A stretch of DNA of 64,000 bases. It comes from Arctopsyche grandis (taxonomy: Eukaryota; Arthropoda; Insecta; Trichoptera; Hydropsychidae). The first letter of the stretch is position 1. Each line of letters begins with the position of its first letter. Shown piece after piece: positions 1 to 64,000 of this stretch. Made by a program: the position numbers and the translations under genes. The DNA is taken from the NCBI RefSeq assembly GCF_051622035.1, contig NC_135360.1:34365206-34429205 (forward strand), written 5' to 3'. The notes below the pieces were generated by a model. It was not told the origin of the DNA. It ran no database searches and saw only the letters and a program-made list of their open reading frames with translations.

Positions 1-584
1 TTTAAATCTAGAGAAAGACCGGTGCCATCCGAAGAATTGATCAAATTTGCTCACAGGTTCTACACAACTTAATTTTATCAAAACTTTTCTAATGTGAAAA
101 AACATATTCTAAAAAAAAAAAAACGATGCGCATTTTAGGATAAGTGCTTCAAATGCGATATGTGCTCCACTCTCATGGCAGCCAGGTGATCCACGTAGAC
201 CTTATCCTACCGATATAGAGATGCGATTGGGACTTTTAGGTCGTCTATGTGAATTGCCGCTCAACGGACACGCCCCATCACTGAGCGATATTCATCGAAT
301 TACAACTGGAGGCTAGTGTTTATCCTCGAGCAAATAAATTTACATACATACATATGTATTAATATATTCAATGCTCAAATTTGATTGTTTTCACAGAAGT
401 TCCCGCTTCGGCTGCAAATCAATTCGCGTGGCATCCATCCGGTGAGCTCCATTTGGCTGTCGGAGGAGCTTCCGTTCCGCTGGAAGGTTCTGCAGGTGCC
501 CGAGGTCCCAAAGACGCTCCACAAGAAGACGTAGAAGTCATGTCGACCGATTCTAGTTCAAGTTCTAGTAGTGATTCTCAATAA
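1..584 (+). CDS. MED4: Mediator complex subunit 4, 3' part (partial)
   Basis: C-terminal part of Mediator subunit 4, a middle-module protein of the nuclear coactivator that links activators to RNA polymerase II. Exons read as join(1..56, 139..311, 397..584); the gene begins outside the window. Exon 1 gives [11 protein letters not shown]. Exon 2 gives [20 protein letters not shown] followed by [16 protein letters not shown]. The last exon ends in the acidic-serine tail [19 protein letters not shown]. These blocks match what I know of animal MED4 (SEELIKYAHR, [17 protein letters not shown], [15 protein letters not shown]). The first intron is GT-AG. The second needs a GC donor at 312, because every nearby GT lies beyond an in-frame TAG at 314-316; with the GC donor the joined codon is GAA and the frame continues. 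Several AATAAA-like sites follow the stop. Confidence 0.9.
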
Positions 585-1657
585 ATTATTATAAATATTT
601 TTGACTGTCTTTCTGTGATTCTTTTATAATTATTATACACATATGTATGTACATATATTGTATTTTTAAGTCTTATTATTTTTTGTCAGTTCTATGACTG
701 ATGATGCATTGTGGAACACGAATCTTTAATAAAAAAGTTATTGGTTTGATCAAACGTAAAATAAATCTTATTCATTGACACTAACACGCCTTCTCTTTCC
801 AACTAGAATAATACGTACAAAATAAAAAATGATGTACAATGTGCTCATGTTTTTCGATAGGATGATGTACATATAATGGTATCATTATTTTGTATAACTC
901 ACAAGTAACTGACATGTATCACTTTGTACTTCATTGCAATTTTATATTAGTAAACCAGAGTTTGCAAGTTTATATTGACTTTTCTGTGGCCCGGAAACGA
1001 TCGCAGACCCTTGTTTTAAATTATAATAGAAAAACTTATGACATTGTATTTAAAATTGCACAGTGAAAGCTTTAAATACATAGTACAAGGGTCAAAAACC
1101 TTAAAGATCTAAATATGTAAATACATTTTACAGTAGCAGTAATGCTGTTGGGTGAGAAAATCTGGCCTTTTATAAATGGATGCAACAAGTTTATGTGTGA
1201 TTTGTGTAGAAAGTAATACATATGTATGTACATACATATATGTAATATGTAATTACTTACACAATGCCTAATAGTTGTTGAAAGAGGGTGATACATATTT
1301 TTCTTGTAAACATCATGCTCAGTTTTATGTAAGAGTTCAGAGTGGCAGTTGCCTAACTATTGAATTTCCTTTAATATAAATTTGTATTACATATACTTAT
1401 GTATTTAATTATTTAAAAATGTTCATATTTCGAAACAGTGTCGATCGATAATTTTGGTTGTATTCAACTGGATCTATTCGATGTTATTTTATGCTTTTTT
1501 AATAAAAAATAAATTCATGAAATAAATAGATTACATGTATGAATGGACATATGTACATATGTATTATGTGTTTGCAAACACAAACAGTTGCCCTTAGCGA
1601 CTGGGTTGTTTATTTAAAGAGCATGCAAATTGATCGTGTTTCACGAAAAGATTAACC
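585..1657. other. Intergenic DNA between MED4 and DNALI1
   Basis: AT-rich DNA holding the MED4 3' untranslated region and the upstream region of DNALI1. Several TACATA/TATGTA palindromes are present (about 641-657, 1217-1241, 1545-1562). I see no supported coding sequence; the short minus-strand frame at 1072-1296 is low-complexity. Confidence 0.6.
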
Positions 1658-3222
1658 ATGGCTGAAAGAATTATCCCATCCGAAGACACGCTAGTCAAAT
1701 ATGAAAATCCAGTATTAGTGACGACGCATCCTGAAAAAAGACCTGTGAGTATCGTATACAAAAACTATTCACAAAACCCGGGATACAAGAGGTTTATCAG
1801 GTTGATTTGAAAACGTAACAGGTGAGGCAGCCGATATCTCCGACTCCTGGCACGTCCTGTGTCACTCAGCTAACAGCCGAGATCAGAAAAGAGACTGAAG
1901 AGATCCTCAATGCAATATTACCGCCGAGAGAGTGGGAAGAGGAAGGGCAAATATGGACGCAACAGGTATCAAAATTAAATATGATACTGAAATAAATGTA
2001 CAATATTCAATATCCGTCTTTTAACTAAATAGGTATCGTCCACTCCGGCGACCCGTTTAGATGTGATGAACTTGCAAGAAAACCTGGACACGAAGCTCCA
2101 GCAGAGACAAGCCAGAGAGACAGGAATATGTCCTGTTAGACGACAATTGTATACACAGTGTTTCGACGAGCTTATACGACAGGTTTTGAATGCTTTAAAC
2201 TTCTTACGAGTATGTATATGTAATACTATTTTATTTGCTCAATAAAGTCGTTTAACTTCGTAGGTTACCATAAATTGTGCTGAAAGAGGGTTGCTCTTGT
2301 TGCGGATTAGGGATGAGCTAAATATGACTATGGAAGCGTACCAAACATTATATTGTAGTTCTATAGCGTTTGGAATGAGGAAAGCTTTACAGGTATTGTG
2401 TATATTTGTGGCATTTCAATCGATTCGAAATTAAGTCAAACGCAAACGGCATACTTTTAATTTTTATTAAATTTGGTCTATAATTCATTATTTATCTCAG
2501 TTAATATTCAACTCTTGGTATTAATTTTTTTGTAAGTGTAATAAGTAATATTTATATACATATGTACGTAGGCTTTACAGCAAATGAATGAACACAAAAA
2601 TGTATTCATCAAAATAATAATTATTGAGTTTGAATAATTATAAATCTTTTATTATGAACTTTTTTACTATGTAAACCTATACATCATGCCGGCAGAGATG
2701 GTTCGAAAACAGTGTCCAATAGATCGGCTTTTGACATTGTTCGCATATACCAGTGGGATTAAAAGGATTAATATTTAATTGCATCAAAGTAGATGGTGGG
2801 GTCTTTTGTCACGTCGTCTGAACTAAAAAGTCTACCGTTGGCGCCTGGTCTTATAAGCCCTGTATTAAAAATGTTGTTTTCGACAGTCCGAACAAGGTAA
2901 AACTGATTTGTTGGAACAAGTTGCCGAGTTAGAGGGCGAAAAGAGTGTTTTGGAGAAGCAGAGTGCAGAATTAAAACAAAAAACGGAGCAGCTAGAACGT
3001 AGAGCGGCTGAATTGAGAGCTGCCGAAGAGAAGAAGCATCAAGAGGAGATAGAAGCACTTAGAAAAACTAATATGCAATTAAAGGCAAGTCAATGTAGAC
3101 ATGTTTCAGTATTGGATTTCATTTTCAATTATAATTCAATAAATTATAATAAATACAAATTTATGTGAATATTTTCATGATTTCAGGCACAACTGGAGGG
3201 AATAATCACGCCTAAGAAATGA
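1658..3222 (+). CDS. DNALI1: Axonemal dynein light intermediate polypeptide 1 (p28 family)
   Basis: Inner-arm axonemal dynein light chain of the p28/DNALI1 family. In insects it would be expected in sperm flagella and mechanosensory cilia. Six coding exons: join(1658..1744, 1822..1965, 2033..2182, 2264..2392, 2887..3084, 3187..3222), all phase 0, giving 247 residues, close to the roughly 250-260 usual for the family. The sequence shows ILPPREWEEEGQIWTQQ, the signature ERGLLLLRIRDELNMTMEAY, then AFGMRKALQ, a charged coiled coil over about residues 170-235, and the terminal AQLEGIITPKK. The start ATG has a good context (AACCATGG). The last intron has a GC donor with the exact consensus AAG|GCAAGT; no GT donor keeps frame. 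Confidence 0.93.
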
Positions 3223-3607
3223 AATGTCATGCAAAACACATTACATATGTATACAAAATGTGTCAAGAGTAAAAGTTATTTTAATAAATTATATACACAT
3301 GTAATAAAATTGTGGTTAACATACGTTATTTTGTAATATGTATATTAAAGATAACCATAAAGTTGTGGTGGCCAACTTTCAGTAAATTTTAATGAAAATG
3401 TACGACTAAAATAAAAAACTTACACACATGTAACATTTGTATTTCAAATGAAAGGATTTTACCAAGTTAACATATATAATATAATACATTAGGACTGGAG
3501 AAACAAGAGTAAAACGAAACGATTAAATTACAATGCATACATTTAGGATATTGGATTAAATATAGACAACAACAAATTGCTAAAATTGAAAAATGTGACA
3601 CTTAATA

Positions 3608-3611
<4 letters not shown>

Positions 3612-3682
<71 letters not shown>
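3612..3682. repeat. (TA)n microsatellite
   Basis: About 35 uninterrupted TA dinucleotides. The open frame on the minus strand here translates as a run of IY repeats and is not a gene. Confidence 0.97.
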
Positions 3683-3685
<3 letters not shown>

Positions 3686-4605
3686 ATCCAAAAGGTAGTA
3701 ATGTTGTAATCAAATACGGTATACTTATATTTATATATGTACATAGTATGTAATAGTGTATGTATGCATATAGGTATAGCGATACAAACAATATGTTTAC
3801 CTTATAAGTGAACACGCTTACATAATAATTGAGATTTCATTTGTACGATTCATTTACAAACGCATGTAAGAGTTCTGATGAGCTTGTGTATTCGAATGGT
3901 TGATTCATACATTTACGTAATAAATATACAAATGTAAATGTACATATGTTAAGGTTCTGATTTTACCAGGACAGTACACTTTTTTTTATGTACATAACAG
4001 AATTTTTTTTATCTATAGATAGATAAACTCATGTCTCCTACAAAAATATTGGCAAAGTAGTCAAATGTTGTTTCCATTTTTATCAGGAACAAATGCACCA
4101 GCCGAAAGATTTTTTACTTTGATGAACAATATATGTACATACATACATGTAGTCCAGTGATAAAATGAAATTGAATGTTGAAACTTTTGCTAATCATTAT
4201 CAAATTTAGCAAAGTGAAACATAGTAAAAGCCTTTAAAAATGGTCATCTTAATGTACATACATACATATATCGTGTTGAAATAAACGATTGTCATAGTTT
4301 TCTATTATGCGAAGGAAAACATATTAGAATTATTTTTGTTACAATTTACATATAATATACATACATATATGTATAAGCTAGGTATGCATAATATATGTAT
4401 ATCTCAGTATCGAGAAACGTGCATTTGGCACCCAACGACAAATATTGTCATTGCGTTGAAACGTTACGTTTCACATATGGAAATTTATATGTATGTATGT
4501 ATATGTAATATATTATACATTGATTAATTTAAATATTCATTCCACATGAGTATGCGTGAAATTTTTGGGATTACATACATTTTATCAAATACACATTCGG
4601 TTATT

Positions 4606-4642
4606 ACACACACACACACGCACACACACACACACACACACC
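4606..4642. repeat. (AC)n microsatellite
   Basis: AC repeat of about 18 units with a single G interruption at 4620. Confidence 0.95.
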
Positions 4643-5321
4643 TTTTCACATTTATTGGTTACATTTCATATTTTTCTACACATGCTCTTCTTGTACAGTA
4701 CCGATCTTAGAAATTGACGTGTCTATCTAAAAAATATTAAGGGTGTGAGACAATCATTAAAAATTGGTATTGTACGATAGGAAAATAGCGTACATATGTA
4801 TATTAATAAAAAGGTCTAGCCACCATTTTTCAATATTTTACGTTCATTTATCAACAATGAACACATTATTGTGATAAACATTATATTGTTAAATGTACAT
4901 ACGTAGACGTTTCGTATTTTTATTTTGTTTACAATATAAATATTTTGTACCTTTGCAGTCATAGTTGCGATTCCATATTGTCTTTCAGTCTCCCACAAAC
5001 AAATAAATTACACACACTTATACAATTTTACTTTTACCAAAAAAAAAGCAATCGTCTGAATGTACAACGAATTTTTTTTAAACACAAAGTACATACATAT
5101 TATGTACAAACATGAGGAATTAGTCGCGATGATCACGTATAAATGGAATACGATTCGAATGGAATTTTAACACCATCATCATCATCATCATTTGAAACCA
5201 AAATCAGGTGAAGTGACAGAGCAGACGTCTGTGAGAGGTATTATTACGATTTGAATCTGAAATCAATAGAGTGATGTTAGAAAAATAATCAAATACTCCA
5301 AATACTTATTGCATGTAATAT

Positions 5322-8067
5322 TTAAATTGTAGAAAGTACGGTGAGTTGATCCCGATTTTTTCCAATGAGATTTATGGGCGGTTCTGGAGCGCTACACATT
5401 CCGCAAGTCTTCGAACGCGACTGCTGTGAACTGACGCCGAAATATTTACCACATTGGCAGTAGCATTTGCTGAAAATTCAGTATAATTATAAAAGTATGC
5501 ATCTAACCGTTAAAAGTAGGAAAATTCTACTCATCTACACGGGAGTCATAATCACTAACCTGTATTTCGGCCACGACGATGATCTTGAACTAGTCTGCGG
5601 CTGCTGTTGACTCGAGGGTGGTGAATAAATTGGGGTGTTCAATTCGTCGAAATCGAGGACGTTGTCTATATTTAGCACTCTCTGACTCGCTGAAAAGTGA
5701 AATATGCGCTCTTTAACGGCGGACACGTGCTCGATGCCCCACTGGACTCCGGAAATTAATATTCCTATCTGAAAATAAAACAAACAGAGTCAGTAATAAA
5801 ATATGGTGAAAACAATAATCGACTGACTGGTTGTGATTGAATCAAGAAAAACCTTCACTCTCATGTGCGGCTCACGACCGAAGGTTTTGTAAGGAACCTT
5901 TGGCGGATCTCGACATGTTACCGCTAGCCGGACCGTTCTCAATACTACTTCAGGTACCTGTCAATTATAAATTGGCCATCAACAATGAAAAGTACATATC
6001 ACATTGTATATACATAAGTACATACTATGCACGAAAGGCAAAGTTAAGCAATACTCTAATCGTGTATGTACCTACATAGTACACTTTAGAATTGCTTAAA
6101 ATATGAATAGATTCAAACCTCATATTTTCCCTGCCAGCATATTAAAAATGCCTTGTGAAACCAAACTCCCTTCGGATAAAGATCTACGACCCATTCGCAC
6201 GTCCTATCTCCGGCATGTTCAGCTTGACTTGTGTGCGACGAGAACACAAACGTTCTGGTGTGATAGCACGGCAGGGAATGGAAGTCTTCGATGGTGAGTA
6301 CCGAGCTCCATTTATCTTCCGTGTACAAACGGGGAGTGAACAAAAGTTTACCCTCTTCTGTAGAGAAGATTTCTTTAACACGATTGTTGTGACCTTTAAT
6401 TATAAACAGCATTGATGAAAATAAAGCTTTCATTTATGTATGATATAATCGTAAAGTAAAAATGAATACCTGAATGATAGCTCATTCCGATGGCCATGCG
6501 TTCGACGAGAAACTCCTTGTAAATCTGAGTGAACGGATTCAATAGCAGTTCTGCGAGCTGCCTCGGAGTCATCATCGGAAATCTAATGTGAGATATTGTA
6601 GCGTATACTAGGTCGTGTAAGTGAGCCTCTACGTCAGCTTCGGAGAAGTCTTGACCTTCGGCGTTCATGAGTTGAGATCTCTGATGTTCCAACCAACGCG
6701 TTACAAATCTGGATTCGAAATAAAGGTGTCGTGTCATATTTTGTCCGTTGATCGTACATCGTGGCCGTGACTCAATGGGAAAAATGCTTTGTGATGTGTA
6801 CAACTTTGCAGAGGCACTACCTACGACTTACTTATACCAGATTTAGTATACATACATATTTACATATGTACATAAACACTCCATCATTGATAGGTTAGAT
6901 TACCGACAAAGTGTTGGTTGGTTGAAAATTTGGGTAAGGACGCAAACCCAATTGAAAATTTTACTTTTGAGAGTCGGTCTTTCTAGAGAACAACAATGTG
7001 TCAGTATATCAATCTTAATCAATTTCAATAGCATAGTTATTATAAAACGATATTTGAAATCACAAGTAGAGTCCAGATTTGAATGTCTACGATATATAAT
7101 ACATATGTAGGTATGTATGTAAGTATGTCAGGCCGCGGCTGCACTGGTAAGGCGATTTTACAATCCATCGAGTAAATGATATGTAATGACGATTCGCTAC
7201 TACAGTGCGACCGTGGCCCGAGTCTCATTGCACTGTATATATTGCATACAGGTATTGCATTATTATTATTTTTTATCCCATTACACACTGATAAAAGCAA
7301 TGATAGTAAAAATATTTACATATATAAATTCATTTCATTGTAAACGACAAGATCGTTCTGTTGCAATAAACTGATAAGAACTTCCGGTTCAAAGTTTCCA
7401 AAGTCGCTAGTTCGAGCCAACGTTTCCAAATTCCATTTGACAAAATTTTGACACTCCTAAAATGGCATAAATAAATTCCATAAAAATACTATGGTAGTAA
7501 AAAAATGACACAAAACAAAATTGAAACAAAGAAAACAATACTTTGGCGACGTCGCTGTGTCCACACGCCATCGTATACTGCAACCACGACACTAATTGAC
7601 CCTGTTGAACTGCATTAGCCAAATGTCTCGACATGTATGTCAGACACAATTCAACTAAATCCTTAATATTGTATTTATCAGCCAACGAGAGGATCGGCAG
7701 CACCGTCTCCTGGGATATTCTGATTTGACCCGTGTAGAAGTAGCGGAGGAAGAGTGGGAACACTTCGGAACATTGTGGAGTCTCTTTCAATTCGATGGCA
7801 CTCTCGCGCCATTCGGACCACTCTCGATTCATCAACATTACCTGAAAATAACCACAGGTGAAAAATAAAAAAAAATACGCCGATTTTAGACATTTAGATT
7901 TTTTAGTGCATATTTATACCTGGAATACTTCACTAGTGGCGCACAGTATGAGTCTGTGTGCCGGGTAACTTTTACCGCCTACCACTAGATTTATATCGCT
8001 CATTAACTGGTCGGCATATAGAGTGGCTATTTTGATCAGAACACTAGTCGAATTATCCACCTGTAAG

Positions 8068-8143
<76 letters not shown>

Positions 8144-8292
8144 GGTCAAAAATAATATTATTGTAGGAGTGGTAGATTGATTAGAAATTATACTTCGACG
8201 AAAGCTGACGTGCTAGGGGCGGCAGTCTCCGCCGTGGGTTTTTTTGAATGGTGTGGAATTTCGGATGTGTTTTTGTGCTTCATCTCGTTCAT
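5322..8292 (-). CDS. BTBD17: BTB/POZ domain-containing protein 17-like (BTB-BACK)
   Basis: BTB/POZ plus BACK protein resembling animal BTBD17; the molecular function of the family is not well established. Nine coding exons, transcription order: 8292-8194, 8060-7920, 7841-7542, 7456-7320, 6708-6470, 6393-6119, 5957-5853, 5768-5560, 5469-5322, all GT-AG with compatible phases, about 550 residues. Residues about 54-150 form the BTB fold (DINLVVGGKSYPAHRLILCA; VFPLFLRYFYTGQI; ILSLADKYNIKDLVELC). BACK follows (NFVKWNLETLA; ISHIRFPMMTPRQLAELL). The C-terminal half (KLLFTPRLYTEDKW; WVVDLYPKGVWFHKA; ERIFHFSAS) matches the BTBD17 tail region. The tail carries CYCQC and CGMC, a possible metal-binding cluster. 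A second in-frame ATG lies 9 bases downstream. An acceptor (TTTGCAG) 16 bases before the ATG implies a 5' non-coding exon. The last exon could instead splice from about 5343 to an acceptor near 5262. Confidence 0.85.
8074..8142. repeat. (TA)n microsatellite in BTBD17-like intron 1
   Basis: Long TA run inside the first coding intron, only about 15 bases from the acceptor of exon 2 on the transcribed (minus) strand. Confidence 0.95.
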
Positions 8293-8775
8293 TTTTATTG
8301 TTAACTGCAAAGATTATTTAATCGTTGTTAAGTGTTTGACATTTGACTAGGGACTAATTTGCATTTAGAATGATTTTTGTACGCTAAATATTGCTTGTTT
8401 ATCAACGTATACGTCGTTATAAGCAATATACTACGAATAGAATGGGAAATTGGATAATTTGACATTTGGAAAAAATGAAGATATGTATACTCACGGTAAC
8501 TTATAAATAGAGGAAAGTCTATAGACGGTTAAAGGAATGTGTAGTAGTGTAAAAATGTATAATATAAAGGCACAAACTAATAATGGCAAATATATAGCAT
8601 AATGACACTGAGCTCGGCTGTCACTCGCCCATTTTTGAGCTCTTTGATGGTTGTAACGTGCGTAATAATCGACCATGACTCATTTATTTTTTAAATGTCA
8701 AATTGGTACAAAAAGCCAGTGAATCACGAACCAGTGCGCGAATTGAGTAAACTAAATGCAAAAATTTCAATTATA
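8293..8775. other. Upstream region of the BTBD17-like gene
   Basis: AT-rich sequence holding the inferred 5' non-coding exon and promoter of the minus-strand gene. A 61-codon frame on the minus strand (8491-8676) has no family resemblance that I recognise and I do not call it. Confidence 0.45.
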
Positions 8776-8967
8776 GGTCTGTTCATACGTATCCAGCACG
8801 ACCCGAATCCTGCAAGTACGGACAGTATTCTTTAGTACATTCTATATGGACGCGCATGAATACGTAAATGCGCATGCGCGAATGGAATATGAATACGTCT
8901 ATATAATGTACCAAAGAATACTATCCGCACTTGCAGGACACCTGCAAGAATAGGTATGAACAGGCCT
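8776..8967. mobile_element. Harbinger-type MITE, palindromic
   Basis: A 192-bp non-coding element with terminal inverted repeats AGGTCTGTTCATAC and GTATGAACAGGCCT (one mismatch). Most of the interior is also an imperfect palindrome (CCTGCAAGTACGGACAGTAT near the left against its complement near the right). The right flank is TAA, the target type preferred by PIF/Harbinger transposons, and is shared with the next element. The same termini bound the two larger elements in this window, so they belong to one family. Confidence 0.75.
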
Positions 8968-9248
8968 TAAAGGTCTGTTCATACTTAACAGCACTGCACG
9001 GCTTCAGCGCTGCACGACTCCGTTTCAAATATGTCATTTTATTACATTTCTATTCATATCTACCTACACGTCGCGGTCACGTCACGTTTACAGCAATTTG
9101 GCCGAGTGCAAGGCAAAATCGGCTTACTTATACATTAGAGGCCATGACGATACGGCACAATATTGCTTACGTCGTATTGTCGAGTACTTGCAATATGAAT
9201 GCATACACGTGCATTCGTAGCTACGCGTCAGAATACAAGTCACCAAAA

Positions 9249-9416
9249 ATGTTTCGACATTTATCGAACGAAAAAGAAGCTCAAGAAGGCAATAAAAAAG
9301 CACAGAGGCGTTTTGATGTGCATCCCATGTTAAAAAATAGAAAAACTGAAGGAGAGTTTTGGACACTGTATATGGAGCTTGTGGATGATGGACAAAATTT
9401 TTTTAAATATTTGCGC
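9249..9416 (+). pseudogene. PIF/Harbinger transposase N-terminal fragment (copy A)
   Basis: About 56 codons beginning at ATG 9249 (MFRHLSNEKEAQEG). They include RRFDVHPMLKNRKTEGEF and FFKYLRQN, which match the conserved start of HARBI1-type transposases (Rrf.vHPml..R...GEf..L...L..D...FfkYfR). The rest of the transposase is missing. The open frame extends in both directions only by chance. Confidence 0.7.
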
Positions 9417-9465
9417 CAAAACCATGTCGAAAGATTGAACAGCTGTCAACTGTCACTATCGATAA

Positions 9466-9819
9466 CTAGTGTTGGGCCCGTTGATTTCAACGGGTGGTTT
9501 CGAAAAGGAATTGAAACTCGAATAAAAATAAAGTTAAAGATATTGAATCGACTGGTTTCGGAAAGAAATTGATGCACGAATTACGAAGTGATTACGAATT
9601 ACGAACTACGTTTTGTGCATCGCCGACCTCCTGCCTAAATTAAAAAAATTAAAAAACTGAAAAAATGAAAAAAATGAAAATTATGAAAAAAAAAAAATTT
9701 TTGTTCCCCATACTGGTTGACGGTTGATCGTCCGTCACATATATACAAATATACAAATATACATACAAATATACAAATATACAAATATATTTAGCGACAG
9801 TCCGTTTTTATATATATTA
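9466..9819. mobile_element. Unclassified insertion inside Harbinger copy A
   Basis: A 354-bp segment interrupts sequence that is continuous in the sister copy (CGATAATTGGTCC near 16125-16137). It starts CTAGTGTTGGGCCCGTTG, has A-rich and AAATGA-like stretches, then a short tandem array of ATACAAAT-like units (about 9740-9790), and ends in TTTATATATATTA. It has no coding sequence. The repeat-rich right end suggests a SINE-like or other non-autonomous insertion, but I cannot classify it. Confidence 0.55.
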
Positions 9820-10049
9820 TTGGTCCAAAACAGCAAGGCAGACTCATGGCACGTAATTCGCGTGTATATTTCCACGATGGCCAAAAAAACGGATACGATA
9901 CGTTGACGGATGTTGCTGTAAGGTATGAACAGGAAATGTCGTGAACTGATGTAAACCTGCAGTGGCGTAAACGTGACGGTTGGTATGAATATACCCATAC
10001 AAAATGTACCAAAGAAGTCGGTACGTGCTGACTATGTATGAATAGACCT

Positions 10050-11746
10050 AAACTTGGAATTGTTTTATTGTTGCGCAAAATCTAAGGACAACGCTAAATA
10101 AATTTGTAAAAATAAATTTGTATAACTAATGTATTGCTAGAAGTAAATGGGAGCATCACCGAAGATAAAAAAGGGTAATTTATCGTTTTGACGTCCACTA
10201 AGTTTTGAACGATTTATTTATTTAAGTTGGCACTACTCACGCACACACATTCTCAACCGTAGTTTGACGTTTGACATTAAACCAGCTTCTAATCACATCT
10301 TGTAAAATGAATAAAGAATATAAATAGCATATAAAATAAATTGTTTCTGTACACGAATTCATAGAAGTAAAAGCGAGCACTTCATATTCAAATACACCCA
10401 ACAATTCCCATTAAGTATATTTGGGAAAGCATTTCTATAAGTTACTGGTTTGTTTGTTAACTTTGATGTAAAATATGCTCATCAGGTTGAGGGATTGTTT
10501 AATTTGAGACCGTATCGTGTTCTATTATTATATCTGTTTATTTTTCTTATTACAAGCTTTTTATTAGTTTTGTTTAGCCATAGTGATGATTTGGAACTAC
10601 GTGTCACTTGCAAAATTGTAAAATAAGTAAAAAAAAGGAAAATCAAAACATTGCAAAACTTTAAATTAAGAAAACCACACATCCTTCAATTTCGACCTGA
10701 AATTAAACATACTGTTTGAAAAAGAATGACTTGTGAAGGGGACAGATCCCAACAATTGGGTAGTCATAAATGTTTCATTGACTTACCTCGCCTGTTAATA
10801 TGATCTCAAGTCGCCTTTATATTTAATAATTTTAATTGGAAACTAATACTGTTTGATGTAATAGAGTGAATAGTTGTTGAGGTCATCCTACTTGTTTTTG
10901 AATTAAAATTTAATTTGAAATTTTATGACTTGTTTTTTTTTACAAATGTACATTACAACTTATTTTACAATATATAAATTGCATTACTCCCAAGTAATAG
11001 TTTTCGACTGAAAACTCAACCAAGTTGAAAAAAAAAAAAAAAACACAATTTTTTATGAATAGGTAAAATAATAACTCAATTTTTTTCACGTTATTTTATG
11101 TATTGCTCGTATATAAGTAAACAATATGATGTAAACATTTTTTTGTAAAACTTATAAGATATTAGTTTTTAATTCTACATGCATATTATAATAAAAATTA
11201 TGTTACTTGATGACACGATAATTACTCATACACAACCCGATTACAATTCATACAAATTTCACTTTTATAACAGAGCGCACAAGTTTAAAGTGAAAAAAAA
11301 AAAATTAATCAATTTAGATTTTTTAAATATATAGTATTTTATAAATTTCTCTAGTAACTAAATAAAATAATTCATCATCCATCGGATGACATAAACACGT
11401 GCGAAATGTAACTGTTATGAATTACATTTTCAATCAATATGTATGTACATGTATTTAATATATATTATAATACAATGACGATTTCATTATATTATATGTA
11501 TGTAGATTAAGTTTGACGATTCAAACTAGACATTGCCACATTTTGTTAAAATTAGCACTAAAAATAAAAATTATGAGTACATATACTCATGGAGGTGCAA
11601 ACACAATATGTTTATGTAAAAGACAGGTGGAATACGAATAAAACTCGTCGTTGGTATTTATTAAACGTCCTATCGTACTTAACGAACGCCGAACACAGTG
11701 TTTACAAACGAACGAAGGGGAAATGAGAGTCGCCTATTCGCCTAGT
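10050..11746. other. AT-rich intergenic DNA downstream of STRIP
   Basis: About 1.7 kb containing the 3' untranslated region of the minus-strand STRIP gene and unannotated AT-rich DNA with several poly-A/poly-T runs. I see no supported gene, RNA or complete mobile element. Confidence 0.5.
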
Positions 11747-14215
11747 CTACTGTTGAAGCAATATATCCCAATTGATATTCGAACTGTAGACTTCTTGTTC
11801 TAACCAAAGTTCATAATTGTTTTTGAAATCGTCTCCCAGGTGCATCGGGACGGAGAGAGCCGTCGCCAGACAGGGATCGGCCGGGATATCGGGAGCGGGC
11901 TCCAAGTATCTTCGCTTGTTGAAGCGGTCGACGTGGTTGCGCAGAGCGCACTCCTCGGCCTGAAAGTCCCACGGACGAGCTTCGACGTCGTTTCCGAAAG
12001 CCCAATCGTCGTTGAGACGATGGCGAACCTTGGCGTAGATGGCGCTGATCGTCTTCATGTTCGACTTTCTCCACTGCCGGCCCAAATATTTGGTCTGCAT
12101 CTTGAGCAACTTCAAGACGTACACTTGCATCATCGCCTGACGCACCTTCAGCGTCCTCTTGAGGATGGGCGCGCTCTTGAACACGACGAGCAGCATTATC
12201 CTCGAGTGCTTCCACTTGGTCAGCTTGTTCAGGATGCGCAGCAGGTTGATGCAGGAGAAGAGATTCCGCCAGGAGAAGACGAACGACGAGTCGCCGATGT
12301 CGAGGCACTCCATCGTCAGCTCGGGCTGTTCGCCGACGACGCACGCGGGGAACTCTATGATCGGGATCACGTTCTTGGCTCGCACGTACGACGTGATGTA
12401 CTGGTTGAAGAACTTGAGCACGAGCGGGATGCAGTTGGCGAAGACGAGGTGCTGCGACATGAACTCGAATTGGTACACGTGGTTCAGCTTGAAGTGCTTG
12501 AGGAGCAGCAGGAGGATCGCGGACACGGCCTTGATGATGATCTCCTTGTGGCGGTTGAAGTCGACGGTCTGCTTCATGGTCTGCACGACGGTGACGGGGG
12601 CGATCGGCTCCTGCACGTCGCCCATGATGTTGATCGAGTCGGACTTGCCCGTGGAGGTGGGCGCGGCGGCCAGCAGGATCTTGAGCAGCGCGATCATGTG
12701 CTGCGGCAGGTTCTGCAGGATGGCCCGGTACAGGATCTCGGCCTCGGTCTCCTCGACGTCGCCCTCGCCCCTCGTCAGCGGGCTCTTGGCGATCTCGGCC
12801 TCGCGCTCGATCTGCAGCTCGGCCAGACTCACGTACACGTTGTTGCGCAGCACGGAGACGCCCTCGTGGATGGGCTGCGGCAGGCCGGCCAGCGTCACGC
12901 TGTCGCCCGGCAGTTGGTAGCCGACGAACTTGAGCCGCGCCCCGTCCAGGAACGCGTCCACGTCCCGCTGTCGCACCTTCGGCATCCACGGGAGGATGCG
13001 CAGCGCGCGGCACGACGCTTTCGGGGTGGCCGGCGCGGTCTTCGACTGCGGCGGCCCCACCACCTCGTTGCTCCCTTCGAACGCGCCGTTGTCTTCGTAG
13101 TCGTAGTCCTCGTCGGACACGCACATGTCCTCGCGCTCCATCTGCATCTGGTCTCGGTCTCGGTCGCGGTCGCGCTCGCCGTTGCCGTTGCCGTTGCCTC
13201 CGCGCTCCGACTCGTCCAGCGACACCTGCTTGATGATGGGCTGGCGGCGCAGGGGGCGGCGCTTCTGGTTCTGCGCGTCGATGAGGTCGCCGGCGCTGGG
13301 CGGGGGCGTGCTGGGGCGCATGTGGCGCGTCACCTCCACCGTGTCCTCCGTCATGGGGCGCAGATGGCGCTCGGCCCTGCGCTCCGCTTTGCGCCGCTTG
13401 AGCGCGCTCGCGCCGCCCAGCTGCACCAGCAGCACCTTCCACAGCAGCAGCAGCACCTTCTTCATGGGCACGTGCGGGTGGTCGCCGGCGCAGAACACCA
13501 TCACCGTGTCGAGCAGCTTGACGGCGAGCAGCTCGTCGCCGAAGGGCGCGTTGAGCTCCTCCTTGAAGGCGTCGGCGAGCGCCGCGTAGTGGAGCTCCGA
13601 AGGTGAAGGCTCCGGCTGGTCGCGGTCGCGGTCGCGCTCGGCGCGCATCACCTCCGTCACGATGTAGAGCGCCGACAGCACGACGCGCAGCTCGCTCGAG
13701 TCGGCGATGGTGGCGTGCGGGGGGTGCGGGTGCGGGTGCGGGTGCGAGCGCGAGGAGGGGGGCGGCGGAGGGGGCGCGCGCGCGTGCAGCTCCAGCGTCT
13801 GCACGAGGGCGGCGAACGCGCCCACCGCGTACAGCAGCATGGCGTTGGCGCGCGCCCACCGCCGCTGCTCGGCGTCCGACTGCACCTCGGCCCAGCAGCC
13901 CTGCAGCAGGTAGAGGAGAGCGCGCGCCGCCTCGCCGCGAGCGCCCGCCTCGGCCGACTCGAGCCGATCTAAGAGGAGCAAGCAGACTGCGCGCCGCTCG
14001 GTGTCGGTGAGCTTCTGCCAGGCGGGCGCCAACCCCACCCCCTGCAGCGTCCGCTCGAAGGCGCGCTCGTTGAGGGGGAACTCGCCCGCCTCCGAGTACG
14101 TGTACAGCTCGGCGATCTCGTCGGCGTGCGAGTCGCAGTCGCCGTACGCAAAGTTCAGCACGGGGCTGTCCGCCTCCTCCTCGCCCTCCGACTCGTCCCG
14201 CTGTCGCTTCTGCAT
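11747..14215 (-). CDS. STRIP: Striatin-interacting protein (STRIP1/2 orthologue), uninterrupted ORF
   Basis: Core scaffold of the STRIPAK PP2A-kinase complex (Drosophila Strip, vertebrate STRIP1/2), which regulates Hippo signalling, cytoskeleton and endosome organisation. About 822 residues, close to the usual 800-840. The N-terminal N1221-like domain is recognisable (DSPVLNFAYGDCDSHADEIA; FPLNERAFE; HPHVPMKKVLLLLWKVLL). The C-terminal DUF3402-type part is strongly conserved (MIALLKILLAAAPTS; LLLLLKHFKLNHVYQFEF; HLVFANCIPLVLKFFNQ; NLLRILNKLTKWKHSR; KYLGRQWRKSNMKTISAIY; RPWDFQAEECALR). I start at M14215 (MQKRQRDESEGEEEADSP); an in-frame ATG at 14260 would add a V/G-rich stretch that looks like untranslated leader. 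Low-complexity inserts (HPHPHPHP, RDRDRDRD, GNGNGNG) sit in the two linkers. The ORF has no introns and is much richer in GC than its neighbours. Confidence 0.95.
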   Translation of the reverse strand: MQKRQRDESEGEEEADSPVLNFAYGDCDSHADEIAELYTYSEAGEFPLNERAFERTLQGVGLAPAWQKLTDTERRAVCLLLLDRLESAEAGARGEAARALLYLLQGCWAEVQSDAEQRRWARANAMLLYAVGAFAALVQTLELHARAPPPPPPSSRSHPHPHPHPPHATIADSSELRVVLSALYIVTEVMRAERDRDRDQPEPSPSELHYAALADAFKEELNAPFGDELLAVKLLDTVMVFCAGDHPHVPMKKVLLLLWKVLLVQLGGASALKRRKAERRAERHLRPMTEDTVEVTRHMRPSTPPPSAGDLIDAQNQKRRPLRRQPIIKQVSLDESERGGNGNGNGERDRDRDRDQMQMEREDMCVSDEDYDYEDNGAFEGSNEVVGPPQSKTAPATPKASCRALRILPWMPKVRQRDVDAFLDGARLKFVGYQLPGDSVTLAGLPQPIHEGVSVLRNNVYVSLAELQIEREAEIAKSPLTRGEGDVEETEAEILYRAILQNLPQHMIALLKILLAAAPTSTGKSDSINIMGDVQEPIAPVTVVQTMKQTVDFNRHKEIIIKAVSAILLLLLKHFKLNHVYQFEFMSQHLVFANCIPLVLKFFNQYITSYVRAKNVIPIIEFPACVVGEQPELTMECLDIGDSSFVFSWRNLFSCINLLRILNKLTKWKHSRIMLLVVFKSAPILKRTLKVRQAMMQVYVLKLLKMQTKYLGRQWRKSNMKTISAIYAKVRHRLNDDWAFGNDVEARPWDFQAEECALRNHVDRFNKRRYLEPAPDIPADPCLATALSVPMHLGDDFKNNYELWLEQEVYSSNINWDILLQQ

Positions 14216-14440
14216 GACGACACCACCGACAACAACACCGACGACAACAAACGACGACACCGATCACTCCTCGCGCATCTCGCGACCACTGACACTAGGC
14301 GCATCGGATCTGCCAACGTTACATATACATGTGTACAAACATCACACGGGTTACGTCGAAAACGTAAAATCGCAAATACAGAATATCTGCCACTCGGATT
14401 CTCGTTAGTACAATATTTCGAGTGGGTGGCGTTATAGTTT
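14216..14440. other. STRIP leader and promoter region
   Basis: Contains the ACGAC/ACAAC-rich presumed 5' leader of STRIP and about 180 bases of upstream DNA before a LINE fragment begins. No clear core promoter motif can be named. Confidence 0.4.
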
Positions 14441-15400
14441 TTATTTATTTTTGGAAAATTTACAGTTAATTACAAATAATAACAAAATATGATTATGATT
14501 ACGAAAGCCCTCGGGTTCGTCATCCGGTCCTCCAAATGCTTTACTTCTATTAAATCATACAAAATACTATATTGTGCATACGTAAGAAGTATTGTTGAGT
14601 TTGGAACCCAGAGTACTCTGGTGCAAGAGACAGATTGGGGCGCATTCAGAAGAGATTTTTGAGGTACATCAGTAGCCGTTTTGGATTATCCTATACTTCC
14701 TATGAAGATGCTTGTAGGTGTCAGCATCTACTTCCACTTGTCAAAAGAAGGGAGATAGCTGACATCTCAACAATTTTGAACATCCCTAACGGCTCGATCG
14801 ACTGTCCTCAATTATTGAGCAGACTATCATTGCGTGTGCCAAATAGAATGACTAGATGTAATGAGCTCCTTTACATACCTAATACTTTTTCTAATTATGG
14901 AAGAAGCTCATTCATCTGGCGTGCAAGCTCCACCGTCAACACACTAATTTTAACAATTTCTATGTTTGACTTATTTAATATTAATGCTATACAAGCTAGA
15001 GTGATTATTGCAAATTTGTTTTTCGATGATTAATTTTATTGAAAATTTACGATTGTGATTATGAATTTTTATTTTGATGTATTTATTTTGTCTTTTTGTT
15101 TTTTGTTATATATTATATTATTTTTATTATTTCATAATTTTTATCATATTATTATTCTTATTATTTTGATATTTTTATTATACTGTTTATTTATTTCTAT
15201 TTTTTTATTTTTGTTTTCTCTAACTATCTTACTCTATTATCATTTTTGTTTCTTATTTTAAATGTTTGAGCTTTTCTTTTTTTTACCTATATGTGAAAAT
15301 TATTAATGATTTATTTAACATAATTATGTTATTTTACTATCAATCTATGTAACTTAATAAACTGTAAATTTTCCAAATAAATAAACAAATAAATAAATTA
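14441..15400 (+). mobile_element. LINE 3' fragment (reverse transcriptase C-terminal tail)
   Basis: The 3' end of a jockey/CR1-like non-LTR retrotransposon. From about 14500 one frame reads ALGFVIRSSKCF then YVRSIVEFGTQSTL. After a frameshift the frame 14635-15033 reads RIQKRFLRYISSRFGLSY, LPLVKRREIADISTILN, LRVPNRMTRCNELLY. This is the usual arrangement downstream of the RT thumb in insect LINEs. A T-rich 3' untranslated region and AAATAAATAAA tail follow. The first 27 bases (14441-14467) are nearly the inverse of 15360-15386, sharing a perfect 18-bp core (TTTGGAAAATTTACAGTT). Confidence 0.75.
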
Positions 15401-15603
15401 TTAAAAGATAGACCATTTTAAAGTTTTTGTAAATATTAAGAGAAAAAAAATTTTATATTAAAAAATAGTCATTAAAGGTCTGAGCACACTATTGCGTCTG
15501 CGACACGAACGGCAGCACGCGGCCAAATATTGTTTATATGAAATTGCATGGGATATAACACACTACGTCGCGTCACACTACCGTTCGTGTCGCAGACGCA
15601 TAA

Positions 15604-16390
15604 AGGTCTGTTCATACTTAACAGCACTGCACGGCTTCAGCACTGCACGACTCCGTTTCAAATATGTCATTTTATTACATTTCTATTCATATCTACCTAC
15701 ACGTCGCGGTCACGTAACGTTTACAGCAATTTGGCCGAGTGCAAGGCAAAATCGGCTTACTTATGCATTAGAGGCCATAAAGATACGGCACAATATTGCT
15801 TACGTCGTATTGTCGAGTACTTGCAATATGAATGCATACACGTGCATTCGTAGCTACGCGTCAGAATACAAGTCACCAAAAATGTTTCGACATTTATCGA
15901 ACGAAAAAGAAGCTCAAGAAGGCAATAAAAAAGCACAGAGGCGTTTTGATGTGCATCCCATGTTAAAAAATAGAAAAACTGAAGGAGAGTTTTGGACACT
16001 GTATATGGAGCTTGTGGATGATGGGCAAAATTTTTTTAAATATTTCCGTAAAAAATTAAAATTTTTTTAAAATATTTGCGCCAAAACCATGTCAAAAGAT
16101 TGAACAGCTGTCAACTGTCACTATCGATAATTGGTCCAAAACAGCAAGGCAGACTCATGGCACATAATTCGCGTGTATATTTCCACGATGGCCAAAAAAA
16201 TGGATACGATACGTTGACGGATGTTGCTGTAAGGTATGAACAGGAAATGTCGGGTACTGCTGTAAGCTTGCTGTGGCGTAAACATGACGGTTGGTATGAA
16301 TATACCCATACAAAATGTACCAAAGAATACTTTTCGTACGGCCGGATACCTGCTGAAGTCGGTACGTGCTGACTAGGTATGAACAGACCT
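15604..16390. mobile_element. Internally deleted Harbinger-like element, copy B (nested)
   Basis: Bounded by AGGTCTGTTCATAC and GTATGAACAGACCT, flanked by TAA on the left and TAG on the right. It is inserted in the right arm of the outer MITE. The body matches copy A at 8971-10049 but lacks that copy's 354-bp insertion and keeps a segment near the right end (ACTTTTCGTACGGCCGGATA region, about 16329-16357). It has a transposase N-terminal remnant from ATG 15882 (MFRHLSNEKEAQEG, then RRFDVHPMLKNRKTEGEF, FFKYFRKK) and no catalytic domain. A partial repeat of the local sequence lies at 16030-16080. Confidence 0.82.
15882..16052 (+). pseudogene. PIF/Harbinger transposase N-terminal fragment (copy B)
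   Basis: The same remnant as at 9249-9416, ending in FFKYFRKK before an A/T-rich duplication breaks the frame. The FFKYFR form agrees slightly better with the family consensus than copy A (FFKYLR). Confidence 0.7.
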
Positions 16391-16497
16391 TAGTGCGGTC
16401 AGAGCTTAAATCATATTTATTTATTTTTAATCCATACTAGAAAGACCCAACAGATAACCCCTACACGCCTTCTTGACCAGAAACATTGTACATTCAA

Positions 16498-16602
16498 CGG
16501 GCTCTACACTCGCGCCGTAAACGCCCGCGAACACCGTGCGTGTGAGTATGTGCGTTCGCGGGGCGAGTTCGGGCCGTTATTCGCGCGCGAGTGTAGAGCC
16601 CG
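16498..16602. mobile_element. Short GC-rich palindromic MITE-like element
   Basis: A 105-bp segment with near-perfect terminal inverted repeats CGGGCTCTACACTCGCGC and GCGCGAGTGTAGAGCCCG, and further inverted similarity inside (CGCCCGCGAAC against GTTCGCGGGGCG). It is GC-rich in AT-rich surroundings. No target duplication is clear, so the family is not assigned. Confidence 0.6.
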
Positions 16603-16651
16603 CTTAATACAAGTTTTATACAAAGTAAATGCATATCAATTAACACTAGAG

Positions 16652-17196
16652 CAGTGGTTCTTAACCTTGTTGGAGGTACTGAACCCCACCAATTTCATAT
16701 GCGCATTCACCGAACCCTTCTTAATTGGAAAAATAAAATATGATTTTTTTCAAATTCAAAACATAGGTATACATATATTTTACTGGTGCACAAAATGAAC
16801 CGTGCATCAACATCACTGTATTCAAAATTTTTTGGATTTTCACACAAAAACAAAAACATAATAATGAATATTTACTGCAAATCAGTGTGACTTCTGCTGT
16901 TGCCTTTCAGAGACCAGTTCAGAAATCTTGGCAAGTGCCACTCTCATGTCATTTTCGCAACACAGTTTGTTCCTTTTCTTCGTTTTTATGTACAGCATCC
17001 TCGAAAAGGATTGCTCGCAAAGATATGTTGTAACAAACGGTTTGAAAATCTCCAGAGCTTTCTTAGCAATAACAGGGTACGTTACCATTTGTTGACACCA
17101 AAACGTTGTTGTTCTGAAGAGTTGCTGTTGAACCTGGCCCTGCTGAATTTCCACCGAACCCTTGGGGTTCGATCGAACTCAGGTTAAGAACCACTG
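16652..17196. mobile_element. Internally deleted hAT-Charlie-like transposon
   Basis: A 545-bp element with terminal repeats CAGTGGTTCTTAACC and GGTTAAGAACCACTG. Exact 8-bp duplications CACTAGAG lie at 16644-16651 and 17197-17204, the hallmark of hAT insertion. The termini and the coding remnant are of the Charlie type. Confidence 0.93.
16882..17154 (-). pseudogene. hAT-Charlie transposase dimerisation-domain remnant
   Basis: About 90 codons that read ALEIFKPFVTTYLCEQSFSR, then IKTKKRNKLCCENDMRVALA and ISELVSERQQQKSH. This is the C-terminal hAT dimerisation region (TTYLCE..FS.M..IKTK.RN.L...ND.R.AL). The DDE core is absent, so no active transposase is made. Reading direction is opposite to the ELMOD gene downstream. 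Confidence 0.85.
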
Positions 17197-17204
17197 CACT
17201 AGAG

Positions 17205-18617
17205 TTTCCAATTATTCGACTTCAACTATTCGAATGTCGAATAGTAAAATTCGAAATATTCGAATAGTTTTAAACAATAGAAAACAGTGTGAAATATTTA
17301 TTCGAAATAATTAATTAACAATGCACATACATTAAAAAGAAAAGGTAAATTTATCGTCATACGTAAACTTTATTTTGATTTTAAAAATAGTTATGCGTTA
17401 AATGTTTCAAAATTTAATTGAAATCTTTTTTTGACCTTTTGGAATTATCTTGGCTTTTCGGGTTTTTATTCGTCACAACAGATAAAATAGCAATTCTTAC
17501 ATCGTCAGAAAATATATTTGAATGTATTTTTTCAACGATAAATAGCGCAGAAAACGTTTCTGAATTATCTCTAAATGATCTATATGAGTTTGGTAATAAG
17601 GAGATCATATGACTGAAGCATACTCAATATTACTGCGAACTAAATTGTTATAGAGCAATATTAAAGTATGCGGGTTCTTAAAGGGCTTCGCAACTCGGCA
17701 GAGATAAATCTAAATAGTTTATATAAATTGTAAATTTTATTAATAAATATTGCACGAATGAATTTATGGATTATTTATTTGGTTTTAATCCCGTACGTTT
17801 CGTGTGAACGAGAAAATATTATAAGTAACTACATATAAAATTAGGATTTAACTGAAATCGCGTATGTTCATTATATAGGTATGAATAATTTTTAAAAATA
17901 TCCAACTGTATGAGAATTTTTATATTTTCACGATATTTTTGAAACGTCGTCGATATCTACAGGTTTTTTTAATTTTATATGTCAAAATGATTGTAAATAC
18001 ATCATTATAAATAAAAACAACTATGTAAGAGGGGTTCCAAACCGTAACGTTTTAAGTGCTGAAAATCAATCATTTTTCTGGAGAAACTTAGAAGTGTTTA
18101 AATTAAGTTTTAGTAGTTGGTGGAAGTGATCGGTGGCGCCTAGCGACTGTCATTAGATGTCAACAACACGCCTCTTGTCGTCACCAGGTCGTCATTCTTG
18201 ACCCTCTTCATTTCCGGTATGCCTTATCGTCATCCTAATCCACGTCAATTTATTTTTCTAACATCAACTTTAAACTGCACAAATTAGACGATCACATTCC
18301 GATGAATTCTATCGTCTCAATTAATTAGTTTGAGTATGTATATTTCTTTAAAAAAAATAACCGTAATATCAATCTTAATGTTTCTGTGATTAAGGTTAGC
18401 ACTGGTCGTTTTTTTATTATTTTATTTGAAATAAAATGGCACACATACAGAATAAAAATATAATAAAAGTGAAATAGAAATAGTTTTAATAACGATAACT
18501 TGATAAAAAAATTACTTCACTCGATACGTTTGTGCAGTTGTAATGAGAGTGAAAAAATGATCATGTTATGTAGTTTCTAAATTAATTTCAGATAAGAGAA
18601 ACTATTTGTATCCAAAA
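17205..18617. other. Intergenic DNA and 5' region of the ELMOD gene
   Basis: AT-rich DNA with a cluster of ATTCGAAT-type palindromes (about 17213-17275). An intron acceptor (AATTTCAG, ending about 18590) lies just upstream of the ELMOD start, which implies a 5' non-coding exon further left that I cannot place. No other gene is supported. Confidence 0.5.
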
Positions 18618-19661
18618 ATGTGGATATCGCTGTGGAAGCAGTTTTGGGCAGCTTTACTTTGGTGGGGACGGCCAGTTCTCAAGGGTGTTCTCCGTCGCTT
18701 CACCGGTCTGTGTGAACTCCAAAGAATATGTTACGGAGAACCGCCGGGCGCGGCCAGGGCGATATCGGCCGAACGAAGTCTACGTCTGTCTAGAATGACG
18801 GCGATACACGCCATGATATCTCACCTCGACGACGTGGCGAGTCAGGGCCGGCTCAGAGTAGATACGCAGACCCAGATACTGTCGTGTGCGTCCGTTTTGA
18901 TCATGCAAGTCAAGCGGATTAATCCTCGTGTACATCCCACGTTTTCGTCGAGTTTCGAACGGTGTGTGCAGCTCGTGTGGGGCTATCGCCAGTTGTGTAG
19001 TCAGGTAGAACAAATGCGTACCACGCATTACGACAGTGACAATCTGCATCATGAGGAAAAATTGTTGGACCTGTGGAGGCAGTTGATGCCGCAAGAACCG
19101 TTGGAAGCTAGGATCACCAAGCAGTGGCAAGATATTGGATTTCAGGTAAAACGTTCACCGATACCATCGAATCTGCGGTAGTCACATACAAATAAATCAC
19201 TATTTAGTATTTTTAAATTTTATTTAATTTAATTGCAGGGCGACGATCCAAAGACAGATTTTCGAGGAATGGGACTACTCGGATTAGAGAACCTTTTATA
19301 CTTCGCTAAAGAATTCCCCGGTGCTTCCGGTCATGTGCTCAGCCATTCTCATCATCCCAAATATGGATATACTTTTGCCGTAGTTGGCATAAATCTAACG
19401 TCCATGGCGTACAATCTATTGAAAGACGGGTCTGCCAAAACTCACATTTACAACGTCTCTAAGGGACTGCCGACGATCAGAAACTTTCACCAATTTTACT
19501 GTTATCTATTCTACGAATTCGACAGATTTTGGATAGAATCCAAGCCGCAGAACATGATGGAGTTTTCCATTATACATCAAAGGTTTGAAAAGAGTATTAG
19601 GAATTCACTTAAAAATAAATCGACCGTGTTTAGAATCAACATCAAGATTGATAATGTATAA
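18618..19661 (+). CDS. ELMOD2: ELMO domain-containing protein 1/2-like (ARL GAP)
   Basis: ELMOD1/2-family protein. Family members act as GTPase-activating proteins for ARL2 and related ARF-family GTPases. Two coding exons, join(18618..19145, 19239..19661), phase 0, 316 residues (human ELMOD2 is about 293, ELMOD1 about 330). The N-terminus MWISLWKQFWAALLWW and FTGLCELQRIC match the family's hydrophobic start and LTGxCELQRI block. YDSDNLHHEEKLLDLW then leads to the ELMO core: WQDIGFQ at the end of exon 1, GDDPKTDFRGMGLLGLENL at the start of exon 2 (containing the arginine considered catalytic for GAP activity), HPKYGYTFAVVGINLTSMAY, and FHQFYCYLFYEFDRFW. The ATG at 18618 is chosen because MWISLW matches the vertebrate start. 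Whether it is orthologous to ELMOD1 or ELMOD2 is not resolved. Confidence 0.92.
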
Positions 19662-21021
19662 ATTATAAATCAATTTCACACGCTAAAATAGCAATGAGCT
19701 TGAACGGATTATACGTACATATGACGATGCAAATTGAGTCACACCGAGCACTTGATTAGCGATGGATCTTGCCACGTATTCCATCACAACTTTAAATTGA
19801 CTGCCCTTTTAATCCCAAGCTATTTTGCGAATTACACACATGCGAAGAATCTCGAGGCATGTTTTCGTTAAAAACGCTAGTCTTTATTTTATTATTTGTC
19901 TCAACTAATATTCAATTTTTGGTAATGTCATCTCCACAATATATAGTGTAATAAGGAATATTTATATATACATATGTATGTATGTGGTTGTAAAATAAAC
20001 AAATGAATGAATACAAAAAAATATTTATCAAAATGATAATTTTTGAGTTTGAATGTTATTTGCAAATACATATAAAGTATTAAGACGATGTAAAAAATAA
20101 ATTTTCTTTGAAACGCAACAAATTGCTACGAAATGCTTTTTTGGACATATGTATGTACATACAATAAAATACTTGAAACTGTTCAATATGCAGTAGACAG
20201 ATTTAATTTATCAATTTTCGCTGATAGTGAATAAAAAAAAAATATATATATAGCGTCAGTGTTCGTAAACAGGACCGAGAAATCGGTCTCTTGGATTCTT
20301 CGCATGTATCAGTTGAGCCGATAAATTGGCTTTAAAAGGTTTATAGCGTAATGAATATTTATTTTTTAAGGCTTTTGACAGTATTTAAAATATCTCAAAT
20401 AACATGCTTTTCCAAAACATGGTTTGTATATACTCGTTTACATATATCAATCTAATTATTAAGCGTTTATTTTATGATTAATCATATCATTCCACCTACT
20501 TACGAGCGAGCGGTTGCATTTTCCAAAAGCATCTCGCTAACAATGATTAGCAAACGACTGAAAGTAATTCTGCTGTTAATCTTTTTTAACAATGTAAGTT
20601 TGTAAGCATTTCAGATTAAAAAAAATTCAGCAAGGAATGCAGCCTCCATTAGTAAATCGTTTATAAACAATAAATCATATACAATATACAATAAAAATAA
20701 AACAATTTGTAAAATTATTTTATTAAAATTAATAAATTACTGTACAGGTTTCAATGCTTATTATAAAAATGCCATATTGCACAAAATATAATATAAGAAA
20801 AAAAATATTGGAATGAAAACATTTAATAAAATTACAAATCAGAGCGAGGATCTTTTCAAATGCATTTTGCAAATTGTGATTTGAAAAGATTTCAGAGTAT
20901 GGAAACTTTTTCCTCAATTACAAACTCATTTTGTAAGGAAGAAAAATACGTACATACAAATGTATATGTATGTATGAAATTATCACAAAAAATAGCGCTT
21001 GCGAACGCAAGACAGATGGAA
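19662..21021. other. Convergent intergenic region, ELMOD to TMX-like gene
   Basis: AT-rich DNA holding both 3' untranslated regions. A perfect six-pair hairpin with a GAAA loop lies at 20273-20288 (GACCGA-GAAA-TCGGTC). TACATA/TATGTA palindromes recur. No coding sequence is supported. Confidence 0.5.
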
Positions 21022-22897
21022 TTATTTAGTCTTTTTGCTTGGTTTTTTTGTCACTGGTTTTGGCGATGACGATTTTCCCGCTTTCACAACGGCTATTATT
21101 GAAGTAATTGCTACGAGACCAAAACCTACTACACCTATCTGCCATATCCACGGATGTTCGGTTAAAATCCCCAAACCGAATTCGATCACGTCTCGGATTA
21201 AGTATACACACCAAGCGACCAAATCATCACTGTAATAAAAATTTATCGTTAGTAAATTTATAGAAAACACTCATTTGAAATATTTATTTTATACACACAA
21301 TGGCGATTTGGGAATCGGTACTTTTTCACTTTTGGCATTCCTATACCAGTCTTGCGAAAAAGAGATTAACGATTTGATGCCGTATTTTGGAAGATCATAC
21401 CAGTACATTTTTCCTTTCCGGAATCTAAAACATATTGTCAAAAGTCAAACGTATTATACATTCATAATTATAATGTATGAGTGTAGGTGCATCCACCGCA
21501 TAATAGATTTTACAATAGGAAAGTAGGATCTTTAGTGACTCCAAAGCGTCTCGCAGTCGCTGCAGCTGCACCCCCACGATCGGCTCTCGCTACTACGATT
21601 CCTCGTACACGGGTGGCCGCCCCTACAGCTTCCCAAACTGCGCCCAGTCTTTGGCACTCTAAGCACGATGAGCTATAACTGAAAGATGTCAAACACGACG
21701 TCGGAATCCATTAGGTTTGAAGTACGAGTTAAAGTTTAACAACAAATATTTATATTATATACTTGACTTACAACATAACGAACCAATCGCCGGTCGTCGC
21801 ACCGGTGGCGGCTTGCGTTAAATGTTCAAAGTTATCGTCGGATAATTCTCTAGCTATAGGTTCTTTGTTATCATTGAACGTTTGCGTAATGTGTTCTTCG
21901 TCAACGGGACCTGAAACGGATCGTTTAATTAGTTAACACAATGCAATATACAATGTCGACATTTGACCCGATCAAGTTGTACCGTCATATAGCAGAGGTA
22001 CTCCGTGTCTGAAGAATACGAGCGCCGGTTCCGCATTAGGACTGTAGAGTCGCATTAAATGCGACTGTTGTGCCATCACTACCCACGCTCCTAAAAAGTC
22101 AACCAGTTCATCTCTAGCTTCTATCAGGGTCTTCTCCATATTCAAACATGTCGGACAATCTGGTTTGGCTGTAACAGAGTATAATGTGATCAAAAATAAA
22201 TAAAAACAATCAATTACGAAGTTATTATATGTAGTTGCATCGTATGAAAGTTGATTGTTCTGATACTGTGTAAAAAAATAAGAGAGATTGTTCAGTAAAG
22301 TTTTTCGGTGCCAATTTAGTATGCCGTCTACCCTAGCATGTGATCTACCTTTGAATTGCAGTCAACTATATATTTTTTTATTTGTATCGTAGCAACGACC
22401 TATTTATTATAATTTTTGTTTTATATAGGGCCAACCCTAACGTAACCTGACCCTTAAATAAGTTGGTGTTGGCCGCTAAGACATATTTTTTTAAAAGTTT
22501 TATTTCATCGCATACTAAGTAGTAGATATGTGAAGGTAGACCACATATTAAAGTGGCACCATATTTTCAGATATGTTGAATAGTACTATTTTTTTAAATA
22601 TAAAGTGTACCTTGTCGATGTTTATAAGATAAATAAAAAAAAATAAAGTTAAGGAATGAAAATGAATGTGGAGTATGGGGTGTGGGGTGTGGGGTGTGGG
22701 GAATGAAGGAGGGTGAACTCACTGAAGAGGGCGACTACATACTTCTCTTGGCGAATGAGAGCCAAGAGATCGTCGTCGTTGACGGATTCGAGTTGAGCCG
22801 ATCCGCGAGACGGGGTCTGCGCCGAGACGAGACTGAGGATGAACAGCAGCAGCAGCAGCAGCAGCGGCAGCGGCAGTGCGATCGTCGTCAGCTGCAT
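21022..22897 (-). CDS. Thioredoxin-related transmembrane protein (two CxxC domains, KKTK tail)
   Basis: ER membrane thiol-oxidoreductase-like protein of the TMX type. Six exons in transcription order: 22897-22723, 22168-21983, 21910-21772, 21678-21514, 21424-21299, 21229-21022, all GT-AG, 332 residues. A signal peptide starts the protein (MQLTTIALPLPLLLLLLL then SLVSAQ). A first thioredoxin-like domain carries CPTC (residues about 52-115). A second carries CLEC (about 150-235; GDWFVMFYSSSCLECQRLG, TKDPTFLLFRKGKMYWYD). A transmembrane helix follows (WQIGVVGFGLVAITSIIAVV), then a lysine-rich tail ending PSKKTK. KKTK fits the C-terminal dilysine ER-retrieval signal. The second domain resembles TMX1 most. 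I do not assign an exact orthologue. CxxC in both domains allows redox activity, though neither has the classical CGHC or CPAC. Confidence 0.82.
22852..22878. repeat. (CAG/CTG)n inside the signal-peptide codons
   Basis: Seven uninterrupted CAG triplets followed by CGGCAG repeats. On the minus strand they are CTG codons that encode the poly-leucine core of the signal peptide of the TMX-like protein. Confidence 0.9.
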
Positions 22898-22924
22898 GTT
22901 CGTGTCGTCGTGGAGAACGTCAAC

Positions 22925-22934
22925 GTGACGTCAC
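22925..22934 (-). promoter_or_regulatory. Candidate CRE/UPR-type bZIP site upstream of the TMX-like gene
   Basis: The palindrome GTGACGTCAC lies about 28-37 bases upstream of the start codon, with another ACGTCAACGT just beside it. TGACGTCA is the CRE core; ATF6/XBP1-type factors bind related TGACGTG sequences. A UPR role is an inference from the ER nature of the product. Confidence 0.4.
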
Positions 22935-23319
22935 CGCGTCACTGTCAACTCGTCTCCACCGCTAGAGAGCTCCACCACAGCGACGACGAACACGCGGCAA
23001 TCGCACACCAACACCAACTGGCACTTTTGGCCCTAACACCCCGGCCAGACCGATTGTTGCTTGGAAGTTGCAAAATCACCGATCGCACCTTATCGGGCCA
23101 CACTCTGCAACATATCGGTCTTTCGGGTAATAAAGTCCGACGACGGTTGATATCGGTTGCAACGGTTGGGACTGGTTGCATATAAAGGTTGTGATTGAGA
23201 AATCTCGTCGAGAGATTTCTCGACAAATTTTGATTCTCGTTTCTCGAGAATACTTTATTGTGATATTTCGAGATTCTCATTTCCCGAGAATATTCGAGAT
23301 TTATATATGTAAATATTAT

Positions 23320-23404
23320 ACATGTACACGTGCACACGTGCACACACATGTACACGTGCACACGTATGCACATGTACACGTGCACACGTGGACACGTGCA
23401 CACG
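23320..23404. repeat. Alternating purine-pyrimidine (CA/TG, ACGTGC) tract
   Basis: About 85 bases made of CATGTACACGTGCACACGTG-like units, almost wholly alternating purine and pyrimidine and locally self-complementary. It abuts the start of a LINE fragment. Confidence 0.85.
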
Positions 23405-23907
23405 AAACATATTAGGTAAATTTTATTATTTAAGCAAAATATTAAATAGAAGCACCTTATATAGTGTGTATAATGCTCTTGCTGACTCGTTGATAAATTA
23501 TGGCTTAAGTACTTACGGCCGAACGTTTAAAACTTATCTCGATCAAATTAAGGAACTACAATTGCTGAAATATTTGGTAGATAAAAAATCTAAAAATAAT
23601 TGTAAGAAGGACTATGAAAATCTATATCTTCTTTGTAAAATACTACCGGTGCATAGCAAAGTAAATTACTCTATAGCTATTGAACAATATTAAGGTAATG
23701 ACCACAAAACACTGGTTGTGCAAAATTATTTTACTCGACAGGAAGGCAAACCTTATCAGCCAAAACATAATAATTATTATGGACGAAGAATACGAAAATA
23801 TGTAGTGCCTAAAATATTTAACAGGATACCATTATTAAAAGAAACCAAAAAACTAAGTAAATTAACCATCAAACAAAAATTAAAAAATATTATGTTAGAT
23901 TTATATA
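23405..23907 (+). mobile_element. LINE 3' fragment, jockey/CR1-like
   Basis: Decayed end of a non-LTR retrotransposon ORF2. The first frame reads STLYSVYNALADSLINYGLS, YGRTFKTYLDQIKELQLLKY and LLCKILPVHSKVNYSIA, then a stop at about 23692. A second frame resumes with NYYGRRIRKYVVPKIFNRIP. This order is typical of the region after the RT thumb in insect LINEs. It is 5'-truncated at the CA/TG tract and ends against the minus-strand R1-like LINE. Confidence 0.7.
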
Positions 23908-24320
23908 ATCGCTGGCGATTGGGCCCCCGCGACCAGCCGGGGCACCCACGATCACATAACAGATGTACTGGTGGTCGCTGTGCGAGTAGTCGTCCAAGAC
24001 ATTCCAGTTGTTAATTCTGCCCACAATGCCGTCGTCAACGAAGGTGACGTCAACGACGGAGCCGCCGGCTCCCCTGCGAAACGTAAGCTCATTGCCCACG
24101 TTTGCCGGAGTCAACTGGAGGCTAGCGGCCAACTCGCTGAGGAGGATTCCCCTTCGATCGAAGCATCAGAGTACCAGGTGCTAGTCCTGTTCCTCCACTG
24201 CTCCGACACAACAACAATGTCCGCCGCCATCTCGACCGACTTCTATAGCAGAAGATCCGGAGCGGCACGGCAGTGTCCCAAGTTAATCTGGAGGACTCTA
24301 GCTATTTTTTTGTAGGCTCG
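23908..24320 (-). pseudogene. R1-like ORF2 endonuclease remnant
   Basis: Begins LQINLGHCRAAPDLLL and later reads SVVDVTFVDDG, WNVLDDYSHSDHQYI, CYVIV, the strands around the SDH catalytic motif of AP-like LINE endonucleases. At least one stop and frameshifts lie between the two parts. The reading ends at the junction with the plus-strand LINE. Confidence 0.75.
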
Positions 24321-25280
24321 CCCGCTTTTTTTGGAGTAACGCCTGCCTAAATGCCTCACACCGTCCGCTTCCGAGGCGATGGGTAGCACTCCGACCCACC
24401 TTCGCGCAGAGAGCACAGTGCGGTGAGTTGCTGCACGCTGCCGCTCTGTGCCCCGTCTTGCCGCAGCAGTTGCAGAGCGAAGACCTAACTTCATCAATGC
24501 AGCCAGCAGCAATGTGTCCAAAGGCTCGACAGCGGTAGCACTGTTGCAGGTCTACTTTTTCTCTTACCCTGCACCTGAGGAGTCCGACTCGTACGCGACC
24601 CTCCTTGAGCAGCGCGTCGGTCTCGGTAATGCAGGGCAAGGTCATCGTGCAGGTAAGCGTACCTCCGGAGGCTAGGCGCAGCCTCTGAACTTGAGCTCTG
24701 AGCTTGAGCATAGGTCCCTGACAAAACACTGGCGGGTGGGGAGCGACCGTCGGACCTCCGCCGCCATTCCTGCAGCCTTCCGAATGACGTCCTATGCTTC
24801 ATTCACGGCCTTGAGTATGGCCGCGTAAGAGAACGGAGTGGTAGTGACATCCGTGCCAGCGGCACCAGCAACCTTTACGTGTGGCCTGATGACAATCGCT
24901 TCCGTCCTCTCACGTGGCTTAATAATGGACTTGGGCTGTAACTTGGGCTTCGGCGGTGGGGGTACACTCTGTTTTTTCTTTTCTTCCAGTGGCAAAGGGC
25001 AGGAGCCCACTGTCTTCCTCTTTTTTTTTTTGGTTTTCGCCTTTTATTCTCTTTTCATCTTGCTTTTGTCTTCAGTAGATGTTTGGCAATAGGCGTCATA
25101 TCCGTCTTTCTGCCAGTTTTCCAATTTTTTGAACTTAGCAGCGATAGATGCCAAAGCATCTTTTATTATATTATGGACATTGTTTTTTCCACTCATGAAT
25201 TTTTGTAGGCTTTCAATATCCGCTCCAATCTCGCTTATTGGGTTTTGTATATGAATGCTTTTCTTCATTTTGATTCCCAT
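24298..25280 (-). pseudogene. R1-like ORF1 (gag-like, CCHC zinc knuckles)
   Basis: Starts MGIKMKKSIHIQNPISEIG. A lysine-rich stretch follows with an in-frame stop and a poly-A frameshift near 25025-25045, then a proline/lysine-rich segment (PPPPKPKLQPKSIIKPRERT). After another frameshift comes LRLASGGTLTCTMTLPC and three knuckles: CYRCRAFGHIAAGC, CNCCGKTGHRAAAC and CALCAK...HRLGSGRC. This knuckle order is typical of R1-clade ORF1. The gene is clearly dead. Confidence 0.8.
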
Positions 25281-25425
25281 CGATTAGCTAGGGGAAAAAA
25301 AAGTCCAACCGACCAGAGCCCCGCTTGGCCGGCTAAGCCTAAATACACTCAGTGGGTCGGCATGCCCCCTGAGGCCTCGTTAACGACCTGTTATTTAACG
25401 TCTTCAGGCCATGCATCCCTCAGCA

Positions 25426-28289
25426 CAGTGGCGTAACTACCGCGCCCGCAGACCCCGCAATGCGGGGGGGCGCCGCTAGGCGGCGCGTCTTTTTCACTGA
25501 TTTTTTAACTTTTTCTGTAAATTTTTTTGTGACAATTTTTTAAACACTACTTTATTTTTCAAACTATTCGCATCTCGTTTTATGTTATGTACATGTATCT
25601 GAGAATTCTCTCCTACTTTTGTACATACATATGTATATAGGTGTATATATATATTTTTTTGTGTTAATACAATTACACAAAATTAAATGAGGCGTGAAAA
25701 CCAATAAAATTTTACAACTTTGTATTTATTTTCGAGAATAGCATTGAAATCTCCGACCAAAATTATTTCATTGCAGACCGTCATAAAAGTCAAAAGCATG
25801 TCGGTTTTATAATGGGTCGACCTTTTTTTTAACATAAGTTTAACGTCTTTCCATTAATAAATCATAGAACGCGACCAAAATATGTCAATTTTACAACTTT
25901 ACTCATAAAATCATTGTGTTCGTTCAGACTTTTCTTCAGTTGATTTTGAACACGCTCTGGAATCGGATCGCGATTGATTATAATTAAAACTAGCTCCCGA
26001 AACGTGTTTGATCATTGTATATAAAAACTAACTCATTGCTCAGGGTAAAGTGACGTGAAGTGTACCATTGTGTTATCCCCGTAGTTGAGAAATCTTTCGC
26101 GATACATATATTTTTTTTAATATGAGTAGTTTTTAGAAAAAATTCAGTGGAGCAGAATCTCGAAAGCGAAAAAATACTCAAATCGCGAGTTCATCGAAAT
26201 TGACTAAAATCCACAAATTTTTCAAAGCCTCTAGTGACATAGTGGAATTAAGTCCTCCAGCATTTTTATCAGAAAAACAACCTAGCTCTCCTTTGAGCAA
26301 TACCGATGTAATCGAACCAGCAGTTACGGATAATACGGCGAACTTAACTGTTGCAGAAATTCAATCGACTGAGCCTAGCTCTTCTTCCTCAAACATTTCT
26401 GGTGAAGTGGTCGATTCATTTATAAGGTTCCTTCTTCAAGAAAAATCCGACTGACCGAGGACATTACACAAATGAGCTGACAGAAAATGACACTAATCTG
26501 AGGAAATTTATATTGAATCACGGTACTTGCCAACCTGATCTTGTATCTTTTCCTCGAGACCTCGTTGGAAAAAGATGCTTTTCTAAAAAATATTTTAAGT
26601 GGACCAACCAGTCTGGGATTGAAATACAAAGGACGTGGCTAGGTTACTCGGTAAAACTGAATAGAGCGTACTGTGAACCACGTTGGCTTTTTGCTGACAA
26701 AAAAAATAAATATTATAATTCCTCTTGGGTTGAAGACATACAAGACTGGAAAGGACTTTCAAAAAAAATTTCAATTCACGAAAAATCTCAAGTACACACT
26801 AAATCCTGTTGTACGTACGATTTGTGGAAAAATTCTGAGACAATTGATGAATATATCTCGTCAGAATTGAAAAGTCGTGTAAACTACTGGCGTCAAGTGA
26901 TTCATCGTATTATTAATGTAATATTAACATTGGCCAAATGTAATTTGGCATTTCGAGGCCATCAAGAAAATATCGTGTCTTCTAAAAATCCTTCTTAACT
27001 TGTTCCCGGACAAATCAACTCTTCCGCGGTTTCCCAAAAGCTTCTTATTTTTTTGATGTGGTTGAACAAATTTATAAATTTTTCGCTGTCAGCATTAACA
27101 GGTGGGAAGTTTTTAAGGAAAATTCACCATCAGTTACTTTAAAAAGATTGAACCCTACTCGTTGGTCTTCAAGACTAGATTCCATCAATGCACTTCGATA
27201 TTCATATACAGATGTTTTAAAATGTCTTACAGAAATAATTTTTAAAAAGTAAAAGAAAGGATGAACAATCAGAAGCAAAGGGACTAAAAAAGAAAATGGA
27301 AAGTTTCGAATTTATTCTCCTACTCGTGCTTTTTGATAACATTCTTCAGCCTCTCAACTTTGTATCAAAGCTCCTACAATCAAAAAACGTCGATGTTATC
27401 AGTGCTCAGTCGATGATCAAAAATGCATACGACAATCTCAATCGTTTTAGGAATACATATGAAGAATTTGTAACGATTTCATCAACGATTGCAACAAAAT
27501 GGGGTTTGGAGCCAAAATTGACATCGAATCGTCAATCTTTTGTCAAAAAGTACTTCGATGAACTTAGTAATGATACACGATTCCAAGATTCACTGAAAAA
27601 GTTTGAAATAACAATTTTTAATGCGGCACTAGACGTAGCCTTGATGCAATTGAAGGTTCGTTTTACATCTTTTAACGATATTATTTCAAAGTTCGTCTTC
27701 CTACAAAGTAAAAATCTCATTCAATTATCAGATGACGACTTATATCGTGAAGCCAAATCTTTAGCCGACCAATATGTCAATGACTTTGACAAGTCACTAC
27801 CTAACCAGGTGCTTGATTTTCGTTCGTGCTTAAGAGAAAAAATAGAGAAGATCGACAGTGTTCATAATTTGGCGAAGCTCTTCATTTGTGATTTTTACAC
27901 TATAAATTCGTCATTTCCTGATATAGCCACCGCAATCATCTTGTTCCTCACGCTTCCGGTAACTGTAGCCACTGCTGAGCGCTCGTTCTCTAAGTTGAAA
28001 CTTATTAAAAATTACTTAAGGTCAACTATGTCACAACATCGACTCAAAGGATTAGCGCTGATTAGTATTGAACATGAGAGAACAAATAAAATGAAAATTA
28101 ACGAAATAATCGAAGTGTTTGCCAATGCGAAGTCCAGAAAAACAGATTTTTCTACGTAAAAAGGTATGTATTTTGAAAAATTATTTTGCCGAAAAGAAAA
28201 TAATATGTGTATATGGGGCGGGGGGGGGGGGGGGCGGGCGCCATAAAATATTTTGCGGGGGGGCGCCTGGAATTCACGTTACGCCACTG
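25426..28289. mobile_element. hAT transposon with intact termini and exact 8-bp target duplication
   Basis: A 2,864-bp element with perfect 12-bp terminal inverted repeats CAGTGGCGTAAC and GTTACGCCACTG. CCTCAGCA is duplicated at 25418-25425 and 28290-28297. Removing it rejoins the leader of the R1-like LINE. The subterminal regions on both sides are G/C-run rich (GGGGGGCGCC types), including a long G run around 28217-28233. Inside is a broken transposase of the hAT family with a TTF-type zinc finger. Confidence 0.93.
26122..28159 (+). pseudogene. Broken hAT transposase (TTF zinc finger and dimerisation domain)
   Basis: The first codons give MSSF then a TAG, and the frame goes on with KKFSGAESRKRK, a typical start of ZMYM/TTF-type hAT transposases. 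After a frameshift the TTF-like finger region follows: CQPDLVSFPRD, WTNQSGIEIQRTWLGYS, AYCEPRWLF, KISIHEKSQVHTKSC. A middle part resumes at about 27058 (RLNPTRWSSRLDSINAL). The last frame, 27296-28159, ends in the dimerisation block (LPVTVATAERSFSKLKLIKN; MSQHRLKGLALISIEHE). Frame changes occur at least three times, and the segment between about 26990 and 27060 lacks much of the RNase H-like core, so it is non-autonomous. Confidence 0.85.
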
Positions 28290-28436
28290 CCTCAGCACGA
28301 TTACATACATTTAGTCCGCCGACGCCTATCATACATCCCACACGGATACGCGCCTATCTAGCATCTCCCCCCCACTAGATGAAAAGGCGGACTGTAAGCC
28401 CCCTAGCCACGACAAGGCCCGAACGGTGTAGGAGGT

Positions 28437-31400
28437 AACCTAACCTCGCTAACCTCACTAAACCTAACCCAACCTAACCTAACCATCACCGATATCAAAG
28501 AATTCGAGATTGTAAGTTATACATAAAACTCGCTAACCTGTCGAAACCTAACCCAACCTAACCTAACCATCACCGAAATCAAAGAATTCGAGATTGTAAG
28601 ATTTACACAAAACGCGCTTACCTCACTAAACCTAATCCAACCGAACCTAACCATCACCGAAATCAATGAATTCGAGATTGTAAGTTATACACAAAACTCG
28701 CTTACCTCAAGAAACCGAACCCAACCTAACCTAACCATCACCAAAATCAAAGAATTCGACATTGCAAAAATATACACAAAAAATGCTAACCTCATCAAAC
28801 CTAACCCAACCTAACCTAACCAACAGCAAAATCAAAGAATTTCAGATTGCAAAAATATACACAAAACGTGCTAACCTCACAAAACCTAACCCAACCTAAC
28901 CTAAACAACACCAAAATCAAAGAATTCCAGATTGTAAGATTTAGACAAAACTCGCTAACCTCACCAAACCTAACCCAGCCTAACCTAACCATCACCAAAA
29001 TCAAAGAATTCGACATTGCAAAAATATACACAAAAAATGCTAACCTCATCAAACCTAACCCAACCTAATCTAACCAACACCAAAATCAAAGAATTTCAGA
29101 TTGCAAAAATATACACAAAACGTGCTAACCTCACAAAACCTAACCCAACCTAACCTAAACAACACCAAAATCAAAGAATTCCAGATTGTAAGATTTAGAC
29201 AAAACTCGCTAACCTCACCAAACCTAACCCAGCCTAACCTAACCATCACCAAAATCAAAGAATTCGACATTGCAAAAATATCCACAAAACGTGCTTACCT
29301 CACCAAACCAACCTAACCCAACCTTACAATCACCGAAATCAAAAAATTCGACAATGCAAAAATATCCACAAAACGTGGTAACCTCACCAAACCTCACCCA
29401 AAGTAACCTAACCATCATAGAAATCAAAGAATTCGACATTGCAAAAATATACACAAAACGTGCTAACCTCACCAAACCTAACCCAATCTAACGTAACCAA
29501 CACCAAAATCAATGAATTCGACATTGCAAAAATATACAAAAAACGTGCTAATCTCACCAAACCTAACCCAACCTAACCTTACCATGACCGAAATCAAAGA
29601 ATTCGACAATGCAAAAATATCCACAAAACGTGCTAACCTCACCAAACCTTACCCAAACTAACCTAACCATTATAGAAATCAAAAAATTAGACATTGCCAA
29701 AATATCCACAAAACGTGCTAACCTCACAAAACCCAACCCAACCTAACCTAACCATAACCGAAATCAATGAATTCGACATTGCAAAAATATACACAAAACG
29801 TGCTTACCTCACCAAACCTAACCCAACCTAACCTAACAATCACCGAAATCAAAGAATTTGAGATTGTAAGATTTACACAAAATTCGCTAACCTCAACAAA
29901 ATTTACCCAAACTAGCCTAACTATTACCGAAATCAAGGAATTCAACATTGCAAAAATATACACAAAACTCGCTACCTCACCAAACCTAACCCAACCAAAT
30001 TTAACCATCGCCGAAATCAAAGAATTCGAGATTGTAAAATTGACACTAAACTCGCTAACCTCACCAAACCAAACCCAACTTAGCCTAATTATCACCGAAA
30101 TCATAGAATTCGACATTGCTAAAATATACACAAAACGTGCTTACCTCACCAAACCAAACGCAACCTAACCTAACCATCACCGAAATCATAGAATTCAACA
30201 TTGCCAAAATATCCACAAAACGTGCTTACCTCACGAAACCTAACCCAACCATACTTAACCATCACCGAAATCAATGGATTCGACATTGCAAAAATATACA
30301 CAAAACGTGCTAACCTCAAGAAACCAAACGCAACCTAACCTAACCATCACCGAAATCAATGAATTAGACTGCAAAAATATACACAAAACGAGCTTACCTC
30401 ATCAAACCAAACGCAATCTAACCTCACCATCACCGAAATCATAGAATTCGACATTGCCAAAATATCCGCAAAACGTGCTAACCTCACGAAACCTAACCCG
30501 ACCTAACCTAACCATAACCGAAATCAAAGAATCTGAGATTGTAAGATTAACACAAAACTCGTTAACCTCACCAAACATAATCGAACATAGACTAACTATT
30601 ACCGAAATCAAAGAATTCGACATTGCAAAAATATACACAAAACTCGCTAGCATCACCAAACCTTACCCAAGATAACCTTACCATCACCGAAATCAAGGAA
30701 TTCGACATTGCAAAAATTTACAAAAAACTCGCTAACCTCACCAAACTTAACCCAACCTAACCTAACCATCGCCGAAATCAAAGAATTTGAGATTGTTAAA
30801 TTTACACAAAATTCGCTTACCTCAACAAACTAAACCCAACCTAGCCTCACTATTACCGTAATCAATGAATTCGATATTGCCAAAATATACACGAAACTCG
30901 CTAACCTCAAAAAACCTTAGCCAACCTAGCCTAACTATTACCGAAATCAAAGAAATCAACATTGCAAAAATATACAAAAAACTCGCTTACCTCACCAAAC
31001 CTAACCCAACTAAACTCAACCATCACCGAAATCAAAGAATTCAAGATTGTAAGATTTACACAAAACTCGCTAACCTCACCAAACCTAGCCCAACCAAGCC
31101 TAACTATCACCGAAATCATAGAATTCGACATTGCAAAAATATACACAAAACTCGCTAACATCACCAAAACTAACCCAACTTAATTTAACCATCACCGAAA
31201 TCAAAGAATTCAAGATTGTGAGATTTACACAAAATTCGCTAACCTCAACAAACCTAACCCAACCAAGCCTAACTATTACCTAAATCAAAGAATTCGACAT
31301 TGCAAAAATATACAAAAAACTCGCTAACCTCACCAAACTCTACCCATCCTAACCTTACAATCACCGAAATAAAAGAATTCGAGATTCGAAGATTTACACA

Positions 31401-34400
31401 AAACTCGCTTACCTCACCAAACCCAATCCAAACTAGCCTAACTATCACCGAAATTAAAGAATTCGAGATTGTAAGATTAACACAAAACTCGTTAACCTCA
31501 CCAAACCTAATCGAACCTAGCCTAACTATAACTGAAATCAATGAATTCAACATTGCAAAAATATACACAAAACTCGCTAGCATCACCAAACCTAACCCAT
31601 GCTAACCTTACCATCACCGAAATCAAAGAATTCGACATTGCAAAAATATACAAAAAACTCGCGAACCTCACCAAACTGAACCCAACCTAACCTAACCATC
31701 GCCGAAATCAAAGAATTTGAGATTGTAAGATTTACACAAAGTTCGCTTACCTCAACAAACTTAACCCAACCTAGCCTAACTATTACCGTAATCAAAGAAT
31801 TCGATAGTGCAAAAATATACACGAAACTCGCTTACCTCACCAAACCTAAACCAAACTAACCTAACCATAACCGAAATCAAAGAATTCGGCATTGCCAAAA
31901 TATCCACAAAACGTGCTTACCTCACGAAACCTTACCCAACCTAACCTAACCATCACCAAAATCAATGAATTAGACATAGCAAAAATATACACAAAACGAG
32001 CTTACCTCACCAAACCAAACGCAATCTAACCTAACCATCACCCAAATCATAGAATTCGACATTGCCAAAATATCCACAAAACGTGCTAACCTCACGAAAC
32101 CTAACCCGACCTAACCTAACCATCTACGAAATAAAGGAATCTGAGATTGTAAGATTAACACAAAACTCGTTAACCTCACCAAACCTAATCAAACCTAGCC
32201 TAACTTTTACCGAAATCAAAGAATTCGACATTGCAAAAATATACACAAAACTCGCTAGCATCACCAAACCTTACCCAAGCTAACCTTACCATCACCGAAA
32301 TCAAAGAATTCGACATTGCAAAATATTACAAAAAACTCGCTAACCTCACCAAACTAAACCCAACCTAACCTAACCATCGCCGAAATCAAAGAATTTGAGA
32401 TTGTTAAATTTACACAAAATTCGCTTACCTCAACAAACTAAACCCAACCTAGCCTCACTATTACCGTAATCAATGAATTCGATATTGCCAAAATATACAC
32501 GAAACTCGCTAACCTCAAAAAACCTTAGCCAACCTAGCCTAACTATTACCGAAATCAAAGAAATCAACATTGCAAAAATATACAAAAAACTCGCTTACCT
32601 CACCAAACCTAACCCAACTAAACTCAACCATCACCGAAATCAAAGAATTCAAGATTGTAAGATTTACACAAAACTCGCTAACCTCACCAAACCTAGCCCA
32701 ACCAAGCCTAACTATCACCGAAATCATAGAATTCGACATTGCAAAAATATACACAAAACTCGCTAACATCACCAAAACTAACCCAACTTAATTTAACCAT
32801 CACCGAAATCAAAGAATTCAAGATTGTTAGATATACACAAAACGTGCTAACCTCAAGAAACCAAACGCAACCTAACCTAACCATCACCGAACTCAATGAA
32901 TTAGACTGCAAAACTCTACCCATCCTAACCTTACAATCACCGAAATAAAAGAATTCGAGATTCGAAGATTTACACAAAACTCGCTTACCTCACCAAACCC
33001 AATCCAACCTAGCCTAACTATCACCGAAATTAAAGAATTCGAGATTGTAAGATTAACACAAAACTCGTTAACCTCACCAAACCTAATCGAACCTAGCCTA
33101 ACTATAACTGAAATCAATGAATTCAACATTGCAAAAATATACACAAAATTCGCTAGCATCACCAAACCTAACCCAAGCTAACCTAACCATCACCGAAATC
33201 AAAGAATTCGACATTGCAAAAATATACAAAAAACTCGCGAACCTCACCAAACTGAACCCAACCTAACCTAACCATCGCCGAAATAAAAGAATTTGAGATT
33301 GTAAGATTTACACAAAGTTTGCTTACCTCAACAAACTTAACCCAACCTAGCCTAACTATTACCGTAATCAAAGAATTCGATAGTGCAAAAATATACACGA
33401 AACTCGCTTACCTCACCAAACCTAAACCAAACTAACCTAACCATAACCGAAATCAAAGAATTCGGCATTGCCAAAATATCCACAAAACGTGCTAACCTCA
33501 CGAAACCTAACCCAAGCTTACTTAACCATCACCGAAATCAATGAATTCGACATTGCAAAAATATACAACAAACGTGCTAACCTCAACAAACCAAACGCAA
33601 CCTAACCTAACCATCACTGAAATCATAGAAATCGACATTGCCAAAATATCCACAAAACGTGCTTACCTCACGAAACCTTACCCAACCTAACCTAACCATC
33701 ACCAAAATCAATGAATTAGACATAGCAAAAATATACACAAAACGAGCTTACCTCACCAAACCAAACGCAATCTAACCTAACCATCACCCAAATCATAGAA
33801 TTCGACATTGCCAAAATATCCACAAAACGTGCTAACCTCACGAAACCTAACCCGACCTAACCTAACCATCACCGAAATAAAGGAATCTGAGATTGTAAGA
33901 TAAACACAAAACTCGTTAACCTCACCAAACCTAATCAAACCTAGCCTAACTTTTACCGAAATCAAAGAATTCGACATTGCAAAAATATACACAAAACTCG
34001 CTAGCATCACCAAACCTTACCCAAGCTAACCTTACCATCACCGAAATCAAAGAATTCGACATTGCAAAAGTTTACAAAAAACTCGCTAACCTCACCAAAC
34101 TAAACCCAACCTAACCTAACCATCGCCGAAATCAAAGAATTTGAGATTGTTAAATTTACACAAAATTCGCTTACCTCAACAAACTAAACCCAACCTAGCC
34201 TCACTATTACCGTAATCAATGAATTCGATATTGCCAAAATATACACGAAACTCGCTAACCTCAAAAAACCTTAGCCAACCTAGCCTAACTATTACCAAAA
34301 TCAAAGAATTCAACATTGCAAAAATATACAAATAACTCGCTAACCTCACCAAACTTAACCCAACCTAACCTAACCATCACCGAAATCAAAGAATTTGAGA

Positions 34401-35847
34401 TTCTTAGATTTACACAAAAATCGCTTACCTCAACAAACGTAACCCAACCTTGCCTAACTATTACCGTAATCAAAGAATTCGATATTGCAAAAATATACAC
34501 AAAACTCGCTTACCTCAAAAAACCTTAGCCAACCTAGCCTAACTATTACCGAAATCAAAGAATTCAACATTGCAAAAATATACAAAAAACTCGCTTACCT
34601 CACCAAACCTAACCCAACTAAACTCAACCATCACCGAAATCAAAGAATTAAAGATTGTAAGATTTACACAAAACTCGCTAACCTCACCATACCTAGCCCA
34701 ACCTAGCCTGACTATCACCGAAACCATAGAATTCGACATTGCAAAAATATACACAAAACTCGCTAACATCACCAAAACTAACCCAACCTAATTTAACCAT
34801 CACCGAAATCAAAGAATTCAAGATTGTAAGATTTACACAAAATTCGCTAACCTCAACAAACCTAACCCAACCAAGCCTAACTATTACCTAAATCAAAGAA
34901 TTCGACATTCCAAAAATATACAAAAAACTCGCTAACCTCACCAAACTCTACCCATCCTAACCTTACAATCACCAAAATAAAAGAATTCGAGATTCGAAGA
35001 TTTACACAAAACTCGCTTACCTCACCAAACCCAATCCAACCTAGCCTAACTATCACCGAAATTAAAGAATTCGAGATTGTAAGATTAACACAAAACTCGT
35101 TAACCTCACCAAACCTAATCGAACCTAGCCTAACTATAACTGAAATCAATGAATTCAAAATTGCAAAAATATACACAAAACTCGCTAGCATCACCAAACC
35201 TAACCCAAGCTAACCTAACCATCACCGAAATCAAAGAATTCGACATTGCAAAAATATACAAAATACTCGCGAACCTCACCAAACTGAACCCAACCTAACC
35301 TAACCATCGCCGAAATCAAAGAATTTGAGATTGTAAGATTTACACAAAATTCGCTAAACTCACCAAACCTAACCCAACCTAGCCTTACTATTACCAAAAT
35401 CAAAAAATTCGACATTGCAAAAATATACAAAAAACTCGCTTACCTTATCAAACCTCACCCAACCTAATTTAACGATCACCGAAATCAAAGAATTCGAGAT
35501 TATAAGATTAACACAAAACTCTTTAACCTTACCCAACCTAACCTTACCATCACCGAAATCAAAGAATTTGAGATTGTAAGATTTCTCCAAAACTTGCTTA
35601 CCTCAACAAACCTAAACCAACCTAACTTAACCATCACCGAAATCAAAGAATTCGAAATTGTAAGATTTACACAAAACTCGCTAGTTTCAACAAACCTAAC
35701 CCAACCTAGCCTTACTATCACCGAAATCATAGAATTAGACATTGCAAAAATATACACAAAACTCCCTTACCTTACCAAACCTAACCCAACCTAATTAAAC
35801 CATCACCGAAACTAAAGAATTTGAGATTGTAAGAATTATACAAAATT
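28437..35847 (-). repeat. Telomere-like 85-bp satellite, left arm (TTAGG strand is minus)
   Basis: About 87 tandem monomers of about 84-85 bp. On the plus strand each reads CCTAA-rich pentamers (AACCTAACCCAACCTAACC), then CATCACCGAAATCAAAGAAT, then one of several linkers. Linker types seen are GAGATTGTAAGATTTACAC (type B), GACATTGCAAAAATATACAC (type A) and a left-only form GACATTGCCAAAATATCCAC followed by AAAACGTGC. GAATTC recurs in most monomers. Local higher-order repeats exist: a 254-bp tandem copy near 28.73-29.24 kb, and a segment at about 30,375-31,215 repeated at about 31,983-32,823 (offset 1,608 bp). Overlapping opposite-strand frames of about 73 codons are by-products. Confidence 0.97.
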
Positions 35848-38800
35848 AGGTTAAGTTGGGTTAGGTTTGGTGTGGCTAGCGAGTTTTTTTTACATTTCTG
35901 CAATGTCGAATTCTTTGATTTCGGTGTAAGTGGAGCTAGGTTGGGTAAGGTTTGGTGAGGAAAGCGAGTTTTGTGTATATTTTTGCAATGTCGAATTCTT
36001 TGATATCGGTGATAGTTAGGCTAGGTTGGGTTAGGTTTGGTGAGGTTAGCGAATTTTGTGTAAATCTTACAATCTCAAATTCTTTAATTTAGGTGATGGT
36101 TAGGTTAGGTTGGGTTAGGTTTGGTGTGGTATGCGAGTTTTTTTTCCATTTCTGCAATGTCGAATTCTTTGATATCGGTGATAGTTAGGCTAGGTTGGGT
36201 TAGGTTTGGTGAGGAAAGCGAGTTTTGTGTATATTTTTGCAATGTCGAATTCTTTGATTTCGGTGATAGTTAGGCTAGGTTGGGTAAGGTTGGGTGAGGA
36301 AAGCGAGTTTTGTGTATATTTCTGCAATGTCGAATTCATTGATTTCGGTGATAGTGAGGTTAGGTTGGGTTAGGTTTGCTGAGGTAAGCAAATTTTCTGT
36401 AAATCTAACAATATCAAATTCTTTAATTTCGGTAATGGTTAGGTTAGGTTGGGTTAGGTTTGGTGTGGTATACGAGTTTTTTTACATTTCTGAAATGTCG
36501 AATTCTTTGATTTCGGTAAAAGTTAGGCAAGGTTGGGTTAGGTTTGGTGAGGAAAACGAGTTTTGTGTATATTTGTGCAATGTCGAATTCTTTGATTTCG
36601 GTTATAGTTAGGCTAGGTTGGGTTAGGTTTGGTAAGTTAAGCGAATTTTGTGTAAATCTTACAATCTCAAATTCTTTGATTTCGGTGATGGTTAAGTTAG
36701 GTTGGGTTAGGTGTGTTGAGGTATGCGAGTTTTTTTTACATTTCTGCAATGTCGAATTCTTTGATTTCGGTGATGGTTAGGCTAGGTTGGGTTAGGTTGG
36801 GTGAGGAAAGCGAGTTTTGTGTATATTTTTGCAATGTCAAATTCTTTGATTTCGGTGATAGTTAGGCTAGGTTGGGTAAGGTTTGGTAAGTTAAGCGAAT
36901 TTTGTGTAAATCTTACAATTTCAAATTCTTTAATTTCGGTGATGGTTAGGTTAGGTTGGGTTAGGTTTCGTGAGGTATGCGAGTTTTTTTTACATTTCTG
37001 CAATGTCGAATTCTTTGATTTCGGTAAAAGTTAGGCTAGGTTGGGTTAGGTTTGGTGAGGAAAGCGAGTTTTGTGTATATTTTTGGAATGTCGTATACTT
37101 TGATTTCGGTGATAGTTAGGCTAGGTTGGGTTAGGTTTGGTGAGATAAGCGAATTTTGTGTAAATCTTACAATCTCAAATTCTTTAATTTAGGTGATGGT
37201 TAGGTTAGGTTGGGTCAGGTTTGGTGTGGTATGCGAGTTTTTTTTACATTTCTGCAATGTCGAATTCTTTGATTTCGGTAAAAGTTAGGCTAGGTTGGGT
37301 TAGGTTTGGTGAGGAAAGCGAGTTTTGTGTATATTTTTGCAATGTCGAATTCTTTGATTTCGGTGATAGTTAGGCTAGGTTGGGTAAGGTTTGCTAAGTT
37401 AAGCGAATTTTGTGTAAATCTTACAATCTCAAATTCTTTGATTTCGGTGATGGTTAAGTTAGGTTGGGTTAGGTGTGTTGAGGTATGCGAGTTTTTTTCA
37501 CATTTCTGCAATGTCGAATTCTTTGATTTCGGTGATGGTAAGGCTAGGTTGGGTTAGGTTGGGTGAGGAACGCAAGTTTTGTGTATATTTTTGCAATGTC
37601 GAATTCTTTGATTTCGGTGATAGTTAGGCTAGGTTGGGTTAGGTTTGGTAAGTTAAGCGAATTTTGTGTAAATCTTACAATCTCAAATTCTTTGATTTCG
37701 CTGATGGTTAGGTTTGGTTGGGTAAGGTTTCGTGAGGTATGCGAGTTTTTTTAACATTTCTGCAATGTCGAATTCTTTGATTTCGGTAAAAGTTAGGCAA
37801 GGTTGGGTAAGGTTTGGTGAGGAAAGCGAGTTTTGTGTATATTTTTGCAATGTCGTATTTTTTGATTTCGATGATAGTTAGGCTAGGTTGGGTTAGGTTT
37901 GGTGAGATAAGCAAATTTTATGTAAATCTTACAATCTCAAATTCTTTAATTAAGTGATGGTTAGGTTAGGTTGGGTTAGGTTTGGTGTGGTATGCGAGTT
38001 TATTTTACATTTCTGCAATGTCGAATTCTTTGATTTCGGTAAAAGTTAGGCTAGGTTGGGTTAGGTTTGGTGAGGAAAGCGAGTTTTGTGTATATTTTTG
38101 CAATGTCGAACTCTTTGATATCGGTGATAGTTAGGCTAGGTTGGGTTAGGTTTGGTGAGGAAAGCGAGTTTTTTGTATATTTTTGCAATGTCGAATTCTT
38201 TGATTTTGGTAATAGAAAGGCTAGGTTGGGTTAGATTTGGTGAGTTTAGCGAATTTTGTGTAAATCTTACAATCTCAAATTCTTTGATTTCGGTGATGGT
38301 TGGTTAGGTTGGGTTAGGTTTGGTGAGGTATGCGGTTTTTTTTTACATTTCTGCAATGTCGAATTCTTTGATTTCGGTAAAAGTTAGGCTAGGTTTGGTT
38401 AGGTTTGGTGAGGAAAGCGAGTTTTGTGTATATATTTGCAATGTCGAATTCTTTGATTTCGGTGTAAGTGAGGCTAGGTTAAGTAAGGTTTGGTGAGGAA
38501 AGCGAGTTTTGTGTATATTTTTGCAATGTCGAATCCTTTGATTTCGGTGATAGTTAGGCTAGGTTGGGTTAGGTTTGATAAGGAAAGCGAGTTTTGTGTA
38601 TATTTTTGCAATGTCGAATTCTTTGATTTCGGTGGTAGTGAGGCTAGGTTATGTTAGGTTTGCTGAGGTTAGCGAATTTTCTGTAAATCTAACAATCTCA
38701 AATTCTTTAATTTCGGTGATGGTTAGGTTAGGTTGGGTTAGGTTTGGTGTGGTATACGAGTTTTTTTTACATTTCTGAAATGTCGAATTCTTTGATTTCG

Positions 38801-41800
38801 GTAAAAGTTAGGCTAGGTTGGGTTAGGTTTGGTGAGGAAAGCGAGTTTTGTGTATATTTTTGCAATTTCAAATTCTTTGATTTCGGTGAAAGTTAGGCTA
38901 GGTTGGGTAAGGTTTGGTAAGTTAAGCGAATTTTGTGTAAATCTTACAATCTCAAATTCTTTGATTTCGGTGATGGTTAAGTTAGGTTGGGTTAGGTGTG
39001 TTGAGGTATGCGAGTTTTTTTTACATTTCTGCAATGTCGAATTCTTTGATTTCGGTGATGGTTAGGCTAGGTTGGGTTAGGTTGGGTGAGGAAAGCGAGT
39101 TTTGTGTATATTTTTGCAATGTCAAATTCTTTGATTTCGGTGATAGTTAGGCTAGGTTGGGTAAGGTTTGGTAAGTTAAGCGAATTTTGTGTAAATCTTA
39201 CAATCTCAAATTCTTTAATTTCGGTGATGGTTAGGTTAGGTTGGGTTAGGTTTCGTGAGGTATGCGAGTTTTTTTTACATTTCTGCAATGTCGAATTCTT
39301 TGATTTCGGTAAAAGTTAGGCTAGGTTGGGTTAGGTTTGGTGAGGAAAGCGAGTTTTGTGTATATTTTTGGAATGTCGTATACTTTGATTTCGGTGATAG
39401 TTAGGCTAGGTTGGGTTAGGTTTGGTGAGATTAGCGAATTTTGTGTAAATCTTACAATCTCAAATTCTTTAATTTAGGTGATGGTTAGGTTAGGTTGGGT
39501 TAGGTTTGGTGTGGTATGCGAGTTTTTTTTACATTTCTGCAATGTCGAATTCTTCGATTTCGGTAAAAGTTAGGCTAGGTTGGGTTAGGTTTGGTAAGGA
39601 AAGCGAGTTTTGTGTATATTTTTGCAATGTCGAATTCTTTGATTTCGGTGATAGTTAGGCTAGGTTGGGTTAGGTTTGGTGAGGAAAGCGAGTCTTTTGT
39701 ATATTTTTGCAATGTCGAATTCTTTGATTTCGGTAAAAGTAAGGCTAGGTTTGGTTAGGTTTGGTGAGGAAAGCGAGTTTTGTGTATATATTTGCAATGT
39801 CGAATTCTTTGATTTCGGTGTAAGTGAGGCTAGGTTAAGTAAGGTTTGGTGAGGAAAGCGAGTTTTGTGTATATTTTTGCAATGTCGAATCCTTTGATTT
39901 CGGTGATAGGCTAGGTTGGGTTAGGTTTGATAAGGAAAGCGAGTTTTGTGTATATTTTTGCAATGTCGAATTCTTTGATTTCGGTGATAGTGAGGCTAGG
40001 TTATGTTAGGTTTGCTGAGGTTAGCGAATTTACTGTAAATCTAACAATCTCAAATTCTTTAATTTCGGTGATGGTTAGGTTAGGTTGGGTTAGGTTTCGT
40101 GAGGTATGCGAGTTTTGTTTACATTTCTGCAATGTCGAATTCTTTGATTTCGGTAAAAGTTAGGATAGGTTGGGTTAGGTTTGGTGAGGAAAGCGAGTTT
40201 TGTGTATATTTTTGCAATGTCGAACTCTTTGATATCGGTGATAGTTAGGCTAGGTTGGGTTAGGTTTGGTGAGGAAAGCGAGTTTTTTGTATATTTTTGC
40301 AATGTCGAATTCTTTGATTTTGGTAATAGTAAGGCTAGGTTGGGTTAGGTTTGGTGAGTTTAGCAAATTTTGTGTAAATCTTACAATCTCAAATTCTTTG
40401 ATTTCGTAGATGGTTGGTTAGGTTGGGTTAGGTTTGGTGAGGTATGCGGTTTTTTTTTACATTTCTGCAATGTCGAATTCTTTGATTTCGGAAAAAGTTA
40501 GGCTAGGTTTGGTTAGGTTTGGTGAGGAAAGCGAGTTTTGTGTATATATTTGCAATGTCGAATTCTTTGATTTCGGTGACAGTTAGGCTATGTTGGGTTA
40601 GGTTTGGTGAGGAAAGCGAGTTTTGTGTATATTTTTGCAATGTCAAATTCTTTGATTTCGGTGATAGTTAGGCTAGGTTGGGTAAGGTTTGGTAAGTTAA
40701 GCGAATTTTGTGTAAATCTTACAATCTCAAATTCTTTGATTTCGGTGATGGTTAAGTTAGGTTGGGTTAGGTGTGTTGAGGTATGCGAGTTTTTTTCACA
40801 TTTCTGCAATGTCGAATTCTTTGATTTCGGTGATGGTAAGGCTAGGTTGGGTTAGGTTGGGTGAGGAAAGCGAGTTTTGTGTATATTTTTGCAATGTCGA
40901 ATTCTTTGATTTCGGTGATAGTTAGGCTAGGTTGGGTTAGGTTTGGTAAGTTAAGCGAATTTTGTGTAAATCTTACAATCTCAAATTCTTTGATTTCGCT
41001 GATGGTTAGGTTTGGTTGGGTAAGGTTTCGTGAGGTATGCGAGTTTTTTAAACATTTCTGCAATGTCGAATTCTTTGATTTCGGTAAAAGTTAGGCAAGG
41101 TTGGGTAAGGTTTGGTGAGGAAAGCGAGTTTTGTGTATATTTTTGCAATGTCGTATTTTTTGATTTCGATGATAGTTAGGCTAGGTTGGGTTAGGTTTAG
41201 TGAGATTAGCAAATTTTATGTAAATCTTACAATCTCAAATTCTTTAATTAAGTGATGGTAAGGTTAGGTTGGGTTAGGTTTGGTGTGGTATGCGAGTTTA
41301 TTTTACATTTCTGCAATGTTGAATTCTTTGATTTCGGTAAAAGTTAGGCTAGGTTGGGTTAGGTTTGGTGAGGAAAGCGAGTTTTGTGTATATTTTTGCA
41401 ATGTCGAACACTTTGATATCGGTGATAGTTAGGCTAGGTTGGGTTAGGTTTGGTGAGGAAAGAGAGTTTTTTGTATATTTTTGCAATGTCGAATTCTTTG
41501 ATTTTGGTAATAGTAAGGCTAGGTTGGGTTAGGTTTGGTGAGTTTAGCGAATTTTGTGTAAATCTTACAATCTCAAATTCTTTGATTTCGGTGATGGTTA
41601 GGTTAGGTTGGGTTAGGTTTGGTGTGGTATGCGAGTTTTTTTTTCCATTTCTGCAATGTCGAATTCTTTGATATCGGTGATAGTTAGGCTAGGTTGGGTT
41701 AAGTTTGGTGAGGACAGCGAGTTTTGTGTATATTTTTGCAATGTCGAATTCTTTGATTTCGGTGATAGTTAGGCTAGGTTGGGTTAGGTATGGTGAGTTT

Positions 41801-43720
41801 AGCGAATTTTGTGTAAATCTTTCAATCTGAAATTCTTTGATTTCGGTGATGGTTAGGTTAGGTTGCTTTAGGTTTCGTGAAGTATGCGAATTTTTTTTAC
41901 ATTCCTGCAATGTCGAATTCTTTGATTTCGGTAAAAGTTAGGCTAGGTTGGGTTAGGTTTGGTGAGGAAAGCGAGTTTTGTGTATATTTTTGCAATGTCG
42001 AATTCTTTGATTTCGGTGATAGTCAGGCTAGGTTGGGTTAGGTTTGGTGAGGAAAGCGAGTCTTTTGTATATTTTTGCAATGTCGAATTCTTTGATTTCG
42101 GTGATAGTAAGGCAAGGTTTGGTAAGGTTTGGTGAGGAAAGCGAGTTTTGTGTATATTTTTGCAATATCAAATTCTTTGATTTCGGTGATAGTTAGGCTA
42201 GGTTGGGTAAGGTTTGGTAAGTTAAGCGAATTTTGTGTAAATCTTACAATCTCAAATTCTTTGATTTCGGTGATGGTTAAGTTAGGTTGGGTTAGGTGTG
42301 TTGAGGTATGCGAGTTTTTTTTACATTTCTGCAATGTCGAATTCTTTGATTTCGGTAAAAGTTAGGCTAGGTTGGGTTAGGTTTGGTGAGGAAAGCGAGT
42401 TTTGTGTATATTTATGCAATGTCGAATTCTTTAATTTCGGTGATAGTTAGGCTAGGTTGGGTTAGGTTTGGTGAGGAAAGCGAGTCTTTTGTATATTTTT
42501 GCAATGTCGAATTCTTTGATTTCGGTGATAGTTAGGCAAGGTTTTGTAAGGTTTGGTGAGGAAAGCGAGTTTTGTGTATATTTTTGCAATATCAAATTCT
42601 TTGATTTCGGTGATAGTTAGGCTAGGTTGGGTAAGGTTTGGTAAGTTAAGCGAATTTTGTGTAAATCTTACAATCTCAAATTCTTTGATTTCGGTGATGG
42701 TTAAGTTAGGTTGGGTTAGGTGTGTTGAGGTATGCGAGTTTTTTTCACATTTCTGCAATGTCGAATTCTTTGATTTCGGTGATGGTAAGGCTAGGTTGGG
42801 TTAGGTTGGGTGAGGAAAGCGAGTTTTGTGTATATTTTTGCAATGTCGAATTCTTTGATTTCGGTGATAGTTAGGCTAGGTTGGGTTAGGTTTGGTAAGT
42901 TAAGCGAATTTTGTGTAAATCTTACAATCTCAAATTCTTTGATTTCGCTGATGGTTAGGTTTGGTTGGGTAAGGTTTCGTGAGGTATGCGAGTTTTTTAA
43001 ACATTTCTGCAATGTCGAATTCTTTGATTTCGGTAAAAGTTAGGCAAGGTTGGGTAAGGTTTGGTGAGGAAAGCGAGTTTTGTGTATATTTTTGCAATGT
43101 CGTATTTTTTGATTTCGATGATAGTTAGGCTAGGTTGGGTTAGGTTTAGTGAGATTAGCAAATTTTATGTAAATCTTACAATCTCAAATTCTTTAATTAA
43201 GTGATGGTAAGGTTAGGTTGGGTTAGGTTTGGTGTGGTATGCGAGTTTATTTTACATTTCTGCAATGTTGAATTCTTTGATTTCGGTAAAAGTTAGGCTA
43301 GGTTGGGTTAGGTTTGGTGAGGAAAGCGAGTTTTGTGTATATTTTTGCAATGTCGAACACTTTGATATCGGTGATAGTTAGGCTAGGTTGGGTTAGGTTT
43401 GGTGAGGAAAGCGAGTTTTTTGTATATTTTTGCAATGTCGAATTCTTTGATTTTGGTAATAGTAAGGCTAGGTTGGGTTAGGTTTGGTGAGGAAAGCGAG
43501 TCTTTTGTATATTTTTGCAATGTCGAATTCTTTGATTTCGGTGATAGTTAGGCTAGGTTGGGTTAGGTATGGTGAGTTTAGCGAATTTTGTGTAAATCTT
43601 TCAATCTGAAATTCTTTGATTTCGGTGATGGTTAGGTTAGGTTGCTTTAGGTTTCGTGAAGTATGCGAATTTTTTTTACATTCCTGCAATGTCGAATTCT
43701 TTGATTTCGGTAAAAGTTAG

Positions 43721-46700
43721 GCTAGGTTGGGTTAGGTTTGGTGAGGAAAACGAGTTTTGTGTATATTTTTGGAATGTCGTATACTTTGATTTCGGTGATA
43801 GTTAGGCTAGGTTGGGTTAGGTTTGGTGAGATTAGCGAATTTTGTGTAAATCTTCCAATCTCAAATTCTTTAATTTAGGTGATGGTTAGGTTAGGTTGAG
43901 TTAGGTTTGGTGTGGTATGCGAGTTTTTTTTACATTTCTGCAATGTCGAATTCTTTGATTTCGGTAAAAGTAAGGCTAGGTTGGGTTAGGTTTGGTGAGG
44001 AAAGCGAGTTTTGTGTATATTTTTGCAATGTCGAATTCTTTAATTTCGGTGATAGTTAGGCTAGGTTGGGTTAGGTTTGGTGAGGAAAGCGAGTCTTTTG
44101 TATATTTTTGCAATGTCGAATTCTTTGATTCGGTGATAGTTAGGCAAGGTTTGGTAAGGTTTGGTGAGGAAAGCGAGTTTTGTGTATATTTTTGCAATAT
44201 CAAATTCTTTGATTTCGGTGATAGTTAGGCTAGGTTGGGTAAGGTTTGGTAAGTTAAGCGAATTTTGTGTAAATCTTACAATCTCAAATTCTTTGATTTC
44301 AGTGATGGTTAAGTTAGGTTGGGTTAGGTGTGTTGAGGTATGCGAGTTTTTTTCACATTTCTGCAATGTCGAATTCTTTGATTTCGGTGATGGTAAGGCT
44401 AGGTTGGGTTAGGTTGGGTGAGGAAAGCGAGTTTTGTGTATATTTTTGCAATGTCGAATTCTTTGATTTCGGTGATAGTTAGGCTAGGTTGGGTTAGGTT
44501 TGGTAAGTTAAGCGAATTTTGTGTAAATCTTACAATCTCAAATTCTTTGATTTCGCTGATGGTAAGGTGTGGTTGGGTAAGGTTTCGTGAGGTATGCGAG
44601 TTTTTTTAACATATCTGCAATGTCGAATTCTTTGATTTCGGTAAAAGTTAGGCAAGGTTGGGTAAGGTTTGGTGAGGAAAGCGAGTTTTGTGTATATTTT
44701 TGCAATGTCGTATTTTTTGATTTCGATGATAGTTAGGCTAGGTTGGGTTAGGTTTGGTGAGATTAGCAAATTTTATGTAAATCTTACAATCTCAAATTCT
44801 TTAATTAAGTGATGGTTAGGTTAGGTTGGGTTAGGTTTGGTGTGGTATGCGAGTTTATTTTACATTTCTGCAATGTCGAATTCTTTGATTTCGGTAAAAG
44901 TTAGGCTAGGTTGGGTTAGGTTTGGTGAGGAAAGCGAGTTTTGTGTATATTTTTGCAATGTCGAACTCTTTGATATCGGTGATAGTTAGGCTAGGTTGGG
45001 TTAGGTTTGGTGAGGAAAGCGAGTTTTTTGTATATTTTTGCAATGTCGAACTCTTTGATATCGGTGATAGTTAGGCTAGGTTGGGTTAGGTTTGGTGAGG
45101 AAAGCGAGTTTTTTGTATATTTTTTCAATGTCGAATTCTTTGATTTTGGTAATAGTAAGGCTAGGTTGGGTTAGGTTTGGTGAGTTTAGCGAATTTTGTG
45201 TAAATCTTACAATCTCAAATTCTTTGATTTCGGTGATGGTTGGTTAGGTTGGGTTAGGTTTGGTGAGGTATGCGGTTTTTTTTTACATTTCTGCAATGTC
45301 GAATTCTTTGATTTCGGTAAAAGTTAGGCTAGGTTTGGTTAGGTTTGGTGAGGAAAGCGAGTTTTGTGTATATATTTGCAATGTCGAATTCTTTGATTTC
45401 GGTGTAAGTGAGGCTAGGTTAAGTAAGGTTTGGTGAGGAAAGCGAGTTTTGTGTATATTTTTGCAATGTCGAACACTTTGATATCGGTGATAGTTAGGCT
45501 AGGTTGGGTTAGGTTTGGTGAGGAAAGCGAGTTTTGTGTATATTTTTGCAATGTCGAATTCTTTGATATCGGTGATAGTTAGGCTAGGTTGGGTTAGGTT
45601 TGGTAAGTTAAGCGAACTTTGTGTAAATCTTACAATCTCAAATTCTTTGATTTCGCTGATGGTTAGGTTTGGTTGGGTAAGGTTTCGTGAGGTATGCGAG
45701 TTTTTTTAACATTTCTGCAATGTCGAATTCTTTGATTTCGGTAAAAGTTAGGCAAGGTTGGGTAAGGTTTGGTGAGGAAAGCGAGTTTTGTGTATATTTT
45801 TGCAATGTCGTATTTTTTGATTTCGATGATAGTTAGGCTAGGTTGGGTAAGTTTGGTGAGATTAGCAAATTTTATGTAAATCTTACAATCTCAAATTCTT
45901 TAATTAAGTGATGGTTAGGTTAGGTTGGGTTAGGTTTGGTGTGGTATGCGAGTTTATTTTACATTTCTGCAATGTCGAATTCTTTGATTTCGGTAAAAGT
46001 AAGGCTAGGTTGGGTTAGGTTTGGTGAGGAAAGCGAGTTTTGTGTATATTTTTGCAATGTCGAACTCTTTGATATCGGTGATAGTTAGGCTAGGTTGGGT
46101 TAGGTTTGGTGAGGAAAGCGAGTTTTTTGTATATTTTTGCAATGTCGAATTCTTTGATTTTGGTAATAGTAAGGCTAGGTTGGGTTAGGTTTGGTGAGTT
46201 TAGCGAATTTTGTGTAAATCTTACAATCTCAAATTTTTTAATTTCGGTGATGGTTAGGTTAGGTTGGGTTTGGTTTGGTGTGGTATGCGAGTTTTTTTAA
46301 CATTTCTGCAATGTCGAATTCTTCGATTTCGGTAAAAGTTAGGCTAGGTTTGGTTAGGTTTGGTGAGGTAAGCGGGTTTTGTGTATATATTTGCAATGTC
46401 GAATTCTTTGATTTCGGTGTAAGTGCGGCTAGCTTAGGTAAGGTTTGGTGAGGAAAGCGAGTTTTGTGTATATTTTTGCAATGTCGAATTCTTTGATTTC
46501 GGTGATAGTTAGGCTTGGTTGGGTTAGGTTTGATAAGGTAAGCGAGTTTTGTGTATATTTTTGCAATGTCGAATTCTTTGATTTCGGTGATAGTGAGGCT
46601 CGGTTGGGTTAGGTTTGCTGAGGTTAGCGAATTTTCTGTAAATATTACAATCGAAAATTCTTTGATTTCGGTGATGGTTAGGTTAGGTTGGGTTGGGTTT

Positions 46701-49700
46701 TGTGAGGAATGCGAGTTTTTTTTACATTTCTGCAATGTCGAATTCTTTGATTTCGGTAAAAGTAAGGCTAGGTTTGGTTAGGTTTGGTGAGGTAAGCGGG
46801 TTTTGTGTATATATTTGCAATGTCGAATTCTTTGATTTCGGTGTAAGTGAGGCTAGGTTAGGTAAGGTTTGGTGAGGAAAGCGAGTTTTGTGTATATTTT
46901 TGCAATGTCGAATTCTTTGATTTCGGTGATAGTTAGGCTTGGTTGGGTTAGGTTTGATTAGGTAAGCGAGTTTTGTGTATATTTTTGCAATGTCGAATTC
47001 TTTGATTTCGGTGATAGTGAGGCTAGGTTGGGTTAGGTTTGCTGAGGTATGCGAATTTTCTGTAAATATTACAATCGAAAATTCTTTGATTTCGGTGATG
47101 GTTAGGTTAGGTTGTGTTGGGTTTTGTGAGGAATGCGAGTTTTTTTTACATTTCTGCAATGTCGAATTCTTTGATTTCGGTAAAAGTTAGGCTAGGATGG
47201 GTTAGGTTTGGTGAGGAAAGCGAGTTTTGTGTATAATTTTGCAATGACGAATTCTTTGATTTCGGTTATAGTTAGGCTAGGTTGGGTTCGGTTTGGTAAG
47301 TTAAGCGAATTTTGTGTAAATCTTACAATCTCAAATTCTTTGATTTCGCTGATGGTTAGGTTTGGTTGGGTTAGGTTTCGTGAGGTATGCGAGTTTTTTT
47401 AACATTTCTGCAATGTCGAATTCTTTGATTTCGGTAATAGTTAGGCTAGGTTGGAATAGGTTTAATGAGGTAAGCGAATTTTTTGTATATTTTTGCAATG
47501 TCGAATTCTTTGATTTCGGTGATAGTTAGGCTAGGTTGGGTTTGGTTTGGTGAGGTTAGCGAATTTTGTGTAAATCTTACAATCTCAAATTCTTTAATTT
47601 AGGTGATGGTAAGGTTAGGTTGGGTTAGGTTTGGTGTGGTATGCGAGTTTTTTTTACATTTCTGCAATGTCGAATTCTTTGATTTCGGTAAAAGTTAGGC
47701 TAGGTTGGGTTAGGTTTGGTAAGGTTAGCGAATTTTGTGTAAATCCTCCAATCTCAAATTCTTTAATTTAGGTGATGGTTAGGTTAGGTTAGGTTGGGTT
47801 TTGTGAGGTTTGCGAGTTTTTATTAACATTTCTGCAATGTCGAATTCATTGATTTCGGTAAAAGTTAGGCTAGGTTGGGTTAGGTTTGGTGAGGAAAGCG
47901 AGTTTTGTGTATATTTTTGCAATGTCGAATTCTTTGATTTCGGTGATAATTAGGCTAGGTTGGGTAAGGTTTGGTGGAGAAAGCGAGTTTTGTGTATATT
48001 TTTGCAATGTCGAATTCTTTGATTTCGGTTATTGTTAGGCTAGGTGAGGTTAGGTTTGGTGAGTTTAGCGAATTTTGTGTAAATCTTTCAATCTGAAATT
48101 CTTTGATTTCGGTGATGGTTAGGTTAGGTTGGTTTAGGTTTCGTGAAGTATGCGAGTTTTTTTTACATTTCTGCAATGTCGAATTCTTTGATTTCGGTGA
48201 TGGTAAGGCTAGGTTGGGTTAGGTTGGGTGAGGAAAGCGAGTTTTGTGTATATTTTTGCAATGTCGAATTCTTTGATTTCGGTGATAGTTAGGCTAGGTT
48301 GGGTTAGGTTTGGTAAGTTAAGCGAATTTTGTGTAAATCTTACAATCTCAAATTCTTTGATTTCGCTGATGGTTAGGTTTGGTTGGGTTAGGTTTCGTGA
48401 GGTATGCGAGTTTTTTTTAACATTCCTGCAATGTCGAATTCTTTGATTTCGGTAAAAGTTAGGCTAGGTTGGGTTAGGTTTGGTGAGGAAAGCGAGTTTT
48501 GTGTATATTTTTGCAATGTCGAACTCTTTGATATCGGTGATAGTTAGGCTAGGTTGGGTTAGGTTTGGTGAGGAAAGCGAGTTTTTTGTATATTTTTGCA
48601 ATGTCGAATTCTTTGATTTTGGTAATAGTAAGGCTAGGTTGGGTTAGGTTTGGTGAGTTTAGCGAATTTTGTGTAAATCTTACAATCTCAAATTCTTTGA
48701 TTTCGGTGATGGTTGGTTAGGTTGGGTTAGGTTTGGTGAGGTATGCGGTTTTTTTTTACATTTCTGCAATGTTGAATTCTTTGATTTCGGTAAAAGTTAG
48801 GCTAGGTTTGGTTAGGTTTGGTGAGGAAAGCGAGTTTTGTGTATATATTTGCAATGTCGAATTTTTTAATTTTGGTGATAGTTAGGCAAGGTTGGTTTAG
48901 GTTTGATAAGGAAAGCGAGTTTTGTGTATATTTTTGCAATGTCGAATTCTTTGATTTCGGTAATAGTTAGGCTAGGTTGGAATAGGTTTAATGAGGTAAG
49001 CGAATTTTTTGTATATTTTTGCAATGTCGAATTCTTTGATTTCGGTGATAGTTAGGCTAGGTTGGGTTAGGTTTGGTGAGTTTAGCGAATTTTGTGTAAA
49101 TCTTACAATCTCAAATTCTTTGATTTCGTTGATGGTTGGTTAGGTTGGGTTAGGTTTGGTGAGGTATGCGAGTTTTTTTTACATTTCTGCAATGTCGAAT
49201 TCGTTGATTTCGGTAAAAGTTAGGCTAGGTTGGGTTAGGTTTGGTGAGGAAAGCGAGTTTTGTGTATATTTTTGGAATGTCGTATACTTTGATTTCGGTG
49301 ATAGTTAGGCTAGGTTGGGTTAGGTTTGGTGAGATTAGCGAATTTTGTGTAAATCTTACAATCTCAAATTCTTTAATTTAGGTGATGATTAGGTTAGGTT
49401 GGGTTAGGTTTGGTGTGGTATGCGAGTTTTTTTTACATTTCTGCAATGTTGAATTCTTTGATTTCGGTAAAAGTTAAGCTAGGTTGGGTTAGGTTTGGTG
49501 AGGAAAGCGAGTTTTGTGTATATTTTTGCAATGTCGAATTCTTTGATTTCGGTGAAAGTTAGGCTAGGTTGGGTTAGGTTTGGTGAGGAAAGCGAGTCTT
49601 TTGTATATTTTTGCAATGTCGAATTCTTTGATTTTGGTAATAGTAAGGCTAGGTTGGGTTAGGTTTGGTGAGTTTAGCGAATTTTGTGTAAATCTTACAA

Positions 49701-49815
49701 TCTCAAATTCTTTGATTTCGGTGATGGTTGGTTAGGTTGGGTTAGGTTTGGTGAGGTATGCGGGTTTTTTTTACATTTCTGCAATGTCAAATTCTTAGAT
49801 TTCGGTAAAAGTTAG
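43721..49815 (+). repeat. 6,095-bp satellite super-unit, copy 1
   Basis: A block of about 72 monomers. Its monomer order and sequence recur 6,095 bp to the right throughout (for example 43,741 against 49,836; 45,515 against 51,610; 48,228 against 54,323). Boundaries are approximate, set where similarity breaks near 43,720. Confidence 0.88.
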
Positions 49816-52800
49816 GCTAGGTTTGGTTAGGTTTGGTGAGGAAAACGAGTTTTGTGTATATTTTTGGAATGTCGTATACTTTGATTTCGGTGATAGTTAG
49901 GCTAGGTTGGGTTAGGTTTGGTGAGATTAGCGAATTTTGTGTAAATCTTCCAATCTCAAATTCTTTAATTTAGGTGATGGTTAGGTTAGGTTGAGTTAGG
50001 TTTGGTGTGGTATGCGAGTTTTTTTTACATTTCTGCAATGTCGAATTCTTTGATTTCGGTAAAAGTAAGGCTAGGTTGGGTTAGGTTTGGTGAGGAAAGC
50101 GAGTTTTGTGTATATTTTTGCAATGTCGAATTCTTTAATTTCGGTGATAGTTAGGCTAGGTTGGGTTAGGTTTGGTGAGGAAAGCGAGTCTTTTGTATAT
50201 TTTTGCAATGTCGAATTCTTTGATTCGGTGATAGTTAGGCAAGGTTTGGTAAGGTTTGGTGAGGAAAGCGAGTTTTGTGTATATTTTTGCAATATCAAAT
50301 TCTTTGATTTCGGTGATAGTTAGGCTAGGTTGGGTAAGGTTTGGTAAGTTAAGCGAATTTTGTGTAAATCTTACAATCTCAAATTCTTTGATTTCAGTGA
50401 TGGTTAAGTTAGGTTGGGTTAGGTGTGTTGAGGTATGCGAGTTTTTTTCACATTTCTGCAATGTCGAATTCTTTGATTTCGGTGATGGTAAGGCTAGGTT
50501 GGGTTAGGTTGGGTGAGGAAAGCGAGTTTTGTGTATATTTTTGCAATGTCGAATTCTTTGATTTCGGTGATAGTTAGGCTAGGTTGGGTTAGGTTTGGTA
50601 AGTTAAGCGAATTTTGTGTAAATCTTACAATCTCAAATTCTTTGATTTCGCTGATGGTAAGGTGTGGTTGGGTAAGGTTTCGTGAGGTATGCGAGTTTTT
50701 TTAACATATCTGCAATGTCGAATTCTTTGATTTCGGTAAAAGTTAGGCAAGGTTGGGTAAGGTTTGGTGAGGAAAGCGAGTTTTGTGTATATTTTTGCAA
50801 TGTCGTATTTTTTGATTTCGATGATAGTTAGGCTAGGTTGGGTTAGGTTTGGTGAGATTAGCAAATTTTATGTAAATCTTACAATCTCAAATTCTTTAAT
50901 TAAGTGATGGTTAGGTTAGGTTGGGTTAGGTTTGGTGTGGTATGCGAGTTTATTTTACATTTCTGCAATGTCGAATTCTTTGATTTCGGTAAAAGTTAGG
51001 CTAGGTTGGGTTAGGTTTGGTGAGGAAAGCGAGTTTTGTGTATATTTTTGCAATGTCGAACTCTTTGATATCGGTGATAGTTAGGCTAGGTTGGGTTAGG
51101 TTTGGTGAGGAAAGCGAGTTTTTTGTATATTTTTGCAATGTCGAACTCTTTGATATCGGTGATAGTTAGGCTAGGTTGGGTTAGGTTTGGTGAGGAAAGC
51201 GAGTTTTTTGTATATTTTTGCAATGTCGAATTCTTTGATTTTGGTAATAGTAAGGCTAGGTTGGGTTAGGTTTGGTGAGTTTAGCGAATTTTGTGTAAAT
51301 CTTACAATCTCAAATTCTTTGATTTCGGTGATGGTTGGTTAGGTTGGGTTAGGTTTGGTGAGGTATGCGGTTTTTTTTTACATTTCTGCAATGTCGAATT
51401 CTTTGATTTCGGTAAAAGTTAGGCTAGGTTTGGTTAGGTTTGGTGAGGAAAGCGAGTTTTGTGTATATATTTGCAATGTCGAATTCTTTGATTTCGGTGT
51501 AAGTGAGGCTAGGTTAAGTAAGGTTTGGTGAGGAAAGCGAGTTTTGTGTATATTTTTGCAATGTCGAACACTTTGATATCGGTGATAGTTAGGCTAGGTT
51601 GGGTTAGGTTTGGTGAGGAAAGCGAGTTTTGTGTATATTTTTGCAATGTCGAATTCTTTGATATCGGTGATAGTTAGGCTAGGTTGGGTTAGGTTTGGTA
51701 AGTTAAGCGAACTTTGTGTAAATCTTACAATCTCAAATTCTTTGATTTCGCTGATGGTTAGGTTTGGTTGGGTAAGGTTTCGTGAGGTATGCGAGTTTTT
51801 TTAACATTTCTGCAATGTCGAATTCTTTGATTTCGGTAAAAGTTAGGCAAGGTTGGGTAAGGTTTGGTGAGGAAAGCGAGTTTTGTGTATATTTTTGCAA
51901 TGTCGTATTTTTTGATTTCGATGATAGTTAGGCTAGGTTGGGTAAGTTTGGTGAGATTAGCAAATTTTATGTAAATCTTACAATCTCAAATTCTTTAATT
52001 AAGTGATGGTTAGGTTAGGTTGGGTTAGGTTTGGTGTGGTATGCGAGTTTATTTTACATTTCTGCAATGTCGAATTCTTTGATTTCGGTAAAAGTAAGGC
52101 TAGGTTGGGTTAGGTTTGGTGAGGAAAGCGAGTTTTGTGTATATTTTTGCAATGTCGAACTCTTTGATATCGGTGATAGTTAGGCTAGGTTGGGTTAGGT
52201 TTGGTGAGGAAAGCGAGTTTTTTGTATATTTTTGCAATGTCGAATTCTTTGATTTTGGTAATAGTAAGGCTAGGTTGGGTTAGGTTTGGTGAGTTTAGCG
52301 AATTTTGTGTAAATCTTACAATCTCAAATTTTTTAATTTCGGTGATGGTTAGGTTAGGTTGGGTTTGGTTTGGTGTGGTATGCGAGTTTTTTTAACATTT
52401 CTGCAATGTCGAATTCTTCGATTTCGGTAAAAGTTAGGCTAGGTTTGGTTAGGTTTGGTGAGGTAAGCGGGTTTTGTGTATATATTTGCAATGTCGAATT
52501 CTTTGATTTCGGTGTAAGTGCGGCTAGCTTAGGTAAGGTTTGGTGAGGAAAGCGAGTTTTGTGTATATTTTTGCAATGTCGAATTCTTTGATTTCGGTGA
52601 TAGTTAGGCTTGGTTGGGTTAGGTTTGATAAGGTAAGCGAGTTTTGTGTATATTTTTGCAATGTCGAATTCTTTGATTTCGGTGATAGTGAGGCTCGGTT
52701 GGGTTAGGTTTGCTGAGGTTAGCGAATTTTCTGTAAATATTACAATCGAAAATTCTTTGATTTCGGTGATGGTTAGGTTAGGTTGGGTTGGGTTTTGTGA

Positions 52801-55800
52801 GGAATGCGAGTTTTTTTTACATTTCTGCAATGTCGAATTCTTTGATTTCGGTAAAAGTAAGGCTAGGTTTGGTTAGGTTTGGTGAGGTAAGCGGGTTTTG
52901 TGTATATATTTGCAATGTCGAATTCTTTGATTTCGGTGTAAGTGAGGCTAGGTTAGGTAAGGTTTGGTGAGGAAAGCGAGTTTTGTGTATATTTTTGCAA
53001 TGTCGAATTCTTTGATTTCGGTGATAGTTAGGCTTGGTTGGGTTAGGTTTGATTAGGTAAGCGAGTTTTGTGTATATTTTTGCAATGTCGAATTCTTTGA
53101 TTTCGGTGATAGTGAGGCTAGGTTGGGTTAGGTTTGCTGAGGTATGCGAATTTTCTGTAAATATTACAATCGAAAATTCTTTGATTTCGGTGATGGTTAG
53201 GTTAGGTTGTGTTGGGTTTTGTGAGGAATGCGAGTTTTTTTTACATTTCTGCAATGTCGAATTCTTTGATTTCGGTAAAAGTTAGGCTAGGATGGGTTAG
53301 GTTTGGTGAGGAAAGCGAGTTTTGTGTATAATTTTGCAATGACGAATTCTTTGATTTCGGTTATAGTTAGGCTAGGTTGGGTTCGGTTTGGTAAGTTAAG
53401 CGAATTTTGTGTAAATCTTACAATCTCAAATTCTTTGATTTCGCTGATGGTTAGGTTTGGTTGGGTTAGGTTTCGTGAGGTATGCGAGTTTTTTTAACAT
53501 TTCTGCAATGTCGAATTCTTTGATTTCGGTAATAGTTAGGCTAGGTTGGAATAGGTTTAATGAGGTAAGCGAATTTTTTGTATATTTTTGCAATGTCGAA
53601 TTCTTTGATTTCGGTGATAGTTAGGCTAGGTTGGGTTTGGTTTGGTGAGGTTAGCGAATTTTGTGTAAATCTTACAATCTCAAATTCTTTAATTTAGGTG
53701 ATGGTAAGGTTAGGTTGGGTTAGGTTTGGTGTGGTATGCGAGTTTTTTTTACATTTCTGCAATGTCGAATTCTTTGATTTCGGTAAAAGTTAGGCTAGGT
53801 TGGGTTAGGTTTGGTAAGGTTAGCGAATTTTGTGTAAATCCTCCAATCTCAAATTCTTTAATTTAGGTGATGGTTAGGTTAGGTTAGGTTGGGTTTTGTG
53901 AGGTTTGCGAGTTTTTATTAACATTTCTGCAATGTCGAATTCATTGATTTCGGTAAAAGTTAGGCTAGGTTGGGTTAGGTTTGGTGAGGAAAGCGAGTTT
54001 TGTGTATATTTTTGCAATGTCGAATTCTTTGATTTCGGTGATAATTAGGCTAGGTTGGGTAAGGTTTGGTGGAGAAAGCGAGTTTTGTGTATATTTTTGC
54101 AATGTCGAATTCTTTGATTTCGGTTATTGTTAGGCTAGGTGAGGTTAGGTTTGGTGAGTTTAGCGAATTTTGTGTAAATCTTTCAATCTGAAATTCTTTG
54201 ATTTCGGTGATGGTTAGGTTAGGTTGGTTTAGGTTTCGTGAAGTATGCGAGTTTTTTTTACATTTCTGCAATGTCGAATTCTTTGATTTCGGTGATGGTA
54301 AGGCTAGGTTGGGTTAGGTTGGGTGAGGAAAGCGAGTTTTGTGTATATTTTTGCAATGTCGAATTCTTTGATTTCGGTGATAGTTAGGCTAGGTTGGGTT
54401 AGGTTTGGTAAGTTAAGCGAATTTTGTGTAAATCTTACAATCTCAAATTCTTTGATTTCGCTGATGGTTAGGTTTGGTTGGGTTAGGTTTCGTGAGGTAT
54501 GCGAGTTTTTTTTAACATTCCTGCAATGTCGAATTCTTTGATTTCGGTAAAAGTTAGGCTAGGTTGGGTTAGGTTTGGTGAGGAAAGCGAGTTTTGTGTA
54601 TATTTTTGCAATGTCGAACTCTTTGATATCGGTGATAGTTAGGCTAGGTTGGGTTAGGTTTGGTGAGGAAAGCGAGTTTTTTGTATATTTTTGCAATGTC
54701 GAATTCTTTGATTTTGGTAATAGTAAGGCTAGGTTGGGTTAGGTTTGGTGAGTTTAGCGAATTTTGTGTAAATCTTACAATCTCAAATTCTTTGATTTCG
54801 GTGATGGTTGGTTAGGTTGGGTTAGGTTTGGTGAGGTATGCGGTTTTTTTTTACATTTCTGCAATGTTGAATTCTTTGATTTCGGTAAAAGTTAGGCTAG
54901 GTTTGGTTAGGTTTGGTGAGGAAAGCGAGTTTTGTGTATATATTTGCAATGTCGAATTTTTTAATTTTGGTGATAGTTAGGCAAGGTTGGTTTAGGTTTG
55001 ATAAGGAAAGCGAGTTTTGTGTATATTTTTGCAATGTCGAATTCTTTGATTTCGGTAATAGTTAGGCTAGGTTGGAATAGGTTTAATGAGGTAAGCGAAT
55101 TTTTTGTATATTTTTGCAATGTCGAATTCTTTGATTTCGGTGATAGTTAGGCTAGGTTGGGTTAGGTTTGGTGAGTTTAGCGAATTTTGTGTAAATCTTA
55201 CAATCTCAAATTCTTTGATTTCGTTGATGGTTGGTTAGGTTGGGTTAGGTTTGGTGAGGTATGCGAGTTTTTTTTACATTTCTGCAATGTCGAATTCGTT
55301 GATTTCGGTAAAAGTTAGGCTAGGTTGGGTTAGGTTTGGTGAGGAAAGCGAGTTTTGTGTATATTTTTGGAATGTCGTATACTTTGATTTCGGTGATAGT
55401 TAGGCTAGGTTGGGTTAGGTTTGGTGAGATTAGCGAATTTTGTGTAAATCTTACAATCTCAAATTCTTTAATTTAGGTGATGATTAGGTTAGGTTGGGTT
55501 AGGTTTGGTGTGGTATGCGAGTTTTTTTTACATTTCTGCAATGTCGAATTCTTTGATTTCGGTAAAAGTTAAGCTAGGTTGGGTTAGGTTTGGTGAGGAA
55601 AGCGAGTTTTGTGTATATTTTTGCAATGTCGAATTCTTTGATTTCGGTGAAAGTTAGGCTAGGTTGGGTTAGGTTTGGTGAGGAAAGCGAGTCTTTTGTA
55701 TATTTTTGCAATGTCGAATTCTTTGATTTTGGTAATAGTAAGGCTAGGTTGGGTTAGGTTTGGTGAGTTTAGCGAATTTTGTGTAAATCTTACAATCTCA

Positions 55801-55910
55801 AATTCTTTGATTTCGGTGATGGTTGGTTAGGTTGGGTTAGGTTTGGTGAGGTATGCGGGTTTTTTTTACATTTCTGCAATGTCAAATTCTTAGATTTCGG
55901 TAAAAGTTAG
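49816..55910 (+). repeat. 6,095-bp satellite super-unit, copy 2
   Basis: Directly adjacent copy of the preceding block. I noticed only isolated differences, such as T45125 against G51220 and T49450 against C55545. After about 55,925 the order changes, so a third in-register copy does not follow. Part of this copy (from about 53,440) recurs with an offset of 6,014 bp in the last 4-5 kb of the window. Confidence 0.87.
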
Positions 55911-58311
55911 GCTAGGTTTGGTTAGGTTTGGTGAGGAAAGCGAGTTCTGTGTATATATTTGCAATGTCGAATTCTTTGATTTCGGTGTAAGTGAGGCTAG
56001 GTTGGGTAAGGTTTGGTGAGGAAAGCGAGTTTTGTGTATATTTTTAAAATGTCGAATTCTTTGATTTCGGTGATAGTTAGGCTAGGTTGGGTTAGGTTTG
56101 ATAAGGAAAGCGAGTTTTGTGTATATTTTTGCAATGTAGAATTCTTTGATTTCGGTGATAGTGAGGCTAGGTTGGGTTAGGTTTGCTGAGGTAAGCGAAT
56201 TTTCTGTAAATCTTACAATCGAAAATTCTTTGATTTCGGTGATGGTTAGGTTAGGTTGGGTTGGGTTTTGTGAGGAATGCGAGTTTTTTTTACATTTCTG
56301 CATTGTCGAATTCTTTGATTTCGGTAAAAGTTAGGCTAGGATGGGTTAGGTTTGGTGAGGAAAGCGAGTTTTGTGTATAATTTTGCAATGTCGAATTCTT
56401 TGATTTCGGTAATAGTTAGGCAAGGTTGGTTTAGGTTTGATAAGGAAAGCGAGTTTTGTGTATATTTTTGCAATGTCGAAGTCTTTGATTTCGGTAATAG
56501 TTAGGCTAGGTTGGAATAGGTTTAATGAGGTAAGCGAATTTTTTGTATATTTTTGCAATGTCGAATTCTTTGATTTCGGTGATAGTTAGGCTAGGTTGGG
56601 TTTGGTTTGGTGAGGTTAGCGAATTTTGTGTAAATCTTACAATCTCAAATTCTTTAATTTAGGTGATGGTTAGGTTAGGTTGGGTTAGGTTTGGTGTGGT
56701 ATGCAAATTTTTTTTACATTTCTGCAATGTCGAATTCTTTGATTTCGGTAAAAGTTAGGCTAGGTTGGGTTAGGTTTGGTGAGGAAAGCGAGTTTTGTGT
56801 ATATTTTCGCAATGACGAATTCTTTGATTTCGGTTATAGTTAGGCTAGGTTGGGTTCGGTTTGGTAAGTTAAGCGAATTTTGTGTAAATCTTACAATCTC
56901 AAATTCTTTGATTTCGCTGATGGTTAGGTTTGGTTGGGTTAGGTTTCGTGAGGTTTGCGAGTTTTTTTAACATTTCTGCAATGTCGAATTCTTTGATTTC
57001 GGTAAAAGTTAGGCTAGGTTGGGTTAGGTTGGGTGAGGAAAGCGAGTTTTGTGTATATTTTTGCAATGTCGAATTCTTTGATTTCGGTGATAGTTAGGCT
57101 AGGTTGGGTTAGGTTTGGTGAGGAAAGCGAGTCTTTTGTATATTTTTGAAATGTCGAATTCTTTGATTTTGGTAATAGTAAGGCTAGGTTGGGTTAGGTT
57201 TGGTGAGGTTAGCGAATTTTGTGTAAATCTTACACTCTCAAATTCTTTAATTTCGGTGATGGTTAGGTTAGGTTGGGTTTGGTTTGGTGTGGTATGCGAG
57301 TTTTTTTTACATTTCTGCAATGTCGAATTCTTTGATTTCGGTAAAAGTTAGGCTAGGTTGGGTTAGGTTTGGTGAGGAAAGCGAGTTTTGTGTATATTTT
57401 TGCAATGACGAATTCTTTGATTTCGGTTATAGTTAGGCTAGGTTGGGTTCGGTTTGGTAAGTTAAGCGAATTTTGTGTAAATCTTACAATCTCAAATTCT
57501 TTGATTTCGCTGATGGTTAGGTTTGGTTGGGTTAGGTTTCTTGAGGTTTGCGAGTTTTTTTAACATTTCTGCAATGTCGAATTCTTCGATTTCGGTAAAA
57601 GTTAGGCTAGGTTAGGTTAGGTTTGGTGAGGTAAGCGGGTTTTGTGTATATATTTGCAATGTCGAATTCTTTGATTTCGGTGTAAGTGAGGCTAGGTTGG
57701 GTAAGGTTTGGTGAGGAAAGCGAGTTTTGTGTATATTTTTGCAATGTCGAATTCTTTGATTTCGGTGATAGTTAGGCTAGGTTGGGTTAGGTTTGGTGGA
57801 GAAAGCGAGTTTTGTGTATATTTTTGCAATGTCGAATTCTTTGATTTCGGTTATTGTTAGGCTAGGTGAGGTTAGGTTTGGTGAGTTTAGCGAATTTTGT
57901 GTAAATCTAACAATCTCAAATTCTTTGATTTCGGTATGGTTGGTTAGGTTGGGTTAGGTTTGGTGAGGTATGCGGGTTTTTTTTACATTTCTGAAATGTC
58001 GAATTCTTTGATTTCGGTAAAAGTAAGGCTAGGTTGGGTTAGGTTTGGTGAGGTAAGCGGGTTTTGTGTATATATTTGCAATGTCGAATTCTTTGATTTC
58101 GGTGTAAGTGGAGCTAGGTTGGGTAAGGTTTGGTGAGGAAAGCGAGTTTTGTGTATATTTTTGCAATGTCGAATTCTTTGATATCGGTGATAGTTAGGCT
58201 AGGTTGGGTTAGGTTTGGTGAGGAATGCGAGTTTTGTGTATATTTTTGCAATGTCGAATTCTTTGATTTTGGTAATAGTTAGGCTAGGTTGGAATAGGTT
58301 AAATGAGGTAA

Positions 58312-60345
58312 GCGAATTTTTTGTATATTTTTGCAATGTCGAATTCTTTGATTTCGGTGATAGTTAGGCTTGGTTGGGTTTGGTTTGGTGAGGTTAGCGA
58401 ATATTGTGTAAATCTTACAATCTCAAATTCTTTGATTTCGCTGATGGTTAGGTTTGGTTGGGTTAGGTTTCGTGAGGTATGCGAGTTTTTTTAACATTTC
58501 TGCAATGTCGAATTCTTTGATTTCGGTAATAGTTAGGCTAGGTTGGAATAGGTTTAATGAGGTAAGCGAATTTTTTGTATATTTTTGCAATGTCGAATTC
58601 TTTGATTTCGGTGATAGTTAGGCTAGGTTGGGTTTGGTTTGGTGAGGTTAGCGAATTTTGTGTAAATCTTACAATCTCAAATTCTTTAATTTAGGTGATG
58701 GTAAGGTTAGGTTGGGTTAGGTTTGGTGTGGTATGCGAGTTTTTTTTACATTTCTGCAATGTCGAATTCTTTGATTTCGGTAAAAGTTAGGCTAGGTTGG
58801 GTTAGGTTTGGTAAGGTTTGCGAATTTTGTGTAAATCCTCCAATCTCAAATTCTTTAATTTAGGTGATGGTTAGGTTAGGTTAGGTTGGGTTTTGTGAGG
58901 TTTGCGAGTTTTTATTTACATTTCTGCAATGTCGAATTCATTGATTTCGGTAAAAGTTAGGCTAGGTTGGGTTAGGTTTGGTGAGGAAAGCGAGTTTTGT
59001 GTATATTTTTGCAATGTCGAATTCTTTGATTTCGGTGATAATTAGGCTAGGTTGGGTAAGGTTTGGTGGAGAAAGCGAGTTTTGTGTATATTTTTGCAAT
59101 GTCGAATTCTTTGATTTCGGTTATTGTTAGGCTAGGTGAGGTTAGGTTTGGTGAGTTTAGCGAATTTTGTGTAAATCTTTCAATCTGAAATTCTTTGATT
59201 TCGGTGATGGTTAGGTTAGGTTGGTTTAGGTTTCGTGAAGTATGCGAGTTTTTTTTACATTTCTGCAATGTCGAATTCTTTGATTTCGGTGATGGTAAGG
59301 CTAGGTTGGGTTAGGTTGGGTGAGGAAAGCGAATTTTTTGTATATTTTTGCAATGTCGAATTCTTTGATTTCGGTGATAGTTAGGCTTGGTTGGGTTTGG
59401 TTTGGTGAGGTTAGCGAATATTGTGTAAATCTTACAATCTCAAATTCTTTGATTTCGCTGATGGTTAGGTTTGGTTGGGTTAGGTTTCGTGAGGTATGCG
59501 AGTTTTTTTAACATTTCTGCAATGTCGAATTCTTTGATTTCGGTAATAGTTAGGCTAGGTTGGAATAGGTTTAATGAGGTAAGCGAATTTTTTGTATATT
59601 TTTGCAATGTCGAATTCTTTGATTTCGGTGATAGTTAGGCTAGGTTGGGTTTGGTTTGGTGAGGTTAGCGAATTTTGTGTAAATCTTACAATCTCAAATT
59701 CTTTAATTTAGGTGATGGTAAGGTTAGGTTGGGTTAGGTTTGGTGTGGTATGCGAGTTTTTTTTACATTTCTGCAATGTCGAATTCTTTGATTTCGGTAA
59801 AAGTTAGGCTAGGTTGGGTTAGGTTTGGTAAGGTTAGCGAATTTTGTGTAAATCCTCCAATCTCAAATTCTTTAATTTAGGTGATGGTTAGGTTAGGTTA
59901 GGTTGGGTTTTGTGAGGTTTGCGAGTTTTTATTTACATTTCTGCAATGTCGAATTCATTGATTTCGGTAAAAGTTAGGCTAGGTTGGGTTAGGTTTGGTG
60001 AGGAAAGCGAGTTTTGTGTATATTTTTGCAATGTCGAATTCTTTGATTTCGGTGATAATTAGGCTAGGTTGGGTAAGGTTTGGTGGAGAAAGCGAGTTTT
60101 GTGTATATTTTTGCAATGTCGAATTCTTTGATTTCGGTTATTGTTAGGCTAGGTGAGGTTAGGTTTGGTGAGTTTAGCGAATTTTGTGTAAATCTTTCAA
60201 TCTGAAATTCTTTGATTTCGGTGATGGTTAGGTTAGGTTGGTTTAGGTTTCGTGAAGTATGCGAGTTTTTTTTACATTTCTGCAATGTCGAATTCTTTGA
60301 TTTCGGTGATGGTAAGGCTAGGTTGGGTTAGGTTGGGTGAGGAAA
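58312..60345 (+). repeat. 1,017-bp tandem duplication within the satellite
   Basis: Two adjacent copies, 58,312-59,328 and 59,329-60,345, each 12 monomers. Shared unusual variants show the register: GCGAATATTGTG at about 58,398 and 59,415, and the TTGGAATAGGTTTAATGAGG monomer at about 58,543 and 59,560. Confidence 0.85.
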
Positions 60346-63300
60346 GCGAGTTTTGTGTATATTTTTGCAATGTCGAATTCTTTGATTTCGGTGATAGTTA
60401 GGCTAGGTTGGGTTAGGTTTGGTAAGTTAAGCGAATTTTGTGTAAATCTTACAATCTCAAATTCTTTGATTTCGCTGATGGTTAGGTTTGGTTGGGTTAG
60501 GTTTCGTGAGGTATGCGAGTTTTTTTTAACATTCCTGCAATGTCGAATTCTTTGATTTCGGTAAAAGTTAGGCTAGGTTGGGTTAGGTTTGGTGAGGAAA
60601 GCGAGTTTTGTGTATATTTTTGCAATGTCGAACTCTTTGATATCGGTGATAGTTAGGCTAGGTTGGGTTAGGTTTGGTGAGGAAAGCGAGTTTTTTGTAT
60701 ATTTTTGCAATGTCGAATTCTTTGATTTTGGTAATAGTAAGGCTAGGTTGGGTTAGGTTTGGTGAGTTTAGCGAATTTTGTGTAAATCTTACAATCTCAA
60801 ATTCTTTGATTTCGGTGATGGTTGGTTAGGTTGGGTTAGGTTTGGTGAGGTATGCGGTTTTTTTTTACATTTCTGCAATGTTGAATTCTTTGATTTCGGT
60901 AAAAGTTAGGCTAGGTTTGGTTAGGTTTGGTGAGGAAAGCGAGTTTTGTGTATATATTTGCAATGTCGAATTTTTTAATTTTGGTGATAGTTAGGCAAGG
61001 TTGGTTTAGGTTTGATAAGGAAAGCGAGTTTTGTGTATATTTTTGCAATGTCGAATTCTTTGATTTCGGTAATAGTTAGGCTAGGTTGGAATAGGTTTAA
61101 TGAGGTAAGCGAATTTTTTGTATATTTTTGCAATGTCGAATTCTTTGATTTCGGTGATAGTTAGGCTAGGTTGGGTTAGGTTTGGTGAGTTTAGCGAATT
61201 TTGTGTAAATCTTACAATCTCAAATTCTTTGATTTCGTTGATGGTTGGTTAGGTTGGGTTAGGTTTGGTGAGGTATGCGAGTTTTTTTTACATTTCTGCA
61301 ATGTCGAATTCGTTGATTTCGGTAAAAGTTAGGCTAGGTTGGGTTAGGTTTGGTGAGGAAAGCGAGTTTTGTGTATATTTTTGGAATGTCGTATACTTTG
61401 ATTTCGGTGATAGTTAGGCTAGGTTGGGTTAGGTTTGGTGAGATTAGCGAATTTTGTGTAAATCTTACAATCTCAAATTCTTTAATTTAGGTGATGATTA
61501 GGTTAGGTTGGGTTAGGTTTGGTGTGGTATGCGAGTTTTTTTTACATTTCTGCAATGTCGAATTCTTTGATTTCGGTAAAAGTTAAGCTAGGTTGGGTTA
61601 GGTTTGGTGAGGAAAGCGAGTTTTGTGTATATTTTTGCAATGTCGAATTCTTTGATTTCGGTGATAGTTAGGCTAGGTTGGGTTAGGTTTGGTGAGGAAA
61701 GCGAGTCTTTTGTATATTTTTGCAATGTCGAATTCTTTGATTTTGGTAATAGTAAGGCTAGGTTGGGTTAGGTTTGGTGAGTTTAGCGAATTTTGTGTAA
61801 ATCTTACAATCTCAAATTCTTTGATTTCGGTGATGGTTGGTTAGGTTGGGTTAGGTTTGGTGAGGTATGCGGGTTTTTTTTACATTTCTGCAATGTCAAA
61901 TTCTTAGATTTCGGTAAAAGTTAGGCTAGGTTTGGTTAGGTTTGGTGAGGAAAGCGAGTTCTGTGTATATATTTGCAATGTCGAATTCTTTGATTTCGGT
62001 GTAAGTGAGGCTAGGTTGGGTAAGGTTTGGTGAGGAAAGCGAGTTTTGTGTATATTTTTAAAATGTCGAATTCTTTGATTTCGGTGATAGTTAGGCTAGG
62101 TTGGGTTAGGTTTGATAAGGAAAGCGAGTTTTGTGTATATTTTTGCAATGTCGAATTCTTTGATTTCGGTGATAGTGAGGCTAGGTTGGGTTAGGTTTGC
62201 TGAGGTTAGCGAATTTTCTGTAAATCTTACAATCGAAAATTCTTTGATTTCGGTGATGGTTAGGTTAGGTTGGGTTGGGTTTTGTGAGGAATGCGAGTTT
62301 TTTTTACATTTCTGCATTGTCGAATTCTTTGATTTCGGTAAAAGTTAGGCTAGGATGGGTTAGGTTTGGTGAGGAAAGCGAGTTTTGTGTATAATTTTGC
62401 AATGTCGAATTCTTTGATTTCGGTAATAGTTAGGCTAGGTTGGTTTAGGTTTGATAAGGAAAGCGAGTTTTGTGTATATTTTTGCAATGTCGAAGTCTTT
62501 GATTTCGGTAATAGTTAGGCTAGGTTGGAATAGGTTTAATGAGGTAAGCGAATTTTTTGTATATTTTTGCAATGTCGAATTCTTTGATTTCGGTGATAGT
62601 TAGGCTAGGTTGGGTTTGGTTTGGTGAGGTTAGCGAATTTTGTGTAAATCTTACAATCTCAAATTCTTTAATTTAGGTGATGGTTAGGTTAGGTTGGGTT
62701 AGGTTTGGTGTGGTATGCGAGTTTTTTTTACATTTCTGCAATGTCGAATTCTTTGATTTCGGTAAAAGTTAGGCTAGGTTGGGTTAGGTTTGGTGAGGAA
62801 AGCGAGTTTTGTGTATATTTTTGCAATGACGAATTCTTTGATTTCGGTTATAGTTAGGCGAGGTTGGGTTCGGTTTGGTAAGTTAAGCGAATTTTGTGTA
62901 AATCTTACAATCTCAAATTCTTTGATTTCGCTGATGGTTAGGTTTGGTTGGGTTAGGTTTCGTGAGGTTTGCGAGTTTTTTTAACATTTCTGCAATGTCG
63001 AATTCTTTGATTTCGGTAAAAGTTAGGCTAGGTTGGGTTAGGTTGGGTGAGGAAAGCGAGTTTTGTGTATATTTTTGCAATGTCGAATTCTTTGATTTCG
63101 GTGATAGTTAGGCTAGGTTGGGTTAGGTTTGGTGAGGAAAGCGAGTCTTTTGTATATTTTTGAAATGTCGAATTCTTTGATTTTGGTAATAGTAAGGCTA
63201 GGTTGGGTTAGGTTTGGTGAGGTTAGCGAATTTTGTGTAAATCTTACACTCTCAAATTCTTTAATTTCGGTGATGGTTAGGTTAGGTTGGGTTTGGTTTG

Positions 63301-64000
63301 GTGTGGTATGCGAGTTTTTTTTACATTTCTGCAATGTCGAATTCTTTGATTTCGGTAAAAGTTAGGCTAGGTTGGGTTAGGTTTGGTGAGGAAAGCGAGT
63401 TTTGTGTATATTTTTGCAATGACGAATTCTTTGATTTCGGTTATAGTTAGGCTAGGTTGGGTTCGGTTTGGTAAGTTAAGCGAATTTTGTGTAAATCTTA
63501 CAATCTCAAATTCTTTGATTTCGCTGATGGTTAGGTTTGGTTGGGTTAGGTTTCGTGAGGTTTGCGAGTTTTTTTAACATTTATGCAATGTCGAATTCTT
63601 CGATTTCGGTAAAAGTTAGGCTAGGTTAGGTTAGGTTTGGTGAGGTAAGCGGGTTTTGTGTATATATTTGCAATGTCGAATTCTTTGATTTCGGTGTAAG
63701 TGAGGCTAGGTTGGGTAAGGTTTGGTGAGGAAAGCGAGTTTTGTGTATATTTTTGCAATGTCGAATTCTTTGATTTCGGTGATAGTAAGGCTTGGTTGGG
63801 TTAGGTTTGATAAGGTAAGCGAGTTTTGTGTATATTTTTGCAATGTCGAATTTTTTGATTTCGGTGATAGTGAGGCTAGGTTGGGTTAGGTTTGCTGAGG
63901 TTAGCGAATTTTCTGTAAATCTTACAATCGAAAATTCTTTGATTTCGGTGATGGTTAGGTTAGGTTGGGTTGGGTTTTGTGAGGAATGCGAGTTTTTTTT

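Follow-up and report, generated by a model that had tools for sequence, protein, structure and literature searches.

What becomes of a telomere repeat once it is caught in a satellite? A 64,000-base stretch of the caddisfly Arctopsyche grandis (the window; C6:34365206-34429205, on a contig of 34,753,932 bases) raises this question with a tandem repeat of about 85 bp that carries telomere-like pentamers. The original prediction for this DNA is partly supported as a whole, and its central idea, telomere capture followed by amplification, is the best reading. In fact, the repeat looks like a telomere fragment turned chromosome-end satellite rather than a working telomere. We consider it probable that a decaying telomere repeat was captured once, long ago, then amplified and exchanged among chromosome ends, giving rise to a major and mainly passive satellite.

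We oriented the satellite by its G-rich strand. In the window, TRF finds 85-bp tandem arrays at 28445-35845 and 35846-63996, and wrap-around alignment resolves 28438-64000 into about 419 monomers of about 85 bp, 87 and 332 in the two blocks, with a mean identity to consensus of 0.87 and 0.90 respectively. The main block (35846..64000, + strand) directs its G-rich strand to the chromosome end. The inner block (28438..35845, - strand) is inverted and directs it away, the flip occurring at 35845..35846; the G-rich strand is thus on + only from 35846 on. An array size of 35 kb, as first estimated, is too small: all of the 12 10-kb stretches sampled from the window to the contig end contain the satellite, and that end is capped by (TTAGG)n. 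The main block comprises 156 monomers of type A, 88 of B, 72 of C, 10 of D and 6 of E, nearly without exception arranged as B-A(n)-C. This arrangement is shared by the C5 start and the C6 end. Monomers of the more diverged inner block come closest to type A or C, and to no other type. Identical 60-mers reappear 6, 14 and 15.5 kb apart, among other lags, which points to segment duplication within the arrays. GAATTC and GATTTCGGT, thought to be conserved in each monomer, occur 256 and 261 times (the latter 41 + 220 in the two blocks) among the roughly 419 monomers, so neither motif is in all of them; 254 of the 255 intervals between neighbouring GAATTC sites equal 1, 2 or 3 monomers and an EcoRI ladder is therefore expected. 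Rfam (gathering threshold) and ARAGORN gave no match within the window. The non-telomeric part of the monomer matched neither the L077/L042 LINE discussed below (score 20, shuffle mean 21.9, reached by 86/100 shuffles) nor the left 28.4 kb of the window (score reached by 27/100 shuffles). A 25-bp core pattern had no match in genome_contigs or viral_contigs, which is what one expects of a satellite from an animal.

How telomeric are the pentamers? The first 35 bp of a monomer read, for example, TTAGG TTAAG TTGGG TTAGG TTTGG TGTGG CTAGC (35846..35880, + strand). The best ungapped alignment to (TTAGG)7 runs from unit base 85 to base 34 and matches 30/35 bases, against 29/35 for unit bases 1-35. 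The consensi of three monomer types score 25-27 against (TTAGG)7; dinucleotide shuffles average 6.5-7.5 with a maximum of 22, and none of 2000 equals the score for any of the three. This telomere-like share is only about 35 of 85 bp, and the satellite is therefore not an interstitial telomeric sequence in the sense of being essentially all telomere repeat. Block length is nearly fixed: flanking anchors caught 1,238 blocks in eight stretches, 33 bp long in 1,115 cases, 32 bp in 115 and otherwise in 8 (a ninth stretch, the C2 start, yielded zero with these anchors). Active slippage was set aside for this reason, even though rare expanded blocks of 46 and 78 bp exist. We compared five blocks from four chromosomes position by position (the two window blocks, A and B, and the C1, C2 and C5 starts). 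In all five, the commonest base differs from TTAGG at unit positions 13, 23, 27 and 35, and the departing base is identical across blocks except at position 35 of C2; such common departures point to one founder. The suggestion of weak G-quadruplexes is borne out weakly, in that a four-tract G2 motif is present in 318/331 85-bp bins of the array and a G3 motif in none, with a G4Hunter maximum of 1.24 (references: 0.80 for (TTAGG)n, 1.50 for the vertebrate repeat).

The satellite is not a local curiosity. An 18-bp core has 343,213 copies in the assembly (reversed control 15), which puts the satellite at about 6% of 476 Mb, a lower bound; the core pattern has a sensitivity of 0.66-1.01 in eight blocks. 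True telomeres are (TTAGG)n, present at 16/26 ends of the 13 long contigs (C1-C13); the pentamers do match the species' own telomere repeat, as had been supposed, and these are not chironomid-type ends in which a satellite replaces the simple repeat. At 150 kb from chromosome ends, 15/20 samples are satellite, 4 are other sequence, which counts against a chromosome-end reading, and 1 is N. Farther in, it appears in 1/5 samples at 500 kb and 0/3 at 1 Mb. We read two telomere/satellite joins base by base, at the C2 and C5 starts: both lie inside a pentamer block and continue as nearly pure TTAGG. The chance of both falling in the 35/85 block is about 0.17, and two joins are few. A satellite flank is followed by eight near-perfect pentamers at 303 places (control 0). 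The two joins are consistent with telomere addition or recombination at the block, and it is plausible that the pentamer part acts as a seed for telomere addition. Arrays thus adjoin the terminal repeat, as a subtelomeric satellite should, yet they are not restricted to ends: among the 100 of the 303 expanded-block places listed, those farther than 1 Mb from both ends are spread over at least 11/13 chromosomes (C1, C3-C12). Hence the proposed subtelomeric location holds as a presence at ends and fails as an exclusive one; 'subtelomeric' is only part of the story.

Near the ends, the arrays have a polarity. In the 150-kb samples the G-rich strand points toward the end in 9/10 type 1 cases and 0/5 cases of type 2, a dimer variant of the unit (Fisher p 0.002), types being assigned by best score with a margin of 0-3 for 4/10 type 1 calls. 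At the C9 start type 1 is directed inward at 150 kb, and on C2 and C8 type 2 faces outward at the tip but inward at 150 kb. Inward-directed satellite also occupies the contig tips of the C5 end, the C11 end and the C13 start, tips that lack a telomere and may be incomplete. Among the same 100 listed expanded-block places, 27/27 within 300 kb of an end (at 7 ends) point toward it, with 38 toward and 4 away within 400 kb, and 46 toward and 24 away within 5 Mb. Exchange between non-homologous chromosome ends gives viable products in one polarity only, and this would explain why outer arrays mostly have their G-rich strand toward the telomere.

The pentamer part also appears to be a landing site for telomere-type LINEs. 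An intact-looking two-ORF TRAS/SART-like element (L042, outside the window) is inserted in a satellite pentamer at TG^AGG, with a target duplication of 13-14 bp and its poly(A) joined to the (A)GG of the pentamer in the one insertion read. Its predicted domains (a zinc knuckle in ORF1, Exo_endo_phos_2 and RVT_1 in ORF2) and an endonuclease region whose best PDB match is TRAS1 (1wdu, 4.7e-11; R1, 4e-7) would make it an R1-clade two-ORF LINE with a telomere-type endonuclease. Poly(A)+GGTATGCGAG occurs at 15 places and poly(A)+GGTTAGGTT at 93, against 0 for the reversed controls and 0 for a single control site chosen outside the telomere-like part; only 4/40 scored L042 LINE 3' ends pair with either. 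The likely reason for insertion here is that the pentamers resemble the telomere target of the LINE.

Could the pentamers be G-rich low complexity, unrelated to the telomere? The block is degenerate, with exact TTAGG in just 2/7 pentamers of the main consensus, and yet the shuffles, the telomere-like strand polarity at most sampled ends and a true telomere made of TTAGG leave this hardly credible. A centromeric or pericentromeric satellite with merely telomere-like pentamers would account for the abundance and the interior arrays, and two units make 170 bp. A length of about 170 bp is near that of a nucleosome. However, the satellite at 15/20 sampled ends, its direct telomere joins at C2 and C5 and its multiple interior places per chromosome (at 9.0, 13.9 and 17.9 Mb on C4, among those listed), instead of one site, make a centromeric nature quite improbable.

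A functional reading deserves more attention, namely that the satellite is a telomere reserve whose pentamers are kept as correctly pointed telomerase primers, re-capping breaks within the array. In fact, the G-strand faces the end at all seven of those where expanded blocks are listed no farther than 300 kb away, both joins pass from the block into clean TTAGG, and the 303 expanded places would fit such healing. If the pentamers were kept, however, they should be spared from change. Telomere-matching positions are less variable than the others in two of the five blocks (0.076 vs 0.107 in window B, 0.077 vs 0.107 at the C5 start), and equally or more variable in three (0.119 vs 0.121, 0.070 vs 0.069, 0.120 vs 0.073). 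The TTAGG base survives in 0-1% of monomers at positions 23, 27 and 35, and in 2-14% at position 13, and interior or inward-pointing arrays could not serve. Since the pentamer part is not consistently better conserved than the rest, and ordinary (TTAGG)n caps the chromosomes, the telomere-maintenance role once suggested loses ground, and we hold a reserve to be rather unlikely. One can also envision a distributed version, in which thousands of outward telomere-like blocks per end would be both telomerase seeds and safe LINE landing sites, satellite and LINE jointly buffering the ends, while each healing would leave an expanded block then copied through the array; we regard this as unlikely too.

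To explain these results we thus favor the capture of a decaying telomere repeat, with a single origin, mode of spread and passive function that we infer as follows. A short TTAGG run, already decaying, and some 50 bp of sequence unrelated to it would have become a unit of tandem amplification, which then diverged into types A, B and C and the type 2 dimer variant. Kilobase-scale segments would have been copied inside the arrays and also traded from one chromosome end to another. Ordinary (TTAGG)n may have come to cap the satellite by telomere addition or recombination in the pentamer block, and TRAS/SART-like LINEs would insert in pentamers resembling telomere. Otherwise, the satellite would be mainly passive heterochromatin, subtelomeric and interstitial. 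It offers a clear case of a very-high-copy unit that bears the host's own telomere repeat, with readable true-telomere joins and a telomere-type LINE target. It makes two questions testable within a single genome: does telomere addition favor satellite blocks that resemble telomere, and do LINEs with a specific target keep to that target once it has decayed?

Subtelomeric satellites that contain motifs resembling telomere have already been published from plants. The literature searched on such satellites in general showed no insect equivalent; a description specific to this species may exist. Potato CL14 and CL34, with 182/339-bp units, similarly form long subtelomeric arrays joined directly to the telomere repeat, the two families being ordered along the chromosome end and the monomers at the joins incomplete, a further likeness; the excerpted report describes them as exclusively distal and mentions no telomere-like unit part, unlike the caddisfly satellite with its pentamers and interior arrays (PMC3276127). 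The Tanacetum satellites TcSAT1 and TcSAT2 also carry imperfect telomere-like motifs in a subterminal position (a cluster of about 21 bp in TcSAT2), although, as excerpted, these motifs are shorter or dispersed and belong to a plant telomere (PMC6532368). Heterochromatic or subtelomeric interstitial telomeric sequences also hold degenerate telomere repeats off the tip, some as satellite components, whereas here a block of near-fixed length alternates with a non-telomeric part (excerpts of PMC9498494, PMC9693754). Chironomid telomeric satellites are likewise insect chromosome-end satellites, but according to the excerpt they maintain the telomere, whereas here the ends are capped by (TTAGG)n (PMC9693754). 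Finally, the L042 LINE resembles the telomere-specific TRAS/SART elements, as the excerpted source presents them, in its two ORFs, its TRAS1-like endonuclease and its poly(A) at (A)GG, except that the target of TRAS/SART is TT^AGG in the telomere repeat, whereas the L042 insertion read lies at TG^AGG of a satellite monomer, with its 13-14 bp duplication (PMC7265360).

Genome-wide, the satellite core GAATTCTTTGATTTCGGT is matched at 170,713 + 172,500 places with two mismatches or fewer (control, 9 + 6), and these 343,213 matches, at 85 bp each, amount to 29 Mb or 6.1% of the assembly. This share is probably a lower bound because the core pattern recovers 0.66-1.01 of the monomers in eight blocks. 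The assembly totals 475.7 Mb in 189 contigs: the 13 chromosomes (C1-C13) measure 29.5-42.7 Mb and C14-C20 less than 1 Mb, while matches on C41 reach 2.87 Mb, so that some later contigs are larger than C14-C20. The telomere repeat is TTAGG, present at 16 of the 26 chromosome ends, the others finishing in satellite (7), N (2) or other sequence (1). The C2 right end has neither satellite nor telomere in its last 400 bases, which comprise an (AC)n tract plus other sequence. Together with the LINE type, the TTAGG repeat points to an arthropod host, probably an insect.

Satellite was present in all 12 ten-kilobase stretches sampled beyond the window, one of which also holds a LINE. At 150 kb from the ends (20 of 26 sampled), 15 samples were satellite, one was N and four were not satellite (C2 end, C10 start, C12 start, C13 end); at 500 kb satellite was found in 1/5 samples and at 1 Mb in 0/3. 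Interior satellite places occur on 11/13 chromosomes among the matches listed, and of two unplaced contigs, each sampled at a single point, C18 has satellite and C19 none.

The window spans C6:34365206-34429205. Within it, TRF gives a period of 85 at 28445-35845 and 35846-63996, and alignment to the cyclic consensus resolves 87 monomers in the inner block and 332 in the main block. The main block has three main monomer types that succeed one another almost strictly as B, a run of one to five A, and C; D and E sit close to C (331 steps with D and E pooled with C: BA 84, AC 84, CB 87, AA 72, BC 4). Farther out on C6 the order is looser, with CA at 7/353 steps in the next 30 kb. The B-A(n)-C order recurs at the start of a different chromosome, C5; the C1 start has types A and C only, and the C2 start a different, dimeric form (type 2).

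Part of the monomer resembles telomere repeat: (TTAGG)7 has a top ungapped match of 30/35 to the monomer, a score equalled by 0/2000 shuffles for each of three monomer types. Five blocks, drawn from four chromosomes, were compared, and in each the commonest base departs from TTAGG at the same four positions, which suggests one founder for the satellite. At two ends, the satellite runs directly into telomere. On C5, a monomer ending ...GTTAGACTAGGTTG enters TAGG(TTAGG)n where internal monomers go on as GGTTAGG; on C2, ...GGTTCAGTTGGGTTAGG is followed by (TTAGG)n, and one of the eight internal monomers shown shares the 22 bases of the join and then reads TTTGG, the others differing. Within the inner 3.8 kb the perfect telomere runs have 0 interruptions at C5 and one at C2, ~0.1 kb from the join. 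C4:11392, C6:8784, C12:7788, C13:29513979 and C4:37065777 are likely further joins, chosen by position only.

To explain these results we favor, as the probable history, a telomere relic that would have been captured once and then amplified through exchange among chromosome ends. A satellite serving as a working telomere reserve would be the interesting outcome if true. We consider it unlikely, since the pentamers lack consistent constraint: variation at TTAGG-matching positions, relative to the rest of the monomer, is lower in two blocks, equal in two and higher in one. The simplest reading of the pentamer part is a passive relic. Potato CL14/CL34 are subtelomeric satellites joined to telomere repeat (excerpt of PMC3276127) and Tanacetum subterminal satellites contain telomere-like motifs (excerpt of PMC6532368), both in plant hosts; reviews cover telomere repeats within satellite DNA (excerpts of PMC9693754, PMC9498494). 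Among the titles and abstract openings listed in literature searches on such satellites, none described an insect satellite of the same make.

The pentamer block is 33 bp long in 1,115 and 32 bp in 115 of the 1,238 blocks caught by anchors. A monomer with the block grown to 78 bp between anchors occurs twice, ~3,088 bp apart, in C6:34499206-34509205 (near 860 and 3948 of that stretch). There are 303 places in the genome (control, 0) at which eight near-perfect pentamers follow on a satellite flank. Among the 100 of these 303 that were listed, the G-rich strand points toward the end in 27/27 within 300 kb (7 ends), in 38 against 4 within 400 kb, all 4 at the C11 end, and in 46 against 24 within 5 Mb. 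In the 150-kb samples it points toward the end in 9/10 of type 1, the exception being the C9 start, and in 0/5 of type 2, types being assigned by best score with four type-1 assignments at margins of 0-3. Type 2 points outward at the C2 and C8 tips. Like the sampled type-2 arrays, the small inner block of the window has its G-rich strand facing inward, though in sequence it is closer to type 1.

An intact-looking, TRAS/SART-like LINE lies inside the satellite at 34.63 Mb of C6 (783-5032 of C6:34629206-34639205). Its two open frames, of 424 and 992 aa, carry a zinc knuckle (ORF1) and an endonuclease plus reverse transcriptase (ORF2); the top PDB match of the former enzyme among endonucleases is TRAS1. 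The 44-base poly(A) tail abuts GGTATGCGAGTTT, and the same bases, with TGA ahead, precede the 5' end, which indicates a 13-14 bp target duplication beginning at TG^AGG, whereas the silkworm SART1 tail is joined to AGG after TT (excerpt of PMC7265360). Poly(A)18 + GGTATGCGAG, with at most one mismatch, occurs at 15 places in 8 clusters genome-wide and poly(A)18 + GGTTAGGTT at 93 (reversed controls, 0 each); a tail joined to the non-telomeric part, for which one site served as control, was found at 0 places genome-wide. Of the 93, nine form a series at C5:4734002-4735654 (GGTTAGGTT-like, 1 mismatch, spacing mostly 181 bp); these look like another tandem repeat, perhaps a second one with telomere-like pentamers. 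The other 84 are candidate LINE tails in satellite or telomere. Of 328 candidate LINE 3' ends, 40 were scored (99-100% identity); just 4/40 pair with either poly(A) junction and the rest have other joins, which disfavors a strict pentamer-target rule. The majority of the 40 are interior or on unplaced contigs (17/40 on C29). Several stand in rows, 3.4-3.7 kb apart, as if LINE and satellite had been amplified together as a larger unit.

Beside the inner satellite edge, the window carries a hAT transposase C-terminal piece (PF05699; 27296-28159, + strand) and, right next to that edge, a G-run near 28.2 kb; a second hAT piece lies at 16882-17154 (-). At 24298-24729 (-), three CCHC-like knuckles seen by eye resemble ORF1 of R1-clade LINEs; Pfam finds no domain there. 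On the - strand, one open frame of 837 aa (11747-14260) bears the Pfam domains N1221 and DUF3402 and is presumably STRIP-like; GC in the bin 12001-14000 is 0.67 against ~0.35 in the surrounding region. Ordinary genes, with BTB and BTBD17-TRAF pieces (6113-7838, -) and ELMO/CED-12 pieces (18606-19661, +), stand ~9-22 kb from the satellite edge.
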